Below are positions 1 to 64,000 of a stretch of 64,000 nucleotides of DNA, in pieces (the first letter of the stretch is position 1; every line of letters starts with the position of its first letter). A program made the translations under genes and the position numbers. The stretch covers positions 32,454-96,453 of the forward strand of contig JAHBTJ010000026.1 of assembly GCA_019638595.1 (NCBI GenBank). The letters run 5' to 3'. The notes under the pieces were generated by a model. The model was not told the DNA's origin and made no database searches. It saw nothing but the letters and a program-made list of their open reading frames with translations. This DNA comes from Chitinophagaceae bacterium (lineage in GTDB: Bacteria > Bacteroidota > Bacteroidia > Chitinophagales > Chitinophagaceae).

Positions 1-514
1 CATGTGCCGCATGGTAATTAAGTATACGCTGGTAGTTGGAACCGATATAATCATACCGGTTTGATGCCGACAACGACACTCCGTATATCTCCTTCTTATA
101 TTCCTCCGTTACATTTTTATCAAGGTTACGGTTAAACCAGCCGATCACATATTTAAGAAAATGCTGGTACGACCGGGAGGGGATCATCTTGCTTATCTGA
201 GCGTTAAAATAATCTTCCTGCGCCACCACCAGTTCCCTGCTGAGCTTACCGTTGATAACTCCCCGCTCGTAAGGATCGCCTTCCACGTACAATTCAAATA
301 ACCCCAACCTGCTTTTACGGAACCAGTTATTACCGATCGTATATAAACCATCTCCATTGTCGGTACGTTCTTCAGAAGTAACTGCGGACAAAGCTACAGC
401 AGGCGGATCCATCCGGCTTACATATACCAGGTAAGCGAAACCGCACAACAGCAATATAACCAGTACGCCGGTCATATACAATAACCACTTTGCTATGATC
501 TTCAGCTTACGCAT
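1..514 (-). CDS. C45-type acyltransferase/hydrolase, N-terminal part (cut by window edge)
   Basis: I read this from the complement: an ATG at 514 opens a frame that stays open to base 1, giving about 171 residues (begins MRKLKIIAKW). Residues 8-31 form one hydrophobic anchor. It is followed by a short charged linker and then by FELYVEGDPYERGVINGKL, which resembles the opening of acyl-CoA:6-aminopenicillanate acyltransferase-like (peptidase C45) proteins. The autocatalytic cysteine would lie beyond the window, so the catalytic assignment cannot be checked. The start overlaps the end of the FAD oxidoreductase gene by 8 bp, so the two are translationally coupled. C45-like proteins are regular members of flexirubin clusters (established knowledge). 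A role in acyl transfer or hydrolysis on the pigment is inference. Confidence 0.7.
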   Translation of the reverse strand, partial: MRKLKIIAKWLLYMTGVLVILLLCGFAYLVYVSRMDPPAVALSAVTSEERTDNGDGLYTIGNNWFRKSRLGLFELYVEGDPYERGVINGKLSRELVVAQEDYFNAQISKMIPSRSYQHFLKYVIGWFNRNLDKNVTEEYKKEIYGVSLSASNRYDYIGSNYQRILNYHAAH

Positions 515-2018
515 TTCTTATTTTTTCAATAATATCTTCATTACCCAGCATGGTAATGCAGGTCAATAAACCGCTGATGGTTGAACCAAGCACTCCGTGT
601 ATATTGATATTTTGCCCCGTAAGATAAAGATTCGGGATTTTTGTACGGGGTGAAATAAACGTTTTAAGGGGATCGCGGTAATCCTTTGCAATACCATACA
701 GCGACCCATCGTAGTTCCCGATATAATCCCGGTACGAAAGCGGTGTGGAAGTAGTATACGATTGAATACAGTCCTTTAAGCCCGGGAATTTTTCTTCCAC
801 CAGGTCCAGCATTATTTCCGCTTTATATTTTTTAAACGCTTCGTACGATGCTCCCCTGTCTTCTTCCTCCGAAACCGTATTGAAAGTGTGCGCCCAGGGA
901 GCCAGCTCTTCGTACCGCATATACGCCAGTATCGTCATAGCATCCGCGCATTCTTTTGTTTTGGAAGATGGCGGAACAAACAAAGCATATCCTAATGGCC
1001 AATTCTCTTCCGTATAATCCGCCAGGTTCCATATTTCACCCTGCCTGTGATAATAATAATTATGCCTGAAATAGCGGAACGTTCCGGGTTTTAAAACAAT
1101 GTGGATCATAAAAGAGGAGATGGTATGCGGCAAACTGCCCAGCCTGGTGCGGTATGCCTTCCTTATCAGCTCTGTTTGGGTCATTTCCAATGTTCTGGAC
1201 GGATGAATATTAGAAATGAAATTTTTTCCATAGTAACGGTCTCCATTAGCCGCTTCGGCGTATACTATCGCACCATTTTCAACCTGCAGTTTTGTTACTT
1301 TACAATGCCTCACTACTTCCCCGCCCGCTTCGCGGATGTTCCTGGCAAGCAATTTACCAATCTGCGATCCGCCGTCTATACACTTCCAGGAGCTTTCTAT
1401 ATAGCTGTTCAATATAAGCGCGTGTATATAAAAAGGAGTTTCGTCAGGAATACCTACGTACAGGGCATTATTGCCCAACAGTACAGCCTGCAGCTTTTTA
1501 TTATCCGTAATGGATTCAATCAGCGTTTTGGTATCCACCTGCAATACCTCCGCCTTTTCTTCGTACAGTCCGTTGGTGCGCAGGTTATAAAGCGGGAATT
1601 TTTCACACACTTCCTTTACACCCCGGCAATATTCACGTATAGCCGTCTCTTCTTCCGGGAAATAAAGCAGCAATTGCTTTATAAAGTTTTCATACCCCTG
1701 GGCAAGCCGGTACTCATTATCGTCGCCGCTAATAATGATCCTGTCAAAACCATCTTCATCCATCCGCTGCAATTTCAGCTTATCCATTATATCCAGGTAT
1801 TTAAATACCTGGTAAAGATTCTGCCCCTGCCCCAATCCGCCAATATAATGTACTCCTGAATCAAAAATGGTCTTTTCCCGGGTAAACGTCTGAAGACTTC
1901 CCCCTATCTGCTTGTTTTTTTCCAGTACGCATACATGCATTCCTTCCTTTGCCAGCAAACTGCCGCAAATCAGGCCGCCTATACCACTGCCAATGATCAC
2001 CACATCAAACTGCTTCAT
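507..2018 (-). CDS. FAD-dependent oxidoreductase of phytoene desaturase/retinol saturase type (flexirubin cluster)
   Basis: A 503-residue flavoprotein. The N-terminus carries the dinucleotide-binding fold (VVIIGSGIGG, residues 6-15) followed by an acidic end of the second strand (VCVLEKN) and the GGSLQTF stretch typical of CrtI/all-trans-retinol 13,14-reductase relatives. The C-terminus has the second FAD contact, NLYLTGQNINIHGVLGS. There is no signal peptide. The start overlaps the stop of the upstream MMPL fusion by 14 bp, and the stop overlaps the next gene by 8 bp, so the three form a coupled operon. In flexirubin and aryl-polyene clusters such enzymes are thought to act on the polyene or the ring; the substrate here is not known. 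Family call is firm, reaction is inference. Confidence 0.85.
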   Translation of the reverse strand: MKQFDVVIIGSGIGGLICGSLLAKEGMHVCVLEKNKQIGGSLQTFTREKTIFDSGVHYIGGLGQGQNLYQVFKYLDIMDKLKLQRMDEDGFDRIIISGDDNEYRLAQGYENFIKQLLLYFPEEETAIREYCRGVKEVCEKFPLYNLRTNGLYEEKAEVLQVDTKTLIESITDNKKLQAVLLGNNALYVGIPDETPFYIHALILNSYIESSWKCIDGGSQIGKLLARNIREAGGEVVRHCKVTKLQVENGAIVYAEAANGDRYYGKNFISNIHPSRTLEMTQTELIRKAYRTRLGSLPHTISSFMIHIVLKPGTFRYFRHNYYYHRQGEIWNLADYTEENWPLGYALFVPPSSKTKECADAMTILAYMRYEELAPWAHTFNTVSEEEDRGASYEAFKKYKAEIMLDLVEEKFPGLKDCIQSYTTSTPLSYRDYIGNYDGSLYGIAKDYRDPLKTFISPRTKIPNLYLTGQNINIHGVLGSTISGLLTCITMLGNEDIIEKIRNA

Positions 2019-5000
2019 CTGTATGAATACTTTTTCTTAAAACAAAAATAATATTTGAAGTATACCTGGTATCATCAATTTCTTCGCACTCCAGGTTGTA
2101 TTCTTTCGCCAGCCTGCGAACAGTGCTTCCCGATAAAAAGCACAAGCCCTCATCCGTAACCTTATTAAACCCTATAAAGCGGGTGGAAAAAAATTCTGTA
2201 AGGCGGGTTCCCCTGTGTCTTTTTTCCAGCTCTTTATTCCCGTCGCGTATAATTAATATCCCCCCGGGGTTCAATGCCTCCATACATTGCTTTATTACCG
2301 GCTCCTGCTTGCTTTCGGGCAGGTAATGCAGCATATCCGCAGCCACTACGGCATCGTACTTTTCAAAGGTATAATTCAGCACATCGGCATGCTTAAACCT
2401 TATCCCTTCATCTTTGCTGAAACAATGATTGGCCACGGTCACTTTTTCTTCGTCATAGTCTATCCCCGTAATATCCCTGCCGGGCGATGCAAAATGCAGC
2501 ATATAGCTCATAAACCCATAACCACAGCCCATATCAAGCATTTTACCTTTCTCCGGCAGCAGGGCATGAAAAGGCTCATAGTTTTTCTCAAGCCTCACCT
2601 TCACCCGCATGTACCATTCCAGCACCGGGCCTTTATAAATATAATTATAAAACAATTGTTCTTTATACCACGCAGGCTGCTGCAACAATGCTCTCAGCCC
2701 GTTATATTCCTTTCTGAAATACCTGCCTATCTCTTTAGCGCGCTCAGCATATCCATTACCGTAAGTATTATCTGTGGGATGGATCCTCGGCAATATCTTT
2801 AACGTAATGCTTCCGTCTTTTACCAGCATGTCGTGCTTGGCCATGGTATACCCGCTGCCGTGAATAATAATGGGGAGAATATCCAGCTCCAATTTTTCAG
2901 CCAGCAAGAAAGCGCCTTTATGAAACCGTTTCATGTCGCCGCTGGCGGAACGTGTTCCTTCGGGAAATATAACAACAGAGTAGCCCTGCTTTACCTTTTT
3001 CTCCAGCAATCCGATGCTGCTTTCCACCCCGCCGGAAGCAGAATAATAATCTGCCATTCGCACTACCAGCCCCGATATGGGCGCGCTCCTCACCCTGTTG
3101 TTGGTAAACAGAATGAGCCTGGGATGCAGCATCATTACTAAAAAATTATCAAGCCCCGACTGGTGATTGCATATAATAACGGCAGGCTTTGAAAAATTTT
3201 CGCCATGCGGATTGAGGATCGTTTTTTTTACATTGCCCATAATGTAAATAAGCGACCGGGAGAATTTTTGAATAACAATATGAAACAGGTACTTACCCTT
3301 TTGTTTTCCGAATAGGCTAAGTTTTACAAGCATAATACCTATCACCACCAGTACCATGCTGCCCAGTATGAACCACAGGTTGGCGAACACAGACTTCAGC
3401 CATCCGGAAAAAGTCCACGGAAAGCGTTTTTCCTGTATCCTGTTCTTTATGAGTATCGAAAAAAGAAATGGTATGCACACCTGCGATACCAGCACCACGC
3501 AGGCAATGCCTATTACCGAAATAGCGGCAATGGACCTGAGTGCAGGATGCCTGGCAAATATCAACACACCCAACCCTACTATAGTTGTAATAGCAGACAG
3601 TAATATGGAAGATTTGAATGAAGAAAGATTTTTTTTGCCGGTTTTATATTCCTGCAGCAAACCATCCATGATGAAGATGCTGTAATCGTCGCCCAAACCA
3701 AAAATAAGCGTTGATACAATGATGTTGATGATGTTGAATTGAATACCTGTCCATCCCATAATGCCCAGTATCCATATCCAACTGATAAGCATGGGCAAAA
3801 ATGCCATCAATGCCAGCTCTATTCTTCCATAGGTAATAAGCAATACCATAAAAACAAAAAGGGAAGTAATGAAAGCGATGGTTGAAAAATCAACATTAAT
3901 AAGGTTAACCAATTTGCGTGTAAGGTACTGCCGGTCGAGCACGGTAATACCCGGCTTATCTTCAAAATTCTGATAAACAACGGCTTTATTTTCGGGTGAT
4001 ACTTTTACGAGCGTAACCACCGAGGCGGCATGCCCTTTCTCATTTATATAATCATCCAGGAAAGCTTTGCGCAATTCATGCATAGTGGCAGCGTCTGCGG
4101 GCACATATGCTTTATCAAGCATGGCAGCAAAGCGGTCAAAAGCATGAGCGCTATACCCTGCCGCGGCGCCTTCCTTTCCCAGCACAGACAGCACTTCGTT
4201 TTTCTTCTGCGCTGTCCAGTATTGCTGCCAGCGTTGTATCCTCACTTTTTGCAAGGAGTCGGAAAGTAACAATACAGATACACCGGAATACCGGCTAACA
4301 ACGCCGCCGGCTTTTAACGCCTCTACCTGTACAGCCAGCTTTTCGTTGTTTATCAAGGCTTCTTCCAGGTTGTTTCCATCCGTTACAATGTATACCGATT
4401 GCAACGCAGCCTCATTTATTTTGTTTAAACGCGCTTCTGCCTTCCGCAACTTTTCAGGCATAAAGCTCATATTGTTCAGATCGGTTTCAAAGCCAACCCT
4501 GCCGGCATAAAAAGCCAACGCTATAGTTATTATCCCTATGCCGGCGATCAGGTATTTATTATGATCGGGACGTAACGATGCCAGCCTGTCGAGCCAGCTA
4601 TGATGACGTGTTAGCGGCGTGCCTGGTTTTTGTTTTTGAGCAATAAAGTGAGGCAGGAAAACAAGAGAACATACAGAAGCGCCAATTAAGCTGAATCCTG
4701 CAAACAAACCCAGGTCCTTCAGCATATCCGAAGCGGCGAAATTGAGACAGAAAAAACCACCAATGGTAGTAATGCCCCCCAGGGTAAGCGGGAAAGCCAG
4801 GTCGGCTATTACTTTTTCAATACGGAGCGTATGCCGGTAATGATTAAAAACATGCAATGAATAATTTACCGCTATGCCCAGTATAACCGAACCGGTACCT
4901 ACCGCTATAACGGATATGCTTCCTTTAATGAGGTATATCATTGCCAAAGAAAACAGGGCGCCGAATACTACAGGGATCATGATGAGCAGGGGCGCCGATA

Positions 5001-5874
5001 CACGCCTGAAATAGATACCCATGAATACAACCAGGAATACAACCGTAATGCCCTGGGTGAGCAGAGTATCTTTACCAAGCTGCACCGCGTTGCCGGCCGA
5101 TACGGCGGTAGCGCCAAAATATTCAGCGTCCATCCGTGGAAAAGCGATCGTTTTTTGAGCGATCACACTATCAAGCCCTTTTAAAAACAATTCATTTTTC
5201 CCGGTATTATCCGGCGGATAAACAGGTGTGATGAAAAAAAGAAGCGTCTTTTGATCTTTCGTCATTATACAATTGTCGTACAGCTCAAAATTTTCGTCGT
5301 ACTGCAACTGTTGTAATTTTTTTAACGCTATAAACGAAATACCCACCGGGTCGTTAGCAATAATACCTTTCAATGCATAGCCCGCCGGCGAGCTAAGCGT
5401 TTGCAGGTTCTGCTGCAACGAAGCTTTCAGCGCGCCTGCCGTGGTAAGGCTGTCTATCAACCTGTAGTCATCTGCTGTAAGGTAAGCCGGCAGGTGTTCC
5501 TGAACCATATCAAGCATAGTAAGCGCCGCTTCATCGCTCACCTGGTAATGGATATTTTTAACATAGGGAGAAAGCGCCGTTTCAATATCAGCCGTTATTT
5601 CATCGGCAAAACTCACCAGGCTGTCCGGCGCGGTAACGGAAGTATCCTTCAAAGACAGCATTACTACCAGCTTATCCATGAACTTCGACTGGCGAAAGAC
5701 CTCGTTCAGCTTCTCTACTCTTTCATCTTTAGGAAGTATTTTGGAAATGTCTTCCTCAAACCTGAGGCGCGAGGCAAACAAAGCGGCAACTCCGATACAG
5801 GCAAAAAAAAGGACAAAAAGCAGCCATTTTTTTCTCAAAAAAAAGTGATATATGCCTGAGAAGAATTTTGCCAT
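2005..5874 (-). CDS. Trifunctional fusion: MMPL/RND exporter + PlsC-type acyltransferase + SAM methyltransferase
   Basis: A 1289-residue fusion. Residues 1 to about 840 form an RND/MMPL-type exporter with two sets of membrane helices (around 265-410 and 660-840) separated by large periplasmic loops. Residues about 870-1060 form a 1-acyl-glycerol-3-phosphate acyltransferase-like domain with the HX4D motif (NHQSGLDN, about 903-910) and FPEGTR (about 968-973). Residues about 1090-1289 form a class I methyltransferase with motif I DMGCGYGF (about 1112-1119). Exporter, acyltransferase and methyltransferase are known members of flexirubin/aryl-polyene clusters, so one polypeptide seems to join late tailoring and export at the inner membrane. 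It is followed by a 14-bp overlap with the FAD oxidoreductase gene. I saw no internal stop or frameshift. Confidence 0.88.
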   Translation of the reverse strand: MAKFFSGIYHFFLRKKWLLFVLFFACIGVAALFASRLRFEEDISKILPKDERVEKLNEVFRQSKFMDKLVVMLSLKDTSVTAPDSLVSFADEITADIETALSPYVKNIHYQVSDEAALTMLDMVQEHLPAYLTADDYRLIDSLTTAGALKASLQQNLQTLSSPAGYALKGIIANDPVGISFIALKKLQQLQYDENFELYDNCIMTKDQKTLLFFITPVYPPDNTGKNELFLKGLDSVIAQKTIAFPRMDAEYFGATAVSAGNAVQLGKDTLLTQGITVVFLVVFMGIYFRRVSAPLLIMIPVVFGALFSLAMIYLIKGSISVIAVGTGSVILGIAVNYSLHVFNHYRHTLRIEKVIADLAFPLTLGGITTIGGFFCLNFAASDMLKDLGLFAGFSLIGASVCSLVFLPHFIAQKQKPGTPLTRHHSWLDRLASLRPDHNKYLIAGIGIITIALAFYAGRVGFETDLNNMSFMPEKLRKAEARLNKINEAALQSVYIVTDGNNLEEALINNEKLAVQVEALKAGGVVSRYSGVSVLLLSDSLQKVRIQRWQQYWTAQKKNEVLSVLGKEGAAAGYSAHAFDRFAAMLDKAYVPADAATMHELRKAFLDDYINEKGHAASVVTLVKVSPENKAVVYQNFEDKPGITVLDRQYLTRKLVNLINVDFSTIAFITSLFVFMVLLITYGRIELALMAFLPMLISWIWILGIMGWTGIQFNIINIIVSTLIFGLGDDYSIFIMDGLLQEYKTGKKNLSSFKSSILLSAITTIVGLGVLIFARHPALRSIAAISVIGIACVVLVSQVCIPFLFSILIKNRIQEKRFPWTFSGWLKSVFANLWFILGSMVLVVIGIMLVKLSLFGKQKGKYLFHIVIQKFSRSLIYIMGNVKKTILNPHGENFSKPAVIICNHQSGLDNFLVMMLHPRLILFTNNRVRSAPISGLVVRMADYYSASGGVESSIGLLEKKVKQGYSVVIFPEGTRSASGDMKRFHKGAFLLAEKLELDILPIIIHGSGYTMAKHDMLVKDGSITLKILPRIHPTDNTYGNGYAERAKEIGRYFRKEYNGLRALLQQPAWYKEQLFYNYIYKGPVLEWYMRVKVRLEKNYEPFHALLPEKGKMLDMGCGYGFMSYMLHFASPGRDITGIDYDEEKVTVANHCFSKDEGIRFKHADVLNYTFEKYDAVVAADMLHYLPESKQEPVIKQCMEALNPGGILIIRDGNKELEKRHRGTRLTEFFSTRFIGFNKVTDEGLCFLSGSTVRRLAKEYNLECEEIDDTRYTSNIIFVLRKSIHTDEAV

Positions 5875-5883
5875 GCCACTGAA

Positions 5884-7080
5884 TTAAACTGCGGTTTTTA
5901 TGTTTTTCCGGAATAGCAGCAACAAAACCCAGGTCAGCAGCCCGCATAACAATCCCATCAATACCGCCAGGGTAATGCTTCCATACACATATTGCTGAAA
6001 ATTGTTCCTGATAGCTTCAAAAGTAAGATCTCCTGAAAACATCAGATCATCTTCATCATTGTGCAGCCATATACCACCGGTTTTATAGCTGCCGTATATA
6101 ATAAGCGGCACCATGGGGGGAATGCTGATGTTGGCCGCGATAATTACAATGGCTTTATTCAACCTGAAAATAAAGGAAAGAAATATGGCGGTTACCAGTT
6201 GAAATCCCCATATAGGTATAATGCCCATAAACACTCCGAAACCTGCGGACAACGCTTTGATATAAGCAGGCTCATGTACACTCAGCAAATGTTCCCTGAA
6301 AAAATAATTCCATTTTTCTTTTTGAAACAACGATCTGAAAAAATTCCGGGGTTTGATATACAGGAAGCTGATCAATACCAGCACAGTGTTTAAAATGCTG
6401 ATGCGCGTAAAGTCTTTGAACGGGCGAAAATGCGACACCCTTTCTTCTTTGGGGGCATAGTATACCGATACAGGAACAGACAGTACCTGAATGCCTTTCC
6501 ACGCGGCCCTTACCAGCACTTCAATTTCAAATTCATATTTACGGGTAAAGAAAGTCATATTTTTCATGGCAGCCACAGGGTATAAACGATAACCCGATTG
6601 AGTGTCGGGAACATCAATACCTGTTTCAAGCTTAAACCAGAAGGTAGAGAACTTATTGCCAAAACTGCTTTTTCCCGGAACAGAAGCCTGGTTCATGTTA
6701 CGGGCGCCTATGATAAGGGAGTCGGGATATTCCCCGGCTTTTTCAAGGAACGCAGGAAGGTCTTTGGCAAAATGCTGCCCGTCGGAATCAATGGTAATAG
6801 CATACCTGAAGCCCATTGCAACGGCTTTTGTAAAACCAGTACGCAATGCCTGGCCCTTGCCTTTGTTTTTGGGATAAGTTATATAGGTTATAAAAGGGAA
6901 AGCCTGCATTACCTGGTCTGTATCATCCGTTGATCCGTCGTTCACCACTATGATATGGCGGGTATAACGTTCCACATCCGTAATAACCAGCCCCAGGGTA
7001 GCTGCGTTATTGTAAGTTGGAACAATAACACAAATACCTTCCTTATTAAATATTTCGTCCTGTATATCTTTTCCGCTCAT
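5884..7080 (-). CDS. GT2 glycosyltransferase fused to DUF2062 membrane domain
   Basis: About 398 residues. The N-terminal two-thirds is a GT-A family 2 transferase: VIVPTYNN near the start, VVNDGSTDDT, a KNKGKGQALRTGF stretch and the metal-binding DSDGQH. It resembles dolichol-phosphate-mannose synthase-like enzymes. The C-terminal 150 residues are hydrophobic and match DUF2062 (FGVFMGIIPIWGFQ and ANISIPPMVPLIIYGSY). I chose the ATG at 7080. A longer frame exists only from a TTG at 7110, and that TTG lies inside the TATCTTTG promoter box, so it cannot be the start. Only 9 bp separate the stop from the MMPL fusion. GT2-DUF2062 proteins are common in flexirubin clusters; the sugar and acceptor are unknown. 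Confidence 0.85.
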   Translation of the reverse strand: MSGKDIQDEIFNKEGICVIVPTYNNAATLGLVITDVERYTRHIIVVNDGSTDDTDQVMQAFPFITYITYPKNKGKGQALRTGFTKAVAMGFRYAITIDSDGQHFAKDLPAFLEKAGEYPDSLIIGARNMNQASVPGKSSFGNKFSTFWFKLETGIDVPDTQSGYRLYPVAAMKNMTFFTRKYEFEIEVLVRAAWKGIQVLSVPVSVYYAPKEERVSHFRPFKDFTRISILNTVLVLISFLYIKPRNFFRSLFQKEKWNYFFREHLLSVHEPAYIKALSAGFGVFMGIIPIWGFQLVTAIFLSFIFRLNKAIVIIAANISIPPMVPLIIYGSYKTGGIWLHNDEDDLMFSGDLTFEAIRNNFQQYVYGSITLAVLMGLLCGLLTWVLLLLFRKNIKTAV

Positions 7081-7081
7081 T

Positions 7082-7140
7082 AATACCCGGAGTTGAAAAT
7101 TGACCGGCAAAGATAATATTTAATCATTACGGCATCTTTA
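7082..7140 (-). repeat. Promoter duplication, copy A (in front of the GT2 gene)
   Basis: Bases 7082-7124 match 8821-8862 at about 38 of 43 positions with one gap, and weaker similarity runs on to 7140. Both copies carry the -7 box TATCTTTG in the leftward direction. The repeats lie on either side of the NUMOD gene. Confidence 0.85.
7108..7115 (-). promoter_or_regulatory. -7 box of the leftward flexirubin operon
   Basis: The complement reads TATCTTTG, a perfect Bacteroidota -7 element (TAnnTTTG). If the box ends at -4, transcription starts near 7104, leaving about 24 nt before the ATG at 7080. No clear -33 TTTG is seen. Confidence 0.7.
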
Positions 7141-7177
7141 GGAAGATAGCGCTAAAAAATTTCCAGGGTATTAGATG

Positions 7178-8737
7178 TTATCCTCTCTTCCAAACAAAAC
7201 CTCCCGCAGTATGGATATCTCCCCTTAATACGGCTGAAATGGTAGTAAAATGAATGCCCGTTGTTCTTGCTGCTTCTTTAATACTTGGAAAGCGCTGAAT
7301 CATTTTTCCGTTCAGATCGAACTGGAGTACTTCTTTGATGAGTTTATAGCCCAGGGGGCGGGGCGTTGCCGGCAGCTTCAGCGTAGCTTTGCCATTACCC
7401 CTTCTCCATATAAATCCTCCTCCGGTTGCCTTATACCCATTCACTACGCTCATAATAGCTCCCAACGACACTCCTGTTGAGCGGGCAGCCTCGGCCATAG
7501 AATGAAAAAAATTTTTCTTTTTACCTTTTAAGTCGTACTGGGTTACTTCTTTCACCTTCTCCCGGCTTACATTGCGTTTTATTCTTAATATCTCTTCTTG
7601 CGAAAGTTCGGGTGCATCTCCATATCGCCATATATGTCCTTTTAGCAGCAGGTCATCCCTTATGGCCATCGCGTTAACCTGTTCTGTTTGCACTCCTATA
7701 GACTGGGCCGCATCTTTGCTGGTGCGGAATGTTGCTATTTTTTTACCGGTAAGATCATACTGGCTGAGCACATACCCTTTGCGTAATAAAAGCGATCTTT
7801 TTTCTTTGTCCACATTTATTGATGCTGCTTCACCTTTCCTCCAGATAAATCCGGCTGCAGTGAGCATTCGCCCGCCAATCGCTTCACTAATGGTTTTACG
7901 TTCTTTCCCCACTGCTTTTGCAGCCTGGGTGATATTAAAATACGTGTGTAATTTTTTACCATTTACATCGTACTGACTTACAGGAGCACCTTTTGTTGCC
8001 CTTATTGCTTTATGAATCCGTGTTACAGCAATCTGTTGCCTGATCTTCCCCACCCGCCAGATAAATCCACCTGCGGTAAGAACACCCTTTTGCCTTGTTG
8101 CAGAACTGATAGCTGTAATGGTGATATTTGCTGCTATTGCTGCCGCCGATAAACTTTCATAGGTGCGGATCAAACGCCCTTCCATATTATACTGACCAAC
8201 CTCCTTTATATTTACCAGCCTGCCTTTTTCGGTAAAGATCTTTTGATTCTCTATGCTATGCCCGAAATGCAGGTCTTTTCTACCCGCCTTCATTATGAGC
8301 TGCTGAAGGCCTGTTAAATCTGTTTTGATTAAATTTCCGGGAGTTGTATTCAGTCCGTTTCCGTCTTTATAGGTGATGTACACTGACCGGTCCTGAAGAT
8401 CAAACTTCTCTACGAAGCAACAATATACCACCCGTCCTACAGAAATCGGATGACTTACTTTTTCCACCTGAATCCTTGCCTGCAGGAGCATCTTATAGTC
8501 CTTTTTGAATTCGTTGAAGCCACGCTGTATCTTCTGAGCCTGTATGCGCTCCTCGTAAACAATCACTCTGCCCAGCGCATTCATTGTTTCAAATTGCAGT
8601 CTTTTTATCCTGCCGTAATTAGACACCATGCCATATCCCTCCAGCCCGGGGATGTCTTTCCATTCTTCGCCTGGTATATCGGCAAGCTCTTTATTTTTAT
8701 GAGGAGGGATACTATGCGAACGTTTTAGCTTCTTCAT
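7178..8737 (-). CDS. NUMOD4 - degenerate HNH - five NUMOD1 repeat protein (homing endonuclease-like)
   Basis: A 519-residue protein. Residues about 25-47 match NUMOD4 (EWKDIPGLEGYGMVSNYGRI). Residues about 100-140 align with an HNH_3-type module, but the expected histidines are replaced: a tyrosine stands where the first His of 'vHrlVa' belongs, and TYKDGNGLN stands where 'nHiDgd..NN' belongs, so nuclease activity is doubtful. Then come five NUMOD1-like units of about 50 residues (about 180-230, 253-302, 324-373, 397-447, 470-519). Each begins like QYDxxGK, has a helix-turn-helix AA..(T/V)G....I segment, and ends GGFIWRxG. The ATG at 8737 is chosen; a longer frame starts only at TTG 8767. The gene lies exactly between two copies of a duplicated promoter. 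NUMOD modules are known DNA-binding parts of homing endonucleases; the role here is open. Confidence 0.85.
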   Translation of the reverse strand: MKKLKRSHSIPPHKNKELADIPGEEWKDIPGLEGYGMVSNYGRIKRLQFETMNALGRVIVYEERIQAQKIQRGFNEFKKDYKMLLQARIQVEKVSHPISVGRVVYCCFVEKFDLQDRSVYITYKDGNGLNTTPGNLIKTDLTGLQQLIMKAGRKDLHFGHSIENQKIFTEKGRLVNIKEVGQYNMEGRLIRTYESLSAAAIAANITITAISSATRQKGVLTAGGFIWRVGKIRQQIAVTRIHKAIRATKGAPVSQYDVNGKKLHTYFNITQAAKAVGKERKTISEAIGGRMLTAAGFIWRKGEAASINVDKEKRSLLLRKGYVLSQYDLTGKKIATFRTSKDAAQSIGVQTEQVNAMAIRDDLLLKGHIWRYGDAPELSQEEILRIKRNVSREKVKEVTQYDLKGKKKNFFHSMAEAARSTGVSLGAIMSVVNGYKATGGGFIWRRGNGKATLKLPATPRPLGYKLIKEVLQFDLNGKMIQRFPSIKEAARTTGIHFTTISAVLRGDIHTAGGFVWKRG

Positions 8738-8820
8738 CCGGTAAATGTGGTTAGTTGTTGAAGGCAAGTTAATAACAGTTCCTTATTGGTTTCTTTTAGA
8801 AAACTTTTATTTTTTCAACC

Positions 8821-8876
8821 AATACCCGGAATTTAAATTGACTGGCAAAGATACTATTTAATGCGGTGGCTTTAAT
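8821..8876 (-). repeat. Promoter duplication, copy B (in front of the NUMOD gene)
   Basis: Direct-repeat partner of 7082-7140. It is the intergenic promoter between the outer-membrane protein gene and the NUMOD gene. See the entry at 7082 for the alignment. Confidence 0.85.
8846..8853 (-). promoter_or_regulatory. -7 box of the NUMOD gene
   Basis: The complement reads TATCTTTG, identical to the box in copy A. The predicted start of transcription is near 8842, giving an unusually long leader of about 105 nt before the ATG at 8737. Confidence 0.65.
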
Positions 8877-8882
8877 GCACAA

Positions 8883-8903
8883 GCCCCGGTATTTTACCGG
8901 GGC
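8883..8903 (-). terminator. Hairpin terminator after the outer-membrane protein gene
   Basis: Bases 8883-8891 (GCCCCGGTA) pair perfectly with 8895-8903 around a 3-nt loop: a 9-bp GC-rich stem 26 bp downstream of the leftward stop. The T-run after it on the minus strand is weak. Confidence 0.55.
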
Positions 8904-8928
8904 CTGGTATTACATTAAATAAAATAAT

Positions 8929-9462
8929 TTAGCGTGTGCCGATAGTATACCGTACCGCAATACCAAAGTTACGCGGCTCAAAACCATCTCCTAATTCGTT
9001 AGGGCGCGCTACAATAATAGTAGGGCGATAGTCAACTGTCAGATTCAAAGGTACATTGGGCACTTTCCAGTCCGCACCGCCGGTTGGATAAAAGCCAAAG
9101 CCAAAACCTTCATACTCATTTCTTTTTGAAAAAGCGTTATATGCAGCCAAACCACCGCCAATAAACCATCTTAATCCCTTCACCGGTATTTCAAAATGAT
9201 GCTGGTAAGTAGCCGATACAGAAAGGGCGAATGGTTTACGGCTGTCATGGTATAAACCATAATACTCTCTTTTGCTTCCGCCCCCGGCATTAAATTCTAA
9301 TGCTCCGGCACTGGTTATAAACGTTTTATACGAAAAAGCAAAAAAATCAAAATAAGATTCAGGCGCCAGCCTTGCTCCTATGGCGCTTTTATAATCGGTT
9401 TGCGAAAAACCGGCTATACCTATTATTGAAGCCAGCAAGGTCATACATACGATTTTCTTCAT
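8929..9462 (-). CDS. Secreted outer-membrane beta-barrel-like protein, function unknown
   Basis: About 177 residues from the ATG at 9462. The first 20 residues form a signal peptide (MKKIVCMTLLASIIGIAGFSQ). The rest has alternating amphipathic strands with many aromatic ends, for example FGFGFYPTGGADWK, LTVDYRPTIIV and a C-terminal FGIAVRYTIGTR, as in small 8-stranded outer-membrane barrels. I cannot name a family with confidence. It has its own -7 box and a hairpin terminator, so it is probably a single-gene unit sitting between the two arms of the pigment cluster. Whether it belongs to flexirubin traffic is unknown. Confidence 0.75.
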   Translation of the reverse strand: MKKIVCMTLLASIIGIAGFSQTDYKSAIGARLAPESYFDFFAFSYKTFITSAGALEFNAGGGSKREYYGLYHDSRKPFALSVSATYQHHFEIPVKGLRWFIGGGLAAYNAFSKRNEYEGFGFGFYPTGGADWKVPNVPLNLTVDYRPTIIVARPNELGDGFEPRNFGIAVRYTIGTR

Positions 9463-9483
9463 AACAATTTTTATTTGATGCGT

Positions 9484-9491
9484 CAAAGATA
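9484..9491 (-). promoter_or_regulatory. -7 box of the outer-membrane protein gene
   Basis: The complement reads TATCTTTG. The predicted transcription start near 9480 lies 18 nt before the ATG at 9462. Confidence 0.65.
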
Positions 9492-9628
9492 AGACAGCGA
9501 TAAAGGATAGAGGTTGCATACAACTGAAGAAATCTTATTTTTAATCACTCATTAACAATATATGCCTGTAATATCATAATAATCAAAGGGTAGCGTATGA
9601 ATTATACAGCTAAACGCATTATTCTTGG

Positions 9629-9636
9629 TATATTTG
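9629..9636 (+). promoter_or_regulatory. -7 box of the rightward flexirubin operon
   Basis: TATATTTG fits TAnnTTTG exactly. The predicted +1 near 9640 is only 4 nt before the ATG at 9644, so the mRNA would be nearly leaderless. Confidence 0.65.
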
Positions 9637-9643
9637 CCCTTCT

Positions 9644-10138
9644 ATGAAAACAATAAAACCTGTACTGATATTCATTCCTTTTATAATGTTATTGCTGTTG
9701 CAATGGCATGTTTGCTTTGCCCAGGAAACAAACCGTAAATCTTTTTACGAAGCCCTGGCAAGCAATAATCTCAATACCATCAATAAGCAACTGGAAGGTA
9801 TTGAAAATGTGGATGGAAAGCTGCGCGAAGCCTACGAAGGCGCTTTGATGATGAAGAAAGCAGGTTTGCTGAATGGCGCGGGAAAAAAACTGAAGGAGTT
9901 TAAAGCAGGTAAAGTAAAGCTGGAAAATTCTTTACAGGATGATCCGGGTAATACGGAGTTCAGGTTCCTTCGTTTAATGATACAGGAAAATGCGCCTGGC
10001 ATACTTGGCTATAACAGCGACGTGGAAGGTGATCATGCCTATTTGCGTAAAAATTTTAAAACCTTACCTTCCGCCGTTCAGCAGGTAGTGCTGGATTACA
10101 GTAAAACTTCCAAAATTTTAAAACCTTCAGATTTTTAA
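9644..10138 (+). CDS. Small secreted protein of the flexirubin cluster, unknown function
   Basis: 164 residues. The N-terminus is a clear signal peptide (hydrophobic core about 6-20, ending HVCFAQ). The mature part is helical and charged, with repeated AYEGALMMKKAG-like and LKEFKAGK segments and no catalytic motif that I recognise. It starts the rightward arm and stands 13 bp before darA, so it is probably co-transcribed with it. The helical, TPR-like look suggests a periplasmic scaffold or lipid-handling role, but that is inference only. Confidence 0.75.
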   Translation: MKTIKPVLIFIPFIMLLLLQWHVCFAQETNRKSFYEALASNNLNTINKQLEGIENVDGKLREAYEGALMMKKAGLLNGAGKKLKEFKAGKVKLENSLQDDPGNTEFRFLRLMIQENAPGILGYNSDVEGDHAYLRKNFKTLPSAVQQVVLDYSKTSKILKPSDF

Positions 10139-10151
10139 CCCTGGCACTCTC

Positions 10152-11060
10152 ATGAGCAAAAAAGTTTTAGTAGTATATTTCACACAGTCTGGCCAAATGA
10201 AGGATATTATTGATCATTTTACCGGCCCTTTGCAAAACCTGCCGGAAGTGAGCATGGAAACGGTAAGGATCTTTCCCGAAAAAAAATTTCCTTTCCCGTG
10301 GACTACAAAAACCTTTTTTGAAGCAATGCCGCACAGTGTGGATGGCATACCGGAGCCGCTGGAAGCTTTTAGCTTTAAAGAAAATAAGTACGACCTTATT
10401 ATTGTGGGTTACCAGCCCTGGTTTCTCTCGCCGGGCATTCCTATTAATTCATTATTAATGCATCCGCATTTTAAAACGGTAGCAAAAGATACTCCTGTTA
10501 TTACCATCAGCGGGTGCAGGAATATGTGGATCAACGCGCAGGAAAAAATTAAAATTCGCTTAAAGGAAGCAAATGCCAGGCTGGCAGGTAATATTGCGCT
10601 TGTTGACAGGCATGATAATTACAGTAGTCTTGTAACTATATTTTACTGGATGCTTACAGGGAAAAAAGACCGTAAATGGGGCATTTTTCCCCGCCCGGGA
10701 GTGTCGGATGAAGATATTGCTAATTCCGCTATATTTGGCGAAACGGTAAAGTACCATTTATTGAAAAATGAATGGGATACTTTGCAGGAAAAATTAGTGG
10801 CGCAAAAAGCGGTTGACGTCCGGTATTACCTGATGTTTATTGAACGGAAAGCCGGGAAAATATTTAAAATATGGTCGGGTATTATAGCGAAAAAGAAAAA
10901 TAAAGGTCCCTGGCTGGTTGCTTTTAAATATTATATATTGATTGCCCTTTTTGTTGCCGCCCCTGTTATTTTGCTGGTGGATGCCCTGTTTTTCAAACCA
11001 TTTTTGGGAAAACGCATACAAAAGCAAAAAGCGTATTATGCAGGCACCGGCCTGGAGTAA
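10152..11060 (+). CDS. darA: DarA-like dialkylresorcinol condensing enzyme (flavodoxin-like fold)
   Basis: 302 residues. It opens with a flavodoxin-like strand and loop (KVLVVYFTQSGQMKDI, residues 4-19). A second core strand reads YDLIIVGYQPWFLSPGIP, and another reads TPVITISGCRNMW. A hydrophobic segment near residues 260-282 suggests membrane attachment at the C-terminus. Its place directly before a KAS III-like gene is the characteristic darA-darB order. DarA is known to act in joining two beta-keto acyl chains into the 2,5-dialkylresorcinol ring esterified to the polyene in flexirubins. Family and context agree; the chain lengths are not readable from sequence. Confidence 0.85.
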   Translation: MSKKVLVVYFTQSGQMKDIIDHFTGPLQNLPEVSMETVRIFPEKKFPFPWTTKTFFEAMPHSVDGIPEPLEAFSFKENKYDLIIVGYQPWFLSPGIPINSLLMHPHFKTVAKDTPVITISGCRNMWINAQEKIKIRLKEANARLAGNIALVDRHDNYSSLVTIFYWMLTGKKDRKWGIFPRPGVSDEDIANSAIFGETVKYHLLKNEWDTLQEKLVAQKAVDVRYYLMFIERKAGKIFKIWSGIIAKKKNKGPWLVAFKYYILIALFVAAPVILLVDALFFKPFLGKRIQKQKAYYAGTGLE

Positions 11061-11130
11061 GCAATAGTTATTTACGGCGACAGGTATAATAGTAATAATA
11101 TTTTATTTTCGAACTTCTATAAATCAAAAG

Positions 11131-12279
11131 ATGTCATTGAACGAAGTTTATATTAACAGAACATCACATTTTTTTCCAAATAAGCCTGTGCCAAACGATG
11201 AAATGGAAGAATACCTGGGATATATTAACGGGAAGCCTTCCAAATCGAGGAGGATTGTGTTACGCAATAACGCAATTACCAATCGTTATTATGCCCTGGA
11301 AAAGGGTGGAAAAGTTACGCATACCAACGCACAGCTTACCGCGTTGGCCATAAAGGAACTGTTTAAAGCCGACCCCAACGGAATAAGGAACATTGATGTA
11401 TTGTCGTGCGGCACTTCATCGCCCGACCAAATGATGCCTTCTCACGGCTGTATGGTGCACGGATGGCTTCCGGAAATAGGCTCTATTGAAGTAGTATCTC
11501 CCAGCGGCGTTTGCTGTGCCGGCATGCACGCGTTAAAGTACGCTTACATGGCTGTAAAAACAGGTGATGCAAAAAACGCCCTTGCAACCGGGTCGGAACG
11601 GTTTTCGGCTTCACTGGTAGCTCACCAGTTTGAAGATGAGGTGCACAAGCTGGAAGCATTGGAACAAAACCCTTATATCAGCTTTGATAAAGAATTTTTA
11701 CGCTGGATGCTTTCTGACGGGGCAGCCGCATTTTTATTAAGCAACAGGAAAAACGAAACGGGGCTGAGCTTAAAAATTGAATGGCTGGAAGGAATATCGT
11801 ATGCAGACCACATGGAGCCCTGCATGTATATGGGCGCCGAAAAGCAGCCCGACGGCACATTAAAAAGCTATCTTGAGTTTGACCACCACGAGATGAATGA
11901 AAAGTCGGTGCTGAGCATTAAGCAGGATGTAAAATTGCTAAGTGAAAATATTGTTCCTTATGGCGGTAAAATGCTCAAGCGTTTATTTGATACCAAGGGA
12001 ATAACACCAGGGGATATCACGTACTATATGCCCCACATGTCGAGCAACTTTTTTAAAGATAAAATTTACCAGGAGCATGTGAAAAACGGTATTGAGATCC
12101 CGTACGAAAAGTGGTTCGTGAATTTAAGCACCGTAGGCAACGTAGGGGCGGCATCGGTATATTTTATGGTAGATGAACTGTTCAACAGCGGCAAGCTGAA
12201 AAAAGGTGACAAGCTGTTGCTGCTGGTTCCGGAAAGTTCCCGTTTTTCTTATATGTACGGGCTGCTTACGGTTTGCTAA
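11131..12279 (+). CDS. darB: DarB-like 3-oxoacyl-ACP synthase III
   Basis: 382 residues, the usual length for this KAS III branch. The thiolase-fold nucleophile is in SGVCCAGMH (Cys128/Cys129; Cys129 sits in the CAG context). The other catalytic residues are His302 (MPHMSSNFF) and Asn337 (TVGNVGAAS), so the Cys-His-Asn triad is complete. The early CGTSSPDQMMPSHG stretch is typical of the family. It follows darA by 70 bp. DarB condenses the two acyl precursors that DarA then helps to close into a resorcinol (established for Dar systems). Confidence 0.88.
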   Translation: MSLNEVYINRTSHFFPNKPVPNDEMEEYLGYINGKPSKSRRIVLRNNAITNRYYALEKGGKVTHTNAQLTALAIKELFKADPNGIRNIDVLSCGTSSPDQMMPSHGCMVHGWLPEIGSIEVVSPSGVCCAGMHALKYAYMAVKTGDAKNALATGSERFSASLVAHQFEDEVHKLEALEQNPYISFDKEFLRWMLSDGAAAFLLSNRKNETGLSLKIEWLEGISYADHMEPCMYMGAEKQPDGTLKSYLEFDHHEMNEKSVLSIKQDVKLLSENIVPYGGKMLKRLFDTKGITPGDITYYMPHMSSNFFKDKIYQEHVKNGIEIPYEKWFVNLSTVGNVGAASVYFMVDELFNSGKLKKGDKLLLLVPESSRFSYMYGLLTVC

Positions 12280-12341
12280 ACAGCAATTGCAGTATATTCA
12301 TTTTTCTTTCTTTATGTTAGAAATGATAAAATAACATTGGC

Positions 12342-12746
12342 ATGAAAAAAGAAGACATTCCGCAGGATAAAGGCGCCCTGGGCAACGAGGTTTCGTATGT
12401 TGTTGATGAAAATGGGAAATATACCACCGGCATCAGCAATGGGTGGGATGTTAAGATCAAGGCGCTGGATGTTGCCTGGAGCGATATAGAAAAAAAAGTG
12501 AACGAGGCAAAGCAAAAGCTGCTGAACGATGAAGCCAGCCCCATTCTTTATTTTATGGAATTGAAGATCATGGATCTGCCAATCGTTGCCGCTTATACCG
12601 GCTTTTGGCAATGGCAGATCAGGCGGCACCTTAAACCCTCCGTATTCAACAGGCTTTCCGAAAAAAAAATTCAGCAATACGCGGAGCTGTTTGAAATAAC
12701 ACCGGGGGAGCTAAGGAATGCGAAACAGATTTTATCTAACCGCTAA
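12342..12746 (+). CDS. Small conserved protein of the flexirubin cluster, unknown function
   Basis: 134 residues, soluble, no signal peptide. A short N-terminal strand region (DENGKYTTGISNGWDVK) is followed by mostly helical sequence with a charged stretch (WSDIEKKVNEAKQKL) and the aromatic motif AAYTGFWQWQIRRHLKP. I do not recognise a domain of known function. It lies 62 bp after darB and 53 bp before the BtrH-like gene in the same direction, so it is probably part of the pigment operon. Confidence 0.75.
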   Translation: MKKEDIPQDKGALGNEVSYVVDENGKYTTGISNGWDVKIKALDVAWSDIEKKVNEAKQKLLNDEASPILYFMELKIMDLPIVAAYTGFWQWQIRRHLKPSVFNRLSEKKIQQYAELFEITPGELRNAKQILSNR

Positions 12747-12799
12747 ACATATGCCGGCACAATGCCGGCAGGAAAGCAACTGCATTTATACAGGCATAC

Positions 12800-13819
12800 A
12801 TGAAACTTGATTTTACACACGCGCAGGCGGCTCATTGCGAAAATGGTGTTACAACAAGTCTTTTACGGCACTATGGCGTACAGCAAATAACAGAACCGCT
12901 TGCTTTTGGTATCGGCTCAGGATTATTTTTTATTTATATTCCTTTCATGAAAGTAAATGGCGGACCGGCCATCTCTTTCCGAACCATGCCGGGCATGATA
13001 TTCAAACGTACCTGCAAATCGCTCAACATTCCCATTTTGCGAAAAAAATTCTTGTCCGAAGAAAAAGCGCAGCTTGAATTAGATGCGAGATTGAATGCGG
13101 GCGAACCTGCCGCCTGCCAGGTAGGCGTTTATTATCTTCCCTATTTTCCCAGGGAATACCGGTTTCATTTTAACGCACATAACCTGATCGTTGTAGGTAA
13201 GGAAGCAGACAATTACATCATCAGCGACCCGATCATGGAAACACTGGTATCCATGAGCAGCTACGAATTGAAAAGAGTACGGTTTGCCAAAGGCCCGTTG
13301 GCCCCGCATGGTCAATTATATTACCCCAGGGAAAGAAAACCGGTTACCAACGAACAAATAAAAGCAGCTATTGTTACGGGGATCAAACGGAATGTGCGCG
13401 ACATGCTGCACATCCCCGGAAACTTTGCCGGTATCAGCGGCATAAAGTATACCGCAAAAAAGATAAAAAAATGGCGTGATTCGCTGGGACTTGAAAAATC
13501 GCGCAGCTACCTGGCACAATTGGTTCGTATGCAGGAGGAAATTGGTACCGGCGGAGGCGGCTTCCGTTTTATATACGGCGCTTTCCTGCAGCAGGCGTAC
13601 GCATACCACCAGGTGGATGAACTAATGGATATTTCGCGGCAGTTTACAAGAGCCGGCGACCGCTGGCGGGATGCAGCAGTTCAGGCATCAGGCATATACA
13701 AAGGAAGGCTCGCCCTGCAGCAGGATTATAACCATATGGGAGATATGCTGCTGGAAATAGCAGACATGGAAAAAGCCGCTTTTAAGGAACTGGCTGTTGC
13801 TGTAAAGAAGATGAAATGA
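12800..13819 (+). CDS. BtrH N-terminal domain-like protein of the flexirubin cluster
   Basis: 339 residues. The N-terminus shows AAHCENGVTTSLLRHYG, with the His-Cys pair and helix typical of BtrH_N, which has a papain-like architecture. A later conserved block reads FNAHNLIVVGKEADNYIISDP and could supply the His partner. The C-terminal half is helical and reads like the DUF4872 region found after BtrH_N. BtrH is an acyl-ACP:aminoglycoside acyltransferase in butirosin synthesis, so an acyl-transfer role, perhaps moving polyene or resorcinol chains, is plausible inference. The stop codon is followed at once by a heptamer array. Confidence 0.78.
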   Translation: MKLDFTHAQAAHCENGVTTSLLRHYGVQQITEPLAFGIGSGLFFIYIPFMKVNGGPAISFRTMPGMIFKRTCKSLNIPILRKKFLSEEKAQLELDARLNAGEPAACQVGVYYLPYFPREYRFHFNAHNLIVVGKEADNYIISDPIMETLVSMSSYELKRVRFAKGPLAPHGQLYYPRERKPVTNEQIKAAIVTGIKRNVRDMLHIPGNFAGISGIKYTAKKIKKWRDSLGLEKSRSYLAQLVRMQEEIGTGGGGFRFIYGAFLQQAYAYHQVDELMDISRQFTRAGDRWRDAAVQASGIYKGRLALQQDYNHMGDMLLEIADMEKAAFKELAVAVKKMK

Positions 13820-13978
13820 GCTGTGGGCTGCGGGCGGAGAGGTGTGGGCGATGAGCGGTGAGCTATCAGCCGTCAGCAATTTATAGTTTATAGTTTTTTG
13901 TTTTTTGTTTATAGTTGAGAACAAACCTGAAACTTCAAACCACAAACCCGGAACTTCAAACTAAAAACTACAAACCTC
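13820..13978. repeat. Heptamer array 1 (reverse polarity), fills the gap
   Basis: From the base after the BtrH-like stop to the start of the ABC gene, nearly all sequence divides into 7-bp units: TGTGGGC/TATCAGC-type, then TTTATAG-type and TTTTTTG, then CTTCAAA/CCACAAA/CTACAAA-type. About 20 units are seen. This is the reverse complement of the order found at 20721 and 60390. Confidence 0.85.
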
Positions 13979-14722
13979 TTGTCTTCCGCAATCAACATAC
14001 AAAACCTGGGCTTTGGCTACAAAGGCCAAACCAAACAGGTAATTCCGTGTCTTGACTTACAGGTAGCGGAGGGTGAGCGTTTTGGCATATTTGGTCCCAA
14101 CGGCGCCGGTAAAACCACGCTCATGAACATCATGACCGGTTTACTTCCTTATGAATCGGGTTCAGTACAATTGTTGGGGCATGAAATAAAAAATCACAAA
14201 AAAAAGATCAATACCCTGTTTGGTTTTGTTCCGCAGGATTTTTCTTTTTACCACGAATTGAGTCCAGTAGAGAATATGGAATTTTTTGGAGCATGGGCCG
14301 GCTTAAACAAAATGCAAATCGTACGCAAAACAGATGAGCTGCTGAATATAATGTCGTTACAGGATGTAAGAAAGAAAGCGGTACATACTTTTTCCGGGGG
14401 TATGAAACGGCGTGTTAACCTTGCCATTGCAGTAATGCACGAGCCTAAAATCCTTTTCCTGGATGAACCCACTGTAGGGGTAGATGTACAAACAAGATAT
14501 GCTATCATCGGCTACCTTAAACAGCTTAATAAAGAAGGTATGACGCTTGTATATACGTCTCACCAGTTGAAAGAAGCAGAAGATCTTTGCAACAAAGTAG
14601 CCCTGATAGACCAGGGAGCGATCATCGCGAACAATACGCTGCCGGTACTATTGCAGGAACATGCACAGGACGGACTGGAAGGGTTATTCCTGAACCTTAC
14701 CGGAAGAGCGTATAGGGATTAA
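13979..14722 (+). CDS. ABC transporter ATP-binding protein (lone ATPase)
   Basis: 247 residues with a complete nucleotide-binding domain: Walker A GPNGAGKTT (39-47), signature FSGGMKRR, Walker B ILFLDEPTVGVD and the H-loop in YTSHQLKEAED. The only usable start in frame is TTG at 13979, which directly abuts a heptamer array; an in-frame stop lies 51 bp upstream inside the array. ABC ATPase plus permease pairs are usual in flexirubin clusters, but no permease gene is adjacent: another heptamer array and an unrelated leftward gene follow. Either the permease lies elsewhere or it was lost. ATP binding is secure, the transported substrate is not known. Confidence 0.85.
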   Translation: MSSAINIQNLGFGYKGQTKQVIPCLDLQVAEGERFGIFGPNGAGKTTLMNIMTGLLPYESGSVQLLGHEIKNHKKKINTLFGFVPQDFSFYHELSPVENMEFFGAWAGLNKMQIVRKTDELLNIMSLQDVRKKAVHTFSGGMKRRVNLAIAVMHEPKILFLDEPTVGVDVQTRYAIIGYLKQLNKEGMTLVYTSHQLKEAEDLCNKVALIDQGAIIANNTLPVLLQEHAQDGLEGLFLNLTGRAYRD

Positions 14723-14868
14723 GAGTTGGTGGTTAGTGGTTGAGAGCTATCGGCTGTCAGCTATCGGCCGTCAGTGTCTTTGTGTAGCTCCGTGGTTCAC
14801 AAAACGTCAACTTATTTCAGGCAGACACACACTATAAACAAAAAACCATAAACTATAAACTATAAATT
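14723..14868. repeat. Heptamer array 2 (mixed polarity)
   Basis: It starts right after the ABC stop. Units GTTGGTG, GTTAGTG, GCTATCG, GCTGTCA and GCCGTCA come first. Then come about 60 bp containing a TGTCTTTGTGTAGCTCCGTGG stretch, and then CTATAAA/CCATAAA units in the opposite polarity. It ends about 9 bp before the stop of the VCBS gene. Confidence 0.75.
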
Positions 14869-14877
14869 GTTTTCAAT

Positions 14878-17800
14878 TTAATTCTTCCTGATCACTATCA
14901 ACGGTCCATTGTTTTGTGTTGCAATAAAAAGCGGTTTTTTATTTTGATTTACAATTACCAGGTCACGCACATCTCCTAAGCTAACAAAGCCTGTTTCTGC
15001 AGGATAAGCAGTTTTAAAATTGCCCTTACCATCTCCATACAGGATCCAGCCTGGGCTGGCATCCATTTTACCAAGTTGGGGACGCCACGAATAAAAATTA
15101 CCGGCTATTGCCAGGTCTTTCCGTCCATCGCCATTCCAATCTCCCGTTACGATCCCCTGTGTTGCAGAAAACTGAGCCTCTGCGGGCAATTCATGGCGAA
15201 TAAATTTCCCGTCTTTATTTTCATAATATACCGATGCCAGGTCAAAAGCCCTGATAATCCTGGCTGCATCTATTTCTTCCTTTGTAAAAACCTGGTCGAA
15301 AGTGGCATCCGCATACTTATCATAGGAAGAAAATTTGTTCTTTATAGAAGGTATCTGCTCTGCAAGCTCATCCAGCCAGTTATAGGGATGAGGCTTCCCC
15401 TGGATATAGGTGCTGATCACAGGATCAATGGAACCATTGTTATCAAAATCACTGTAATAGATGCTCAGCGGTTCTTCAACATTTGCCCGGAACCGGGTAT
15501 TCAATCCCGCATTGCCTGCAATAATATCAATATCACCGTCGCCATCCATGTCATCCAGCAGTATCCTGCTCCATAACCCGTTGCTTTTATCCAATCCATA
15601 GTTTTCCGTGCGGTTGATCAGCTTTCCGTTCTCATTCTCAAATACTGTTACCGGCATAAATTCACCTGCTACCACCAGATCCGGCCAGCCGTCCCCGTTC
15701 ACATCTCCCCAGGCGCAGGTTGTAACCATACCAGGTAACCGAAGACTTTGTTCCGGCTGCTCAGAAGCATATTCAAATTTTATTGTACCATTTTTACTTT
15801 CATTACGCAATAAATAGCTGGTTGCCGGCACCGGAAATTCTCCCGGCTTTGAACGTCCGCCTATAAAAATATCCAGGTCGCCATCCTTATCATAATCTGC
15901 CACCGCAATACAGCTACTGTTTGTCATCAGTTCCGGCAAACCGCCGGTTGTTTTCCTGAAATTTCCCCTGCCGTCATTTATATACAGCTCACACTGGTAT
16001 TGCGGGCTTCTGTCCCTGAAAACCGATCCTCCTTTGGTAATGAACAGGTCCAGGTCTTTGTCGCCATCCGCGTCAAACAGGATCACCCCGGCATCATCCG
16101 CCGTTTCCGCATCAGCCCAGGGCTGTGATGCGGCAGGAACAAATGTTGCATTCCCGGTTTGCAGGTAAAGCTTTCCCCGCGCCTCTATAGTTCCCCCGAT
16201 AAAAACATCTTCCAGTCCGTCGCCGTTCACATCTCCTTTTGCCAGATGAGGCCCCTGCCTTGATAGCTGGTATGGAAGCAGCGGCTGAAATTTAAAATCA
16301 ACAAAGCTGCCTGCCACATGCCTGAAGTTCAAACCGGATAACGATGTATAATCAGTAAAAGAACGGTTGAACTGGTTTTCCGGCTGCGATATTTCTTTTG
16401 CCGCATCCCAACTAAAACGCAGCAGGGTATCCGCTTTGCCGTTTTGCGAGATATTAACTTTTCCATCCGGCCAAATTATTTTAACCTGCTTATATACGGA
16501 TGCTGCTCCCAGCCCGAAATGAAGCGTTGGCGGAACAGCAGACTGAAAGCCCCTGGTAGTATACATTTCCCGGAACTGGTTCATACTGTCTGTAGAAACA
16601 AAAACCTTAGCTCCCAGCCCGGCGCTGTTTCCTTCAGGGCCTTTGAGCTCTACTTTCAGGAAATGACCGGTAGTCTGCTTATCTGTATGGTTTTCGTAAA
16701 TATCCGCCACCTGGTTGGTATTGCAAACAACCAGGTCGAGGTCGCCGTCATTATCCAGGTCGGCATATGCCGCACCGGTTGATATAGTGGCATGATCAAA
16801 TCCCCAGTCTTTTACTTTATTGGAGAAACCCAACTGCCGGTTATTGGAAAATATATAGTTGTTGATCCTTGTCGTGGGAAGGCCTTTTACCAGTTCCCAG
16901 GTATTCAATGGCTTACCCTGATCCTTCGCCTTTTTCTGCGCCTCAGCAAATGTGTATTTCAAAAAATCCAGGTTTGTAAAGTCTCTCAGGTAACCGTTGG
17001 TAATAAAAAGGTCTTTCCAGCCATCGTTATCAAAGTCTGCCAGCAAGGGCGCCCAGCTCCAGTCTGTGCCATATACCCCTGCCAGTTGCCCTATCTCACT
17101 GAACTGAGGCACATCGGCCACGCTAATACCCAGGTTTAACTGGAGCATATTACGCATGTTCTGGTAATGAAAGCCACTGTCGGTCATCGTAGCGTAATGC
17201 AGATACGTATCGGGACCCCGGAGCAGCTTCTGACGCCGGTTATCTTCTGCCAGCATGTCCAAAGTAATAATATCCGGCAACAGGTCATTGTTATAATCTT
17301 CTATATCGCAGCCCATGGAAGACTGGGAAATATGCCCCATACTATTTTCAAGCACTTCTTTAAAAGTTCCATTCCTGTTATTCAGGTACAGGAAATCCTG
17401 CTCGTTGTAATCGTTGGTAACATATATATCCGGCCAACCATCATTGTTTAAATCGCTGACGGACACTCCCAGTCCAAAGTTCAGACCACCGCCATAAATT
17501 CCCGCCGCTTCGCTGATATCAACAAATTTGCCGTTGTCGTTCCTGTAGAGCCGGTTTCCGAACTTCGGGTGACGTTTGCTTCTCAACTTGGTTGTATTGA
17601 AAAATGGGTTGTAAAACATATCGCCGTGGTTCACCAGGAAAAAATCCAGGTCGCCATCAAGATCCATATCAAAAAAAACAGCCTGTGTAGAAAAGGTTCC
17701 CGGCGCGTCCAATCCCATCCCGGTAGCTTTTTCTGTAAAAACGGGTATACCGTCTTTCAATCCGTTGTTTATATACAGCTCATTTTTCCTGTCTGCATCC

Positions 17801-18216
17801 TCTCCCGGACCGGAATAACATACATAGATATCCGGCAAGCCATCCCCGTTCACATCCGCCATGGTTACACCCGTAGTCCATTTTGTTCTGCCCGCCACAC
17901 CTGCGGTCTCTGTAATGTCTTCAAACCGCATATTTCCCCTGTTCAGGTAAAGCTTGTTGGGAACCATATTGCCTGTAAAATAAATATCCGGCAATCCATC
18001 ATTGTTCAGGTCCCCTACAGCCACTCCATTCCCATTATACATATATTCATATGTCATCACATTCAGCTTATCATCCTCGGTTACTTCATTTACAAACCGC
18101 ACGCCGGTCTTGTCCGGTTGCAGCCGGGTAAATAAAGTATTTCTCTCCGCATTTTTCTTTCCACAGCCATATTGCAATATCAATATTACCGCCACTATCA
18201 GCTTTGTCCATTTCAT
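14878..18216 (-). CDS. VCBS/FG-GAP repeat lipoprotein with ASPIC/UnbV domain
   Basis: 1112 residues. The N-terminus is a lipoprotein signal with Cys at the end of ILILQYGCGKK. Integrin-like FG-GAP/VCBS units recur through the whole chain, each with a calcium-binding DxNxDGxxD-type loop (DLNNDGLPDIY, DVNGDGLPDIY, DMDLDGDLDFF, DYDKDGDLDIF and others). An ASPIC/UnbV-like segment (RGFQSAVPPTLHFGLG) lies around residues 550-590. Such proteins usually follow SusC/SusD pairs in Bacteroidota and are thought to sit on the cell surface. Here the SusC gene is absent, and only a 14-codon fossil of SusD remains upstream (18296-18340). Ligand unknown. Confidence 0.88.
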   Translation of the reverse strand: MKWTKLIVAVILILQYGCGKKNAERNTLFTRLQPDKTGVRFVNEVTEDDKLNVMTYEYMYNGNGVAVGDLNNDGLPDIYFTGNMVPNKLYLNRGNMRFEDITETAGVAGRTKWTTGVTMADVNGDGLPDIYVCYSGPGEDADRKNELYINNGLKDGIPVFTEKATGMGLDAPGTFSTQAVFFDMDLDGDLDFFLVNHGDMFYNPFFNTTKLRSKRHPKFGNRLYRNDNGKFVDISEAAGIYGGGLNFGLGVSVSDLNNDGWPDIYVTNDYNEQDFLYLNNRNGTFKEVLENSMGHISQSSMGCDIEDYNNDLLPDIITLDMLAEDNRRQKLLRGPDTYLHYATMTDSGFHYQNMRNMLQLNLGISVADVPQFSEIGQLAGVYGTDWSWAPLLADFDNDGWKDLFITNGYLRDFTNLDFLKYTFAEAQKKAKDQGKPLNTWELVKGLPTTRINNYIFSNNRQLGFSNKVKDWGFDHATISTGAAYADLDNDGDLDLVVCNTNQVADIYENHTDKQTTGHFLKVELKGPEGNSAGLGAKVFVSTDSMNQFREMYTTRGFQSAVPPTLHFGLGAASVYKQVKIIWPDGKVNISQNGKADTLLRFSWDAAKEISQPENQFNRSFTDYTSLSGLNFRHVAGSFVDFKFQPLLPYQLSRQGPHLAKGDVNGDGLEDVFIGGTIEARGKLYLQTGNATFVPAASQPWADAETADDAGVILFDADGDKDLDLFITKGGSVFRDRSPQYQCELYINDGRGNFRKTTGGLPELMTNSSCIAVADYDKDGDLDIFIGGRSKPGEFPVPATSYLLRNESKNGTIKFEYASEQPEQSLRLPGMVTTCAWGDVNGDGWPDLVVAGEFMPVTVFENENGKLINRTENYGLDKSNGLWSRILLDDMDGDGDIDIIAGNAGLNTRFRANVEEPLSIYYSDFDNNGSIDPVISTYIQGKPHPYNWLDELAEQIPSIKNKFSSYDKYADATFDQVFTKEEIDAARIIRAFDLASVYYENKDGKFIRHELPAEAQFSATQGIVTGDWNGDGRKDLAIAGNFYSWRPQLGKMDASPGWILYGDGKGNFKTAYPAETGFVSLGDVRDLVIVNQNKKPLFIATQNNGPLIVIRKN

Positions 18217-18239
18217 AAAACAGTATTGCTCCTAAACAA

Positions 18240-18268
18240 CATAAGAGCAAACTAAGTTTGCTCTTATG
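18240..18268 (-). other. Perfect 13-bp inverted repeat before the VCBS gene
   Basis: Bases 18240-18252 pair perfectly with 18256-18268 around TAA. The hairpin lies between the SusD remnant and the VCBS start, without a T-run after it. It would fold in the mRNA leader, 23 nt before the ATG. A role in attenuation or mRNA stability is inference. Confidence 0.65.
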
Positions 18269-18295
18269 ATAAATGTAATTTACAAATTTAAATTA

Positions 18296-18340
18296 TTACC
18301 ATCCCGGGTTTTGTTCCAGGTTGGGATCTTTGTCTATTTC
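18296..18340 (-). pseudogene. Remnant of a SusD C-terminus (14 codons plus stop)
   Basis: The complement of 18340-18296 reads E-I-D-K-D-P-N-L-E-Q-N-P-G-W and then a stop. This matches the well-known C-terminal ending of SusD/RagB proteins (EI..NP.L.QNPG[WY]). The frame just upstream has an in-frame stop and no further SusD sequence. A SusD tail directly before a VCBS lipoprotein gene is the normal order in Bacteroidota, so the rest of the SusC/SusD pair appears to have been deleted. Confidence 0.75.
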
Positions 18341-18403
18341 TGATTAATGCGTCTTTCATTCATATATCTTTCCTTTGTTAAATTCACGCAAACGTTTGCC
18401 ATT

Positions 18404-18480
18404 ATGGGCTATCAGCTTTCAGCTATGAGTTGCGAACCTTAACACCCCTGTGCCTGAAACTTGCAACCTGTAACCGACAA
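18404..18480. repeat. Heptamer array 3 (short, reverse polarity)
   Basis: Units TGGGCTA, TCAGCTT and TCAGCTA, an irregular middle, then CCTGAAA, CTTGCAA and CCTGTAA. It ends at the terminator of the next gene. Confidence 0.65.
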
Positions 18481-18510
18481 AAAAAGACCCTTCCGGAGAA
18501 AGGTCCTTTT
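18481..18510 (-). terminator. Terminator of the DUF4412-like gene
   Basis: On the minus strand an imperfect stem AAAAGGACC.TTC / GAAGGGTCTTTT is followed by a run of seven T. It lies 30 bp after the stop at 18541. Confidence 0.7.
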
Positions 18511-18540
18511 GGATTGTTAGTAGCCCCAAAACCAATATTG

Positions 18541-19413
18541 TTACTGACCCGGTCTGCCCTGCCGCATAAACATATTCTGCATTTCGCTGGCCGGTTTCAG
18601 CTCTATGCCTTTAGGCACTTCAAATGTTTTATCTGGTATTACAGCATCCAGCTCTACCTTAGTTACTTCCATGTTCATTTTAAAGCCATTGGGCCTGCTC
18701 ATTTCGTACCCCATCACAAAACCTTCTATCTTATCAAGCCCCGCAAATCCTCCAAATCCTATCCTGCCTCTTCCGCCGCCAAAGCTACCGCTAAACCCTC
18801 TTCCGCCACCGCCAAATCCCGCGTTCCCGGAAGCAGGATAACCTTCGGCCATTTTAAATTCAGGAGCATACCAAACCGTTAGCTCATTCTCCTCTCCCTG
18901 TCTTGTTTTAGTTTTTACGATAGCTTTTTTACAGGTATAGCCTGCTATTTTTTTTGTTTCCTCTGCTTTTACTATTTCAACTTCCGGAGCCGTAAAATTG
19001 TTTTGTGTATTTTGTCCACCCCTGGCTTCCCGTAGCGAGTCCATACGTTCCTGCATTCTCTTTCTCATTTCAGCTTCATCCGCCTCATTGCTATAATAGC
19101 CTGTTTTACGCCCCATAGCTTCTATAATAGTAGTAGTTTTTTTATTCAGGCGGTCAATGATCACCGTATTGTTACCAAAATCGGTTTCACTGAAAGTTTT
19201 TATAAAATTTTTCGAAAAAAATACTGTATTCTTACTCTCCATCCCGGTAGGAAAACCTCCTCCATCACCATCTCCTTCCTGCTGCCGGTTGGGATTTTCC
19301 GGAAACGTAATTTCAGTTTTTGACTTAACAACGGCACTTTCAATTGTTTTTTGCTGTGCCGTTATACACAATGCAATCAGAAAAAACAAGCCGGTCAATG
19401 CAGACTTCTTCAT
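18541..19413 (-). CDS. Secreted DUF4412/GLPGLI-like protein with Gly-rich loop
   Basis: About 290 residues from the ATG at 19413; a TTG two codons upstream is less likely. A signal peptide (MKKSALTGLFFLIALCITAQ) is followed by a strand-rich domain. The block KKIAGYTCKKAIVKTK then WYAPEF is typical of DUF4412-like and GLPGLI-like periplasmic proteins of Bacteroidota. Residues about 190-225 form a glycine-rich segment (GFGGGGRGF, FGGGRGRIGFGG). Function unknown; it has its own -7 box and terminator. Confidence 0.75.
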   Translation of the reverse strand: MKKSALTGLFFLIALCITAQQKTIESAVVKSKTEITFPENPNRQQEGDGDGGGFPTGMESKNTVFFSKNFIKTFSETDFGNNTVIIDRLNKKTTTIIEAMGRKTGYYSNEADEAEMRKRMQERMDSLREARGGQNTQNNFTAPEVEIVKAEETKKIAGYTCKKAIVKTKTRQGEENELTVWYAPEFKMAEGYPASGNAGFGGGGRGFSGSFGGGRGRIGFGGFAGLDKIEGFVMGYEMSRPNGFKMNMEVTKVELDAVIPDKTFEVPKGIELKPASEMQNMFMRQGRPGQ

Positions 19414-19430
19414 GCTCAAATATTATATAC

Positions 19431-19438
19431 CAAAATTA
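19431..19438 (-). promoter_or_regulatory. -7 box of the DUF4412-like gene
   Basis: The complement reads TAATTTTG. The predicted +1 near 19427 leaves a 14-nt leader. Confidence 0.6.
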
Positions 19439-19481
19439 CAATGTGTACGAATCTGTTATTGCCGGTAGAAGTTAAATAAGG

Positions 19482-20678
19482 TTAATAAGTTGCAAAAAAG
19501 CAAACAGATCCTCCCACCCATTCCTTGTCCTTGTTGTACCTGACCCCTATCATTTTTCCTTTGCTGAGGCGGGCAAGGTTAATAGCTGCATGGGGGCGGG
19601 CATCTCCATCGGGCCACACATACATCATTCTTATTTCCGCTTTGGCAGGCATATCGGGCGTTTCTATTACATCGGCATACTTCACCTTGCGCTGCAATAT
19701 CCAGTTTTCGGGATCTTTTATATCAGCCAGGTCTTCGGGACGAACGTCTATCACTACCCCCTGGCCGGCAAAAGAGAACAATGGCTTTAAAACATAGTTT
19801 TCAATATCGGCGGGCTTTTCTTTCAGCTCATTCAAAAAATAGGTTGCTGGTACATAAGGATGATCTATAAACGGCAACGTAAACTTGCTGATCCTGTAAA
19901 ACCAGTTAGGATGCGGCACCCATTCCACTTCCCAGTTTTGGGTGATATCAATAATATTGCCCAGCTTATCTGCCTGCGCTTTCAGATCGTCAAAGATCAC
20001 ACGATTGTAAATTCTGTGAATGGGTGTTTTTTTACCCGCTTTCATATAGAACAGCTTTTTCCCTTCGGCAATCAATTCGGTTATACATACAGGTTGTATC
20101 CCGGTATACTCCTCCGTACAATAAAAATCAATCCGGGTTTTCTGTTCGTGCGGTTTTATTTCCAGTAAAATAACATGCTCCACATTATGCCCGTTCAATA
20201 ACAGCTTTTTAAGCATTGCCAAATAGCTGTCTTTCGTGTATCCGTTCAGGTAGTGGCTGTAGTTTTCCGGTATGTCAAAATGTTTTCTTATAACATCCGG
20301 GTAATATACCTGGAAGCCAAACAAAGTAGGAAATCCCTGCATCTCTATTAATTGCGGCTCCAGCTCATTTTTTTCGTTTATGCACACTCCAAAATCAAAA
20401 GCGATCATATGACTATGATCGTTTTCTCCCTGCACATATTCATTTGCCGGAATGGCTCTTTCCGTCATCTGCTTAAACGAAGGATCGGCTATTACATCAA
20501 TAATACTTTCGCAGGCATCCAGCATCTTTTTGGTAAAAGCGGCATCAACAAAAACGGGTGTTTCCGCTATCCTGAATTCAATAGCGCCGGGATGATATGC
20601 ATGTAATTCCTGTAATAACGATTGATATTTATTTTGAGTAAACTCCTGGTTAAATGCTTTTCGTAAGTGAGGTACCAT
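19482..20678 (-). CDS. ATP-grasp superfamily protein, substrate unknown
   Basis: 398 residues, cytosolic. The C-terminal half has ATP-grasp features: YVLKPLFSFAGQGVVID (the nucleotide-binding lysine and flexible Gly loop), WILQRKVKYADVIETPD, and a final metal-binding part AEIRMMYVWPDG...AAINLARLSKG. The N-terminal half contains DFGVCINEKNELEPQLIEMQGFPT, as in glutathionylspermidine synthase-like or peptide-ligase-like relatives. A type I glutamine amidotransferase is encoded nearby in the same direction (23203-24060), with one rightward gene between. The two may supply one amide-forming activity, which is inference. Substrate not known. Confidence 0.78.
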   Translation of the reverse strand: MVPHLRKAFNQEFTQNKYQSLLQELHAYHPGAIEFRIAETPVFVDAAFTKKMLDACESIIDVIADPSFKQMTERAIPANEYVQGENDHSHMIAFDFGVCINEKNELEPQLIEMQGFPTLFGFQVYYPDVIRKHFDIPENYSHYLNGYTKDSYLAMLKKLLLNGHNVEHVILLEIKPHEQKTRIDFYCTEEYTGIQPVCITELIAEGKKLFYMKAGKKTPIHRIYNRVIFDDLKAQADKLGNIIDITQNWEVEWVPHPNWFYRISKFTLPFIDHPYVPATYFLNELKEKPADIENYVLKPLFSFAGQGVVIDVRPEDLADIKDPENWILQRKVKYADVIETPDMPAKAEIRMMYVWPDGDARPHAAINLARLSKGKMIGVRYNKDKEWVGGSVCFFATY

Positions 20679-20720
20679 GTGTACAAGTTTGTAGTAAGGT
20701 AGTGAATTATTATTATATCA

Positions 20721-20878
20721 GGCTGCGAGGTGCGGGTTGCAAGGTGCAGGTTACAGGTTGCAGGTTACAAGTTTCCGGTAGTTTGTGGTTTGTAGTTTGA
20801 AGTTTCTTCTCAACCATAAACTATAAACACCTGATAGCTGACAGCTCACAGCCCATTGCTGATAGCTGAAAGCCCTGT
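20721..20878. repeat. Heptamer array 4 (forward polarity, the longest regular one)
   Basis: About 20 units: GGTTGCA/GGTTACA-type, then AGTTTGT/GGTTTGT, then CCATAAA and CTATAAA, then GCTGACA/GCTCACA/GCCCATT/GCTGATA. Short irregular joints of 9-13 bp stand at the module changes. It lies between two divergent genes. No promoter is readable inside it. Confidence 0.85.
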
Positions 20879-20994
20879 CATTCCTTACAGTACAGGATAG
20901 TTGTTGCTGGTTGGGTTTGTAAATTCCATTTTTATATATACGGCAATAACTTGCCGTGCTAACGACAATAGTAGAAATCAAAATATTTGCCGGT

Positions 20995-23106
20995 ATGAAT
21001 AATTGGAAAGGACTTGCGCTATTTTTTATTTTATCAGGTTTTAGCATGCTGAAAGTCTCAGCACAGAGCAAACCATTCAATCTCTTACATGATAATTTGC
21101 ATGACCTGGAATTAAAACAGGCAGATGGTGCTTATGTAATTCTTACTTCAGGCAGCGACCCTTATCTTTTTACACAACCAGTTGAGCAAGGCCTGCAACC
21201 CGATGAAACTATTTTGACATTCGAATACTTTTCTCCAGACTACCTTGATAATTTCCAGGTATTTTTTGGGCCACCAATAAGCGAAAATAAAAGTATCAGT
21301 TCCGAACTCGGTATACGGGAAGGCTGGACAACACATACCATTGATGTAAGCGATGAAATAAAAGATTGGGGGGCGAAGGGTAGTATAATGCGCTTTGATT
21401 TTGGCGGAGCACCTAATTATCATATTCAGATTCGTAATATTCATTTCAGAAAACCAACCTCAGAAGAGTTACAAAAGAAAGCAGCACGCGAAAGAGTAAA
21501 GCAGGCGGAAGCACTCATCAAAACAAAACTGGAAGAATATTTAAGTCATCATTTCGTGTGTAGCATTAGCCAGGTAACAGTAAATAAAGAAAAAATCCTG
21601 ATCAAAGGAAATGGAAACCTGGCTGATATGTATATCGCAGAAGTGCAGTTGCAGGATGATATACAGCTTATGCAACAGTTTTCGTCACTAACTACTGTTA
21701 ACAGTAAAAATGATTTTACAATTACCCTTAACCGTTATATAGAGAGAAATGGAATAAAGTATGATCGTTTACTATCAAAATGGGCGATTGTCCAAAAAAA
21801 AGTAAATGGCTATACGCTGCAATCGCAGGCAAGATATGCAGACTATATTGAGCCGCTATATAACCTTCCGGAAGAGACATTGAGAGGCAAAAAGGGAATC
21901 GGGGGTTTTTCAGCAACGGGCAGAGCACCCGTAAGCGATATTGATTCACTCGGCATTACCAGTGTTACAGTAAATATGTGGATCACAAAAATGATGCGTT
22001 CAAAACCTGGTGCAGACAATATTTCTTTTAATTATAATGGCAAAACATATTATGCCAACAAGCGCTGGGTAGAAAACATGGACAAAACATTACAACTCAC
22101 CGCACAAAAAAATATTATCGTTTCTTCTATCATCCTTATTGATAAAGCGGTTAATTGCGACGATAAGGAAATAGGGAGAATATTTCAGCATCCTGATTGT
22201 GATCCGGCAGGGATATACAGTATGGCAAATATGACTACTGCCGAAGGTGTTGAATATTACGCAGCAGCTATTGATTTTTTAGCTCAGCGTTATAGCAGGC
22301 CTGATAAAAAATATGGACGTATTCATAACTGGATTGTTCATAATGAAGTAGACGCAGGCTGGGTTTGGACCAATATGGGTGAAAAAGATAAGTTGTTGTT
22401 TATGGATACCTATCATAAATCTATGCGCCTCATTCACAATATTGCCAGAAAGTACAACCCATACGCAAAGGCTTTTATAACCCTTACTCATTTTTGGGCA
22501 TGGACAGTGGATAAACATTTTTATCATTCAGTTGATTTGTTAAACATTCTACTGGATTATTCTGCTAAAGAAGGAGACTTTGAATGGGGCATTGCACACC
22601 ACCCCTATCCTGAGTCGCTCTTTGAACCCAAAAGCTGGCTTGACCAAAAATGTGAGTTCAACTTTAACACCCCGCTTATTACTTTTAAAAATATAGAGGT
22701 ACTGAATACATGGGTAAAACAACCTTACACCCGGTTTCTTGGTAAAATAAGAAGAACAGTCTTTCTTTCTGAACAGGGCCCTAACTCAAAAGACTATACT
22801 GACAAAAGCTTAACCGAACAAGCTGCAAGCATGGCGTATGTATGGAAAAAAATTAAAAACCTTGATGCCATAGATGCTTTTCAATTTCACAATTGGGTAG
22901 ATGACCGGGGCGAAGGTGGCCTGAGAATCGGTTTACGCAGGTTCCTGGACGACAAAGACGATCCCGGAGGCAAGAAGCCGGTATGGTATGTTTTTAGAGA
23001 TATTGAAACAGCCAGGGAGGAAAGTAGCTGTGAATTTGCAAAACCGGTTATTGGTATCAATCATTGGGATGAGGTATTATATAGTAAGCAGATCACTGAG
23101 AAATAG
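20995..23106 (+). CDS. Secreted DUF5722-like protein (glycoside hydrolase-like barrel)
   Basis: About 703 residues from the ATG at 20995, which gives a proper signal peptide (MNNWKGLALFFILSGF, cut near VSAQS). Residues about 30-150 form a strand-rich, carbohydrate-binding-like region (MRFDFGGAPNYHIQIRNIHF). The C-terminal 430 residues read like a TIM barrel: NWIVHNEVDAGWVW holds a candidate acid/base Glu after Asn, and TVFLSEQGPNS holds a second Glu, as in clan-A glycosidases. This matches my memory of DUF5722 proteins. By eye the gene is richer in A and T than its neighbours, which could mean transfer. Enzyme activity is inference. Confidence 0.72.
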   Translation: MNNWKGLALFFILSGFSMLKVSAQSKPFNLLHDNLHDLELKQADGAYVILTSGSDPYLFTQPVEQGLQPDETILTFEYFSPDYLDNFQVFFGPPISENKSISSELGIREGWTTHTIDVSDEIKDWGAKGSIMRFDFGGAPNYHIQIRNIHFRKPTSEELQKKAARERVKQAEALIKTKLEEYLSHHFVCSISQVTVNKEKILIKGNGNLADMYIAEVQLQDDIQLMQQFSSLTTVNSKNDFTITLNRYIERNGIKYDRLLSKWAIVQKKVNGYTLQSQARYADYIEPLYNLPEETLRGKKGIGGFSATGRAPVSDIDSLGITSVTVNMWITKMMRSKPGADNISFNYNGKTYYANKRWVENMDKTLQLTAQKNIIVSSIILIDKAVNCDDKEIGRIFQHPDCDPAGIYSMANMTTAEGVEYYAAAIDFLAQRYSRPDKKYGRIHNWIVHNEVDAGWVWTNMGEKDKLLFMDTYHKSMRLIHNIARKYNPYAKAFITLTHFWAWTVDKHFYHSVDLLNILLDYSAKEGDFEWGIAHHPYPESLFEPKSWLDQKCEFNFNTPLITFKNIEVLNTWVKQPYTRFLGKIRRTVFLSEQGPNSKDYTDKSLTEQAASMAYVWKKIKNLDAIDAFQFHNWVDDRGEGGLRIGLRRFLDDKDDPGGKKPVWYVFRDIETAREESSCEFAKPVIGINHWDEVLYSKQITEK

Positions 23107-23196
23107 AGTAAACGATAATGACATATTACATAGACCAAAAAGAATTAGAGAAAACATAGGAATATGAGCATGTGGAAATAATAGTTTTTTGTGTAA

Positions 23197-23223
23197 CAAA
23201 CCCTAAACCCTAAACTCCAAACC
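23197..23223. repeat. Heptamer array 5 (short; overlaps the amidotransferase stop)
   Basis: Two CCCTAAA units and one CTCCAAA unit in direct succession. On the minus strand they encode the last residues of the amidotransferase and supply its TAG stop. Confidence 0.7.
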
Positions 23224-24060
23224 TTCTGCCTGCAGATGCTCTACCGCCTGGTCAAGGAAATTAGGCAGCACATGCGAATAGGTCCATAAGATTTTATCGG
23301 GGTCGTTCAACTGCTCGATCATGGAAGCCCATTTGGCTTCGCCATGCGCCTCTATTACACCCTTTTTTTTATCCTCCCGCTGCAGGTACATACTCATGCC
23401 GATCGCATCTGCTTCAGGATGAAACTGCGTACCGATCATATAGTCATTAAACCGGATGGCCATTACAGCCCGTTCCAGCGGTACATGAGGTCTTTCTTTT
23501 TCAATACACAAGATAGCGGCCCCCGACTGCTGTAACCTTTGCATATCAGGACTTACCACCTGGTAGTCACGGCTATCCACCACATAAAAAGGATCGCTTA
23601 ATCCCTCGAATATGAGTTCATTTTTTCCATCTTCCAGTAAATGAATGGGAAAAACGCCAAAAGAGGTAGACTTTCTTTTATTGACGATAGCAATTTTATA
23701 ATGCCTGCAGATAAGCTGGTATGAATGGCAGATAAAAAAAACAAATTTCTTTTGAATATGTGCAGCGTTGCCGTTCCAGGACTCAATCTGCTGAAACCAG
23801 TCAAAATAACGGTTTTCCCATTCCGAGCCTTCACTTTCAAGGGGGCTGCCCGGCCCGCCGCTTGATATATATATGTCGTAAGACATGCCAGGTGTTTCTA
23901 ATTTTTGCCTCACATCAAATTCATCCCATTCCATATCCAGGTCATTCGCTTCTCCGTACTGGTTTAAGATCTCCCTGATACAACGCATTCCCTGGTTAGG
24001 CACTCCTTCATACAGGTCAAGAACGGCTACCCGAATGTTTCTCTTTTGCCTCAATTTCAT
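23203..24060 (-). CDS. Class I glutamine amidotransferase-like protein
   Basis: 285 residues. The nucleophile elbow is FFICHSYQL (Cys near residue 110), and the His-Glu pair is in GTQFHPEAD, so the catalytic triad is complete. SSGGPGSPLE supplies the oxyanion region. It resembles the glutaminase part of GMP synthase, but no synthetase domain is present. It is a likely partner of the ATP-grasp protein encoded at 19482-20678 (inference). The -7 box TACATTTG ends 4 nt before the ATG, so the mRNA is predicted to be leaderless. The last codons and the stop are made of heptamer-array sequence, so the C-terminus may have been replaced. Confidence 0.82.
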   Translation of the reverse strand: MKLRQKRNIRVAVLDLYEGVPNQGMRCIREILNQYGEANDLDMEWDEFDVRQKLETPGMSYDIYISSGGPGSPLESEGSEWENRYFDWFQQIESWNGNAAHIQKKFVFFICHSYQLICRHYKIAIVNKRKSTSFGVFPIHLLEDGKNELIFEGLSDPFYVVDSRDYQVVSPDMQRLQQSGAAILCIEKERPHVPLERAVMAIRFNDYMIGTQFHPEADAIGMSMYLQREDKKKGVIEAHGEAKWASMIEQLNDPDKILWTYSHVLPNFLDQAVEHLQAEGLEFRV

Positions 24061-24064
24061 CGCG

Positions 24065-24072
24065 CAAATGTA
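24065..24072 (-). promoter_or_regulatory. -7 box of the amidotransferase gene
   Basis: The complement reads TACATTTG. The predicted +1 at about 24061 is one base before the ATG at 24060. Confidence 0.65.
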
Positions 24073-24107
24073 CGTTTTTTAGCCGCAGTCAAAATATATC
24101 ATTTCCG

Positions 24108-25121
24108 TTACCACAGCAGTTTAGCAATCCTGCCATCTTTTCCTGCAAGAAAAACAGCTTTCCCGTTTTTTGCCTTGCGGCATACATGAAAGCCCTCCTT
24201 ACTGATTAATCTCCAGTTTTTTCCGCCGTCTTCAGAAACATCCACTCCCGAAGTTCCACAGGCTATCAGCCGTTTGCCCGATATATATTCCACGCAGCTT
24301 CTGTAACCATACGGGGGTGTTTCAGGTAATAGCCAGGTTTTACCGCCATCGTTACTGATCGCCGCATTTTGCACAGCTACCGTATCGGCAGTAAAATCGC
24401 CGCCTACTACCAGCATTTGCTTTGCCGGTTTTCTTTTTTTATTGTTGAATACGGCAATCGAGTTCGCCCCCGTAGTTTCCTTACCCTGCATAACAGGCAA
24501 CGTAATTTGCTGATCGCGTATAAACAACCTTGAATATTTACCACCGGTAACAAAAACAGCTTCCGATAAAGAAAGCGGGCGGATATTGGTACCGCTTGCG
24601 GCAAATAACGCTTCTCCCTCCATCGCCTGCGGATAATTCTCATGAGGCAACCCCTGCCAGCTATCTCCGCCATCAAAGGTTCGCGCTATAAATATTTTAC
24701 CCTCTACCGGATCTCCGATAACAATTCCACTCTGCTCATTCCAAAATTCCATGGCGTCTAAAAACATTCCTTTCCTTTTATCCTCAAAAACAACTTTCCA
24801 TGTATTGCCACCATCGTTTGTTTTTAATATATAAGCCGGCTCGCCAATGCTCATAATAACAGCAGTAACTGCGTCAAATGCTTCAATATCCCGGAAATCA
24901 TTTTTTTCAAATCCCTTTACCTGCATCCATTTCCAGGTTTTACCGCTGTCAACCGATCTTCCGGTCATTCCGTTGCTGCCACTTACCCAAATTACCTTAT
25001 CGTCAACCACGCTTAACCCGCGTATTGAAACAGAAGTGCTTTCTGTAAGAACAGTCAACTGCTGACAATAAGAAACCAAAGGGATCTGCAACAGGAAGAT
25101 GAAAACAATTTTGGAAAACAT
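24108..25121 (-). CDS. Secreted YCF48/Ycf48-like beta-propeller protein
   Basis: About 337 residues from the ATG at 25121, which begins a signal peptide (MFSKIVFIFLLQIPLVSYCQ). The mature part repeats a sialidase/BNR-like signature: SVDSGKTWKW, TNDGGNTWKV, TFDGGDSWQG, SNDGGKTWLL and SEDGGKNWRL. These five Asp-box-type motifs mark propeller blades as in YCF48/photosystem II assembly factor-like proteins. A -7 box with one mismatch (CATATTTG) lies near 25145. It is divergent from pcm. Function in a non-photosynthetic host is unknown. Confidence 0.8.
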   Translation of the reverse strand: MFSKIVFIFLLQIPLVSYCQQLTVLTESTSVSIRGLSVVDDKVIWVSGSNGMTGRSVDSGKTWKWMQVKGFEKNDFRDIEAFDAVTAVIMSIGEPAYILKTNDGGNTWKVVFEDKRKGMFLDAMEFWNEQSGIVIGDPVEGKIFIARTFDGGDSWQGLPHENYPQAMEGEALFAASGTNIRPLSLSEAVFVTGGKYSRLFIRDQQITLPVMQGKETTGANSIAVFNNKKRKPAKQMLVVGGDFTADTVAVQNAAISNDGGKTWLLPETPPYGYRSCVEYISGKRLIACGTSGVDVSEDGGKNWRLISKEGFHVCRKAKNGKAVFLAGKDGRIAKLLW

Positions 25122-25206
25122 GTTACGATATTTATTGCAGATACAAATATGCAACTCTTTTATTCGTTAAGAACAGTAATATAAAGGATAGGTTTTTTAT
25201 CTTGCA

Positions 25207-25887
25207 ATGCTTATGAGAAAGTACGAAGACGAATATCGCCACAAAGGACTACGTAAAAAATTAATAGACTCACTCCGGGCCAAAGGTATTACCGATGAAC
25301 GGTTACTGGATGCCATGAACAATATTCCACGGCATTTTTTTATGGACCTCGCGCTGGACAGGATAGCCTACGAAGACAGGGCTTTTCCTATCGGGGAAGG
25401 ACAAACGATCTCTCAGCCTTATACGGTTGCCTATCAAACCCAGTTGCTGGAAGTAAAGCCATTCGACAAAGTACTGGAAATAGGTACGGGAAGCGCTTAC
25501 CAAACCTGCGTGCTGGCACAACTGGGTGCACAGGTATTTACCATAGAAAGACAAAAGAAGCTGTTTGACCGGAACAAAAGCTTTGAATACATCAAAAAAT
25601 ACCCGGCAGTAAAATATTTTTATGGCGATGGATACGAGGGGTTGCCCACATTTGCACCATTTGATAAAATACTTATTACAGCAGCAGCTCCTTACATTCC
25701 CCCGGCATTGATTGAACAATTAAAACCCGGGGGAAAAATGGTTATCCCGGTTGATGAAAATGAGACACAACGTATGCTCAGGCTTACCAAAAAACCGGAT
25801 GGCAGTTATTCGGAAGAAAAATTCGACTCTTTTTCATTTGTAAAAATGCTGGAAGGAAAAACCAACGGTAATGGTAACGGCAAATAA
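25207..25887 (+). CDS. pcm: Protein-L-isoaspartate O-methyltransferase
   Basis: 226 residues, the normal length. Family motifs are present: IPRHFFMD near residue 40, GQTISQPYTVAYQTQLLE near 65-82, the SAM-binding motif VLEIGTGSAYQTCVLAQLG, VFTIERQ, and the late GGKMVIPV. It repairs isoaspartyl residues in aged proteins with S-adenosylmethionine. The C-terminal end TNGNGNGK is low complexity. An ATG two codons further (25213) is also possible. Confidence 0.92.
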   Translation: MLMRKYEDEYRHKGLRKKLIDSLRAKGITDERLLDAMNNIPRHFFMDLALDRIAYEDRAFPIGEGQTISQPYTVAYQTQLLEVKPFDKVLEIGTGSAYQTCVLAQLGAQVFTIERQKKLFDRNKSFEYIKKYPAVKYFYGDGYEGLPTFAPFDKILITAAAPYIPPALIEQLKPGGKMVIPVDENETQRMLRLTKKPDGSYSEEKFDSFSFVKMLEGKTNGNGNGK

Positions 25888-25902
25888 AAAGTTACCGGCT
25901 CT

Positions 25903-26017
25903 TTTGCCACGCTGCTGTTGTCCACCCGAACCAGTTGCACGAATTGGAGCTCTTATGCACCTTGTCTACCCTGCATACGCAATTTATCTGCTGTAGGTTC
26001 AACAACAGGGTGGCAAC
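25903..26017. repeat. Imperfect 18-bp inverted repeat upstream of the Rpn gene
   Basis: Bases 25903-25920 match the reverse complement of 26000-26017 at 15 of 18 positions, with 79 bp between. The region between pcm and the Rpn gene has no other readable gene. It may be an RNA stem or an old mobile-element end. Confidence 0.4.
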
Positions 26018-26112
26018 AGGTAAAAAATATTCACCAGATATCGTATGGGAAAATATCTTACATTTAACCTGTTATATATATTGCACCTTATACAAAGTAA
26101 AACACCCCCGCT

Positions 26113-27087
26113 GTGAACAAAAAAGCTATACCTGGCCATGATAATACCAGCCCCCGCAAAAAAGACGATCCTCTTTTAAAAGCGGCCTTTGAAGAACTTT
26201 TCCCCTACCTGCTTCGCTTTTGTTTCGCCGATGCTGTTAAAGTATTTGATCTCCGTAAAGGCTTTGTGTTTCTTGATAAGGAACTGACCGAACTGTTTCC
26301 CGAGCTCAAAAAGCAGGGAGGAAGCAGGTTTGTTGATCTGTTGGTAAAGGTCTTTCTTAAAAACGGTAAAGAAGAATGGATATTGGTGCATATTGAGATA
26401 CAGGGTAGCAGTACAAAAAATTTTCCGAAACGTATGTTTCAATATTGGTATCGTATATATGACCGCTATGCCGTAGATGTAACTGCCCTGGCAATATTTA
26501 CCGGTAATAAGCGCCAGCAGCATCCCGATACATTCCATAAAATATTTATGGGCACTGAAATTACCTACCGCTACAATGCATATCACATTTTCGATCACTC
26601 CGAAACCGAACTGCTGGCGATGGACAATCCGTTTGCCCTGATCGTGCTGGCAGCGCAGAAAGCATTGTTACAGGGTAAAGTACCGGAAGAAGAGTTGGCG
26701 AACCACCGGCTTACCGTAGCAAAAGCATTGATACAAAGCAAAAAATTCAGCCATAAAAAGATAGAGAAGCTGCTGTTTTTTTTGAAAAATTTTATCTATA
26801 TTGGAAACGATGAAATAAACCGTAAATTTGATACGCAAATTCAACAATTAACAGGAGGTACCATTGCCATGGGTATTATAGAAACCATAAAGAAAATAGA
26901 GCGGGAAGAAGGGATTGAAATAGGTATGGAGAAAGGCATAGAGAAAGGTATGGAGAAAGGTAAACAGGAGGTTATTGAAAACCTGATTACAGAACTTGGA
27001 CTTTCGAATAAGCAGGCTGCCCGTATTGCCAGAGTGCCCGAAGCCTTTGTAAAAAAGATCCGTGCCTCGCTGAAAAAGAAAAAATAA
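26113..27087 (+). CDS. Rpn/PD-(D/E)XK nuclease family protein (transposase_31-like)
   Basis: 324 residues starting at GTG 26113; no ATG is available before the nuclease domain. Nuclease signatures: RFVDLLVKV (Asp75) and LVHIEIQGSS (Glu95, Gln97), the D...ExQ pattern of this family. The middle holds YWYRIYDRYA, seen in the same group. The C-terminus has the charged repeat GMEKGIEKGMEKGK and then a helix-turn-helix-like tail (LGLSNKQAARIARVPEAFV). Relatives promote recombination or act as orphan nucleases, and they often occur in many copies per genome. A strong terminator follows. Confidence 0.82.
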   Translation: MNKKAIPGHDNTSPRKKDDPLLKAAFEELFPYLLRFCFADAVKVFDLRKGFVFLDKELTELFPELKKQGGSRFVDLLVKVFLKNGKEEWILVHIEIQGSSTKNFPKRMFQYWYRIYDRYAVDVTALAIFTGNKRQQHPDTFHKIFMGTEITYRYNAYHIFDHSETELLAMDNPFALIVLAAQKALLQGKVPEEELANHRLTVAKALIQSKKFSHKKIEKLLFFLKNFIYIGNDEINRKFDTQIQQLTGGTIAMGIIETIKKIEREEGIEIGMEKGIEKGMEKGKQEVIENLITELGLSNKQAARIARVPEAFVKKIRASLKKKK

Positions 27088-27103
27088 ATATTTTAAACCC
27101 TAC

Positions 27104-27138
27104 AAAAAAGCTTCTCCGGTAAAATGAGAAGCTTTTTT
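27104..27138 (+). terminator. Strong hairpin terminator after the Rpn gene
   Basis: 27104-27116 pairs perfectly with 27126-27138 (13 bp, ending in a T-run of seven). It could work in both directions. Confidence 0.85.
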
Positions 27139-27236
27139 TGTAATTAGCTGTAGTATATGGTTACTTTTTCCTTATTTAACCACTCAAAACGAATCCGTCA
27201 TTACCCCTGGAACGTTACCGTATTTTCAGGAATACC

Positions 27237-29831
27237 CTACTGCATCATATCATCTCCTCCATCGGAACCTGTTCTGTTATTTTTACGCTTAAACAACGAT
27301 ACATCGAATTTGCCGAAACGATAGGAAAAATTCAATCTCGCCACCTGCCAGTCCCTGCGCCTCCACATATCCTGTACAAAGTAGCTGTTCTCCGAATGCG
27401 CGTCGTATTTGCGTGTTTTAAAAATGTCATTCACGCTCAGTGTAACAGCAGCTCTTTTATCTTTCATGAATTCTTTCCTTACAGCAATATCCACTCCATA
27501 GTTTGGATTGATATACCCCTGCGAAGCTGAAGAAGCTCCTCCAAAAAAGCCGCCCCCACCGCCTCTTCTGCCACCGCCATCCTGCGGCACAAGCGTACGC
27601 GACTGGTATTCGCCGGATAACTGTATAGTAAAGTTGGCAGGAAGCTTAAAGTTGATATTCATTTTTCCCAAAAATGCCCAACGGTCATTCACACCTAACG
27701 TGGAATCAAGCCCGCTGTTATCAATCTGCGCGTTGTAAAAATTAAAATTGGTAGTTACATCCATCCACTTGGCCAGCGGATTTTTTGAAGTAAGCTCCAG
27801 CCCGTAAGACCTGCTTGAATTGGCATTAATGAACGATATCACCATGGCGGAATCCAGCTTACCATCCGGCAACGGCACATCATATTGTAACCCCTGGTAC
27901 CGGGTAATTAAATTATCGGTTTTTTTATAGTACACCGAAGTAAGCAGCGAATGACCTTTACCAAGCGATTTATTATAGTTCAACTCGAACGAATTGGTAA
28001 ATTCAGGACGAAGCCCGGGATTACCCACACTGATATTCAGGATATCGGATACATCGTAAAAAGGAATCAACTGCCAGAAATTAGGACGGTTAATACGGCG
28101 GGAATAGTTAAGCTGCAGATCATTACCCGGCCCGAACGACTGTGTTAAAAAAACACTTGGAAAAAACTGTAAAGGATATTTATTAGAAAAACGGTCGCCG
28201 GTATTGAGTAAAGTACCCGTATAGTTCGAACTTTCTGTTCTAAGTCCCAACTGGTACGAAAACGATTCACCTATCTTGCTTGAATAAGTAGAATAAGCGG
28301 CATACACCTGGTCGTTGTATTTATAATTGGAACTTACGGAAGGAATAGAAACATACTCTCCTCTCGAATAATCATAAGAAAGATTGTTGATGATATTTTT
28401 ATTATTGCGCACGGCAGCCCTAACACCCGCTTCCAGCTTTGCTTTCCCAACGGGAAGCACATAATCGCTCTGAATGGTCCAAAAGCTGTTTTTCCCGGAG
28501 GATACAAGCTTTTGCAGTGCAGGATCGTTTTGAAAACTTCCATCGCTGTTATAGTACCGGGTAGTATAATCGCCTTCACCCGAATTAGAGCTGCTGTTGT
28601 AGTTTACATCGGCGGTAAGCTCATGGCCCTGCTTGGGAAACAAATGTTTGTAACCAAGCGAGGGTCCGAAATTCTTAAAGTTCCTCTTATTGGCAGTAGT
28701 ACGCAAAGCCTGTTGTGTTTTTACAGGGCTGCTCAGGGTATCTACAATAATATTATCTGTTTGGTAAGAGTTAAAGTTACCGTTAGGCATAGCAGCGGAA
28801 ACCGTAAAAGAGTTGCGGTTGTCCATAAGATAGTCAAACCCGATTCTGCCAAAAGCAAAAGCTCCTGTATTGGTTGAATTGCTGTACTGGTTGAGAATGG
28901 TATTTTTTGCTTTATCGTTGAACAGGTTTTCCCGGTATGTTTCCCCTTTACTGATGCTTTTCCGCTGGTTATAGTTAAGCCCCAGGAAGAAATTGAATTT
29001 TCCCTGCTTCACGTTGATATCGCCGCCAAAATTTATCCTGCCCCGCGAATCAACACCTGCACGGATATTGCCATTGTAACCGGCCTTACGGTTCTTTTTA
29101 AGAATTACATTCAGTATACCGGCCATTCCCCCCGACGCATCAAATTTGGCTGAAGGGTTGGTAATGATCTCCACGCTTTCTATCGCGTCTGCAGGTATCT
29201 GGTCTAACGTCATGGTAGTTGGCCTTCCATCCACAAAAATAGTAGGCGCTGCATTACGGAGCGTTACATTCCCGTCAATATCAACATTTACACCGGGTAC
29301 ATTTTTCATGATCTCCGTAGCGGTTTGCCCGGTAGTGGTAATATTTTTATCTACATTAAATATCCGCCTGTCCACCCCCATCTGGAACATGGGTTTGGTA
29401 GCAACAACGGTTACTTCTCCCAGTTGCTGCACATCCAGCTCCAGCTTTATATTACCCAGGTCCCTGTCAAACCCGGCCATATCAGCGCCAAAAGAAACCT
29501 CTTTGTCTATGGGAGTATACCCAATAGCTGTAACCAACAGCCTGAATTTACCACGCACAGGAAGGTTTTCGAGGCTGAAATTGCCTTTGGAAGTAGTAAG
29601 CTGCCCTGCTATTGAAATATCAGTGGATTTTCCTGAAGCGGAATCGCGCCGCGCCTGCACTAACTGTACCGAAGCCGCATCTATACCCTTATTGGTAGCG
29701 GCATCTATAATGCGCCCGTAAAATCTTCCAATATTGCCTCCTCCTGCCCCGGCCATAGGCCTGCCACCCCGTACCTGGGAAAATAACGACAACGAAAGCA
29801 AACAAAAACAGGAAAATAAAAATGTTCTCAT
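27237..29831 (-). CDS. TonB-dependent receptor-like outer-membrane barrel (OMP_b-brl_3 type)
   Basis: 864 residues with a signal peptide (MRTFLFSCFCLLSLSLFSQ). Residues about 35-135 are a carboxypeptidase-regulatory-like domain (GRIIDAATNKGIDAASVQL). About 140-260 is a plug (VTVVATKPMFQMGVDRR, TATEIMKNVPGVNVD, PTIFVDGRP, SVEIITNPSAKFDA). The remainder is an outer-membrane barrel. Gly-rich loops occur near the end (GGGRRGGGGGFFGG). No SusD partner is adjacent, so this is the stand-alone branch of the family. The substrate is unknown. The -7 box TAATTTTG ends 5 nt before the ATG, so the mRNA is predicted to be nearly leaderless. Confidence 0.88.
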   Translation of the reverse strand: MRTFLFSCFCLLSLSLFSQVRGGRPMAGAGGGNIGRFYGRIIDAATNKGIDAASVQLVQARRDSASGKSTDISIAGQLTTSKGNFSLENLPVRGKFRLLVTAIGYTPIDKEVSFGADMAGFDRDLGNIKLELDVQQLGEVTVVATKPMFQMGVDRRIFNVDKNITTTGQTATEIMKNVPGVNVDIDGNVTLRNAAPTIFVDGRPTTMTLDQIPADAIESVEIITNPSAKFDASGGMAGILNVILKKNRKAGYNGNIRAGVDSRGRINFGGDINVKQGKFNFFLGLNYNQRKSISKGETYRENLFNDKAKNTILNQYSNSTNTGAFAFGRIGFDYLMDNRNSFTVSAAMPNGNFNSYQTDNIIVDTLSSPVKTQQALRTTANKRNFKNFGPSLGYKHLFPKQGHELTADVNYNSSSNSGEGDYTTRYYNSDGSFQNDPALQKLVSSGKNSFWTIQSDYVLPVGKAKLEAGVRAAVRNNKNIINNLSYDYSRGEYVSIPSVSSNYKYNDQVYAAYSTYSSKIGESFSYQLGLRTESSNYTGTLLNTGDRFSNKYPLQFFPSVFLTQSFGPGNDLQLNYSRRINRPNFWQLIPFYDVSDILNISVGNPGLRPEFTNSFELNYNKSLGKGHSLLTSVYYKKTDNLITRYQGLQYDVPLPDGKLDSAMVISFINANSSRSYGLELTSKNPLAKWMDVTTNFNFYNAQIDNSGLDSTLGVNDRWAFLGKMNINFKLPANFTIQLSGEYQSRTLVPQDGGGRRGGGGGFFGGASSASQGYINPNYGVDIAVRKEFMKDKRAAVTLSVNDIFKTRKYDAHSENSYFVQDMWRRRDWQVARLNFSYRFGKFDVSLFKRKNNRTGSDGGDDMMQ

Positions 29832-29836
29832 TGCTG

Positions 29837-29844
29837 CAAAATTA
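29837..29844 (-). promoter_or_regulatory. -7 box of the outer-membrane barrel gene
   Basis: The complement reads TAATTTTG. The predicted +1 near 29833 is 2 nt before the ATG at 29831. Confidence 0.65.
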
Positions 29845-29978
29845 CAAACCGTCGTGGTTAGGGTAAATGTTTTAAGGTTAATGAAGGTTAACGGTTTACC
29901 CTGGTTTTATAAAGAAATAGTAAAACTGGATTTTGCATGGATGCTTTTTTCATCTATTTTTGCAGCCTCATAAAAATG

Positions 29979-30052
29979 GTGGCTGTAGCTCAGTTGGTTA
30001 GAGCATCAGATTGTGGTTCTGAGGGTCGCCGGTTCGAGCCCGGTTAGCCACC
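29979..30052 (+). tRNA. tRNA-His (anticodon GTG)
   Basis: A complete cloverleaf can be drawn: acceptor GTGGCTG with TAGCCAC, D-arm starting GCTCAGTTGG, anticodon stem TCAGA/TCTGA with loop TTGTGGT (anticodon GTG), and a T-arm with GGTTCGAGCC. A G at 29978 opposite C at 30052 gives the extra -1 G:C73 pair typical of tRNA-His. The 3' CCA is not encoded directly (the next bases are CCC). Confidence 0.95.
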
Positions 30053-30063
30053 CCCAATATGTC

Positions 30064-30087
30064 AAAAGCGGTTTTTCAGCCGCTTTT
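30064..30087 (+). terminator. Terminator after tRNA-His
   Basis: AAAAGCGG (30064-30071) pairs with CCGCTTTT (30080-30087), followed by TGTTTTTG. Confidence 0.75.
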
Positions 30088-30216
30088 TGTTTTTGAAGCG
30101 CTCCGCTCAACCCAGCCTGTGTTCTGTTTTATTTGCATATTTCACCCTTCATGTATATTTTACAAATCCTTAGCTAAATCATTGAAACGACGGCAACATT
30201 CGTTTATTATTTCCGT

Positions 30217-30224
30217 TATTTTTG
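30217..30224 (+). promoter_or_regulatory. -7 box of prc
   Basis: TATTTTTG fits TAnnTTTG. The predicted +1 coincides with the ATG at 30228. Confidence 0.6.
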
Positions 30225-30227
30225 AAT

Positions 30228-32390
30228 ATGCAAAAAGTGTTAAGGCTTATGTTTAATAAAAAATCTCTTCCGGTATTACTGGTCATTCTTATTGCAGGCA
30301 TTTTTATTACGTTTCAAACAATTGGTTTAGGCAATCCACCCACCAAATATGAAAAAATATTAAGGCAGGTAGGAGTAATGCTCGAACAGGGACATTACAG
30401 CCCCAAAAAAATTGATGATAATTTTTCCAGGGAAGTTTTTACCAAATTCCTGGAGGCGCTTGATCCGGACAAACAGCTTTTCCTGAAACCGGATGTGGCT
30501 CAACTGAAAAAGCTGTATGAAAATAAAATAGACGATGAGATCCATGGAGCACCGCTGCAATCGTTCCAGGCTATCAGCGATATGTATAGCCAGAGACTAC
30601 AGGAATATCTAACCTCATACAAAGAAATACTGGACAAGCCGTTTGACTTTACAGCCAATGAAACACTGGTGGATGATAAAGCCAAACTCGAATACGCCGA
30701 CAATGAAAAGGAGAGAAAAGATATCTGGCGTAAACGTTTGAAATACCAGACACTGGTTCGATATGCCGATTTGATCAGCAATAATGAAAAGAACAAAGAC
30801 ACGAAAGACTACAAATCAAAAACCGACGCCGAGCTTGAAAAAGAAGCCAGGGAAAAAGTATTACTGTCTACCAACCGCATAGCAGAAAGGTTAAGGAACA
30901 AGTTTACGGAAGAAGACCGTTTCAACGATTTCGTAAATACCATTACTTCCTGCATGGATCCGCACACCACCTTCTTTCCTCCTATAGAAAAAAGATCTTT
31001 CGATGAGCAAATGAGCGGAAGGTTTTTTGGGATTGGTGCATCGCTGCGTAACGAAGATGGCAATATTAAAGTAGCTACGCTTGTTACCGGAAGCCCTGCA
31101 TGGAAATCGGGGCAGGTGCAGGTGGGTGATATTATTACAAAAGTGGGACAGGGCAATGAAGAGCCCCAGGATATGGCAGGGTTTGATACGGAAGATGCCG
31201 TTAAATTAATAAGAGGCAAAAAAGGAACAGAAGTAAGGCTTACGTTAAAAAAAGCGGATGGCAGCTCAAAAGTAGTATCGCTGATAAGGGACGAAATAGT
31301 GCTGGATGAAACCTTTGCCAGGAGCGCCGTGGTAAATGAAGGATCGCGTAAGATCGGCTATATCTTTTTACCGGAGTTTTATGCAGACTGGGAACGCCCG
31401 AACGGGGCAAAGTCGGCGGAAGATGTTGCCAGGGAAGTATCTAAATTAAAAGCTCAAAATGTAGACGGTATCATTATAGACCTCCGGAATAATGGCGGCG
31501 GTTCGCTGTATGATGTAATACAAATGGTAGGCTTATTCATTGACGAAGGCCCGATCGTTCAGGTAAAAGACAGGGAGGGGAACCCAACAGTATTACGGGA
31601 TAAGGACAAAGGCGTTTTATATGACGGCCCGCTCGCTGTAATGGTAAATGAATTCAGCGCTTCGGCCTCCGAAATATTTGCGGCAGCTATCCAGGACTAT
31701 AAACGCGGTATAATAATAGGCAGCACTTCTACTTACGGAAAAGGAACCGTGCAAAGGAATATTGGCTTAGAAGGCGGCCGCATGGGCGGACTGTTAGCCA
31801 GCCAGGATGACGCTGCCTCTAACCTTGGCACCGTTAAGCTTACTTTACAAAAATTTTACAGGATCAACGGAGGCTCAACGCAGTTGAAAGGCGTAACCCC
31901 CGACATTATAATACCCGACCAGTTCGAGCATCTGCAGTTCCGCGAAAAAGACAATCCTGATGCCCTGAAATGGGATGAAATAACCAAAGCAAAATATACG
32001 CTGTGGAGCAATGGCGCCGATATTTCCACTATTAAACGCGCCGAAGACGACCGGCTGAAAGCAAGCCCTGTTTTTGAAAAGATAAAAGCGAATACAGAAC
32101 AGCTTTCCAGGCTTAACGACAAAGTATTTACCTTAAACCTGAAAAAGTACCAGGAAGAGCAAAAGCAAATCAGGGACCTGGTAAGAGAGATCGAAAAGCT
32201 CACCAAAACCGAAAAGGATACTCCTATTGAAATACTGCCCGAAGACCTCGCTAAATTCTCGCACGATGAAGGCAAAAAGGACCGGCAGCAACTGTGGTTA
32301 AAGAACCTGAAATCGGACGTTTACCTGAGCGAAAGCGTAAGTATTTTAAATAGCATGATCAGCCAGCAGGCTATTGCCAAATCAAAATAA
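30228..32390 (+). CDS. prc: Carboxy-terminal processing protease Prc/Tsp (S41)
   Basis: About 720 residues. One membrane segment (about 15-33) places it in the periplasm. Then come an N-terminal helical domain, a PDZ domain near residues 245-340 (FGIGASLRNEDGNIKV, GDIITKVGQG), the S41 core and a DUF3340-like C-terminus. The catalytic Ser is the second Ser of FSASASEIF (about Ser479), with Lys in TYGKGTVQ (about Lys505), matching E. coli Tsp. It degrades misfolded or tagged periplasmic proteins. A TTG at 30222 is inside the -7 box and is rejected. The ATG at 30228 coincides with the predicted +1; an ATG at 30249 is the alternative if a leader is needed. Confidence 0.9.
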   Translation: MQKVLRLMFNKKSLPVLLVILIAGIFITFQTIGLGNPPTKYEKILRQVGVMLEQGHYSPKKIDDNFSREVFTKFLEALDPDKQLFLKPDVAQLKKLYENKIDDEIHGAPLQSFQAISDMYSQRLQEYLTSYKEILDKPFDFTANETLVDDKAKLEYADNEKERKDIWRKRLKYQTLVRYADLISNNEKNKDTKDYKSKTDAELEKEAREKVLLSTNRIAERLRNKFTEEDRFNDFVNTITSCMDPHTTFFPPIEKRSFDEQMSGRFFGIGASLRNEDGNIKVATLVTGSPAWKSGQVQVGDIITKVGQGNEEPQDMAGFDTEDAVKLIRGKKGTEVRLTLKKADGSSKVVSLIRDEIVLDETFARSAVVNEGSRKIGYIFLPEFYADWERPNGAKSAEDVAREVSKLKAQNVDGIIIDLRNNGGGSLYDVIQMVGLFIDEGPIVQVKDREGNPTVLRDKDKGVLYDGPLAVMVNEFSASASEIFAAAIQDYKRGIIIGSTSTYGKGTVQRNIGLEGGRMGGLLASQDDAASNLGTVKLTLQKFYRINGGSTQLKGVTPDIIIPDQFEHLQFREKDNPDALKWDEITKAKYTLWSNGADISTIKRAEDDRLKASPVFEKIKANTEQLSRLNDKVFTLNLKKYQEEQKQIRDLVREIEKLTKTEKDTPIEILPEDLAKFSHDEGKKDRQQLWLKNLKSDVYLSESVSILNSMISQQAIAKSK

Positions 32391-32414
32391 CCAAAAATAA
32401 GAACGTATGTATAA

Positions 32415-32445
32415 AAAGAAGGCTGCCCGGTAAGCAGCCTTCTTT
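32415..32445. terminator. Bidirectional terminator between convergent genes
   Basis: A perfect 12-bp stem (32415-32426 with 32434-32445) with A-run and T-run on the two sides. It serves prc and the leftward thioredoxin-like gene. Confidence 0.85.
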
Positions 32446-32486
32446 CTTTATCCAGCAATAAGATAGATCAATGATGTTGTATAATC

Positions 32487-33089
32487 CTATCCTTTTCTTT
32501 TAATACCGCAACCTACACTACGGGTTTCTTTGGTTGCTACATCCTTACCGGCTACGGTAGCATCTATCGCGCTCTGCAGGTATTTTGTTTTTACCGCGTC
32601 TGTGTCTTCCGGATTATCATCTATTGCTCCTTTATATACCAGCTTGCCGTTTTTATCGAACAAATAACATTCCGGCGTACGGCTGGCGCCAAAAACGTCT
32701 GCGAGTACATTGTCTTTATCCACCGCGTAGTACCACTTGTAAGCATTCCTGCTGCCATAGGCTTTCATCGCGTCAAAAGAATCCCCTCCTTCCCTTCCGC
32801 CTTCATTCGAGTTTAACAAAATAACACCTACTTTTTTGCCAAGCGCATAGTTGCATATTTCGTTTGTCCGCTCCTGGTAACCTTTCACCACAGGGCAGGT
32901 ATTGCAACTGAACATTACCAGCAATCCATTTTCTTTCATAGCCTTTTTAAGGGTTATGTCTTTACCGGATATATCCTTAAGCGCAGCATCCCCGTTAGGA
33001 AGATCTGCTCCAATAGGAAGCTCAGCGGTAACAATGCTGAATGCCGTAAGTAAAGCTGTTACAGAAAGAGTGAAGAAAGCGACTTTCAT
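32487..33089 (-). CDS. Periplasmic thioredoxin/redoxin-fold protein
   Basis: 200 residues from the ATG at 33089, which opens a signal peptide (MKVAFFTLSVTALLTAFSIVTA). The redoxin core has the active-site motif FSCNTCPVVKGY (a CxxC), then VILLNSNEGG and ADVFGASRTPECYLFD with the cis-Pro-like region. This is the AhpC/TSA-Redoxin branch of small secreted thiol proteins common in Bacteroidota. A further Cys lies near the end (RSVGCGIKRKG). The likely role is thiol exchange in the periplasm. Confidence 0.85.
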   Translation of the reverse strand: MKVAFFTLSVTALLTAFSIVTAELPIGADLPNGDAALKDISGKDITLKKAMKENGLLVMFSCNTCPVVKGYQERTNEICNYALGKKVGVILLNSNEGGREGGDSFDAMKAYGSRNAYKWYYAVDKDNVLADVFGASRTPECYLFDKNGKLVYKGAIDDNPEDTDAVKTKYLQSAIDATVAGKDVATKETRSVGCGIKRKG

Positions 33090-33221
33090 AACCGTATATT
33101 TTATGAAGTGAAGAAATCGGCTTTTGAAGAATACAGGCTTGTTATGAATATACAAACAAAATGCCGTTTTAACACCGGAAGGGCAGCACACAAGCGCATT
33201 ATATAGATCCGGTCAACTGTA

Positions 33222-33782
33222 TCATTTTCCCCAGCGATAGGTTTGAACATCGAATCCGCACAAATCCAATACCCTGTCGGTTACCGTAGCGGCCACTTCT
33301 TCCACCGTTTGGGGCCGGCTGTAAAATGATGGCGTGGCAGGGCATATAATGCCTCCTGCCAGCGTAACTATTTCCATATTTTTGATATGAACAAGATTAT
33401 AAGGCGTATCCCTCACCACACATACCAGCTTACGGCGCTCCTTTAAAACAACATCGGCCGCACGGGTAACAAGATCGTTGGAAATGCCTCCCGCTATCCT
33501 GCCCAGCGTACCCATGGAGCAGGGAACAATGATCATGGTATCAAACTGGCCCGAGCCTGATGCAAATGGCGCGTTAAAATCTGCTTTCCCGTAAATCTTA
33601 ACATTATAGTCATCAATAAACGGATCACCCAGTTCGGTTTTCCAAACTTCCCGAGCATTGTCTGAAATAACGGCGCAAAGCTCATTCCACTGATCCGCGA
33701 TGCCAAGCAGCTTTTCAATTACCTGTTTTGCATATATGGAGCCGCTTGCTCCTGTAACGGCCACTACAATTTTTCGCTTCAA
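33222..33782 (-). CDS. ubiX: UbiX family flavin prenyltransferase
   Basis: About 186 residues. It has the family opening KIVVAVTGASGSIYAKQV, the middle PCSMGTLGRIAGGISNDLVTRAADV, and RKLVCVVRDTPYN near the active site. UbiX makes the prenylated FMN used by UbiD decarboxylases. The most fitting start is a TTG at 33782 (Met-Lys-Arg-Lys-Ile), because no ATG lies between an implausible far-upstream start and the fold. The gene is divergent from the thioredoxin gene at 33818, with only 35 bp between the starts, so their promoters overlap. No ubiD is in the window. Confidence 0.87.
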   Translation of the reverse strand: MKRKIVVAVTGASGSIYAKQVIEKLLGIADQWNELCAVISDNAREVWKTELGDPFIDDYNVKIYGKADFNAPFASGSGQFDTMIIVPCSMGTLGRIAGGISNDLVTRAADVVLKERRKLVCVVRDTPYNLVHIKNMEIVTLAGGIICPATPSFYSRPQTVEEVAATVTDRVLDLCGFDVQTYRWGK

Positions 33783-33790
33783 TTGTGAGT

Positions 33791-33798
33791 TATATTTG
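33791..33798 (+). promoter_or_regulatory. -7 box of the thioredoxin-fold gene
   Basis: TATATTTG; the predicted +1 near 33802 leaves a 16-nt leader before the ATG at 33818. Confidence 0.6.
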
Positions 33799-33817
33799 TG
33801 TAAATAAACAAAATCAA

Positions 33818-34381
33818 ATGCAAAGATCCGGCATTTTACTATGTTTTTGGCTGATGGCTTTTGCCCTGCCTGTGCTGGCAAAACCACACAACAGCATTAA
33901 AACCGATACGTCTGTTACCGGCTTTAATAAAGTGAACTGGCTTACGCTGGATGAAGCGGCAACCAAATGGAACATAAAGAAAAAGCCTATACTTATAGAC
34001 CTGTATACCGACTGGTGCGGCTGGTGCAAAGTAATGGACCGGAATACCTACTCCAATAAGCAGGTAATACAATACATTGAAGAAAACTTCTATCCCGTAA
34101 AACTGAATGCCGAAACCAGGGACACGCTTACCTGGCGCGGTAAACGTTTTAGCTATAATAATGCATACAAGGTAAATGACTACGCTGTTGCGCTTACGGG
34201 AGGAAATCTTTCATTCCCCACTACTGTTATTTTACCGGCAGACGGATCGCCGCCCCAGGCAATTCCGGGTTATTTAAAAACGCCCGATATGGAACTGGTT
34301 CTTACATATTTTGGAGAAGGGCATTTTGGTAAAACCGCTTTTGATGCATACTACAAGGCATTTACATCAAGCTGGAAATAA
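33818..34381 (+). CDS. Secreted thioredoxin-fold protein (CGWC)
   Basis: 187 residues. A signal peptide (MQRSGILLCFWLMAFALPVLA) precedes a thioredoxin domain: KPILIDLYTDWCGWCKVMDRNTYSN carries the CGWC redox motif, and LSFPTTVIL supplies the cis-proline. It resembles the DUF255/thioredoxin_7-like group that acts in periplasmic thiol reduction or cytochrome maturation. It is followed by the 547-bp gene-free stretch with the CATAGG-terminator repeats. Confidence 0.86.
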   Translation: MQRSGILLCFWLMAFALPVLAKPHNSIKTDTSVTGFNKVNWLTLDEAATKWNIKKKPILIDLYTDWCGWCKVMDRNTYSNKQVIQYIEENFYPVKLNAETRDTLTWRGKRFSYNNAYKVNDYAVALTGGNLSFPTTVILPADGSPPQAIPGYLKTPDMELVLTYFGEGHFGKTAFDAYYKAFTSSWK

Positions 34382-34429
34382 ATTTTTGCTTTATTACAAT
34401 ATGAAAATCAAAGGCTCCGTTATATGTTC

Positions 34430-34497
34430 GGTTTTTCATAGGATATTGGATTTAAAACGGGGCAGGATTTCTATCCAGCCCTTTTTCTTTTTTAAAT
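34430..34497 (+). repeat. CATAGG-terminator module, copy 1
   Basis: GGTTTTTCATAGGATATTGG is followed by a hairpin (34460-34468 with 34473-34481, one A-A mismatch) and a long T-rich run. It is nearly identical to copy 2 over about 58 bp. It probably terminates the thioredoxin-fold transcript. No gene is seen from 34382 to 34928. Confidence 0.8.
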
Positions 34498-34626
34498 AAC
34501 CTCCCTAATCCCTGTTTCCTGCTTAAGAATATTATTATTTTATAATATAACAAACCCTTAGTTGTTTTTCCTTAAAATTCATTCCTACCATGCAACGTTT
34601 CTGTTCAGTATCTGGTCTAAACAAAT

Positions 34627-34690
34627 GGTTTTTCATAGGATATTGGATTTAGAAACGGGGCAGGATATCTATCCAGCCCTTTTACATTTA
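34627..34690 (+). repeat. CATAGG-terminator module, copy 2
   Basis: The same sequence as copy 1 with one inserted base and very few changes, 197 bp downstream. The hairpin spans 34658-34679. No gene lies between the copies, so it may end a small untranslated transcript. Confidence 0.75.
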
Positions 34691-34774
34691 TACTATTTAT
34701 CATATCTTCTTTCTCCACCCAATTAAAAAAATTGCTTTATTACTCTTATTAAAATAAAAAAGAATTTTATTTTC

Positions 34775-34845
34775 GGCTTTTCATAGGATAAGGTTTAATG
34801 GTTAACGGTTAAAAGATTAGTGCCCCCGAGCAATCGGGGTTTTCT
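34775..34845 (+). repeat. CATAGG-terminator module, copy 3 (divergent)
   Basis: GGCTTTTCATAGG is followed 36 bp later by a hairpin CCCCGA/TCGGGG with a GCAA tetraloop (34824-34839) and TTTTCTTT. The part between motif and hairpin differs from copies 1 and 2. Confidence 0.65.
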
Positions 34846-34928
34846 TTATTACATTCGTTCAAAACATATAACTTAGGTTACAATTAAACCGGTTTGCCGG
34901 CATTTATTACGCTAACTGTGAAAAGCGC

Positions 34929-36029
34929 ATGCCCGACGATCTGCTATACCTGTTATCTCTTACACTTATTCCCAATATAGGGGAAGTACATGCCAACGAG
35001 CTGCTGAATCATTATGGTTCGGCCAAAGCCATATTCACCGCCCGGAAATCAGAGCTGGATAAGCTGCCGGGAATCGGTACTATCCGGTCTCATTCCGTGA
35101 AATCATTTAAAGACTTCAGCAAAGCCGAAAGTGAATTAAAATTCATTGAAAAATATAAGATCACCGTATTAACCAGGCAGGATAGCCGGTATCCTCAAAA
35201 GCTCCTGCGCTGTTACGATGCGCCCGTTGTTCTGTATTACAAAGGAAACGCCAACCTGAACGCTTCAAAGATCCTGTCTGTGATCGGTACCCGGAACAAC
35301 AGCGATTATGGCAGGGAAACTACGATCCGGATTATAGAAGAACTGGAAAATAACGAGGTTTTGATCGCAAGCGGATTAGCATATGGAATAGATACCATAG
35401 CGCACAAAACAGCCCTTAAAACAGGCAATGCTACATTGGGTGTTCTTGCACATGGGTTAGACCGTATTTACCCGGCATCGAATAAATCGCTGGCAAAAGA
35501 AATGCTGGATAATGGCGGGCTTTTAACAGACTTCATGTCGGGATGCAAGCCCGACAAACAGAATTTTCCGAAACGAAACCGCATTGTTGCCGGCATTGCC
35601 GATGCAACTATTGTAATTGAAACTGATATTAACGGGGGCAGTATGATCACCGCCGAGCTGGCGAATAATTATAACCGGGATGTATTTGCCGTTCCCGGCA
35701 GAACGACTGATGCAAAAAGCCGCGGTTGCAATTACCTGATCCGTTCAAACAAAGCCGCGCTGGTTACCTCCGGAAAAGACATTCTTGATTTCATGAACTG
35801 GAACCGCAGCGCTCCTTCCAAAACAGCGCTTCAAAAAAAATTATTTGTTGATCTGTCGCCCGATGAAGATATGATCATAAAAATGCTCACGGAAAAACAG
35901 CAAATGCATATTGATGAAATTAATTACAACTGCAATATTAACAGCAGCGCTGTTGCTTCGGCTATACTTAACCTTGAGCTGCAGGGCATTATTGTGAGCA
36001 TGCCCGGCAAAATGTATAAGCTGAGCTGA
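34929..36029 (+). CDS. dprA: DNA-processing protein DprA
   Basis: 366 residues. An N-terminal helix-hairpin-helix region (ELLNHYGSAKAIF, LPGIGTIRS) is followed by the Rossmann-like core: ILSVIGTRNNSDYGRE, VLIASGLAYGIDTIAHKTAL, FPKRNRIVAGIADATIVIE and GGSMITAELA. A C-terminal winged-helix (DML1-like) segment ends the chain. DprA loads RecA onto incoming single-stranded DNA during natural transformation. No other competence gene is nearby. Confidence 0.93.
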   Translation: MPDDLLYLLSLTLIPNIGEVHANELLNHYGSAKAIFTARKSELDKLPGIGTIRSHSVKSFKDFSKAESELKFIEKYKITVLTRQDSRYPQKLLRCYDAPVVLYYKGNANLNASKILSVIGTRNNSDYGRETTIRIIEELENNEVLIASGLAYGIDTIAHKTALKTGNATLGVLAHGLDRIYPASNKSLAKEMLDNGGLLTDFMSGCKPDKQNFPKRNRIVAGIADATIVIETDINGGSMITAELANNYNRDVFAVPGRTTDAKSRGCNYLIRSNKAALVTSGKDILDFMNWNRSAPSKTALQKKLFVDLSPDEDMIIKMLTEKQQMHIDEINYNCNINSSAVASAILNLELQGIIVSMPGKMYKLS

Positions 36030-36065
36030 TCGCAACAAAATTTGGAACCTATTTATCTGCTCCCC

Positions 36066-36073
36066 TATCTTTG
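36066..36073 (+). promoter_or_regulatory. -7 box of guaB
   Basis: TATCTTTG; the predicted +1 is 36077, exactly the A of the ATG. Confidence 0.7.
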
Positions 36074-36076
36074 CAC

Positions 36077-37570
36077 ATGGCAACAATAATCAACTCCCCC
36101 ATTAACAAGTTTCCCTCGAAATTTTTTGGTGAAGGCCTTACTTTCGATGATGTACTGCTGGTTCCTGCTTATTCGCAGGTTTTACCGCGCGAAGTAAATA
36201 TCAGCACTAAACTTACAAAAAGTATTACACTGAACATTCCTATGCTGTCTGCGGCTATGGATACCGTAACAGAAGCCAACCTTGCCATAGCGCTTGCAAG
36301 GGAAGGCGGGCTGGGCATCCTGCATAAAAACATGACGATTGAGAAACAGGCGGAACAGGTAAGAAAAGTAAAAAGAAGCGAAAGCGGGCTGATACTCGAT
36401 CCTGTAACATTGCATGAAAATGCCACTATCGGAGATGCATTGCAACTGATGAGGGAGAACAAAATAGGTGGTATACCGGTAATAGACAATCATAAAAAGC
36501 TGGTTGGCATTCTTACCAACCGCGATCTGCGTTTTGAAACCTCGGTCACCAAAAAAATCAGCGAGGTGATGACCAAAGAAAACCTGATCACAGCGCCGGA
36601 AGGAACCGACCTGAAAAAAGCGAAAAAAATATTGAGTCAATATAAAATAGAAAAGCTGCCGGTTGTAGATAAAAGTGGCTACCTGGTTGGCTTGATCACT
36701 TACCGGGATATACTGCAACTGCAAAGCCATCCCAATGCCGTAAAAGACGCGTTTGGAAGGTTACTTACGGGAGCAGCCCTGGGCATTACGGCCGACCTGA
36801 TGGATCGCGCGTCGGCATTGCAGCAAATTGGAGTGGATATTGTATGCCTCGACAGTGCGCACGGTCATACAAAAGGGGTGATAGAAGCCCTGAAACGCTT
36901 AAAAAAGAATTTTAAGAAATTACAGGTAATAGCAGGCAATATTGGAACGGCGGCAGGGGCCAAAGCGTTAGCGGAAGCAGGCGCCGACGCGGTAAAAGTA
37001 GGGATCGGTCCCGGCTCTATTTGTACAACACGCATTGTTGCCGGCGCGGGTGTGCCGCAGGTTACCGCTGTAATGGAAGCGGCTTCGGTATTGCACAAAC
37101 TGGGCATTCCATTAATAGCGGATGGTGGCATTCGTTACACCGGCGACATGGTGAAAGCTTTAGCTTCCGGCGCAAACGCGGTAATGATGGGGGGGGTATT
37201 TGCCGGAACAGAGGAAAGCCCGGGCGAAACCATTATATACGAAGGCAGAAAGTTCAAACAATACAGGGGCATGGGATCGCTGGGCGCCATGAGCCAGGGC
37301 AGCGGTGACCGTTATTTCCAGGATGTGGAAGACGACATTAAAAAATTTGTGCCCGAAGGCATTGAAGGGCGGGTAGCTTTTAAAGGAAGCCTGAGTGAAA
37401 TAGTATATCAATATACCGGCGGGCTGCGGTCGGGTATGGGATATTGCGGGGCTGCCGATATTGCGGCCCTTCAAAAAGCCCAGTTCATAAAAATTACCAA
37501 CGCAGGTATGAAAGAAAGCCATGCGCACGATATAGAAATTACCCGCGAAGCGCCTAATTATACAAGATGA
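36077..37570 (+). CDS. guaB: IMP dehydrogenase
   Basis: 497 residues. The barrel opens with [17 protein letters not shown]. Two CBS domains lie at about 95-205 ([25 protein letters not shown]). The catalytic loop [15 protein letters not shown] holds Cys316. The later [17 protein letters not shown] and [10 protein letters not shown] match the family. It converts IMP to XMP with NAD. A TTG start at 36071 is rejected since it lies inside the -7 box; ATG 36077 coincides with the predicted +1, so the mRNA is predicted to be leaderless. A heptamer array begins straight after the stop. Confidence 0.95.
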
Positions 37571-37700
37571 TGAATTTGAGATTTGAAATTTGAGATTTGA
37601 TGGCTGTTGCAGGTTACGGGTTTGTGGTTTGTAGTTTGTGGTCTCATAGCCCATAGCTCACAGCCCACCAATTAATAGCTCACAGCCGGCAGCCACCCCC
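37571..37700. repeat. Heptamer array 6 (forward polarity)
   Basis: Units run TTTGAGA/TTTGAAA, then GGTTACG, GGTTTGT and AGTTTGT, then GCCCATA/GCTCACA/GCCGGCA. It starts directly after the guaB stop. The CTATAAA module is missing here. Confidence 0.85.
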
Positions 37701-37727
37701 ATTTTACAAAAAATTATTTCAACACCT

Positions 37728-37787
37728 ATGAGTATACCCAACAACACAGCCCTCTCCTGTTACATTGATGAACCGTTACAGGGATAA
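37728..37787 (+). CDS. Possible 19-codon leader ORF overlapping the fecR start
   Basis: ATG at 37728 to TAA at 37785-37787 encodes MSIPNNTALSCYIDEPLQG. It overlaps the fecR-like start by 20 bp in another frame. It may be chance, a coupling ORF, or the trace of a lost upstream gene. Confidence 0.25.
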   Translation: MSIPNNTALSCYIDEPLQG

Positions 37788-38811
37788 GTTTGTTGGCTTT
37801 ACTGAAGAAGAGTTTGCTGCAGATGAATATTTTCAGCAATGGGTGCTTATTCCCGACGACGAGAACGAAGCATTCTGGAAATCCTATATTGAAAGTCATC
37901 CCTTGCAGCGCATTGCCATCCATAACGCACGGAAATTAGTAGAGCATCTGGCCGATACGGGTTTTCACATTCCTAATTTAACAAGCCACGAAAAGCAGGA
38001 CCTGAAGGAAAAAATTTTCCAAAATCTCCAGCTTACTCCCGGCACAGAACCTATTGTAAAAAATATTCATTCATCAAAGTGGCTTTGGGGAATAGCAGCT
38101 TCCCTGGCAGGTATTATACTGGTTGTACTCTATTTTATTAATACTCCCGGTAATAAGGAAATTCCGTTGCTGGCCATACAAAGAACCACAGCCAAGCAAA
38201 TTAAAGAGGTTTTATTACCCGATAACTCCATTGTTATTCTTAACGGCAATTCCTCCATCACCTATAACAGTCGTTTTAATGAATCCGAGGTAAGAGAAGT
38301 TTTTCTAACAGGAAACGCCTATTTTAAAATAAAAAAAACAGCCGACCTTAAACCATTTGTGGTACATGCCGACCAGATAAATATTAATGTAACCGGAACC
38401 GAGTTTAACGTAGACGCCCGCACTAAAGCAACAGATGTGGTTCTTACATCCGGCAAGGTGAATGTTACCATGGATAACGACCACCTGTACAGGGCTTATC
38501 TCAATCCCGGGGAAAAATTAAAGCTCGATACTGTTAAGCAACAGTTCATTACCGAAAAGGCAGATACCAGATTGTATACTACCGCCTGGAAAGAAGGCGA
38601 ATGGCATTTTGAAGAGACCACGCTTGAAACAGTAGCCACGCTTATAAAAAAATTTTATGGAATGGATGTAGTGTTTGAGAACAATGAATCAAAAAAGCTG
38701 CAGATCACCGCGGTAGTGTCGGTAAAAGATTTTTCAACGCTTGTTCATGTAATAGAAAAAACACTGAACATATATATCCGTGAAACACCCAACCAATTAT
38801 TCATTAATTAA
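37768..38811 (+). CDS. FecR-family anti-sigma-like protein without an adjacent sigma factor
   Basis: 347 residues from the ATG at 37768. A short cytoplasmic N-terminal region is followed by one membrane segment (about 96-114, WLWGIAASLAGIILVVLYF). Next is the FecR domain (VLLPDNSIVILNGNSSITYNS, VTGTEFNVDA) and a DUF4974 tail (FEETTLETVATLIKKFYG). FecR proteins pass a signal from the STN domain of a SusC-type transporter to an ECF sigma factor. Here SusC with an STN domain follows, but the gene before is guaB, so the sigma factor must be elsewhere or lost. Confidence 0.88.
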   Translation: MNRYRDKFVGFTEEEFAADEYFQQWVLIPDDENEAFWKSYIESHPLQRIAIHNARKLVEHLADTGFHIPNLTSHEKQDLKEKIFQNLQLTPGTEPIVKNIHSSKWLWGIAASLAGIILVVLYFINTPGNKEIPLLAIQRTTAKQIKEVLLPDNSIVILNGNSSITYNSRFNESEVREVFLTGNAYFKIKKTADLKPFVVHADQININVTGTEFNVDARTKATDVVLTSGKVNVTMDNDHLYRAYLNPGEKLKLDTVKQQFITEKADTRLYTTAWKEGEWHFEETTLETVATLIKKFYGMDVVFENNESKKLQITAVVSVKDFSTLVHVIEKTLNIYIRETPNQLFIN

Positions 38812-38845
38812 CGCTCTAATTATTAACCCCTCAATCAAAACAGTT

Positions 38846-41800
38846 ATGAAAAGAAACCGATCTTTTTCAAAACGCTGCTTAGGGATTTTGTTGCTGCCCG
38901 TTTGGGTTTTAATGGTGGCAACAGGGGCAATGGCGCAAGAAGATGTAGCGTCCCTGTCTCAACCCTCGCTCTACAAAACCATTCCGGAAAGCAAGCTAAA
39001 GGCTGCTTTGCTGGAAAATTTTATGAAAGAATTTAAAAAAACGTACGAGAACATCTACTACAGCTATCAGTCTAATACCATAAAAACCACTAAGGTTTGG
39101 TACGACGACCTGAATGCAAGCCATCAAACCAATCCTGATATTGTACTTGAAAGCGTATTGGTACCTGCAGGATTACAATTTGAAAAAGTAAATGACGTAT
39201 ATGTAATTAAACAGGCCGGTAACGGAAAAGCACAGGAAAACGATATAGCTCCTGCCGTAGCAGTGAGCACCGCTACAACTGTTGCCGACTTTACTGTAAA
39301 AGGCAGGGTAACCGACGAGAACGGTGGGGTTGCCGGTGCAACGGTAGCGGAAAAAGGAACAGGCAATGTTACTACAACCAATAGCAATGGTGAGTTTACA
39401 ATAACGGTAAACAACTCCAACGCTGTACTGGTAATAAGCCATGTGAGCTACGATGCAACAGAAATTTCAGTATCCGGAAGGTCGGCATTGAACATTACGC
39501 TTCAGGCTTCGAGCAGGGAGCTGGAGCAGGTGGTAGTAACCTCGCTCGGTATAAAAAAGGAAAGAAGATCGTTGGGCTACAGCATTTCGTCTGTTAACGC
39601 CAAGGATATGGAAACCGGTGGCGCCTCCAATGTATTGAAATCAGTGGAAGGTAAAGTTACAGGTGTGCAAATGAACAGCGTTACCTCCTCACCCACTTCT
39701 TCCGTAATGTTCAACATACGCGGCGCTACCTCATTGAAAGGTATAATGGGGGCAAGCAATATTAACAACGAAACCCAGCCGCTGATCGTGCTGAACGGTG
39801 TACAACTGGGTTCCAACACCGTAGGAGCTACTGCAGGTATTGATGCAGGCAACTTTATTTCTTCCCTTAACCCCAACGACATAGAGAGCATCTCTGTGCT
39901 GAAAGGCGCCAGCGCTGCCGCGCTTTACGGATCCCAGGCAGGTAATGGTGTGATCCTGATCACCACCAAATCAGGCGCGGGAGCTAAAAAAGGGCTCGGC
40001 GTTTCAGTCAGCAGCGCCACTTCTTTCGACCAGGCTTATAGCGCTCCTCCGGTGCAAAGAGTATTTTTCCAGGGAGATGAAGACGGAAGCGCATTGACCG
40101 AAGATAAAAAGGGGCTCGGCTGGGCAATAAATGACAAAGTAAATAACAACACACCTGAATGGAGGTGGAATATCCTTACACAGGAGTGGGAACAATCGGT
40201 GCTGGAAGCCCGCGGTGATAAAAATCCACTGCTGGCCTTCCTGAGAACAGGAGTGATGACCGACAATAACGTAGCCGTAACCGGCAATTACGAAAAAGGT
40301 AATTACCGGCTCAACCTCGGCAACCTGGTGCACAATGCCGTAATACCCGGCAACAAAACAACCCGGAACAGTGTTTCTTTTGATGCCAAATACAATGTAA
40401 ATAATCGGCTTTCAGTTACTTCGCAGGCATCCTGGTCTCATACCTTTGTACCTAACCAGTCGCACGTTCAGGATAAAAGGGAAGACAACCCGCTGGCCCA
40501 CGCCATGTCAATGCCTATCAATATGCCCAAAATGTCTGAATGGGAAAAGGCTGATCCCTGGATTGCCGGCTGGGAAGGACAATACCAGAATACGCCTTAT
40601 CTGAAGGGACCGGGACAAGATCGTTTCAGGTATAATGCAGTTGGCAAAAACGGACCCTATTTTGCCGCTGAAAACATCATCAGAACTTATACTAAAGACG
40701 TATTTTTTGGAAAAGTACAATTAGATTATAAAATAGGTGAGCCTTTCCTGCTCACATTGCGCTCAGGCATCAGCCATGAAAACTTTGCTTTTGAAAGAAA
40801 AAGCCCGTGGGATGCAGAACGCAGACCACAAGGCATATACGAACAACAGCACAGCAACAATCTTAATATAAGAAATGACGCGTTGCTCTCCTACACCAAG
40901 CGTTTTCTTGGCAGCAAGTTGTCACTCGACGCTGTGGGAGGCTTTTCGTTTAACTATGGAGAAGGCAACAGTTCAGGATTTGGTGGTGAGATATTAGCAA
41001 CTCCTAACTCTTTTACCTTTAATTCATTGCCCGCTGCGGTAAGGCAAGCTGCTTATTTCAACAGAGACTACCCCAGTCGCAACTATGGCGCCTATGCCAC
41101 AGCCAGCATCGGGTGGCAAAATATGGTTTATGTAGAGCTATCAGGGCGTAATGACTGGGTAGGCATATTACCTCATGAAAAGGATCACCATTTCTACCCC
41201 GGCGCTTCCTTAAGCTGGATAGCATCTGAAACCTTTGACATGGGAAATGTATTTAACTTCCTTAAACTTAGAGGCGGATACGCAGAAACCGGGTATGGCA
41301 TCGGGCGACCTGTTAACCTGGACAGCTATGGTATTTCAGGAAATACCTGGAACGGCGTTGCCATGGGAACCATTGGCGGTGACCCTGTTGACGCGAATAT
41401 TAAGCCCGAGCTGAACGTAACCAAAGAAGCAGGTATAGACTTCAGAGCAGCGGATAACCGCATATCGGGAGAGTTTACCGTTTATTCTAAAGACCATATC
41501 AACCAGATCCAAACCCTGCCGGTGGTTACCTCTTCAGGATTTGGCTCTATACTTACCAATATGGGAGCGGTGAAATCTACCGGTATAGAAGCGGCCTTAA
41601 CAGTAACACCTGTACGTACCAAAAACTGGGTGGTGAACCTGACCGGTAACATCAGTACTTTCAAATCGGTGATTGATGATCTGGATCCGCGTTTCTCAGA
41701 GAGATTCTATAACTATGAGGGCGCTTCCTATCTGTCTTTGTTCAAAGGCGCCCGTGTGGGAGACATGTATGCACGATATCCGATTGGCTATGTTCAGTCC

Positions 41801-42649
41801 GGTAAATATGCAGGCATGATGTTGACCGGTATTGACGGCATCATTGAGGAAGCCGTTACCACTACAGACTATATCAGGAAGAATGGTTTCTTAGGCAATA
41901 TGAATCCCAAAGCCATCTATGGATTTGTGGCGGATGCCAGGTACAAAAACTTCCGGCTTAATGTTGTTGCCAGCCTGAGAGTGGGCGGTGTGTTTATTTC
42001 CGAAACGCAGAAGATCATGATTGACGATGGTATGGCGGACATCATGGCGCTCTATGGCGATAAATACAACCAGTACTGGACAGGCGGTCGCTTTGCAGGA
42101 GGTTTGCCGAACATGCCTAACCCCGATGACATGTTTAACGATCCGGGCTTTGAAAACTACAAAGAGAAAATGCAGGAACTCATGACCATGTACAATGGTG
42201 ATCCCCGTTACTTTGGCTACTGGAACGCAGTATATATCAACCCTAACGTTGACCAATCACAAATGACCCCGGAAGAAAAGCTACGCCTTTCAGACGGTGA
42301 TTATATCAGGAATGGTGATGATCCCCTCAAGACCATCTACCTGAACCCGTATAACATGGAAGGGCAGGAATTATGGTCGGGCGCCCAGTTCAGAACGCAT
42401 GATGCCACTTCGTTCAAAATAAAGGAGATCAACCTGACGTATTCGTTTGACAGATCGCTGGCGCAAAGATTGCGCTGCCAGGATATTTCTATTACCGCTT
42501 TTGCCAAGAACGTGATGTTCTGGGCCAAAAACAAAATGAAAGAAGATCCCGAAACGGCTTTCTATGATGGCGTAAGAGGCATGGGTGTGGCAGACTTCGG
42601 ATTACCACCAATCCGCACCATGGGTGTAAGATTGAATGTTAATTTTTAG
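38846..42649 (+). CDS. SusC/RagA TonB-linked outer-membrane transporter with STN domain
   Basis: About 1267 residues from the ATG at 38846. A signal peptide (MKRNRSFSKRCLGILLLPVW... ending AMAQ) precedes an STN-like domain at about 35-115 (YYSYQSNTIKTTKVWYD, FEKVNDVYVIKQ). Then come a carboxypeptidase-like domain (KGRVTDENGGVAGATVAEKG), the plug (VVVTSLGIKKERRSLGYS, SISVLKGASAAALYGSQAGNGVILITT) and a barrel ending FGLPPIRTMGVRLNVNF. With SusD it takes up oligomers, mostly glycans, across the outer membrane. The STN domain fits signalling to the FecR protein encoded just before. Substrate not readable. Confidence 0.93.
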   Translation: MKRNRSFSKRCLGILLLPVWVLMVATGAMAQEDVASLSQPSLYKTIPESKLKAALLENFMKEFKKTYENIYYSYQSNTIKTTKVWYDDLNASHQTNPDIVLESVLVPAGLQFEKVNDVYVIKQAGNGKAQENDIAPAVAVSTATTVADFTVKGRVTDENGGVAGATVAEKGTGNVTTTNSNGEFTITVNNSNAVLVISHVSYDATEISVSGRSALNITLQASSRELEQVVVTSLGIKKERRSLGYSISSVNAKDMETGGASNVLKSVEGKVTGVQMNSVTSSPTSSVMFNIRGATSLKGIMGASNINNETQPLIVLNGVQLGSNTVGATAGIDAGNFISSLNPNDIESISVLKGASAAALYGSQAGNGVILITTKSGAGAKKGLGVSVSSATSFDQAYSAPPVQRVFFQGDEDGSALTEDKKGLGWAINDKVNNNTPEWRWNILTQEWEQSVLEARGDKNPLLAFLRTGVMTDNNVAVTGNYEKGNYRLNLGNLVHNAVIPGNKTTRNSVSFDAKYNVNNRLSVTSQASWSHTFVPNQSHVQDKREDNPLAHAMSMPINMPKMSEWEKADPWIAGWEGQYQNTPYLKGPGQDRFRYNAVGKNGPYFAAENIIRTYTKDVFFGKVQLDYKIGEPFLLTLRSGISHENFAFERKSPWDAERRPQGIYEQQHSNNLNIRNDALLSYTKRFLGSKLSLDAVGGFSFNYGEGNSSGFGGEILATPNSFTFNSLPAAVRQAAYFNRDYPSRNYGAYATASIGWQNMVYVELSGRNDWVGILPHEKDHHFYPGASLSWIASETFDMGNVFNFLKLRGGYAETGYGIGRPVNLDSYGISGNTWNGVAMGTIGGDPVDANIKPELNVTKEAGIDFRAADNRISGEFTVYSKDHINQIQTLPVVTSSGFGSILTNMGAVKSTGIEAALTVTPVRTKNWVVNLTGNISTFKSVIDDLDPRFSERFYNYEGASYLSLFKGARVGDMYARYPIGYVQSGKYAGMMLTGIDGIIEEAVTTTDYIRKNGFLGNMNPKAIYGFVADARYKNFRLNVVASLRVGGVFISETQKIMIDDGMADIMALYGDKYNQYWTGGRFAGGLPNMPNPDDMFNDPGFENYKEKMQELMTMYNGDPRYFGYWNAVYINPNVDQSQMTPEEKLRLSDGDYIRNGDDPLKTIYLNPYNMEGQELWSGAQFRTHDATSFKIKEINLTYSFDRSLAQRLRCQDISITAFAKNVMFWAKNKMKEDPETAFYDGVRGMGVADFGLPPIRTMGVRLNVNF

Positions 42650-42682
42650 GAGTAATCAAATAAAATTTGTAACACGAATATT

Positions 42683-44425
42683 ATGACGATGAAAACAATT
42701 AAATATTTCATGCTTGGATCGCTGCTACTTGCCGGCGCATCCTGTAGCAAGAACCAACTGAGGATGGACGAACGGGAAACCTCATTCAACGTTAATTACT
42801 TCACTTATTCAAGATACCAGCTTACTACGGCTATTGTAGATGTTGCATACCAATACGGCAAAGGGGTAATTGATGAACCGGTAGAAGAAGCGACATTATA
42901 CTTTTTGGAATGTTATAACGGTGGCTCGCAGGCAGCTACGCTATACACCAACGCAGGCCAGTACTGGGATTACCAGGGAAGCAATCCTTATACCCAGCAG
43001 TTAAGAACGCTGGGAGCGGTCGCATCGCTGGCAACCGAGGAAGATAACATGGCGAATGTAGCGGCCGCTAATATCCTGAAATGTGTTGTAGGCGGCTCTC
43101 TTACTGAAAAATACGGAGATATCCCTTTCAGCCAAGCCATGGAAGGAAGAGCCGGCAATATGTTTCCCAAATTTGATTCGCAGAAAGAAGTATATGAGCA
43201 GATGTTCACCCTGCTGGATGAGGCGATCGCTATTTTATCGAACTCCGGCAGCAAAGGTTTACCTGCCGATCACGATGTACTCTTTAAAGGAGACAGGAGC
43301 AAATGGATAAAACTTGCCAATTCCCTGAAATTCAGGTTCATGGTACATTCCTACGAAGCATTCAAAAAAGCCGGTAAAGATTTAAGCAGCGAAATGCAGT
43401 CCATTGCCAGCGGCAATAACTATATGTCGTCTGTGGCAGACAATGCCGGGCTTGAGTTTTCGGGCGTTAGTGAAAGGGAGTCGTGGTACCTGCAAACAAA
43501 CTGGGGAACCGGGAATAATTTTACCGAGCAGAAGCCTTCCAAGTATCTTATAGACCAGATGACAGCCCTTGATGATCCGCGTATGTATGTGATCTTCGCA
43601 CCGGCGCTTTCCCCCATTTCGGCCAAATCCACGGAGTCCAGCGAAGACATCAAGATCAATGGCTATACTTATAACATCACCTATTATCCTTCTTCGTTGT
43701 ACGAACCCTCGGAAATAGTAGCATCCGGAAGAGACCTTAATGGCGCTGTTATATCGGTGCCTTACCCCCTGGATGCCAAATGGGTAGGAACTCCGAACCC
43801 TATAAACGTTCAAACACAGTATGCAAGCTCCACCAGCCTGCCCGGAACCAACAGTTTTTATGATAACCGCCGTATTACAGGACTTTCAAGGCTGATAGCA
43901 GGCACAGGCGCCAGCGAACCACGTCTTAAAGGCGTAATAATGGAGGCAAGTGAAATGGCATTCCTGCTTGCCGAAGCACGTCAGAAAGGATGGATATCGG
44001 CCGGTACTGTTAAGGATCACTACGAAAATGGCATCAGGTTGTCGTTTGAAAGATGGAAGATCGAAGATGGAACCAAGCCGGTAACACATATTGGCTCTGA
44101 TAAGATAGTGGATAATTTTGCTGCTTATTACGCCAAACCCGAGGTAGCGCTGGATGGCAGTACTGCTGACCTGGATAAAATCGCTATCCAGAAATGGCTG
44201 TCTATGCTTATGACCAATCACACAGAAGCATATACTGACTACAGGAGAACAGGCAAGCCTGCGTTCATCGGTACAATCGTTAAATCATTTTCCACATACG
44301 AATACCCGATGCGGTATCTGTACCCGTTAGATGAATCGAGTAACAACAAAGAACAATACGACGCCGCTGTAGCTGCAATGGGAGGTAAAGACCTGGCTTC
44401 TGTTAAGATGTGGATACTGCAATAA
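42683..44425 (+). CDS. SusD/RagB family lipoprotein (SusD-like_2 type)
   Basis: 580 residues. A lipoprotein signal ends at LLLAGASCSKN. The helical TPR-like body has the SusD-like_2 look (EYTDYRRTGKP-like end: EAYTDYRRTGKPAF, and YPLDESSNN). It is 33 bp after susC and in the same unit. It binds the substrate on the cell surface and acts as the lid of the SusC barrel. An ATG two codons later (42689) is also possible. A terminator follows. Confidence 0.92.
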   Translation: MTMKTIKYFMLGSLLLAGASCSKNQLRMDERETSFNVNYFTYSRYQLTTAIVDVAYQYGKGVIDEPVEEATLYFLECYNGGSQAATLYTNAGQYWDYQGSNPYTQQLRTLGAVASLATEEDNMANVAAANILKCVVGGSLTEKYGDIPFSQAMEGRAGNMFPKFDSQKEVYEQMFTLLDEAIAILSNSGSKGLPADHDVLFKGDRSKWIKLANSLKFRFMVHSYEAFKKAGKDLSSEMQSIASGNNYMSSVADNAGLEFSGVSERESWYLQTNWGTGNNFTEQKPSKYLIDQMTALDDPRMYVIFAPALSPISAKSTESSEDIKINGYTYNITYYPSSLYEPSEIVASGRDLNGAVISVPYPLDAKWVGTPNPINVQTQYASSTSLPGTNSFYDNRRITGLSRLIAGTGASEPRLKGVIMEASEMAFLLAEARQKGWISAGTVKDHYENGIRLSFERWKIEDGTKPVTHIGSDKIVDNFAAYYAKPEVALDGSTADLDKIAIQKWLSMLMTNHTEAYTDYRRTGKPAFIGTIVKSFSTYEYPMRYLYPLDESSNNKEQYDAAVAAMGGKDLASVKMWILQ

Positions 44426-44443
44426 TTGTTTCATTTTATCATA

Positions 44444-44489
44444 AAACCTGTGAGGCTTGCTGAAATATATTCAGTAACCTTGCAGGTTT
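44444..44489 (+). terminator. Terminator of the fecR-susC-susD unit
   Basis: AAACCTG/CAGGTTT closes a long stem with inner pairs AGG/CCT and CTGAA/TTCAG, followed by TTTCTTTTTT. Confidence 0.85.
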
Positions 44490-44512
44490 CTTTTTTGAAT
44501 TACCGGTATTAT

Positions 44513-46402
44513 ATGCAACGCGTTATTTTCTTCCTGTTTACTGTAAGCCTTTCATTTGCTGGTTCGGCGCAGGATGCCGGTTCCCGCTTTATTGTACATC
44601 CCTATCTCCAGCACAGCACGCAAAGCAGCATCCGCATTCATTGGGAAACATCCGATTCCTGCACAACACAGGTACAGTATGGCGCTGCCAGATTAAATTC
44701 GGGGAAACCTGTCTGGGATAATGTGTTCAGCATTCCCGGTACAAGAACAATGCACCACGCGTTACTGGAAAAATTAAACCCGGAAACGGTTTATTTCTAT
44801 CGCGTCATTTCTATCTTGCCCGGAGGCGATTCACTGGTTTCTGATGTCAATACTTTTCAAACTTCCGTAAAAGACAGCTCCGCTTTCGCTTTCGCTGTTT
44901 TCAGCGATTCGCAGAACGACTGGAAAGACCCCGAGGCCTGGAAAAGAGTAAGTACACAGGCCTATAAGCAAAGACCCAATTTCGCGGTACATGCCGGCGA
45001 CCTGGTTGATTTAGGGTACATGAAAGACGACTGGGTGAATGAATTTTTGGGACAGGGTAATCTATTCATGAAAACCATCCCTGTTTTCTCTATACCGGGA
45101 AATCATGAGCACGATGCCGCATACTATTATCAATACATGTATGTGCCCCAACCCTACTTTTATAGCTTTAAGTACGGCAATGCTGAATTTTTTATGATAG
45201 ATACCGATCAGTACCAGGAAGAAGGAACCGATATGTACAACGCTGTTGAAGTGGCGCTGGCAAGATCAACCGCTTACTGGAAATTCGTGGTGCATCATCA
45301 CCCTCCTTTTTCTTCGGATGATGATGATTTTGGCGATACACGCTATGAAGCATCTGAACGGGGAGACACAGAAGTTCAATCGCTGGTACCATTGTATGAA
45401 AAATATGGCGTTGATATTGTTTTTTACGGACATATACATACCTATGAAAGAACATGGCCGGTACTCAACAAGAAAACGGTTAATGAAAATGGTGTATTAT
45501 ATATCAATACAGGCGGCTCAGGCGGAAGCCTGGAAAACCCTGCCCCAACCCGTTCCTGGTTCACCAACACCCTGCGAACAGTGCATCATTTCGGGTATGT
45601 AACCATCAATCAACATGTTTTACAATTCCAGGCCATTGATGAAAACGGCAATTTGTTTGACCAGTTTGTATTGAATAAAAGCAGGAAGGAGCATATTAAA
45701 AACCTCTCCCCTGCCGCGCCGGTTGTAAATACCGGGAAACGTTTGTTTACAGACACCATGCAGGTAAGCCTTGCAACAGCCAATAACACCGATGCTGTTT
45801 ATTATACTACAGACAATACTGAACCGACAAGAAACAGCTTACTATATTCCGGTAATATTACATTGGATCAATCCACTGTTATTAAAACAACAGCCTTTAA
45901 TGCTTTTGGCAAAAGCCGTATGAACGTATATTACTTTAAAAAAGAAAAATTATTTAAAGCTGCCAAGACAAAAAAATTATCCGGTGGATTACAATATGGC
46001 TACTTCACCGGGCAAATAGCCGATGAGGACAGCACTTATTTTAATAAGATCAATGGGGAGAGCAGAGGAACCACACCCGGTCTTGACCTGAATAATATTC
46101 CGCACGGGGAACAATTCTGGGGAGCTGTTTTTACCGGCTATCTATATGCGCCTGGAACAGGTTATTACCTTTTCGATGGTCACGCGGATCATCGCTTACG
46201 GTTACATATACACGATAAATTATTATTTGATGAGAAAAACAGGGATATCAATTATTCCGGGGAGATTTACCTGGAGAAAGGATATCACCCCGTAAAGATC
46301 GAATACTATAACAGCAGGAAGAACAGGGCTTTTATTGAATTGTATTATACAGTACCCGGAATGGAGCGGAAAGCGGTACCGGATGAGGCGTGGCGGAGGT
46401 AG
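44513..46402 (+). CDS. Secreted purple acid phosphatase-like metallophosphoesterase with CHB_HEX_C and PA14 domains
   Basis: About 629 residues from the ATG at 44513 (signal peptide MQRVIFFLFTVSLSFAGSAQ). Domains in order: a fibronectin III-like PAP N-terminal domain (IRIHWETSDSCTTQVQYG), the metallophosphoesterase core (FAVFSDSQND, VHAGDLVDLGY, IPGNHEHD, VVHHHPPF, YGHIHTYERT), and a chitobiase C-terminal-like domain (VYYTTDNTEPTRNSLLYSG). Last is a PA14-like domain (GYYLFDGHADHRLRLHIHD). The metal ligands are all present. It lies after a SusCD terminator and may release phosphate from nutrients taken up by that system, which is inference. Confidence 0.88.
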   Translation: MQRVIFFLFTVSLSFAGSAQDAGSRFIVHPYLQHSTQSSIRIHWETSDSCTTQVQYGAARLNSGKPVWDNVFSIPGTRTMHHALLEKLNPETVYFYRVISILPGGDSLVSDVNTFQTSVKDSSAFAFAVFSDSQNDWKDPEAWKRVSTQAYKQRPNFAVHAGDLVDLGYMKDDWVNEFLGQGNLFMKTIPVFSIPGNHEHDAAYYYQYMYVPQPYFYSFKYGNAEFFMIDTDQYQEEGTDMYNAVEVALARSTAYWKFVVHHHPPFSSDDDDFGDTRYEASERGDTEVQSLVPLYEKYGVDIVFYGHIHTYERTWPVLNKKTVNENGVLYINTGGSGGSLENPAPTRSWFTNTLRTVHHFGYVTINQHVLQFQAIDENGNLFDQFVLNKSRKEHIKNLSPAAPVVNTGKRLFTDTMQVSLATANNTDAVYYTTDNTEPTRNSLLYSGNITLDQSTVIKTTAFNAFGKSRMNVYYFKKEKLFKAAKTKKLSGGLQYGYFTGQIADEDSTYFNKINGESRGTTPGLDLNNIPHGEQFWGAVFTGYLYAPGTGYYLFDGHADHRLRLHIHDKLLFDEKNRDINYSGEIYLEKGYHPVKIEYYNSRKNRAFIELYYTVPGMERKAVPDEAWRR

Positions 46403-46557
46403 CTGTCAGCTATCAGCCATCAGCGGTCAGCTATCAGTAATTTATAGTTTATGGCTTTTTGTTTATAGTTGAGGAAAAAACCACAAACCCGAAACTACAA
46501 ACCCGTAACCTGGAACCTGCAACAGCAATCAAATTTCAAATCTCAAATTTCAAATTC
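46401..46557. repeat. Heptamer array 7 (reverse polarity), fills the gap
   Basis: The order GCTATCA/GCGGTCA, then TTTATAG, then CCACAAA/CTACAAA, CCTGGAA and CCTGCAA, then TTTCAAA/TCTCAAA. It is the exact reverse order of array 9. It begins at the stop codon of the phosphatase and ends 4 bp before the ATG of the next gene. Confidence 0.85.
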
Positions 46558-46561
46558 CCTC

Positions 46562-48790
46562 ATGTTACGATCTTCACTATTCATTTGTTTGTTGTGTTTG
46601 CTTATCATCAACAGCAAAGCGCAACTAACATATACACCTGCAAGTGTTGCCGATGTTCCTTTCAGCCAGGAATACCATGTTCCTCATTTTCCAAAAGGAT
46701 TGACTGATGCAAATATCAGGAGTATCGCGGCAGATGACCAATCCAATATATGGATCGCTACTTCGGAAGGGGTTTTTAAAAAGAACAGCAGTGATGATAG
46801 CTGGCAAAAAATGGTGAGCGGATTGGAAGATGGTCCTGCTTATGCAGTATTATACCACCCTGCGTCGGGCATTTGGGCTGGCACCTGGAAAGGTGTTTTC
46901 CTGTACAAAAACAATGCTTTCAAAAAAATGGCAGATGCGCAAGGTCCCGTTTCCGTATTGTGTGCTGCCGAAGAAGGAATATATGCTTTCGGACCCAAAG
47001 ATACCTGGCTTTGCAATGCATCGGGCCCGATAAAAAAAGATATACTGATAGCAAGATCAGTGCGTTCGGCGGTAGCGGATCAAAAGTCAGGCCTATGGAT
47101 CGGCACGGATGTCGGGTTGTATCATTATACTTCTGATTCAGTAAAATATTTTTTTGATACCTCACATCTGATCAGCGCGTATGTAAAAGGAGTGGCTGTA
47201 AAAGACGGAGATATATGGGCAGGTGGTTTGGGCGGAGTATCGGTTTTGAACAATGGTATTCAAAAGAAAACAATCCAACCTGCGGACGGACTCTCTTCCC
47301 AGTATGTGAATTGCATAAGCGTAGCGCCGGATGGTTCGGTATGGGTGGGCACAGATGTGGGCATTGTTCGTTTTCACAACGATGGCAGCCATTCGCTCCG
47401 CTTCAGCCGCAGGTGGTTATTGAATGATAAAGTAAACCAGGTTGTATTCGACAAAAACGGTACCGCCTGGGTTGCCACACAGGGAGGAGTAAGCGCCATT
47501 CACACCCAACAAATGACGCTCGCCGGTAAAGCAAAATATTTTTATGATGTAACCATGCAACGCCATGTCCGGGAGCCATGGATTGTAGGGCAATGCCGTT
47601 TGCCCAACCCTGATGATGTAACCAGGTGGGAGCCCGAAGACGATGATAATGACGGAGAATATGGCGGGAATTATCTCGCTATGGAATGTTTCCGCTATGC
47701 GGTTACCAAAAGCAATGATGCAAAAGAAAAAGCCAAAAAGATGTTTGACTTTTTGAAATTACTGCAGGAGATAACAGGAACAGACGGCTTTTTTGCACGA
47801 ACCATTGTGCCGGTATCGTGGGGTGATAATGTGCATGACAGAAATGTAACATATACGGAGAAAGAACTGGCGGAGGAACTGGTGAAGGAGCCGCGTTTTA
47901 AACCGGTAGAAAAACGCTGGCATACATCGAAAGATGGTAAATGGCTATGGAAAGGCGACACCAGCAGCGATGAATGGTGCGGGCACATGATCGGCTATTT
48001 TCTATATTATGAACTGGTGGCCGATAAAAAAGAAAAACAGGTGGTTGCCAGGCATGTTGCAAAGCTTGCAGATCATCTTATACGAAACAATTTCAACATG
48101 ATTGATGTAGATGGAACACATACGCGCTGGAGCGTGTGGAGCCCGGATAAGCTGAACAGGGATCCTGAATGGATACCCGACAGGAACCAGAATTCAATGG
48201 AAATACTCGGCTTTTTAAAGCTGGCGTATTATATGACCGGTGATAATAAATACCAGCAACATTACCTGCACCTGATCAATGAAGAGCATTACCTGGAAAA
48301 TATGCAAAAAATACAGCAGCAAAACCCTGCCTGGTTCATATATTTTGATGTGGTGCTGCAAATGTATATATACCCCATTCTACTGCATTGCGAAAAAGAT
48401 CCCGCATTATTAAAATTTTACCAATCGCATTTTGACAACTGGATGCAGGCAAGAAAAAATGATAAAAATCCGCTGATCAACTTTTTTTATAGTTACGCTA
48501 CCAACAAAAAAGCAGAATTACCTGTATCCATCGAATTTTTAAGAGATACACCGCTCGACCTGGTTAACTGGGGAATAGATCATACCAAAAGAGAAGATGT
48601 TCAAGTGGTTCGCACACCTGTAATGGATGACCTGCAGGTAAGCGAATTACCGCCTGCAAGCATACGTGCAACCGTTCGCTGGGATAAAAATCCATGGACA
48701 GCCGTTAACGGGCAAACCAATACGGAACGGGAGCCTGTTTTCTGGCTGTTGCCTTACTGGATGGGAAAGTATTTGAAGATGATAGAATGA
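46562..48790 (+). CDS. Secreted two-component-type propeller protein with helical C-terminal domain
   Basis: About 742 residues from the ATG at 46562; a longer frame upstream is only translated heptamer array. After the signal peptide (MLRSSLFICLLCLLIINSKAQ), residues about 40-330 hold Reg_prop-like propeller blades (IRSIAADDQSNIWIATSEGVF, VKDGDIWAGGLGGVSVL, ISVAPDGSVWVGTDVGIV, VVFDKNGTAWVATQGGVS). The C-terminal 400 residues are helical with WCGHMIGYFLYYEL and ILGFLKLAYYMTGDNKY, which suggests an alpha/alpha barrel. No kinase domain is present, so it is not a hybrid sensor. Enzymatic role unknown. Confidence 0.82.
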   Translation: MLRSSLFICLLCLLIINSKAQLTYTPASVADVPFSQEYHVPHFPKGLTDANIRSIAADDQSNIWIATSEGVFKKNSSDDSWQKMVSGLEDGPAYAVLYHPASGIWAGTWKGVFLYKNNAFKKMADAQGPVSVLCAAEEGIYAFGPKDTWLCNASGPIKKDILIARSVRSAVADQKSGLWIGTDVGLYHYTSDSVKYFFDTSHLISAYVKGVAVKDGDIWAGGLGGVSVLNNGIQKKTIQPADGLSSQYVNCISVAPDGSVWVGTDVGIVRFHNDGSHSLRFSRRWLLNDKVNQVVFDKNGTAWVATQGGVSAIHTQQMTLAGKAKYFYDVTMQRHVREPWIVGQCRLPNPDDVTRWEPEDDDNDGEYGGNYLAMECFRYAVTKSNDAKEKAKKMFDFLKLLQEITGTDGFFARTIVPVSWGDNVHDRNVTYTEKELAEELVKEPRFKPVEKRWHTSKDGKWLWKGDTSSDEWCGHMIGYFLYYELVADKKEKQVVARHVAKLADHLIRNNFNMIDVDGTHTRWSVWSPDKLNRDPEWIPDRNQNSMEILGFLKLAYYMTGDNKYQQHYLHLINEEHYLENMQKIQQQNPAWFIYFDVVLQMYIYPILLHCEKDPALLKFYQSHFDNWMQARKNDKNPLINFFYSYATNKKAELPVSIEFLRDTPLDLVNWGIDHTKREDVQVVRTPVMDDLQVSELPPASIRATVRWDKNPWTAVNGQTNTEREPVFWLLPYWMGKYLKMIE

Positions 48791-48880
48791 GGTTGCAGGT
48801 TACAGGTTTATATTTGAAATTTGAGATTTGAAATTTGAGATCTGAGATTCACTGATCGCTGACAGCTGACAGCTCACAGC
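48791..48880. repeat. Heptamer array 8 (forward polarity)
   Basis: GGTTGCA and GGTTACA come first, then TTTGAAA/TTTGAGA alternating, then GCTGACA/GCTCACA/GCCCATA. It starts right after the stop of the propeller gene. Here the first two modules are swapped compared with arrays 6 and 9. The next 300 bp (48881-49183) hold no gene, only T-rich sequence and the promoter at 49152. Confidence 0.8.
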
Positions 48881-49151
48881 CCATATCCATATTTTCCGGA
48901 ATAATTTTTTACAAAAAACAAACACTTGAAATTATCTTTTTATGTGATTTTTTAGGCAACTTTTTACTCCTTTTTGAATGCCCGTTTTTTATTTTTTATT
49001 TTTTTGAACACATCTGCAGGTATAATGGCGCTGTTCCGTTCAAATCTTTCAAAAATTATGGTCGCTGTATAACTTCATTCTTATTCACTATTAAGTAAAA
49101 CATTGAGTTTTAGCATTTTGCGAACAAAAAAATCGCCCATTTTCTTTGAAG

Positions 49152-49159
49152 TAAATTTG
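49152..49159 (+). promoter_or_regulatory. -7 box of the small protein gene
   Basis: TAAATTTG; the predicted +1 near 49163 leaves 21 nt before the ATG at 49184. Confidence 0.6.
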
Positions 49160-49183
49160 TCCTTTTTTACTTTTGATCCATAC

Positions 49184-49501
49184 ATGAACAGGCATATTGC
49201 CCATATAGCCACTTTGTTCCTGATAACGATTTTCATTATCAGGGGCTTACACTCCGCTTTGCCTTTTTTGTCGGTCCATTTTTTCCAGCACGATACCATG
49301 GAAGCGCTGGCCGAAACTGAAACAGAAAATACCGGCGAACAAAGCAAGGTTACCGAAAGAGAGTTGATAAGCGAGGGAAAACATGTTTTCGAATTTCAAT
49401 TATGGGCAGCCAATAATAACAGCAAGCGTCAATACCATTATACTGCACGCTGGCAAAACGCGTTTGTTCCCATCTTTACTCCTCCTCCCGAACAAGCCTG
49501 A
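49184..49501 (+). CDS. Small membrane-anchored protein, unknown function
   Basis: 105 residues from the ATG at 49184. The N-terminus has one hydrophobic segment (HIATLFLITIFIIRGLHSALPFL). The rest is charged, ending FTPPPEQA. I recognise no family. The -7 box supports the start. The next gene begins 111 bp later in the same direction. Confidence 0.5.
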   Translation: MNRHIAHIATLFLITIFIIRGLHSALPFLSVHFFQHDTMEALAETETENTGEQSKVTERELISEGKHVFEFQLWAANNNSKRQYHYTARWQNAFVPIFTPPPEQA

Positions 49502-49612
49502 TTTTCGTTTGAATCACTCCTTATTATTGTGCTTTTGCAAGCATTTTGTAGCATGTATGCTGCAAATTTTATCAACTATTATTATTTCTTTAATACTATC
49601 AAACTATTCAAT

Positions 49613-50065
49613 ATGAAATCGTTTAACACTTATATCAAACAATCATTTCTTTTACCTGTATTTGTGCTGGGAGCTATTGTTGTAAACGCACAGGACATTG
49701 CCGACAAGGACGTAAAGAAGAATATTGCTGTAATGGAAGACCAGCTACAAAAGCTGATGCAGCTTCAACCCAAAAAATACGAATACAATATCAATAACTT
49801 CAAATATCTTAAACTACAGAAAGGAAAACAATATGGCTTTATTGCCGAAGAAGTAGAAGCTGTATTTCCTGAGCTGGTTAAGCAAAAATCCATATCGTAT
49901 ATGTATGGAAAAAATGTTTATCGCAACGCCACTGTTAAAGTTGTGGATGAAGAACGATTGATCCCGGTTCTGGTAGCCGCTATACAAGAACAGCAGAATG
50001 AAATTGAAAAATTAAAAGCGGAGCTGTTGGATATGAAGAAAGGCATGGTTAGCTTCAACTATTAA
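49613..50065 (+). CDS. Secreted protein with S74-like tail-fibre chaperone domain
   Basis: 150 residues from the ATG at 49613, with a signal-like N-terminus (SFLLPVFVLGAIVVNAQ). The mature part carries DKDVKKNIAVMEDQLQKL, KKYEYN and QYGFIAEEVEAVFPELV, the pattern of the peptidase S74/intramolecular chaperone domain of phage tail spikes. A coiled coil (EQQNEIEKLKAELLDMKK) ends the protein. In Bacteroidota such domains also end large surface proteins; here it stands alone. No phage genes surround it. Confidence 0.75.
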   Translation: MKSFNTYIKQSFLLPVFVLGAIVVNAQDIADKDVKKNIAVMEDQLQKLMQLQPKKYEYNINNFKYLKLQKGKQYGFIAEEVEAVFPELVKQKSISYMYGKNVYRNATVKVVDEERLIPVLVAAIQEQQNEIEKLKAELLDMKKGMVSFNY

Positions 50066-50090
50066 TATATTTCATATACCTGTTTGCTTA

Positions 50091-50118
50091 AAAGCCCGGC
50101 TGATTGTAGCCGGGCTTT
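50091..50118 (+). terminator. Strong hairpin terminator
   Basis: AAAGCCCGGCT (50091-50101) pairs perfectly with AGCCGGGCTTT (50108-50118). Confidence 0.85.
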
Positions 50119-50154
50119 CTGCTTTACAGGAGGCAGGCAATACCGCAGATCTTT

Positions 50155-50547
50155 TTACATGGAAGAATTAGTTGGGGTTGCCGGTAGGCGACAATAAAAG
50201 TATATGAAGCGTCTTCGCTTCGCACAGCAGAAATTTATACAAATAGTAAAATATAATAATATTTATAAAACTTATTAAACTCAGCAAAAAATATTCTTTA
50301 TAAACAGTTTATCCGTTCAATAACTTCTACTCGTATACTTAAAAGATTAGAAATAAATTCTTAAAATAGCTAATTATCAATAAAATAAATTAAAAACAGG
50401 AGTATCAATAGAAGAAATCAAACAAAAAGAAGATTTAAATTAAAAATATTTATATGTTAATAATATTATCTAACTATATCAAAATAATAACTAGATTTGT
50501 TGAAAATATTTAAATATTAAAATTTTTAAATTTAAAATCTGACCAAA
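50155..50547 (+). other. Very AT-rich 390-bp region upstream of amt
   Basis: No gene is seen. From about 50230 the sequence is almost only A and T with many short A/T tracts. A small GAAGCG/CGCTTC hairpin lies near 50206. A -7 box TAGATTTG at 50492-50499 gives a predicted start near 50503 and a 45-nt leader for amt. The A/T richness suggests bending or regulator binding for nitrogen control (inference). Confidence 0.6.
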
Positions 50548-51930
50548 ATGGCCAAAAGAACGCTTAAACAGATTGCCCCCTTCCTGATACTGGCAGCCAT
50601 AGCTCTGGCTGCTGTTTTTGTTAAACCGGTTGCAGACTTTAGCGACACAAGCCAATACAACCCTGCTGATATTGCATGGATAGTAGTTGCCGCAGCATTG
50701 GTATTTTTAATGACTCCCGGACTGGCATTTTTTTACGGGGGTATGGTGCATCGCAAAAATGTAATATCCACTATGATGAAGAGTGTGGTGGCTGCCGGAG
50801 TGGTGAGTGTGCTCTGGGTATTTGTTGTTTACAGCCTGTGCTTTGGAGAAGATATAGGCGGCTTTATAGGTAACCCCGCCACACATCTCTTTTTTAAGGA
50901 TGTAAATTCAGGCGAACCCTGGGGTGGCGCGCCCACTATCCCCAAATCGTTGTTCTCTGTTTTCCAGCTCATGTTTGCAATCATTACTCCCGGGCTGGTG
51001 GTAGGCGCGGTGGCAGAAAGGATCCGCTTCACCTCTTATATCCTGTTCATCGCTTTATTCAGCATATTGGTATATGCACCATTAGCACATTGGAGCTGGC
51101 ACCCCGATGGATTCCTGTATCAAATGGGAGCGCTTGACTTTGCAGGCGGTACTGTTGTACATATTTCTGCCGGTTGCGCAGCTTTAGCCGGGGCATTGGT
51201 ATTAAAACGCAGAAAGTCGCATATGGAACACAAGGAAATTCCACCGGCTAATATTCCTTATGTTTTAATAGGTACAGGTTTACTCTGGTTCGGCTGGTTC
51301 GGTTTCAATGCCGGTTCGGCTCTGGGAGCCAACTCCCTGGCAGTATCCGCTTTTGTAACTACCAATATTGCCGCTGCTTCTGCGGGTTTGGGCTGGATGT
51401 TCTTCGACGTTGTAAGGGGTAAAAAGCCATCTGTTGTCGGCTTCTGCATCGGCGCTGTAGTAGGTTTGGTGGCTATTACTCCTGCTGCAGGTTTTGTAGC
51501 CATTCCTCAAAGCATCTTTATTGGTGTGGTAGCTGCCATCATTTCCAATATTGCGGTTTATTACAAACAAAAATCCACCCTTGATGATACGCTCGATGTA
51601 TTTCCCTGTCATGGCATCGGTGGCATGGTAGGCATGCTTTTAACCGGTGTTTTTGCAACCACCGCGGTAAACAGCGCGGGCGCCAACGGGTTATTTTACG
51701 GCAACAGCGCTTTCTTCTTTACCCAGTTAAAGGCCATGTTAATAGCAGTTGGATACAGCTTCGCGGTATCATTTATCATTTTCAAATTCATCAACTTTAT
51801 TTTACCGTTGCGTGTAAGTGCGGAAGAAGAAGAAATTGGGCTGGATGCTACCCAACACAATGAAAAATACCTCCAGGGTACACTATTAGTGCATAGCAAT
51901 GGTAAAATCCAGGAAGAAGAAGCTATTTAA
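50548..51930 (+). CDS. amt: Ammonium transporter Amt (first copy)
   Basis: 460 residues with about 11-12 membrane helices. Amt signatures: DIAWIVVAAALVFLMTPGLAFFYGGMV, FTSYILFIALFSILVYAPLAHWSW, and the two pore histidines in DFAGGTVVHISAGCAAL and FPCHGIGGMVGML. The C-terminal tail has the conserved EEEEIGLDATQHNE that gates the pore. It conducts ammonium into the cytoplasm. No glnB/glnK gene is adjacent. It is followed by a hairpin, a porin and a second amt. Confidence 0.95.
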   Translation: MAKRTLKQIAPFLILAAIALAAVFVKPVADFSDTSQYNPADIAWIVVAAALVFLMTPGLAFFYGGMVHRKNVISTMMKSVVAAGVVSVLWVFVVYSLCFGEDIGGFIGNPATHLFFKDVNSGEPWGGAPTIPKSLFSVFQLMFAIITPGLVVGAVAERIRFTSYILFIALFSILVYAPLAHWSWHPDGFLYQMGALDFAGGTVVHISAGCAALAGALVLKRRKSHMEHKEIPPANIPYVLIGTGLLWFGWFGFNAGSALGANSLAVSAFVTTNIAAASAGLGWMFFDVVRGKKPSVVGFCIGAVVGLVAITPAAGFVAIPQSIFIGVVAAIISNIAVYYKQKSTLDDTLDVFPCHGIGGMVGMLLTGVFATTAVNSAGANGLFYGNSAFFFTQLKAMLIAVGYSFAVSFIIFKFINFILPLRVSAEEEEIGLDATQHNEKYLQGTLLVHSNGKIQEEEAI

Positions 51931-51971
51931 AATTATGAAAGCTGCTGTAGGCTTTTTCAATAAAAGGAAAA

Positions 51972-52015
51972 GGTACAGTTTTGAATAAACCTCTGACCAG
52001 GTTTAAAACTGTACC
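51972..52015 (+). terminator. Nested hairpin between amt and porin
   Basis: GGTACAGTTTT pairs with AAAACTGTACC (11 bp), and inside it AAACCT pairs with AGGTTT. A CTTTCATTT stretch follows. It may be a partial terminator that lowers the porin or second amt, or an mRNA-processing site. Confidence 0.65.
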
Positions 52016-52044
52016 CTTTCATTTAACACTTAAAATCAACTGCA

Positions 52045-53121
52045 ATGTTAAGAAAATTTCTGACACTGGCCGTGATCGCGGCCCCCCTTTCCCATGTATG
52101 CTCACAGGACTCAACGGCTAAAAAAAGTGAATTCACCATTTCCGGTTTTGTAGATGCCTATTACCGCTATAATTTCAGCAATCCCAAAAACGTGACCGAC
52201 GATGAGGGAAATCACTCTTTTAATAACCACACAAGCTTCACCAATTCTCAAAACTCTTTTGAGCTGGGAATGGCGTCTCTTAAAGCAGACTATACCTATG
52301 GTAAAATTTCAGCTACGGTAGACCTGGGATTTGGCTCCAGGGCCAGGGAGTTTTCTTATGCAGAAGATGACGGAATTTTACAGGCTATCAAGCAGGCATA
52401 CGTAAGCTACTCTCCTACAGATAAGATCAAGTTCACCATGGGTAAATGGGGAACTCATATAGGATACGAGATACTTGATCCCCAATTTAACCGCAACTAT
52501 AGCATGAGCTATATGTTCTCTTACGGCCCGTTTTCTCATACTGGCATTAAAGCAGATTTTGGATTGGGCGACCACTTTGGGTTAATGGTTGGCGTAGCCA
52601 ATCCAACCGATTATTTATCGGCCAGTTTTGCCAAAAAGAATTTCCTGGCACAGTTCAGCGCTACTTACGACAACTTCAGCGCTTTCCTGAATTACGCAGG
52701 CGGCAAGGACCTCGACAATGGTACCGGCAACCAGGTAGGTTTAACCGCTACCGGTAAAATATCCGACAAATTCAGCCTGGGGTACGATGGTACCGTTAAA
52801 ATGTACAAGCCCGAAGGAGGTGAATCTGACTCCTGGTGGGGTTCCGCATTATATGTAAATGTAGACCCAACAGACAAATTCGGACTTACCCTCCGTGGTG
52901 AATATCTCGACGATAAAAAAAGCGTAATGGGATTTAACACAAGTATTGTTCAAACCACCTTATCGCTCAATATCAAACCCCATGAGAATATCATCATCAT
53001 TCCCGAATTCAGGTTAGACAGCGCTAAGGATCCTATATTTCATAAGAAGGGCGACAATTATGAAAACCCCTCTCAAAAATCTACAGGCACTTTCCTGCTG
53101 GCCGCTATTATTCACTTTTAA
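52045..53121 (+). CDS. Outer-membrane porin (beta-barrel porin-2 type)
   Basis: 358 residues. A signal peptide (MLRKFLTLAVIAAPLSHVCSQ) precedes a barrel that begins FTISGFVDAYYRYNFSNP and ends TGTFLLAAIIHF, as in BBP2/OmpL-like porins. Strands alternate, for example ISATVDLGFGSRAREF and FGLTLRGEYLDDKKS. It stands between two ammonium transporter genes in one direction, which suggests that it passes ammonium or small nitrogen compounds through the outer membrane (inference). Confidence 0.83.
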   Translation: MLRKFLTLAVIAAPLSHVCSQDSTAKKSEFTISGFVDAYYRYNFSNPKNVTDDEGNHSFNNHTSFTNSQNSFELGMASLKADYTYGKISATVDLGFGSRAREFSYAEDDGILQAIKQAYVSYSPTDKIKFTMGKWGTHIGYEILDPQFNRNYSMSYMFSYGPFSHTGIKADFGLGDHFGLMVGVANPTDYLSASFAKKNFLAQFSATYDNFSAFLNYAGGKDLDNGTGNQVGLTATGKISDKFSLGYDGTVKMYKPEGGESDSWWGSALYVNVDPTDKFGLTLRGEYLDDKKSVMGFNTSIVQTTLSLNIKPHENIIIIPEFRLDSAKDPIFHKKGDNYENPSQKSTGTFLLAAIIHF

Positions 53122-53155
53122 CCGCAATATTGTAAAACCCTAAAATCATTTTAAC

Positions 53156-54475
53156 ATGACTAAGATCAGTAGTTCAATACCTTTTCTCCTGCTGGGTTTA
53201 TTTTCTATCATCGGCATATTTATACCATTGGTATCGGATTTTGACGGTGCGGAAGTTTATAGCTTCCCCGATATTGCATGGGTGCTTATTTCAGCGGCGC
53301 TGGTGCTGCTCATGACACCCGGTCTTGCATTCTTTTACGGAGGCATGGTTGGTAAAAAGAATGTAATTTCTACTATGCTGCAAAGTTTTATCGCTACGGG
53401 ACTGATCAGCATTTTGTGGTTAGTGATCGGTTTCGGGCTTGCTTTCGGAACCTCCATTGGTGGCTTCATCGGAAATCCTTCGGAGTTCCTTTTCATGAAA
53501 AATATCAATGGACACGAACCCTGGAGCCTGGCTCCCACCATTCCTATTTTGTTGTTCGCCCTGTTCCAAATGAAGTTCGCGATCATAACACCCGCGCTGG
53601 TAGTAGGCGGAACGGCAGAACGTGTAAGATTTACATCTTACGTTTTATTCATGATATTATTCAGCCTGCTCATTTATGCTCCTATTGCACACTGGACCTG
53701 GCATCCCGACGGCTTACTCGCGCAAATGGGCGTACTTGATTTTGCGGGTGGTACTGTTGTTCATATTTCCGCGGGCTGTGCCGCGCTGGCAGGCGCTATT
53801 GTGCTTAAAAAACGTAAATCGCTTATTGATAAAACAGAAGTTAAGCCTGCAAGAATTCCGTATGTATTGTTAGGCACCGGCTTACTGTGGTTTGGCTGGT
53901 TCGGCTTTAACGCAGGATCTGCACTGGGCGCCAACAGCCTGGCAGTAGACGCTTTTGCCAATACCAATACGGCTTCTGCCGCCGCGGGTCTTTCATGGAT
54001 ATTCTTTGATGCCATGAGAGGCCGGAAACCTTCCGCGCTTGGCTTTTGCATTGGAGCGGTGGTTGGACTGGTTGCTATTACACCCGCGGCAGGTTTTGTA
54101 GGATTGCCGCAAAGCTGCTTCATTGGCTTTATTGCGGCTATAGGTTCCAACCTTGCCGTATACTGGAAAGGAAAAACAGGGATAGACGATACGCTGGATG
54201 TTTTCCCCTGTCATGGCATTGGCGGGATCATTGGTATGATCTGCACCGGTATTTTTTCCAGCAAAGCGATCAACAGCGCCGGCACCGACGGCTTACTGTA
54301 CGGCGGCACCGAGTTCTTCCTGAAGCAGGTACTGGGATGCATCATCGTGGTAGTATTTTCCATTGTGATGGGATTTATCGTTTTTAAGATCGTTGATATC
54401 ATTCATCCGCTCAGGGTTACTGCAGAGGAAGAAGAAATGGGGCTGGACATTACACAACACGATGAGAAATTATAA
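53156..54475 (+). CDS. amt: Ammonium transporter Amt (second copy)
   Basis: 439 residues, clearly a paralogue of the first Amt: DIAWVLISAALVLLMTPGLAFFYGGMV, DFAGGTVVHISAGCAAL, FPCHGIGGIIGMI and the EEEEMGLDITQHDEKL tail are shared. Both pore histidines are kept. It lacks the first copy's short C-terminal extension. It begins 34 bp after the porin, so the two are probably one transcript. Confidence 0.95.
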   Translation: MTKISSSIPFLLLGLFSIIGIFIPLVSDFDGAEVYSFPDIAWVLISAALVLLMTPGLAFFYGGMVGKKNVISTMLQSFIATGLISILWLVIGFGLAFGTSIGGFIGNPSEFLFMKNINGHEPWSLAPTIPILLFALFQMKFAIITPALVVGGTAERVRFTSYVLFMILFSLLIYAPIAHWTWHPDGLLAQMGVLDFAGGTVVHISAGCAALAGAIVLKKRKSLIDKTEVKPARIPYVLLGTGLLWFGWFGFNAGSALGANSLAVDAFANTNTASAAAGLSWIFFDAMRGRKPSALGFCIGAVVGLVAITPAAGFVGLPQSCFIGFIAAIGSNLAVYWKGKTGIDDTLDVFPCHGIGGIIGMICTGIFSSKAINSAGTDGLLYGGTEFFLKQVLGCIIVVVFSIVMGFIVFKIVDIIHPLRVTAEEEEMGLDITQHDEKL

Positions 54476-54494
54476 TTCATAAAAAACATTTCAA

Positions 54495-54556
54495 AGTTTT
54501 TCATAGGGCAAGCAATCGTTAAGCCTTCCATGTCTATGGAGGGCTTTTTCTTTTAA
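54495..54556 (+). terminator. Terminator after amt with CATAGG motif (copy 4)
   Basis: GTTTTTCATAGGG is followed 18 bp later by a stem GCCTTCCAT/ATGGAGGGC (54523-54544, one T-G pair) and TTTTTCTTTT. It shares the motif and layout of the modules at 34430, 34627 and 34775. Confidence 0.8.
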
Positions 54557-54626
54557 GCAAAATTCTTCAGGTAAAACTGGATGTTTTCCTTATTTTTAGC
54601 GCCATCACAAAACGAATCGGAACTGA

Positions 54627-56936
54627 ATGTTATTCACCATTTTATCAGGTTTAATAGTGTCATTATTGCTTCTTCCGTTTGGAAGGATGCTGAAGTCAAA
54701 ACAGCGCATATTGCTTGTAGTTTTGCCGGCAGCTTTATTTTTATTTTATCTTCAATATATACCGGCAGTTTCCTCAGGGCGTTTTTTACTTCAGTCAACA
54801 CCCTGGATACCATCGCTGGCTACCAATCTTGATTTTCGGCTCGACGGGCTTTCATTGTTGTTTGCGCTGCTCATTACCGGTATAGGCACGGCCATTTTTT
54901 TCTATGCACGCGCTTATTTAAAAGACCATCCGTATTTCAACCGCTTTTTCGGCTACCTGTGCCTGTTTATGTCGGCCATGCTGGGCATAGTGCTTGCAGA
55001 TAATATTTTCCTGCTTTTTGTTTTTTGGGAACTCACCAGCATCAGCTCATTTTTTTTAATTGGCTTTAATAACAATGATCCCGCATCCAGGAAAAGCGCC
55101 ATTACAGCGCTGACCATTACAGGAATGGGCGGCTTTTTTTTACTGGCAGGACTGATACTGCTTGGCAATATCAGCGGCACCTATACTATTTCCGAATTAA
55201 TTCACTCGCGCAATATCATCATCCATCACCCATTGTACCCACTGGTATTGGGACTATTGTGCATGGGCGCTTTTACAAAGTCGGCGCAATTTCCGTTTCA
55301 TTTCTGGCTGCCCGGCGCCATGAAAGCCCCTACGCCGGTTTCCGCCTACCTGCATTCTGCAACTATGGTTAAGGCAGGTATTTATTTACTGGCACGTTTT
55401 AATCCTATATTAGGAGGTACAGATCTGTGGAGTAACACTTTAATGATAGCAGGGGGCTTTACCATGCTGTACGCGGCTTTTCATTCCCTGCTGCGAACCG
55501 ACCTGAAAAGCATTTTAGCCTATTCAACCATCTCTGCCCTGGGCATACTTACTTTTTTAATAGGGTTGGGCACGCGGGAAGCGGTTATAGCCGCCAGTGT
55601 TTTTATCCTGGTACACGCGCTTTACAAGGCCACCTTATTTTTGGTTACAGGCATTATTGATCATGAAGCCCATACGCGCGATATTACCCGGCTTGCGGGG
55701 CTCAGGAAAGTATTATTGCCTGTTGCCATTGCCGGGCTGTTAGCCGCTATTTCCAGCGCCGGTGTACCTCTTACATTTGGGTTTATAGGCAAGGATCTTA
55801 TTTATGAAGCTACTTTACATGCAGGAGCATCATTATCTTTTATACTTACAGCGCTGGCAATCGCTACCAATACAGGGTTGGTAGCGGCAGGATTTATGGC
55901 CGGCATAAAACCCTTTTCAGGAAAATTGCCGGTTGAGTTTGAAAAAATACATCTTCCTTCCGCTTCGTTATGGCTGCCGCCACTCATACTGGCAGTTGCA
56001 GGATTGATTTTCGGTTGTATACCCGGCATTGCGGGGCAACTATTTTCACTGCAGGCCGCCAATGCCATATTTGGCTCAGATACACAGCTTCATTTAAAGC
56101 TATGGCACGGGTTTAATCTTGTATTGCTGCTGAGCCTGGCCACGCTGGCTGCCGGCACATTTTTATACTACATAAACAAACCCTCCGGTAAAAAGCAACA
56201 TTTCATTCAGAAGTTCAATCCTTTGTCTCCCGAATTTGCATTGAACAGGTTTGCAAACGGCATTTTCGGCTTTTCCACCTGGTATACCGGTAAATTCCAT
56301 AACGGCTATTTACGCTCTTACCATTTAAAAATCCTCCTGTTTGCCGAAATGCTGCTTGCCTATAAGTTATGGTTAAGCGGTCCCATAAAAATTGATTTTT
56401 ACGGTTTGGCCATGCTCAGTATTTATGAAATAGCTGTTGTGGTCATCTTAATAGGCGCATTGGTTATGATGATATTAACGCAGTCGAGGCTAACCGCTGT
56501 AGTATCCATGAGCATAATAGGGTATTGTACCTGTTTGATGTTCGTATTTTACAGCGCTCCCGACCTGGCTATGACGCAGTTCACCATTGATACCCTTACT
56601 ACTGTATTATTCGTGCTGGTATTGTATAAGCTTCCTCCGTTCCTTAACCTTGCTACCACCTGGGAGCGGTACAGGGACATAGCCGTATCACTGGGGTTTG
56701 GTGTTATCCTGAGCCTGGTGGCGCTGCAGGTGCATCACGAAGCTATCAGCACACAAACCAGTGAGTTTTATGCAAACAATTCATACATCCTGGCAAAAGG
56801 CAAAAACGTGGTAAATGTTATCCTGGTGGATTTCAGGGGCATTGATACCATGTTTGAAACGGTAGTATTAAGCATAGCCGCTATAGGAGTATATAGTTTA
56901 TTAAGGCTGAGATTAAAAACATCAGAAAAAGAATAA
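54627..56936 (+). CDS. mrpA: Na+/H+ antiporter subunit MrpA
   Basis: 769 residues, the usual MrpA length, with around 20 membrane segments. The N-terminal part is NuoL-like: [56 protein letters not shown] with the proton-path lysine, and [14 protein letters not shown]. The C-terminal part has the extra domain of MrpA ([24 protein letters not shown]). It is the first gene of a complete seven-gene mrp operon. A -7-like box TATTTTTA near 54591 precedes the ATG by about 28 nt. Confidence 0.94.
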
Positions 56937-56938
56937 CT

Positions 56939-57352
56939 ATGCGAAGTATCATTTTACAAACGGCTACAAGATATTTACTGCCTATATTATTATTGTTCTC
57001 CATTTTTCTTTTATTGCGGGGTCACTATTATCCCGGTGGCGGTTTTGTAGGCGGGTTGGTGGCTTCTATTGCGTTTGTGCTGCACAGCTTTACCAACGGA
57101 ACCGATGCTACCATGAAATTGCTAGGGCGAAAGCCATTATCCTTAATACCGATCGGGCTGGGGATATCGGCGTTTAGCGTTATACTCCCGTTGTTTTTTG
57201 GCTTACCGCCTATGACGGGGCTGTGGGTACAGGAAAAATTCCCGTTGATCGGGCTGATCGGATCTTCCCTGTTTTTCGATATTGGGGTATACCTTGTAGT
57301 AATAGGAGTAGTATTAACCATTTTGTTCACTATTTCCTTAACAGACGACTAG
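56939..57352 (+). CDS. mrpB: Na+/H+ antiporter subunit MrpB
   Basis: 137 residues, four membrane helices, with the MnhB signature [21 protein letters not shown] near residues 29-49. It starts 2 bp after mrpA, so translation is coupled. It is a part of the Mrp membrane complex. Confidence 0.93.
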
Positions 57353-57355
57353 CGT

Positions 57356-57712
57356 ATGGAATTATTACTGATAATAGTGCTGGGGCTGCTATATGCAGGC
57401 GGGGTGTATTTCATTTTAAGGAGAAGCATGGTTAAGCTCCTGCTGGGTATTATGCTGCTGGGAAGCGCTACCAACATACTGATTTTTGTATTGGGGTCAA
57501 TTGTTAAAGGCAGCCCTCCGGTTATAGATGCGGATCACGATACATTTTCCGGAATATACGCCGACCCTGTTCCGCAGGCGCTTATTCTTACCGCTATTGT
57601 GATCAGTTTCGCCCTTACGGCATTCGCCATTGTGTTGCTTAAAAGAGTATACGCGCTGGTACAAACCGACGATTTGGATAATTTAAATACCCCGGAGGAA
57701 GAAGATATATGA
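57356..57712 (+). CDS. mrpC: Na+/H+ antiporter subunit MrpC
   Basis: 118 residues, NuoK-like, three helices. It carries MVKLLLGIMLLGSATNI and DPVPQALILTAIVISFALTAF, typical of MnhC. It overlaps mrpD by 4 bp (ATGA). Confidence 0.93.
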   Translation: MELLLIIVLGLLYAGGVYFILRRSMVKLLLGIMLLGSATNILIFVLGSIVKGSPPVIDADHDTFSGIYADPVPQALILTAIVISFALTAFAIVLLKRVYALVQTDDLDNLNTPEEEDI

Positions 57713-59211
57713 CAGGCAACCATATTTTAGCATCCGTTTTCATTCATTTATTCATAGCCATTTTTCAACTGATTGCATGGCGTAAAACCGTAACCCAGCG
57801 TATCCTTTCAGTGGGCGGGGCACTTGTTGGCCTGATCATAGCCATCGTGTTATTTCAGCAGGTATACCTGCATGGCACCTATACGTTGAACGCGGCAAAC
57901 TGGGCAGCGCCTTTCGGTATAGTATTCGCGGCGGATCTTTTATCCGCCACCATGGTGTTGTTAACATCCATCGCCGGATTTGCGGTTTCTATTTTTTCTT
58001 CTACAGGCATCAGCAGGCAAAGAATGCTGTATGGTTATTTTCCTATTTTTCATTTCCTGCTCATGGGGCTGAACGGCGCCTTTTTAACAGGCGATATCTT
58101 TAACCTGTATGTATGGTTCGAGGTGATCATCATTTCTTCTTTTGTTTTAATGACGCTGGGCGGAAGAAAACAACAACTGGAAGGCGCCGTTAAGTATATG
58201 GCCATGAATATACTGGCTTCCATGTTTTTTTTAACCGGCATTGGCATTCTTTATGGTATTACAGGCTCGTTAAATATGGCCGATCTGTCAACGAAAATAC
58301 AGGAAGTGGAAAACCGGTCGCTGGTTGGCATTACATCCGTATTTTTTATTTTAGGGTTCGGCATTAAATCTGCGGTGTTTCCTTTGTATTTCTGGCTGCC
58401 ATCCTCCTATCATACTCCTCCTTCGGCAGTTGCTGCAACCTTTGGCGGGCTGCTGACCAAAGTAGGTATATATGCCATGCTCCGGGTAAACAGCCTCATA
58501 TTTATCCCCGACGATTTTACCAGAAAATTATTGATGACCATTGCGGTGCTGACCATATTAACAGGCGCTTTCGGGGCGCTCATAAAAACATCTGTCCGCA
58601 GGCTTTTTTCCTACCTTATTGTATGCCATATAGGCTTTATGGTAGGTGGTATTGCCATGTTCACCAAAGTAGCGCTGATAGGAACGGTATTTTACCTGAT
58701 CCATGACATCATGGTTAAAACCAATATGTTTTTAATTGCCGGGCTTATACGGCAGCTAAGAGGAACAATGAGCATGGAAAAGCTGGGAGGACTATACCGC
58801 GAGTACCCTAAAATTTCACTGCTGATCGCTATCGTTCTTTTTTCACTGGTAGGCATCCCCCCGCTATCGGGATTTTGGCCAAAAATATATTTATTCCGGG
58901 AGTCATTCTCCCAGCACCAGTATGTATATATCGCTGCGCTGATAACCGGGAGCCTGGCTACTTTATATGTGATCGCGAAAATGTGGGCCGAAGCGTTCTG
59001 GAAAGAAACACCGCAGGGCATTGCAGTAGAAGATCAATTTGCGCCCCTTCCGGTATATAGAAAAATATTACTGGTATTACCTATCGGTATTTTGGGAGTG
59101 GTGTCGGTATATATAGGAATAAATGCAGAAACGATTATACAGGTAGCCGATAGAATAGCAAATGAGCTGATAGATACAAGTTCATACATAAAAGCGGTAT
59201 TAAAAAACTAA
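57709..59211 (+). CDS. mrpD: Na+/H+ antiporter subunit MrpD
   Basis: 500 residues, NuoN/NuoM-like, about 14 helices. Key stretches: FNLYVWFEVIIISSFVLM, the lysine-bearing FGIKSAVFPLYFWLPSSYHTPPSAVAATFGGLLTKVG, and ALIKTSVRRLFSYLIVCHIGFM. It is one of the two proton-pumping-like subunits of the complex, together with MrpA. Confidence 0.94.
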   Translation: MTGNHILASVFIHLFIAIFQLIAWRKTVTQRILSVGGALVGLIIAIVLFQQVYLHGTYTLNAANWAAPFGIVFAADLLSATMVLLTSIAGFAVSIFSSTGISRQRMLYGYFPIFHFLLMGLNGAFLTGDIFNLYVWFEVIIISSFVLMTLGGRKQQLEGAVKYMAMNILASMFFLTGIGILYGITGSLNMADLSTKIQEVENRSLVGITSVFFILGFGIKSAVFPLYFWLPSSYHTPPSAVAATFGGLLTKVGIYAMLRVNSLIFIPDDFTRKLLMTIAVLTILTGAFGALIKTSVRRLFSYLIVCHIGFMVGGIAMFTKVALIGTVFYLIHDIMVKTNMFLIAGLIRQLRGTMSMEKLGGLYREYPKISLLIAIVLFSLVGIPPLSGFWPKIYLFRESFSQHQYVYIAALITGSLATLYVIAKMWAEAFWKETPQGIAVEDQFAPLPVYRKILLVLPIGILGVVSVYIGINAETIIQVADRIANELIDTSSYIKAVLKN

Positions 59212-59222
59212 ACTGTTAGGGT

Positions 59223-59699
59223 ATGATAAAGAATTTTTTGATGAACCTGCTGCTGTCTTTTATCTGGGTAGCATTAACCGGGACGCTTTCCTACTCCAGT
59301 TTCGTATTCGGCTTTATATTAGGCTTTTTTGTTTTGTGGATAATGAACAGGAACGAAGAAGACCGCCGGTATTTTTACCGCCTTCCCAAAATATTCAGCT
59401 TTGTTTTTTATTTTTTGTATTTGGTGCTTAAAGCCAATATACAGGTAGCGTATGATGTAATAACACCTAAATACTTTTTCAGGCCCGGCATTGTTCGATA
59501 CCCCATGAATACCGAATCGGATTTTGAAATAAATGTGCTGTCAACATTAATTTCTTTAACCCCCGGCACATTGATACTGGATGTGAGCGAAGATAAAAAA
59601 GCGCTATACATCCATGTTATGTACCTTACTGACCCGGAAGCTTTTATAAACGAATTAAAAACCGGAATGGAACGCCGGTTACTGGAGATATTACGATGA
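59223..59699 (+). CDS. mrpE: Na+/H+ antiporter subunit MrpE
   Basis: 158 residues. Two N-terminal helices and a cytoplasmic domain with the MnhE pattern FEINVLSTLISLTPGTLILDVSEDKKALYIHVMY. It overlaps mrpF by 4 bp. Confidence 0.92.
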   Translation: MIKNFLMNLLLSFIWVALTGTLSYSSFVFGFILGFFVLWIMNRNEEDRRYFYRLPKIFSFVFYFLYLVLKANIQVAYDVITPKYFFRPGIVRYPMNTESDFEINVLSTLISLTPGTLILDVSEDKKALYIHVMYLTDPEAFINELKTGMERRLLEILR

Positions 59700-59968
59700 C
59701 ACTAGGAACTTATTTTGACTTTGTGATCTTACCGATACTGACGATCTCCGTCATATTGGTTTTCATCCGCCTGTTCAGGGGACCGGCAATAGTAGATCGT
59801 GTAATTGCGCTCGACCTGATCATTACTATAGGCATAGGTATCATTACCGTGTACAGCATACGCCAAAACCAGAAAGTATTGCTGGATGTAGCTATTATAC
59901 TGGCGCTGATAGCGTTTTTGGGAACCATTGCATTTTCTTATTACATAGAAAAACAAAAAGATGATTAA
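59696..59968 (+). CDS. mrpF: Na+/H+ antiporter subunit MrpF
   Basis: 90 residues, three helices. FIRLFRGPAIVDRVIALDLI is the MnhF family signature. It overlaps mrpG by 8 bp. Confidence 0.92.
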   Translation: MTLGTYFDFVILPILTISVILVFIRLFRGPAIVDRVIALDLIITIGIGIITVYSIRQNQKVLLDVAIILALIAFLGTIAFSYYIEKQKDD

Positions 59969-60389
59969 TATTATTTTAGCAATACTGAGCACGGCGGGTG
60001 CGCTGGCGATCCTGTTCGCTTCTATAGGTATATTAAGGATGCCCGATTTTTACCTGCGGCTTTCCGTAACAGTTAAAGCATCCAGCCTGGGTGTGGGCTT
60101 ATTGCTGATATGCGCGGCGATCATGTTTCCCGACGATGCCTCCGTAACGACAAAATCCATCGCTATTATTTTCTTTTTGTTCATTACCGCGCCAATAGCT
60201 GCACACATGATAGGAAGAGCCGCTTATTTTACCGGCATTCCGCTATGGAAAGGTACCATAGTAGACGAGTTGGATGGCATGTATAACAAAGAAACACACG
60301 AGCTGAAGAGCGACCCCAAAGATGCCATCCATAAATCTACCGGCAAAGAAGACGACCAGATAGCCGAAACCGATGAAGAAACCAGGTAG
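59961..60389 (+). CDS. mrpG: Na+/H+ antiporter subunit MrpG
   Basis: 142 residues, three helices with FASIGILRMPDFYLRLSVTVKASSLG and the family's TAPIAAHMIGRAAY. The C-terminal 40 residues are charged and hydrophilic, somewhat longer than usual. It closes the mrpABCDEFG operon, which exports Na+ in exchange for H+ and supports pH and salt tolerance. A heptamer array begins at the next base. Confidence 0.92.
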   Translation: MINIILAILSTAGALAILFASIGILRMPDFYLRLSVTVKASSLGVGLLLICAAIMFPDDASVTTKSIAIIFFLFITAPIAAHMIGRAAYFTGIPLWKGTIVDELDGMYNKETHELKSDPKDAIHKSTGKEDDQIAETDEETR

Positions 60390-60602
60390 GATTTTTGATT
60401 TGAAATTTGAGATTTGAAATTCGAGATTTGATGGCTGTTACGGGTTGCAAGTTGCTGGTTACAGGTTTAATACTACACCTTATACCTTTGTTACAAGTTA
60501 CAGTTTGTTTACTCAACTATAAACCATAAACAACAAACCATAAACCGGCCGCTGATGGCTGAATGCTGATCGCTCATCGCATAGCCCATCGCTCATAGCT
60601 CC
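60390..60602. repeat. Heptamer array 9 (forward polarity, all modules), fills the whole gap
   Basis: It runs from the base after the mrpG stop to the base before the ppc stop. Order: TTTGAAA/TTTGAGA, then GGTTGCA/GGTTACA, an irregular 30 bp, AGTTACA, then CTATAAA/CCATAAA/CAACAAA, then GCTGATG/GCTGAAT/GCTCATC/GCCCATC. It carries no readable terminator for either convergent operon. Confidence 0.87.
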
Positions 60603-63182
60603 CTACGCCGAATTTCTTCCCGCATTAATAATACCGAATGAACAGCGCATCACCAGCTTTTCATATGTTTTTTTATAAGGAGACTGAAGCATCGCTTCTT
60701 CCATTTCGCGCACTTTTGTAATAGCATATTGCTGTATCGTAACAAGGGGTAATACAATCCTTTCACGCATTTGTACCGATAGTTGCTCAACAGGGTAATC
60801 GGCCATTAATTCGTTTTTGCCGGTTAATTTAAATATATACTTTTTGGTAAGTTCGTATTCATCATAAATCTTATTCCATATCTCGCCATACAAAGGATGC
60901 TTGGAAAGAAAAGTGGTCATCGGGAAAAAACTTTTCTTCATCGACATTTCACAGTTGCCGATCAGCGTTTTGAAAAAGGTGGAATGATCGTATAAATGTT
61001 TCACCTCTTCCCACCTGCCGGCTTTCTCCATCTTTTCAAAGGCGGTACCCACTCCGAAATAGCCGGTTACGTTTTGCTTTAACTGGCTCCAGGCTCCAAC
61101 AAAAGGAATGGCCCGGAGGTCTTTCAGTGAAAGCTTACCCGCTCCGCCACGCTTTGCGGGTCTACTGCCTATATTGGTCTCAGCATAAAAACGCAACGGG
61201 CTTGCATGACCGAGGTATTCAAGGAAATAAGGGTGATTCTTCAGCTCCATATAAGCGTCCAGGCTTATTTCCGATAATTGTTGTATTAGTTCTTTTTCAG
61301 CATCTTTAAGCGCCAGCTTTTGCGATGCAAAAAGATCGTTGGAAATGCCCGCGTTGATCAGTTGTTCAATATTAAACTGGGCAGAGTCAATGGTACCGAA
61401 ATTTGAGCTTACGGTTTGTCCCTGTATGGTAAGCTGTATTTCTTCGTTGGCAATATTCTTTCCCAGCGAAGCGTAAAATTTATGTGTTTTACCCCCGCCC
61501 CTCGCAGGCGGGCCTCCCCTGCCATCAAAGAACACCACATTAATACCGTATTGTCTTGATATAGCAGTCAGTTCTTCTTTTGCTTTGTAGATACTCCAGT
61601 TGGCCATCAGGTAGCCGCCGTCTTTCGTACCATCGGAAAAGCCAAGCATGATCGTCTGCTTGTTTTTTCTGCGCTCCAGGTGTTCCCGGTATTGCGGCAG
61701 GGTATATAATTCCTCCATGATGGCCGCAGCATGTTCCAGGTCGTCTATCGTTTCAAACAAGGGAACAATATCTACATTCAGCTCTTCAGGCTTCCATCCG
61801 CTCATTAAAAACAACCCGTACACCTCAATAGCGCTCAAGGCACTGTTGCACTGACTGATGATATAACGGTCGCAGCCTTCTACTCCATTGGCAGCCTGTA
61901 TCTGCCTCAACGCCTTCATTACACAAAGCGTATCCTTATGCACCTCATCGGTCAGCAGTTCAGGATCGGCAGTTTCAGATACTTTTACCAGCGCCTTTAT
62001 TTTCTCAACCGAAGAAAGCGATCCATAGTTACTGGGCAATATGCTGGTTTTCGCGGCTATTGTTTCAACAATTTTAGTATGTACGCTGCTATCCTGGCGC
62101 AGGTCGAGCGATGCGAAATACAAGCCAAATACCTCTACTTTATTAATCAGGTTTTCCACCAGCTCCACAAACAGCCCGCTGTGCTGATAGATCAATGTTT
62201 CACGAATAGCATTGAGGGTGGCCAGTATATCTTCCTTTGTAAGATCACTGATATGCCCGGGAACGAACAGGTTATTGTACAACTTCACCTCCAGTTGCTG
62301 CAATGGCATATCAACACCTTTGAAAGTAAGCCTTCTTTTCAACCTCCTTACATCCAGGTAATATGATTTTAAAATGCTCTCCCTTAATGCCCCTGCCACT
62401 TTTTGAGTAGTATCAACTTTTACAAACGGGTTTCCATCCCGGTCTCCTCCCGGCCAAAAGCCCATACGGATAATAGGATTGGAAATGGAAACTACTTCAG
62501 GCATATTGGTCTTGATATTGGCAATAATTCTGCCTGCGGCAGGATAAAAAACATTCTCAAGATACCAGATCAGGCTTACAGCTTCATCAAAAGGCGTTGG
62601 CTTTTGCTGTTTGAAAAAGGGTGTTTTGCCCAATTGCTGCAGGTACATGTTGATCTGGTTGATATTGTTTTCAGCAATGGCTCTTGTTAAATCGTGTATA
62701 ATGCCTAAAACGGCTCCCGGATAAAATTGCGTGGGATGCGCCGTAAGAACGAGACGGATATTAAAAGTTTCAGCCTTGTCTTTCAGCTCCTTTTCTTTTC
62801 CGAATTGTATTACTTCCGATTGCAGGCTTTTCAGGGTGCCCGGGCCATTCATATCATTCACGGTGGTAAACGCTGCATCTTCCAGCGCATCAAAAAGCAC
62901 TACCTGCCGTTCGGCGTATTGCACAAACCGGAACAAAAGATCCATCTTTTCCTCTTCCCTGGAAAAAGAAGTATGCTTACTGAAAAAGCCATCGATTATT
63001 TGTGAAGGGCTTTGCTTATTGGCATACCCTTCTTCGCAATAGCTTAACAGCAATGATAAAAGAATACCCGTTTTTTCAATACGATGAAAAGGCAAAGAAG
63101 TAAAAAGACTATTGTATAACTGAAACTTACGTCCTACCAGATTTTGAAATTGCGTTAGCGCCGCTGTAGATAAGCCTGCCAT
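60603..63182 (-). CDS. ppc: Phosphoenolpyruvate carboxylase
   Basis: 859 residues, normal length. Motifs: VLTAHPTQFYPG with the catalytic His, MGFWPGGDRDGNPFV, GFSDGTKDGGYLMANW, and FDGRGGPPARGGGKTH, which replaces the usual FHGRGGSVGRGGGP. GYFGVGTAF is near the end. The Arg- and Gly-rich active loop is kept, though the first His of the FHGRGG motif is Asp here. It forms oxaloacetate from PEP and bicarbonate and feeds aspartate, hence the neighbouring thr genes. It is divergent from the leader-thrA unit. Confidence 0.93.
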   Translation of the reverse strand: MAGLSTAALTQFQNLVGRKFQLYNSLFTSLPFHRIEKTGILLSLLLSYCEEGYANKQSPSQIIDGFFSKHTSFSREEEKMDLLFRFVQYAERQVVLFDALEDAAFTTVNDMNGPGTLKSLQSEVIQFGKEKELKDKAETFNIRLVLTAHPTQFYPGAVLGIIHDLTRAIAENNINQINMYLQQLGKTPFFKQQKPTPFDEAVSLIWYLENVFYPAAGRIIANIKTNMPEVVSISNPIIRMGFWPGGDRDGNPFVKVDTTQKVAGALRESILKSYYLDVRRLKRRLTFKGVDMPLQQLEVKLYNNLFVPGHISDLTKEDILATLNAIRETLIYQHSGLFVELVENLINKVEVFGLYFASLDLRQDSSVHTKIVETIAAKTSILPSNYGSLSSVEKIKALVKVSETADPELLTDEVHKDTLCVMKALRQIQAANGVEGCDRYIISQCNSALSAIEVYGLFLMSGWKPEELNVDIVPLFETIDDLEHAAAIMEELYTLPQYREHLERRKNKQTIMLGFSDGTKDGGYLMANWSIYKAKEELTAISRQYGINVVFFDGRGGPPARGGGKTHKFYASLGKNIANEEIQLTIQGQTVSSNFGTIDSAQFNIEQLINAGISNDLFASQKLALKDAEKELIQQLSEISLDAYMELKNHPYFLEYLGHASPLRFYAETNIGSRPAKRGGAGKLSLKDLRAIPFVGAWSQLKQNVTGYFGVGTAFEKMEKAGRWEEVKHLYDHSTFFKTLIGNCEMSMKKSFFPMTTFLSKHPLYGEIWNKIYDEYELTKKYIFKLTGKNELMADYPVEQLSVQMRERIVLPLVTIQQYAITKVREMEEAMLQSPYKKTYEKLVMRCSFGIINAGRNSA

Positions 63183-63406
63183 GAGTTGATATTACTGATT
63201 GATGAGTTTATTAATTAAAACACTGTCCTGCCGCCCAAATGCGGCAAAGCACAAAGTTTATTGGGACAAGCAAGCGGTAAATAAGCGCATGAAATTAGTT
63301 AAAAAAAAAGGAAATACCCATAATGATAGATATTTTTAATAAAAACCTGTGAACTGGTGCACATCCGGGCATTAAATACCGGTATTTATTTAAATTAATA
63401 ATTTTA

Positions 63407-63437
63407 TTTGTAATTTATCTTTTCTGTTATACCTTCG
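63407..63437 (+). promoter_or_regulatory. Promoter of the thr leader and thrA
   Basis: -33 TTTG at 63407-63410 and -7 TACCTTCG at 63430-63437 (one mismatch) are 19 bp apart, the usual Bacteroidota spacing. The predicted start near 63441 leaves 13 nt before the leader ATG. Confidence 0.6.
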
Positions 63438-63453
63438 GCGCCATTAAAGCAAA

Positions 63454-63552
63454 ATGGTACTGTTGTCTTCAATTACATTGTCTTCCCTAGCTGCAGGTAT
63501 TGCAGGAAGAAGTACCATTATTACCACTACAACCATTACGACCCTCGTGTGA
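63454..63552 (+). CDS. Threonine/isoleucine-rich leader peptide (thrL-like)
   Basis: A 32-codon ORF. The last 13 residues read S-T-I-I-T-T-T-T-I-T-T-L-V, then TGA: 7 Thr and 3 Ile. This is the same design as E. coli thrL, whose Thr and Ile codons sense charged tRNAs. It precedes aspartate kinase by 100 bp, and stem-loops follow. Ribosome stalling at these codons would change the downstream folding. A threonine/isoleucine attenuation role is inference from composition and place. Confidence 0.78.
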   Translation: MVLLSSITLSSLAAGIAGRSTIITTTTITTLV

Positions 63553-63613
63553 GGGTAATCGTTATGTATATCATCCCATGGGCGTTCAGCTGCATTCATC
63601 AGGAAAGATGAAT
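63534..63613 (+). promoter_or_regulatory. Attenuator-like stem-loops between leader and thrA
   Basis: ACCCTC/GAGGGT (63541-63556) is a stem that includes the leader's stop codon, with outer pairs CAT/ATG and ACG/CGT reaching 63534-63569. A second stem ATTCATC/GATGAAT (63594-63613) is followed by the U-rich AAGGTTGTTGTTT. The two could act as pause and terminator hairpins. I did not fold it by computer. Confidence 0.5.
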
Positions 63614-63652
63614 AAGGTTGTTGTTTAATACTTACTATTCAAAAAACAAAAT

Positions 63653-64000
63653 ATGCAGGTGTTGAAATTCGGTGGTACTTCTGTTGGAAGCGCCGATAAT
63701 ATCAGGAAGGTCATTGAAATTGTAAAAGGAAAAATAGAAAAAGACAATACCACCATAGTGGTAGTATCTGCGCTTGGCGGCACTACAGATGCTTTGCTGA
63801 ATGCAGGTTCCCTGGCTGCACAGGGAAATGAACAATATAAAGATGAGTTGCAGCGCATCGAACACCGCCATCTTGAAACGGTAAAACAATTGATACCTGT
63901 ACAGCAGCAAAGCAGTATGCTTAGCCAGGTAAAGAAAATGTGCAATGAAATAGAAGATATTTGCAATGGCGTTTTTTTGCTGGGTGAATTTTCCCTCCGC
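63653..64000 (+). CDS. thrA: Aspartate kinase, probably bifunctional ThrA (N-terminal part, cut by window edge)
   Basis: 116 residues are visible from the ATG at 63653. MQVLKFGGTSVGSADNI is the aspartokinase start (KFGGTSV), followed by TIVVVSALGGTTDAL. The later ICNGVFLLGEFSLR fits the ThrA (aspartokinase-homoserine dehydrogenase I) branch of Bacteroidota. The leader peptide rich in Thr and Ile supports a threonine-pathway enzyme. The dehydrogenase half would be beyond 64000. Confidence 0.85.
   Translation, partial: MQVLKFGGTSVGSADNIRKVIEIVKGKIEKDNTTIVVVSALGGTTDALLNAGSLAAQGNEQYKDELQRIEHRHLETVKQLIPVQQQSSMLSQVKKMCNEIEDICNGVFLLGEFSLR

Follow-up and report, generated by a model that had tools for sequence, protein, structure and literature searches.

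The most abundant class of long simple sequence repeats in prokaryotes is that of the heptamers (Mrazek et al. 2007, as described in PMC4679880 and PMC4692102), and a slippage explanation has been put forward in which seven nucleotides correspond to the stretch touching the polymerase (as described in the same two papers). Going by the excerpted text of PMC4692102, the nearest parallel to the arrays analysed here is the G-rich heptameric repeats of Xanthomonas and Nostoc (GGGAATC / GGGGA(T/C)T), above all the GGGAATC repeats of Xanthomonas. Like our arrays, these repeats have a period of 7, heterogeneous units and a dispersed, mostly intergenic distribution, and they are mostly flanked by the same genes in two related species while their length and sequence vary; further listed likenesses are that few of them lie between divergent genes, that many lie <50 bp from a stop codon and that those of Xanthomonas form inverted pairs (PMC4692102). 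However, the text describes one G-rich, quadruplex-forming unit type, whereas here five types are joined in a fixed order into lineage-specific composites, and a run of three G occurs in none of the five (0/5, judged by sequence only). In addition, that study reports increased stability near the repeats, the opposite of the block replacement and breaks found at our arrays, which may act as seams (PMC4692102).

Other described systems share fewer traits. The TAACTGA repeats of Beggiatoaceae, Cyanobacteria and five Bacteroidetes, two of which also have other heptamers, are intergenic and scattered as here, but they consist of one fixed unit placed mostly upstream of start codons, and neither unit nor position matches (PMC4679880). 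Long simple sequence repeats show the same preference for 7, although multi-type composites copied between sites do not figure in the excerpted text of PMC4679880 and PMC4692102; our arrays have in common with the LSSR/STRR repeats that 7-bp units stand head to tail above chance. The heptanucleotide families of Geobacter metallireducens are dispersed and multicopy, with four or five tandem heptamers, but are described with a near-constant unit number, also within genes, and with a proposed regulatory role, unlike the present ones (PMC2700814). Heptamer-derived satellites, such as (GATAGRA)n in Chloroflexus, are tandem and occur many times per genome as here, but each is presented as a single unit family, unlike our five types (PMC6749651). 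Composite heptad arrays were not reported for Chitinophagaceae in any paper listed by a search of the open-licence literature.

A seven-base-pair step in intergenic DNA

The window is the whole stretch of 64,000 nucleotides that was analysed, from a contig of a Chitinophagaceae bacterium. An earlier note, made from the letters alone, had listed nine heptad stretches in it, at 13820, 14723, 18404, 20721, 23197, 37571, 46401, 48791 and 60390; the signal is strong at seven of these and weak at 18404 (self-match 0.57) and 23197 (0.60). The strong arrays are backed by TRF and lag-7 self-match, the weak ones by self-match, and all are given without strand:

13815..13993, no strand: heptad array [RGCYRTC]n-[TTTATAG]n-TTGAG-[AAACNNN]n, beginning at the stop codon of the gene that ends at 13819; the counterpart in the sister species (L029:14572) carries different blocks
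14712..14889, no strand: heptad arrays [AGCYRTCGGCYGTC]n and [ACTATAA]n, between convergent genes
18393..18436, no strand: weak heptad stretch CTATCAG/CTTTCAG, close to the limit of detection
20715..20880, no strand: heptad array [GGTTRCA]n-[GTAGTTT]n-CTCAAC-[ATAAACY]n-[CTGAYAG]n, lying between divergent genes
23181..23240, no strand: weak heptad stretch of AAACCCT (twice), AAACTCC and AAACCTT, near the detection limit
37556..37687, no strand: heptad array [ATTTGAR]n-TTTGATGGCTGTT-[GGTTACG/GGTTTGT]n-[ATAGCYC]n, 3′ of the IMP dehydrogenase gene
46381..46573, no strand: heptad array [AGCTRTC]n-[TTTATAG]n-TTGAG-[ACAAACC]n-[TGYAACC]n-[TCAAATT]n
48782..48900, no strand: heptad array [GGTTRCA]n-[ATTTGAR]n-[GCTGACA]n
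60373..60613, no strand: heptad array [ATTTGAR]n-TTTGATGGCTGTT-[GGTTRCA]n-[GTTTGTT]-CTCAAC-[ATAAACC]n-[GCTGATG/GCTCATA]n, between convergent genes

A sliding self-match in 42-bp windows, with an identity of >=0.60 (looser) or >=0.63 (stricter), was used to measure periodicity. At the looser threshold the window holds 14 runs at lag 7 (1150 bp), eight at lag 14 and three at lag 21, compared to one at lag 8 and none at lags 5, 6, 9, 10, 11, 13 and 15, and the period is hence specific to 7 and its multiples. Independently of the self-match, TRF reported units of 7, 14 or 21 bp at 13880-13968, 14745-14866, 20728-20805, 37573-37642, 46401-46556, 48812-48849 and 60397-60546.

In 384 kb of the same genome, 24 lag-7 arrays were found in called intergenic regions at the stricter threshold, against a mean of 0.0 in dinucleotide shuffles (n=5), while lags 4-6 and 8-13 gave 0-1. 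All 24 are confined to these regions, with 339 kb of the 384 kb called coding. At 0.60 in 784 kb, 54 lag-7 runs (43 of them attaining 0.63) are in sequence called intergenic, and a further 11, which are weaker, lie elsewhere; other lags give 2-7 intergenic runs (lag 14: 42) and 3-22 elsewhere, so that the 11, like a few of the 54, do not rise above background. No lag-7 run was seen in 50 kb of E. coli K-12. The lag-7 signal thus stands above shuffled sequence and arrays recur at other loci, and the dispersed family on a 7-bp step that the earlier note had proposed is supported across the 384-kb sample. In CRISPR loci, unique spacers separate constant repeats 20-40 nt long, and both repeat finding and a reading of the arrays agree with the note that these are something else.

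Unit types, block order and shared junctions

As had been claimed, several unit types are present: we found five, in the conserved order [ATTTGAR]-[GGTTRCA]-[GGTTTRT]-[AYAAACY]-[GCYSAYA]. That units vary at nearly every position was half right, as they do vary, but three to five of the seven bases are fixed per type in the expressions used. The step is indeed kept across a change of type at at least one recurrent junction, the best conserved (ATTTGAG-ATTTGAT-GGCTGTT-GCAGGTT-ACAGGTT). The link drawn to the plant telomere unit CCCTAAA is not supported, as it concerns only two units in the weak array at 23197, which we take to be a variant form of AYAAACY.

Two or more blocks could be parsed in 31 of 51 array regions, which are therefore not built on one simple unit per array, and 41 of 59 neighbouring block pairs agree with the order given above (2000 randomisations: mean 20.0, maximum 32). 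As this order was taken from the data on which it was tested, the 41 pairs were also compared with the best of the 96 possible orders in 500 randomised sets, which they exceed as well (mean 25.6, maximum 31). In the second sample alone (7 multi-block regions), 12 of 18 pairs were concordant, a number reached in 0 of 5000 randomisations (mean 6.1). The fixed order implies that each array is a copy of a composite rather than a separate invention.

The junction word TTTGATGGCTGTTNCNGG points the same way: this genome has it 40 times and the sister species 14 times, 56 other relatives, 10 of them of the same genus, lack it, and its reversed control has a single copy across all 58 genomes, and this distribution indicates that blocks have been copied between sites. 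No long exact match linking a donor to a recipient array was seen; the blocks that arrays share measure about 50 bp at 92-94% identity. Neighbouring units show a mild excess of transitions (ts/tv 0.74 vs 0.47 in a shuffle). A 17-nt insert common to three junction copies was considered as proof of a copied subfamily and dropped, since the same word stands at the same place in ATTTGAR blocks of other species, which means that it could have been inserted repeatedly.

Array sites and their content in the sister species

Of the 351 intergenic regions of >=60 bp, 41 could be mapped by both flanks in the sister-species sequence analysed; array sites persisted at 17 of 19, and none of the 22 array-free sites holds an array there. 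The 11 orthologous sites of junction-bearing arrays all carry a lag-7 array in the sister (11/11), but the junction is present there at only two (2/11). The stock of units differs as well, as TCCAYTRTCCAYTRTCC has 16 copies in the sister species and none here, and at L165:18527 the two species are alike as far as GCTCATTGCCCA and then continue with different heptamers. Hence, array content is turned over at standing sites between the sister species.

We looked for the flanks of 35 arrays in the sister genome; 23 were placed, and for 14 the two flanks were found at a distance that could be used. Three arrays can still be aligned, and a length divisible by 7 was seen in 10 of their 12 indels, whereas 99 control segments had 5 of 67, in line with the gain and loss of whole units that the earlier note had proposed to look for between close relatives, the direction of change being unpolarised. 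Array 46381..46573 accounts for four 7-bp indels and one of 3 bp, and array 60373..60613 for indels of 7, 14, 14 and 1. Gap lengths are mixed in the badly aligning arrays (13820, 37571 and the two gene-absent sites). In BLAST's own alignments, gaps of 7 or 14 make up 3 of 15 within window arrays, 0 of 105 in other non-coding and 0 of 161 in coding sequence. Over whole orthologous intergenic regions the net length difference is a multiple of 7 in only 2 of 14 pairs, so that replacement is not strictly in register, and a strict 7-bp register at this scale was rejected.

We favour the explanation that the arrays are selfish or near-neutral sequence, probably resized by slippage in steps of 7 nt, and that ectopic recombination or template switching between one array and another rewrites them. 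In a first layer, replication slippage would gain and lose units in whole 7-bp steps, the indel pattern being observed and the polymerase step presumed. In a second layer, unit blocks with their junctions would be copied from array to array by ectopic recombination, gene conversion or template switching at short shared cores; the copy number is evidence for the copying, and its route and enzymes are conjectural. Through such copying each genome would come to have a current stock of unit types and composites peculiar to it, and sites already in place would be overwritten more often than new ones are opened. The observed intergenic distribution may reflect selection, in that arrays would survive there because coding sequence excludes them.

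An alternative is a dedicated mobile element, the composite being a non-autonomous REP- or MITE-like element moved by a transposase, e.g., Y1/RAYT, with the heptads only as its internal make-up. REP/BIME and RAYT elements are short dispersed intergenic repeats, as are the arrays. The junction counts (40/14/0) and the fixed block order do mean copying, and of five Y1_Tnp matches in the genome, the gene of one (L235) adjoins an array. However, REP/BIME elements with RAYT have a short conserved palindrome with fixed ends, whereas no such palindrome was seen here, predicted folding resembles that of other intergenic regions, and neither ends nor length are constant among the 22 of the 40 junction copies that were read. 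MITEs have terminal inverted repeats and leave target-site duplications at empty sites; none of the 11 orthologous sites is empty, each holding a lag-7 array in the sister, so that none could display such a duplication. Of the five Y1_Tnp loci, each taken as three kb, only two contain clear arrays and another two no more than a weak run at 0.60, where about 0.23 arrays per locus would be expected (an estimate from the 784-kb counts), and this is not a clear link to a Y1 transposase gene. Other genera, furthermore, show different units with the same step. We therefore regard a dedicated element as unlikely, and return to slippage and copying among the arrays.

Of the 18 junction loci, with two flanks each, 11 are co-linear in the sister species, three are split between contigs and four have one flank only; a synteny break thus coincides with an array in 3 of the 14 loci with both flanks found, though single breaks could be misassembly, as the sister genome is a draft metagenome assembly. 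Two genes that lie between arrays here are absent in the sister species, among them the gene at 14878-18216, which sits between array 14712..14889 and the weak array at 18404 and is missing from this place there. The arrays may therefore be seams of gene gain, loss and rearrangement: the association is seen at five places, and a causal role would be conjecture.

Tentatively, and with more doubt than the explanation above, we suggest that Bacteroidota may possess a repeat system defined by its step and not by its sequence, in which the 7-bp spacing would recur throughout the phylum as units are replaced, arrays would template one another by switching at short shared cores, and sites would be inherited but refilled from a stock specific to each genome; its engine would be an activity with a 7-nt step (the replicative polymerase or dedicated copying), and its arrays the seams of gene-order change. 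The array family separates step from sequence, its sites outlive their own content and orthologous arrays can be compared unit by unit. The over-representation of heptamers in bacteria, noted in 2007 with polymerase contact as a hypothesis (PMC4692102), is thereby made testable, with the arrays as a natural assay for the slippage step of a bacterial replisome and for the copying of one unlinked site into another through short homology, as well as a possible source of breaks and of gene gain and loss in Bacteroidota.

Function, and the step in other Bacteroidota

A selected RNA or DNA function would have the arrays act as 3′-end hairpins (terminators or mRNA protection) or as a ladder of protein sites, the partner imposing the 7-bp step. 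The array is no more than 20 bp away at 32 of the 61 gene 3′ ends that flank arrays, compared to 16 of 47 such 5′ ends, convergent intergenic regions most often contain one (11/55 vs 40/400, p=0.04), and among the matches listed, arrays occur 3′ of IMPDH in several genera. This distance-based preference for gene 3′ ends is suggestive, but it is not significant when paired with the downstream start, arrays in tandem regions being not significantly nearer to the stop (p=0.19). Strong inverted arms are found in 33 of 168 arrays of all genomes (mirror control 14, random segments 3), e.g., in other genomes at L096:3977, L145:6696, L124:7904, L093:3509, and L058:6239 and 19117, but whereas 31 of the 133 arrays outside this genome have them, only 2 of its 35 do. 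Inverted scores do not differ significantly from mirror scores in any of three groups (Wilcoxon p 0.89, 0.23 and 0.69; 168 arrays), and the hairpin was rejected as a general rule. Predicted folding is similar in array regions (mean z -2.0, n=38) and array-free ones (-1.7, n=58), orientation is 12 along and 11 against transcription, and content is mostly unconserved at orthologous sites, which together make a selected function improbable. At the gathering score, Rfam matched only a tRNA in the whole window (29979-30052) and none of the arrays. Both the function of the arrays and the reason for the number seven we infer rather than observe.

The 7-bp step also occurs in other Bacteroidota, where it is built on different units and unevenly distributed. 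Eighty IMPDH loci gave 55 runs at lag 7 (8 in L134), compared to 3-12 at lags 5, 6 and 8-11 and none at lag 13, but 20 stretches representing further genera of the family and the order's other families gave only 8 (4 in L245) against 6 at lag 8; two of these 20 stretches read only N and some others are short. Perfect, locus-specific arrays do exist elsewhere, e.g., L122 (Dyadobacter, TTAGCTT), L128 (GTTGTAC) and L083 (TTTCTTA), as expected if each array were an independent local 7-bp expansion and any likeness convergent. Such pure slippage may hold for isolated arrays of other genera, but it leaves the 40 copies of a non-repetitive junction and the conserved block order unexplained; for this genome it is already contradicted, and overall we consider it very unlikely. 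Chance or low-complexity artefact, already contradicted by the shuffles and by E. coli, is scarcely conceivable for the family, and is the kind of thing represented by the 11 lag-7 runs outside intergenic regions and by the weak window runs at 34781, 39482, 44029, 50499 and 59388.

Period and block order of the arrays

When the window, which belongs to a 7.06-Mb draft genome (G000), was matched against itself, a shift of 7 bp gave 14 runs covering 1150 bp, with echoes at lags 14 and 21, and lags 5, 6, 8-11, 13 and 15 gave 0 or 1 run each. The 7-bp period in the window was confirmed by TRF. The sole lag-8 run of the window is a lone stretch with an 8-bp period at 50487-50543 (AAATATTT). In 384 kb of G000, where intergenic regions rest on genes called with a purpose-written script, we found 24 arrays across 214 called intergenic regions at an identity threshold of 0.63 and none beyond these regions, compared to a mean of 0.0 in five shuffles. 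At a threshold of 0.60, 784 kb of G000 contained 54 lag-7 runs within 51 of 455 called intergenic regions (43 of the runs also pass 0.63), and 11 weaker runs outside them. Since other lags also yield 2-7 intergenic runs at 0.60 (lag 14: 42), with 3-22 elsewhere, a few of the 54 runs are background. These counts extrapolate to about 400-500 arrays per genome. Arrays were present in 11/55 convergent, 35/336 tandem and 5/64 divergent intergenic regions of the 784 kb, and 50 kb of E. coli K-12 gave no lag-7 run.

Unit types, read off the arrays
Type E: ATTTGAR
Type D: GGTTRCA
Type C: GGTTTRT
Type c: AYAAACY, the complement of C
Type A: GCYSAYA

In the G000 arrays, the blocks follow one order, E-D-C-c-A, which occurs in either orientation. 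In 31 regions of at least two blocks, 41 of 59 neighbouring pairs are concordant with this order, compared to 20.0 (sd 2.9, maximum 32 in 2000 sets) when order and orientation are randomised. Because the unit types and the order were derived from the same arrays as those tested, further tests were run: the best of 96 orders in 500 randomised sets reached at most 31 concordant pairs (mean 25.6, versus 41), and the second sample alone (seven multi-block regions) gave 12/18, against a randomised mean of 6.1 and reached in 0 of 5000 sets. The E-to-D change, here called the junction, keeps the 7-bp step (ATTTGAG-ATTTGAT-GGCTGTT-GCAGGTT-ACAGGTT), and type D shades gradually into type C.

Orthologous arrays in the sister species

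The nearest relative compared was a sister species, G004 (DNA identity with G000 ~78-95%, varying by region), which was counted as one genome with G028 (MAG Chitinophagaceae bacterium isolate ACE_BAC13, behind locus L068), since both return the same places. In three arrays picked because they align well with G004, 10 of 12 gaps are multiples of seven, compared to 5/67 in a control of 99 segments aligned by the same procedure (Fisher p 1e-7).

Gap lengths against G004
Array 46401: 7, 3, 7, 7, 7
Array 60390: 7, 1, 14, 14
Array L204: 7, 14, 7

Poorly aligning array sites had mixed gap lengths, and in BLAST alignments gaps of 7 or 14 made up 3/15 in the window arrays, 0/105 in other non-coding and 0/161 in coding sequence. 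That units come and go in sevens suggests slippage, which would change arrays by whole units and which was earlier proposed for bacterial heptamers by Mrazek and co-workers, as told in PMC4679880 and PMC4692102.

Away from the three alignable arrays, the array site is kept and the unit type is changed between the two genomes. Among 41 intergenic regions with both flanks mapped, a set biased toward places chosen for holding arrays, 17 of 19 array-bearing G000 regions also have an array in G004, versus 0 of 22 array-free regions. The junction-bearing arrays with orthologous sites give lag-7 runs in G004 in 11 of 11 cases, the exact junction being present at two of these sites and a near form at a third (L224). 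At one site (pair 27), the two genomes match through GCTCATTGCCCA and then diverge into different heptamer series. As only two of 14 pairs of orthologous regions differ in net length by seven or a multiple of it, rewriting is not perfectly in step.

G004 is without one gene between 14723 and 18478 of the window and another between 20719 and 23233, in each case from array to next array, with the second bounding array weak in both. The absent genes, for an FG-GAP/UnbV protein and a DUF5722 protein, may exist elsewhere in G004. At three loci, the flanks of a single G000 array fall on different G004 contigs, and each of these breaks, taken singly, is possibly an assembly error in G004.

Position of the partner change
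L205: inside the array
L196: at the array edge
L202: within a 340-bp interval containing the array

For Xanthomonas repeats, PMC4692102 reports that stability nearby is raised, not lowered.

Spread of blocks between sites

The junction word TTTGATGGCTGTTNCNGG, itself not tandem-repetitive, has 40 copies in G000 and 14 in G004, and none in 56 other relatives, including 10 of the same genus; the reversed pattern, used as a control, occurs once across all 58 genomes. The flanks differ among the 22 junction copies read. A type-D pattern was found in 9/12 genomes of the genus and 0/16 others, a type-A pattern in 6/12 and 1/16, and TCCAYTRTCCAYTRTCC has 16 copies in G004, one in G005 and none in the remaining 26 genomes, including G000. 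Since junction copies abound and unit stocks differ between genomes, we conclude that block sequences spread inside genomes.

Together with the overwriting of standing sites, the junction copies and the species-specific stock call for a second process, which would carry sequence from array to array. This may be recombination at short homologies, or template switching from one array to another; either would fit, because the types have short cores in common and ~50-bp blocks recur at unlinked sites at 92-94% identity. Alternatively, a transposon could move array sequence, as a Y1 transposase gene (PF01797) is one of the two genes that border an array (L235:1184-1372) at the place of a junction copy (L207); however, neither an empty site nor a fixed end was seen, which makes this less likely than recombination or template switching. 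The arrays might still act as a hairpin, terminator or protein ladder, but G000 lends such functions no support.

In several species (L258, L263, L259, L264, L261, L262), ATTTGAR blocks carry a palindromic word of 17 nt, CCGCCACGGCGGACAGG, in a shared position, and in L257, L260, L265 and L266 the word lies within other sequence; it has 29 copies in G002, seven in G000 and five in G004, and is perhaps a separate tiny repeat targeting ATTTGAR arrays. At three G004 loci (L175, L177, L218), another repeat sits embedded in heptad arrays, starting near TTGTCATTCAGAGCGAACAAATAA and ending near CGTGAGCGAAGAATCTG, with variable first and last parts.

Published repeats and other Bacteroidota

The best published match is the GGGAATC family of Xanthomonas, which, according to PMC4692102, is likewise intergenic, near stop codons and infrequent between divergent genes, and in two species mostly occupies the same gene gaps, its content varying. 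Those repeats have inverted pairs, and the study treats one G-rich unit type, whereas the G000 arrays have several. Our literature search of open-licence papers found no multi-type fixed-order composite, no spread of such a composite within one lineage and no evidence of sites outliving their content.

Around the IMP dehydrogenase gene, 80 named loci of Bacteroidota yielded 55 lag-7 runs; lag 13 yielded none, and lags 5, 6 and 8-11 between 3 and 12. The highest number was in a Pedobacter MAG (L134), whose 21 kb held eight runs made of many different units. At the stricter threshold, arrays lie at most 230 bp after the gene at 9/80 loci (other lags, 0 to 3), and among the matches listed their units differ between loci.

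Units after the IMP dehydrogenase gene
Foetidibacter luteolus: GTGAGTG
L073: GTGAAAA
Ferruginibacter MAG: TTTTTAC
Saprospiraceae MAG: AGAATAG, with an inverted partner
Dyadobacter crusticola, L122:11470-11592: TTAGCTT, as nine perfect TAGCTTT copies directly after the gene

In L122, a terminator-like hairpin and inverted GCTAATG-like units follow the TAGCTTT units. A further 329 kb from the family and order, in 20 stretches of which two contain only N, gave eight lag-7 and six lag-8 runs, so the trait is uneven. In L245, CCCAAATC-like units mix 7- and 8-bp steps (four lag-7 and five lag-8 runs in 20 kb). Facing pairs of heptad arrays, with units that differ from locus to locus, were seen at L096:3977-4152, L093:3509-3717, L124:7904-7961 and L145:6696-6813, and could form long modular hairpins.
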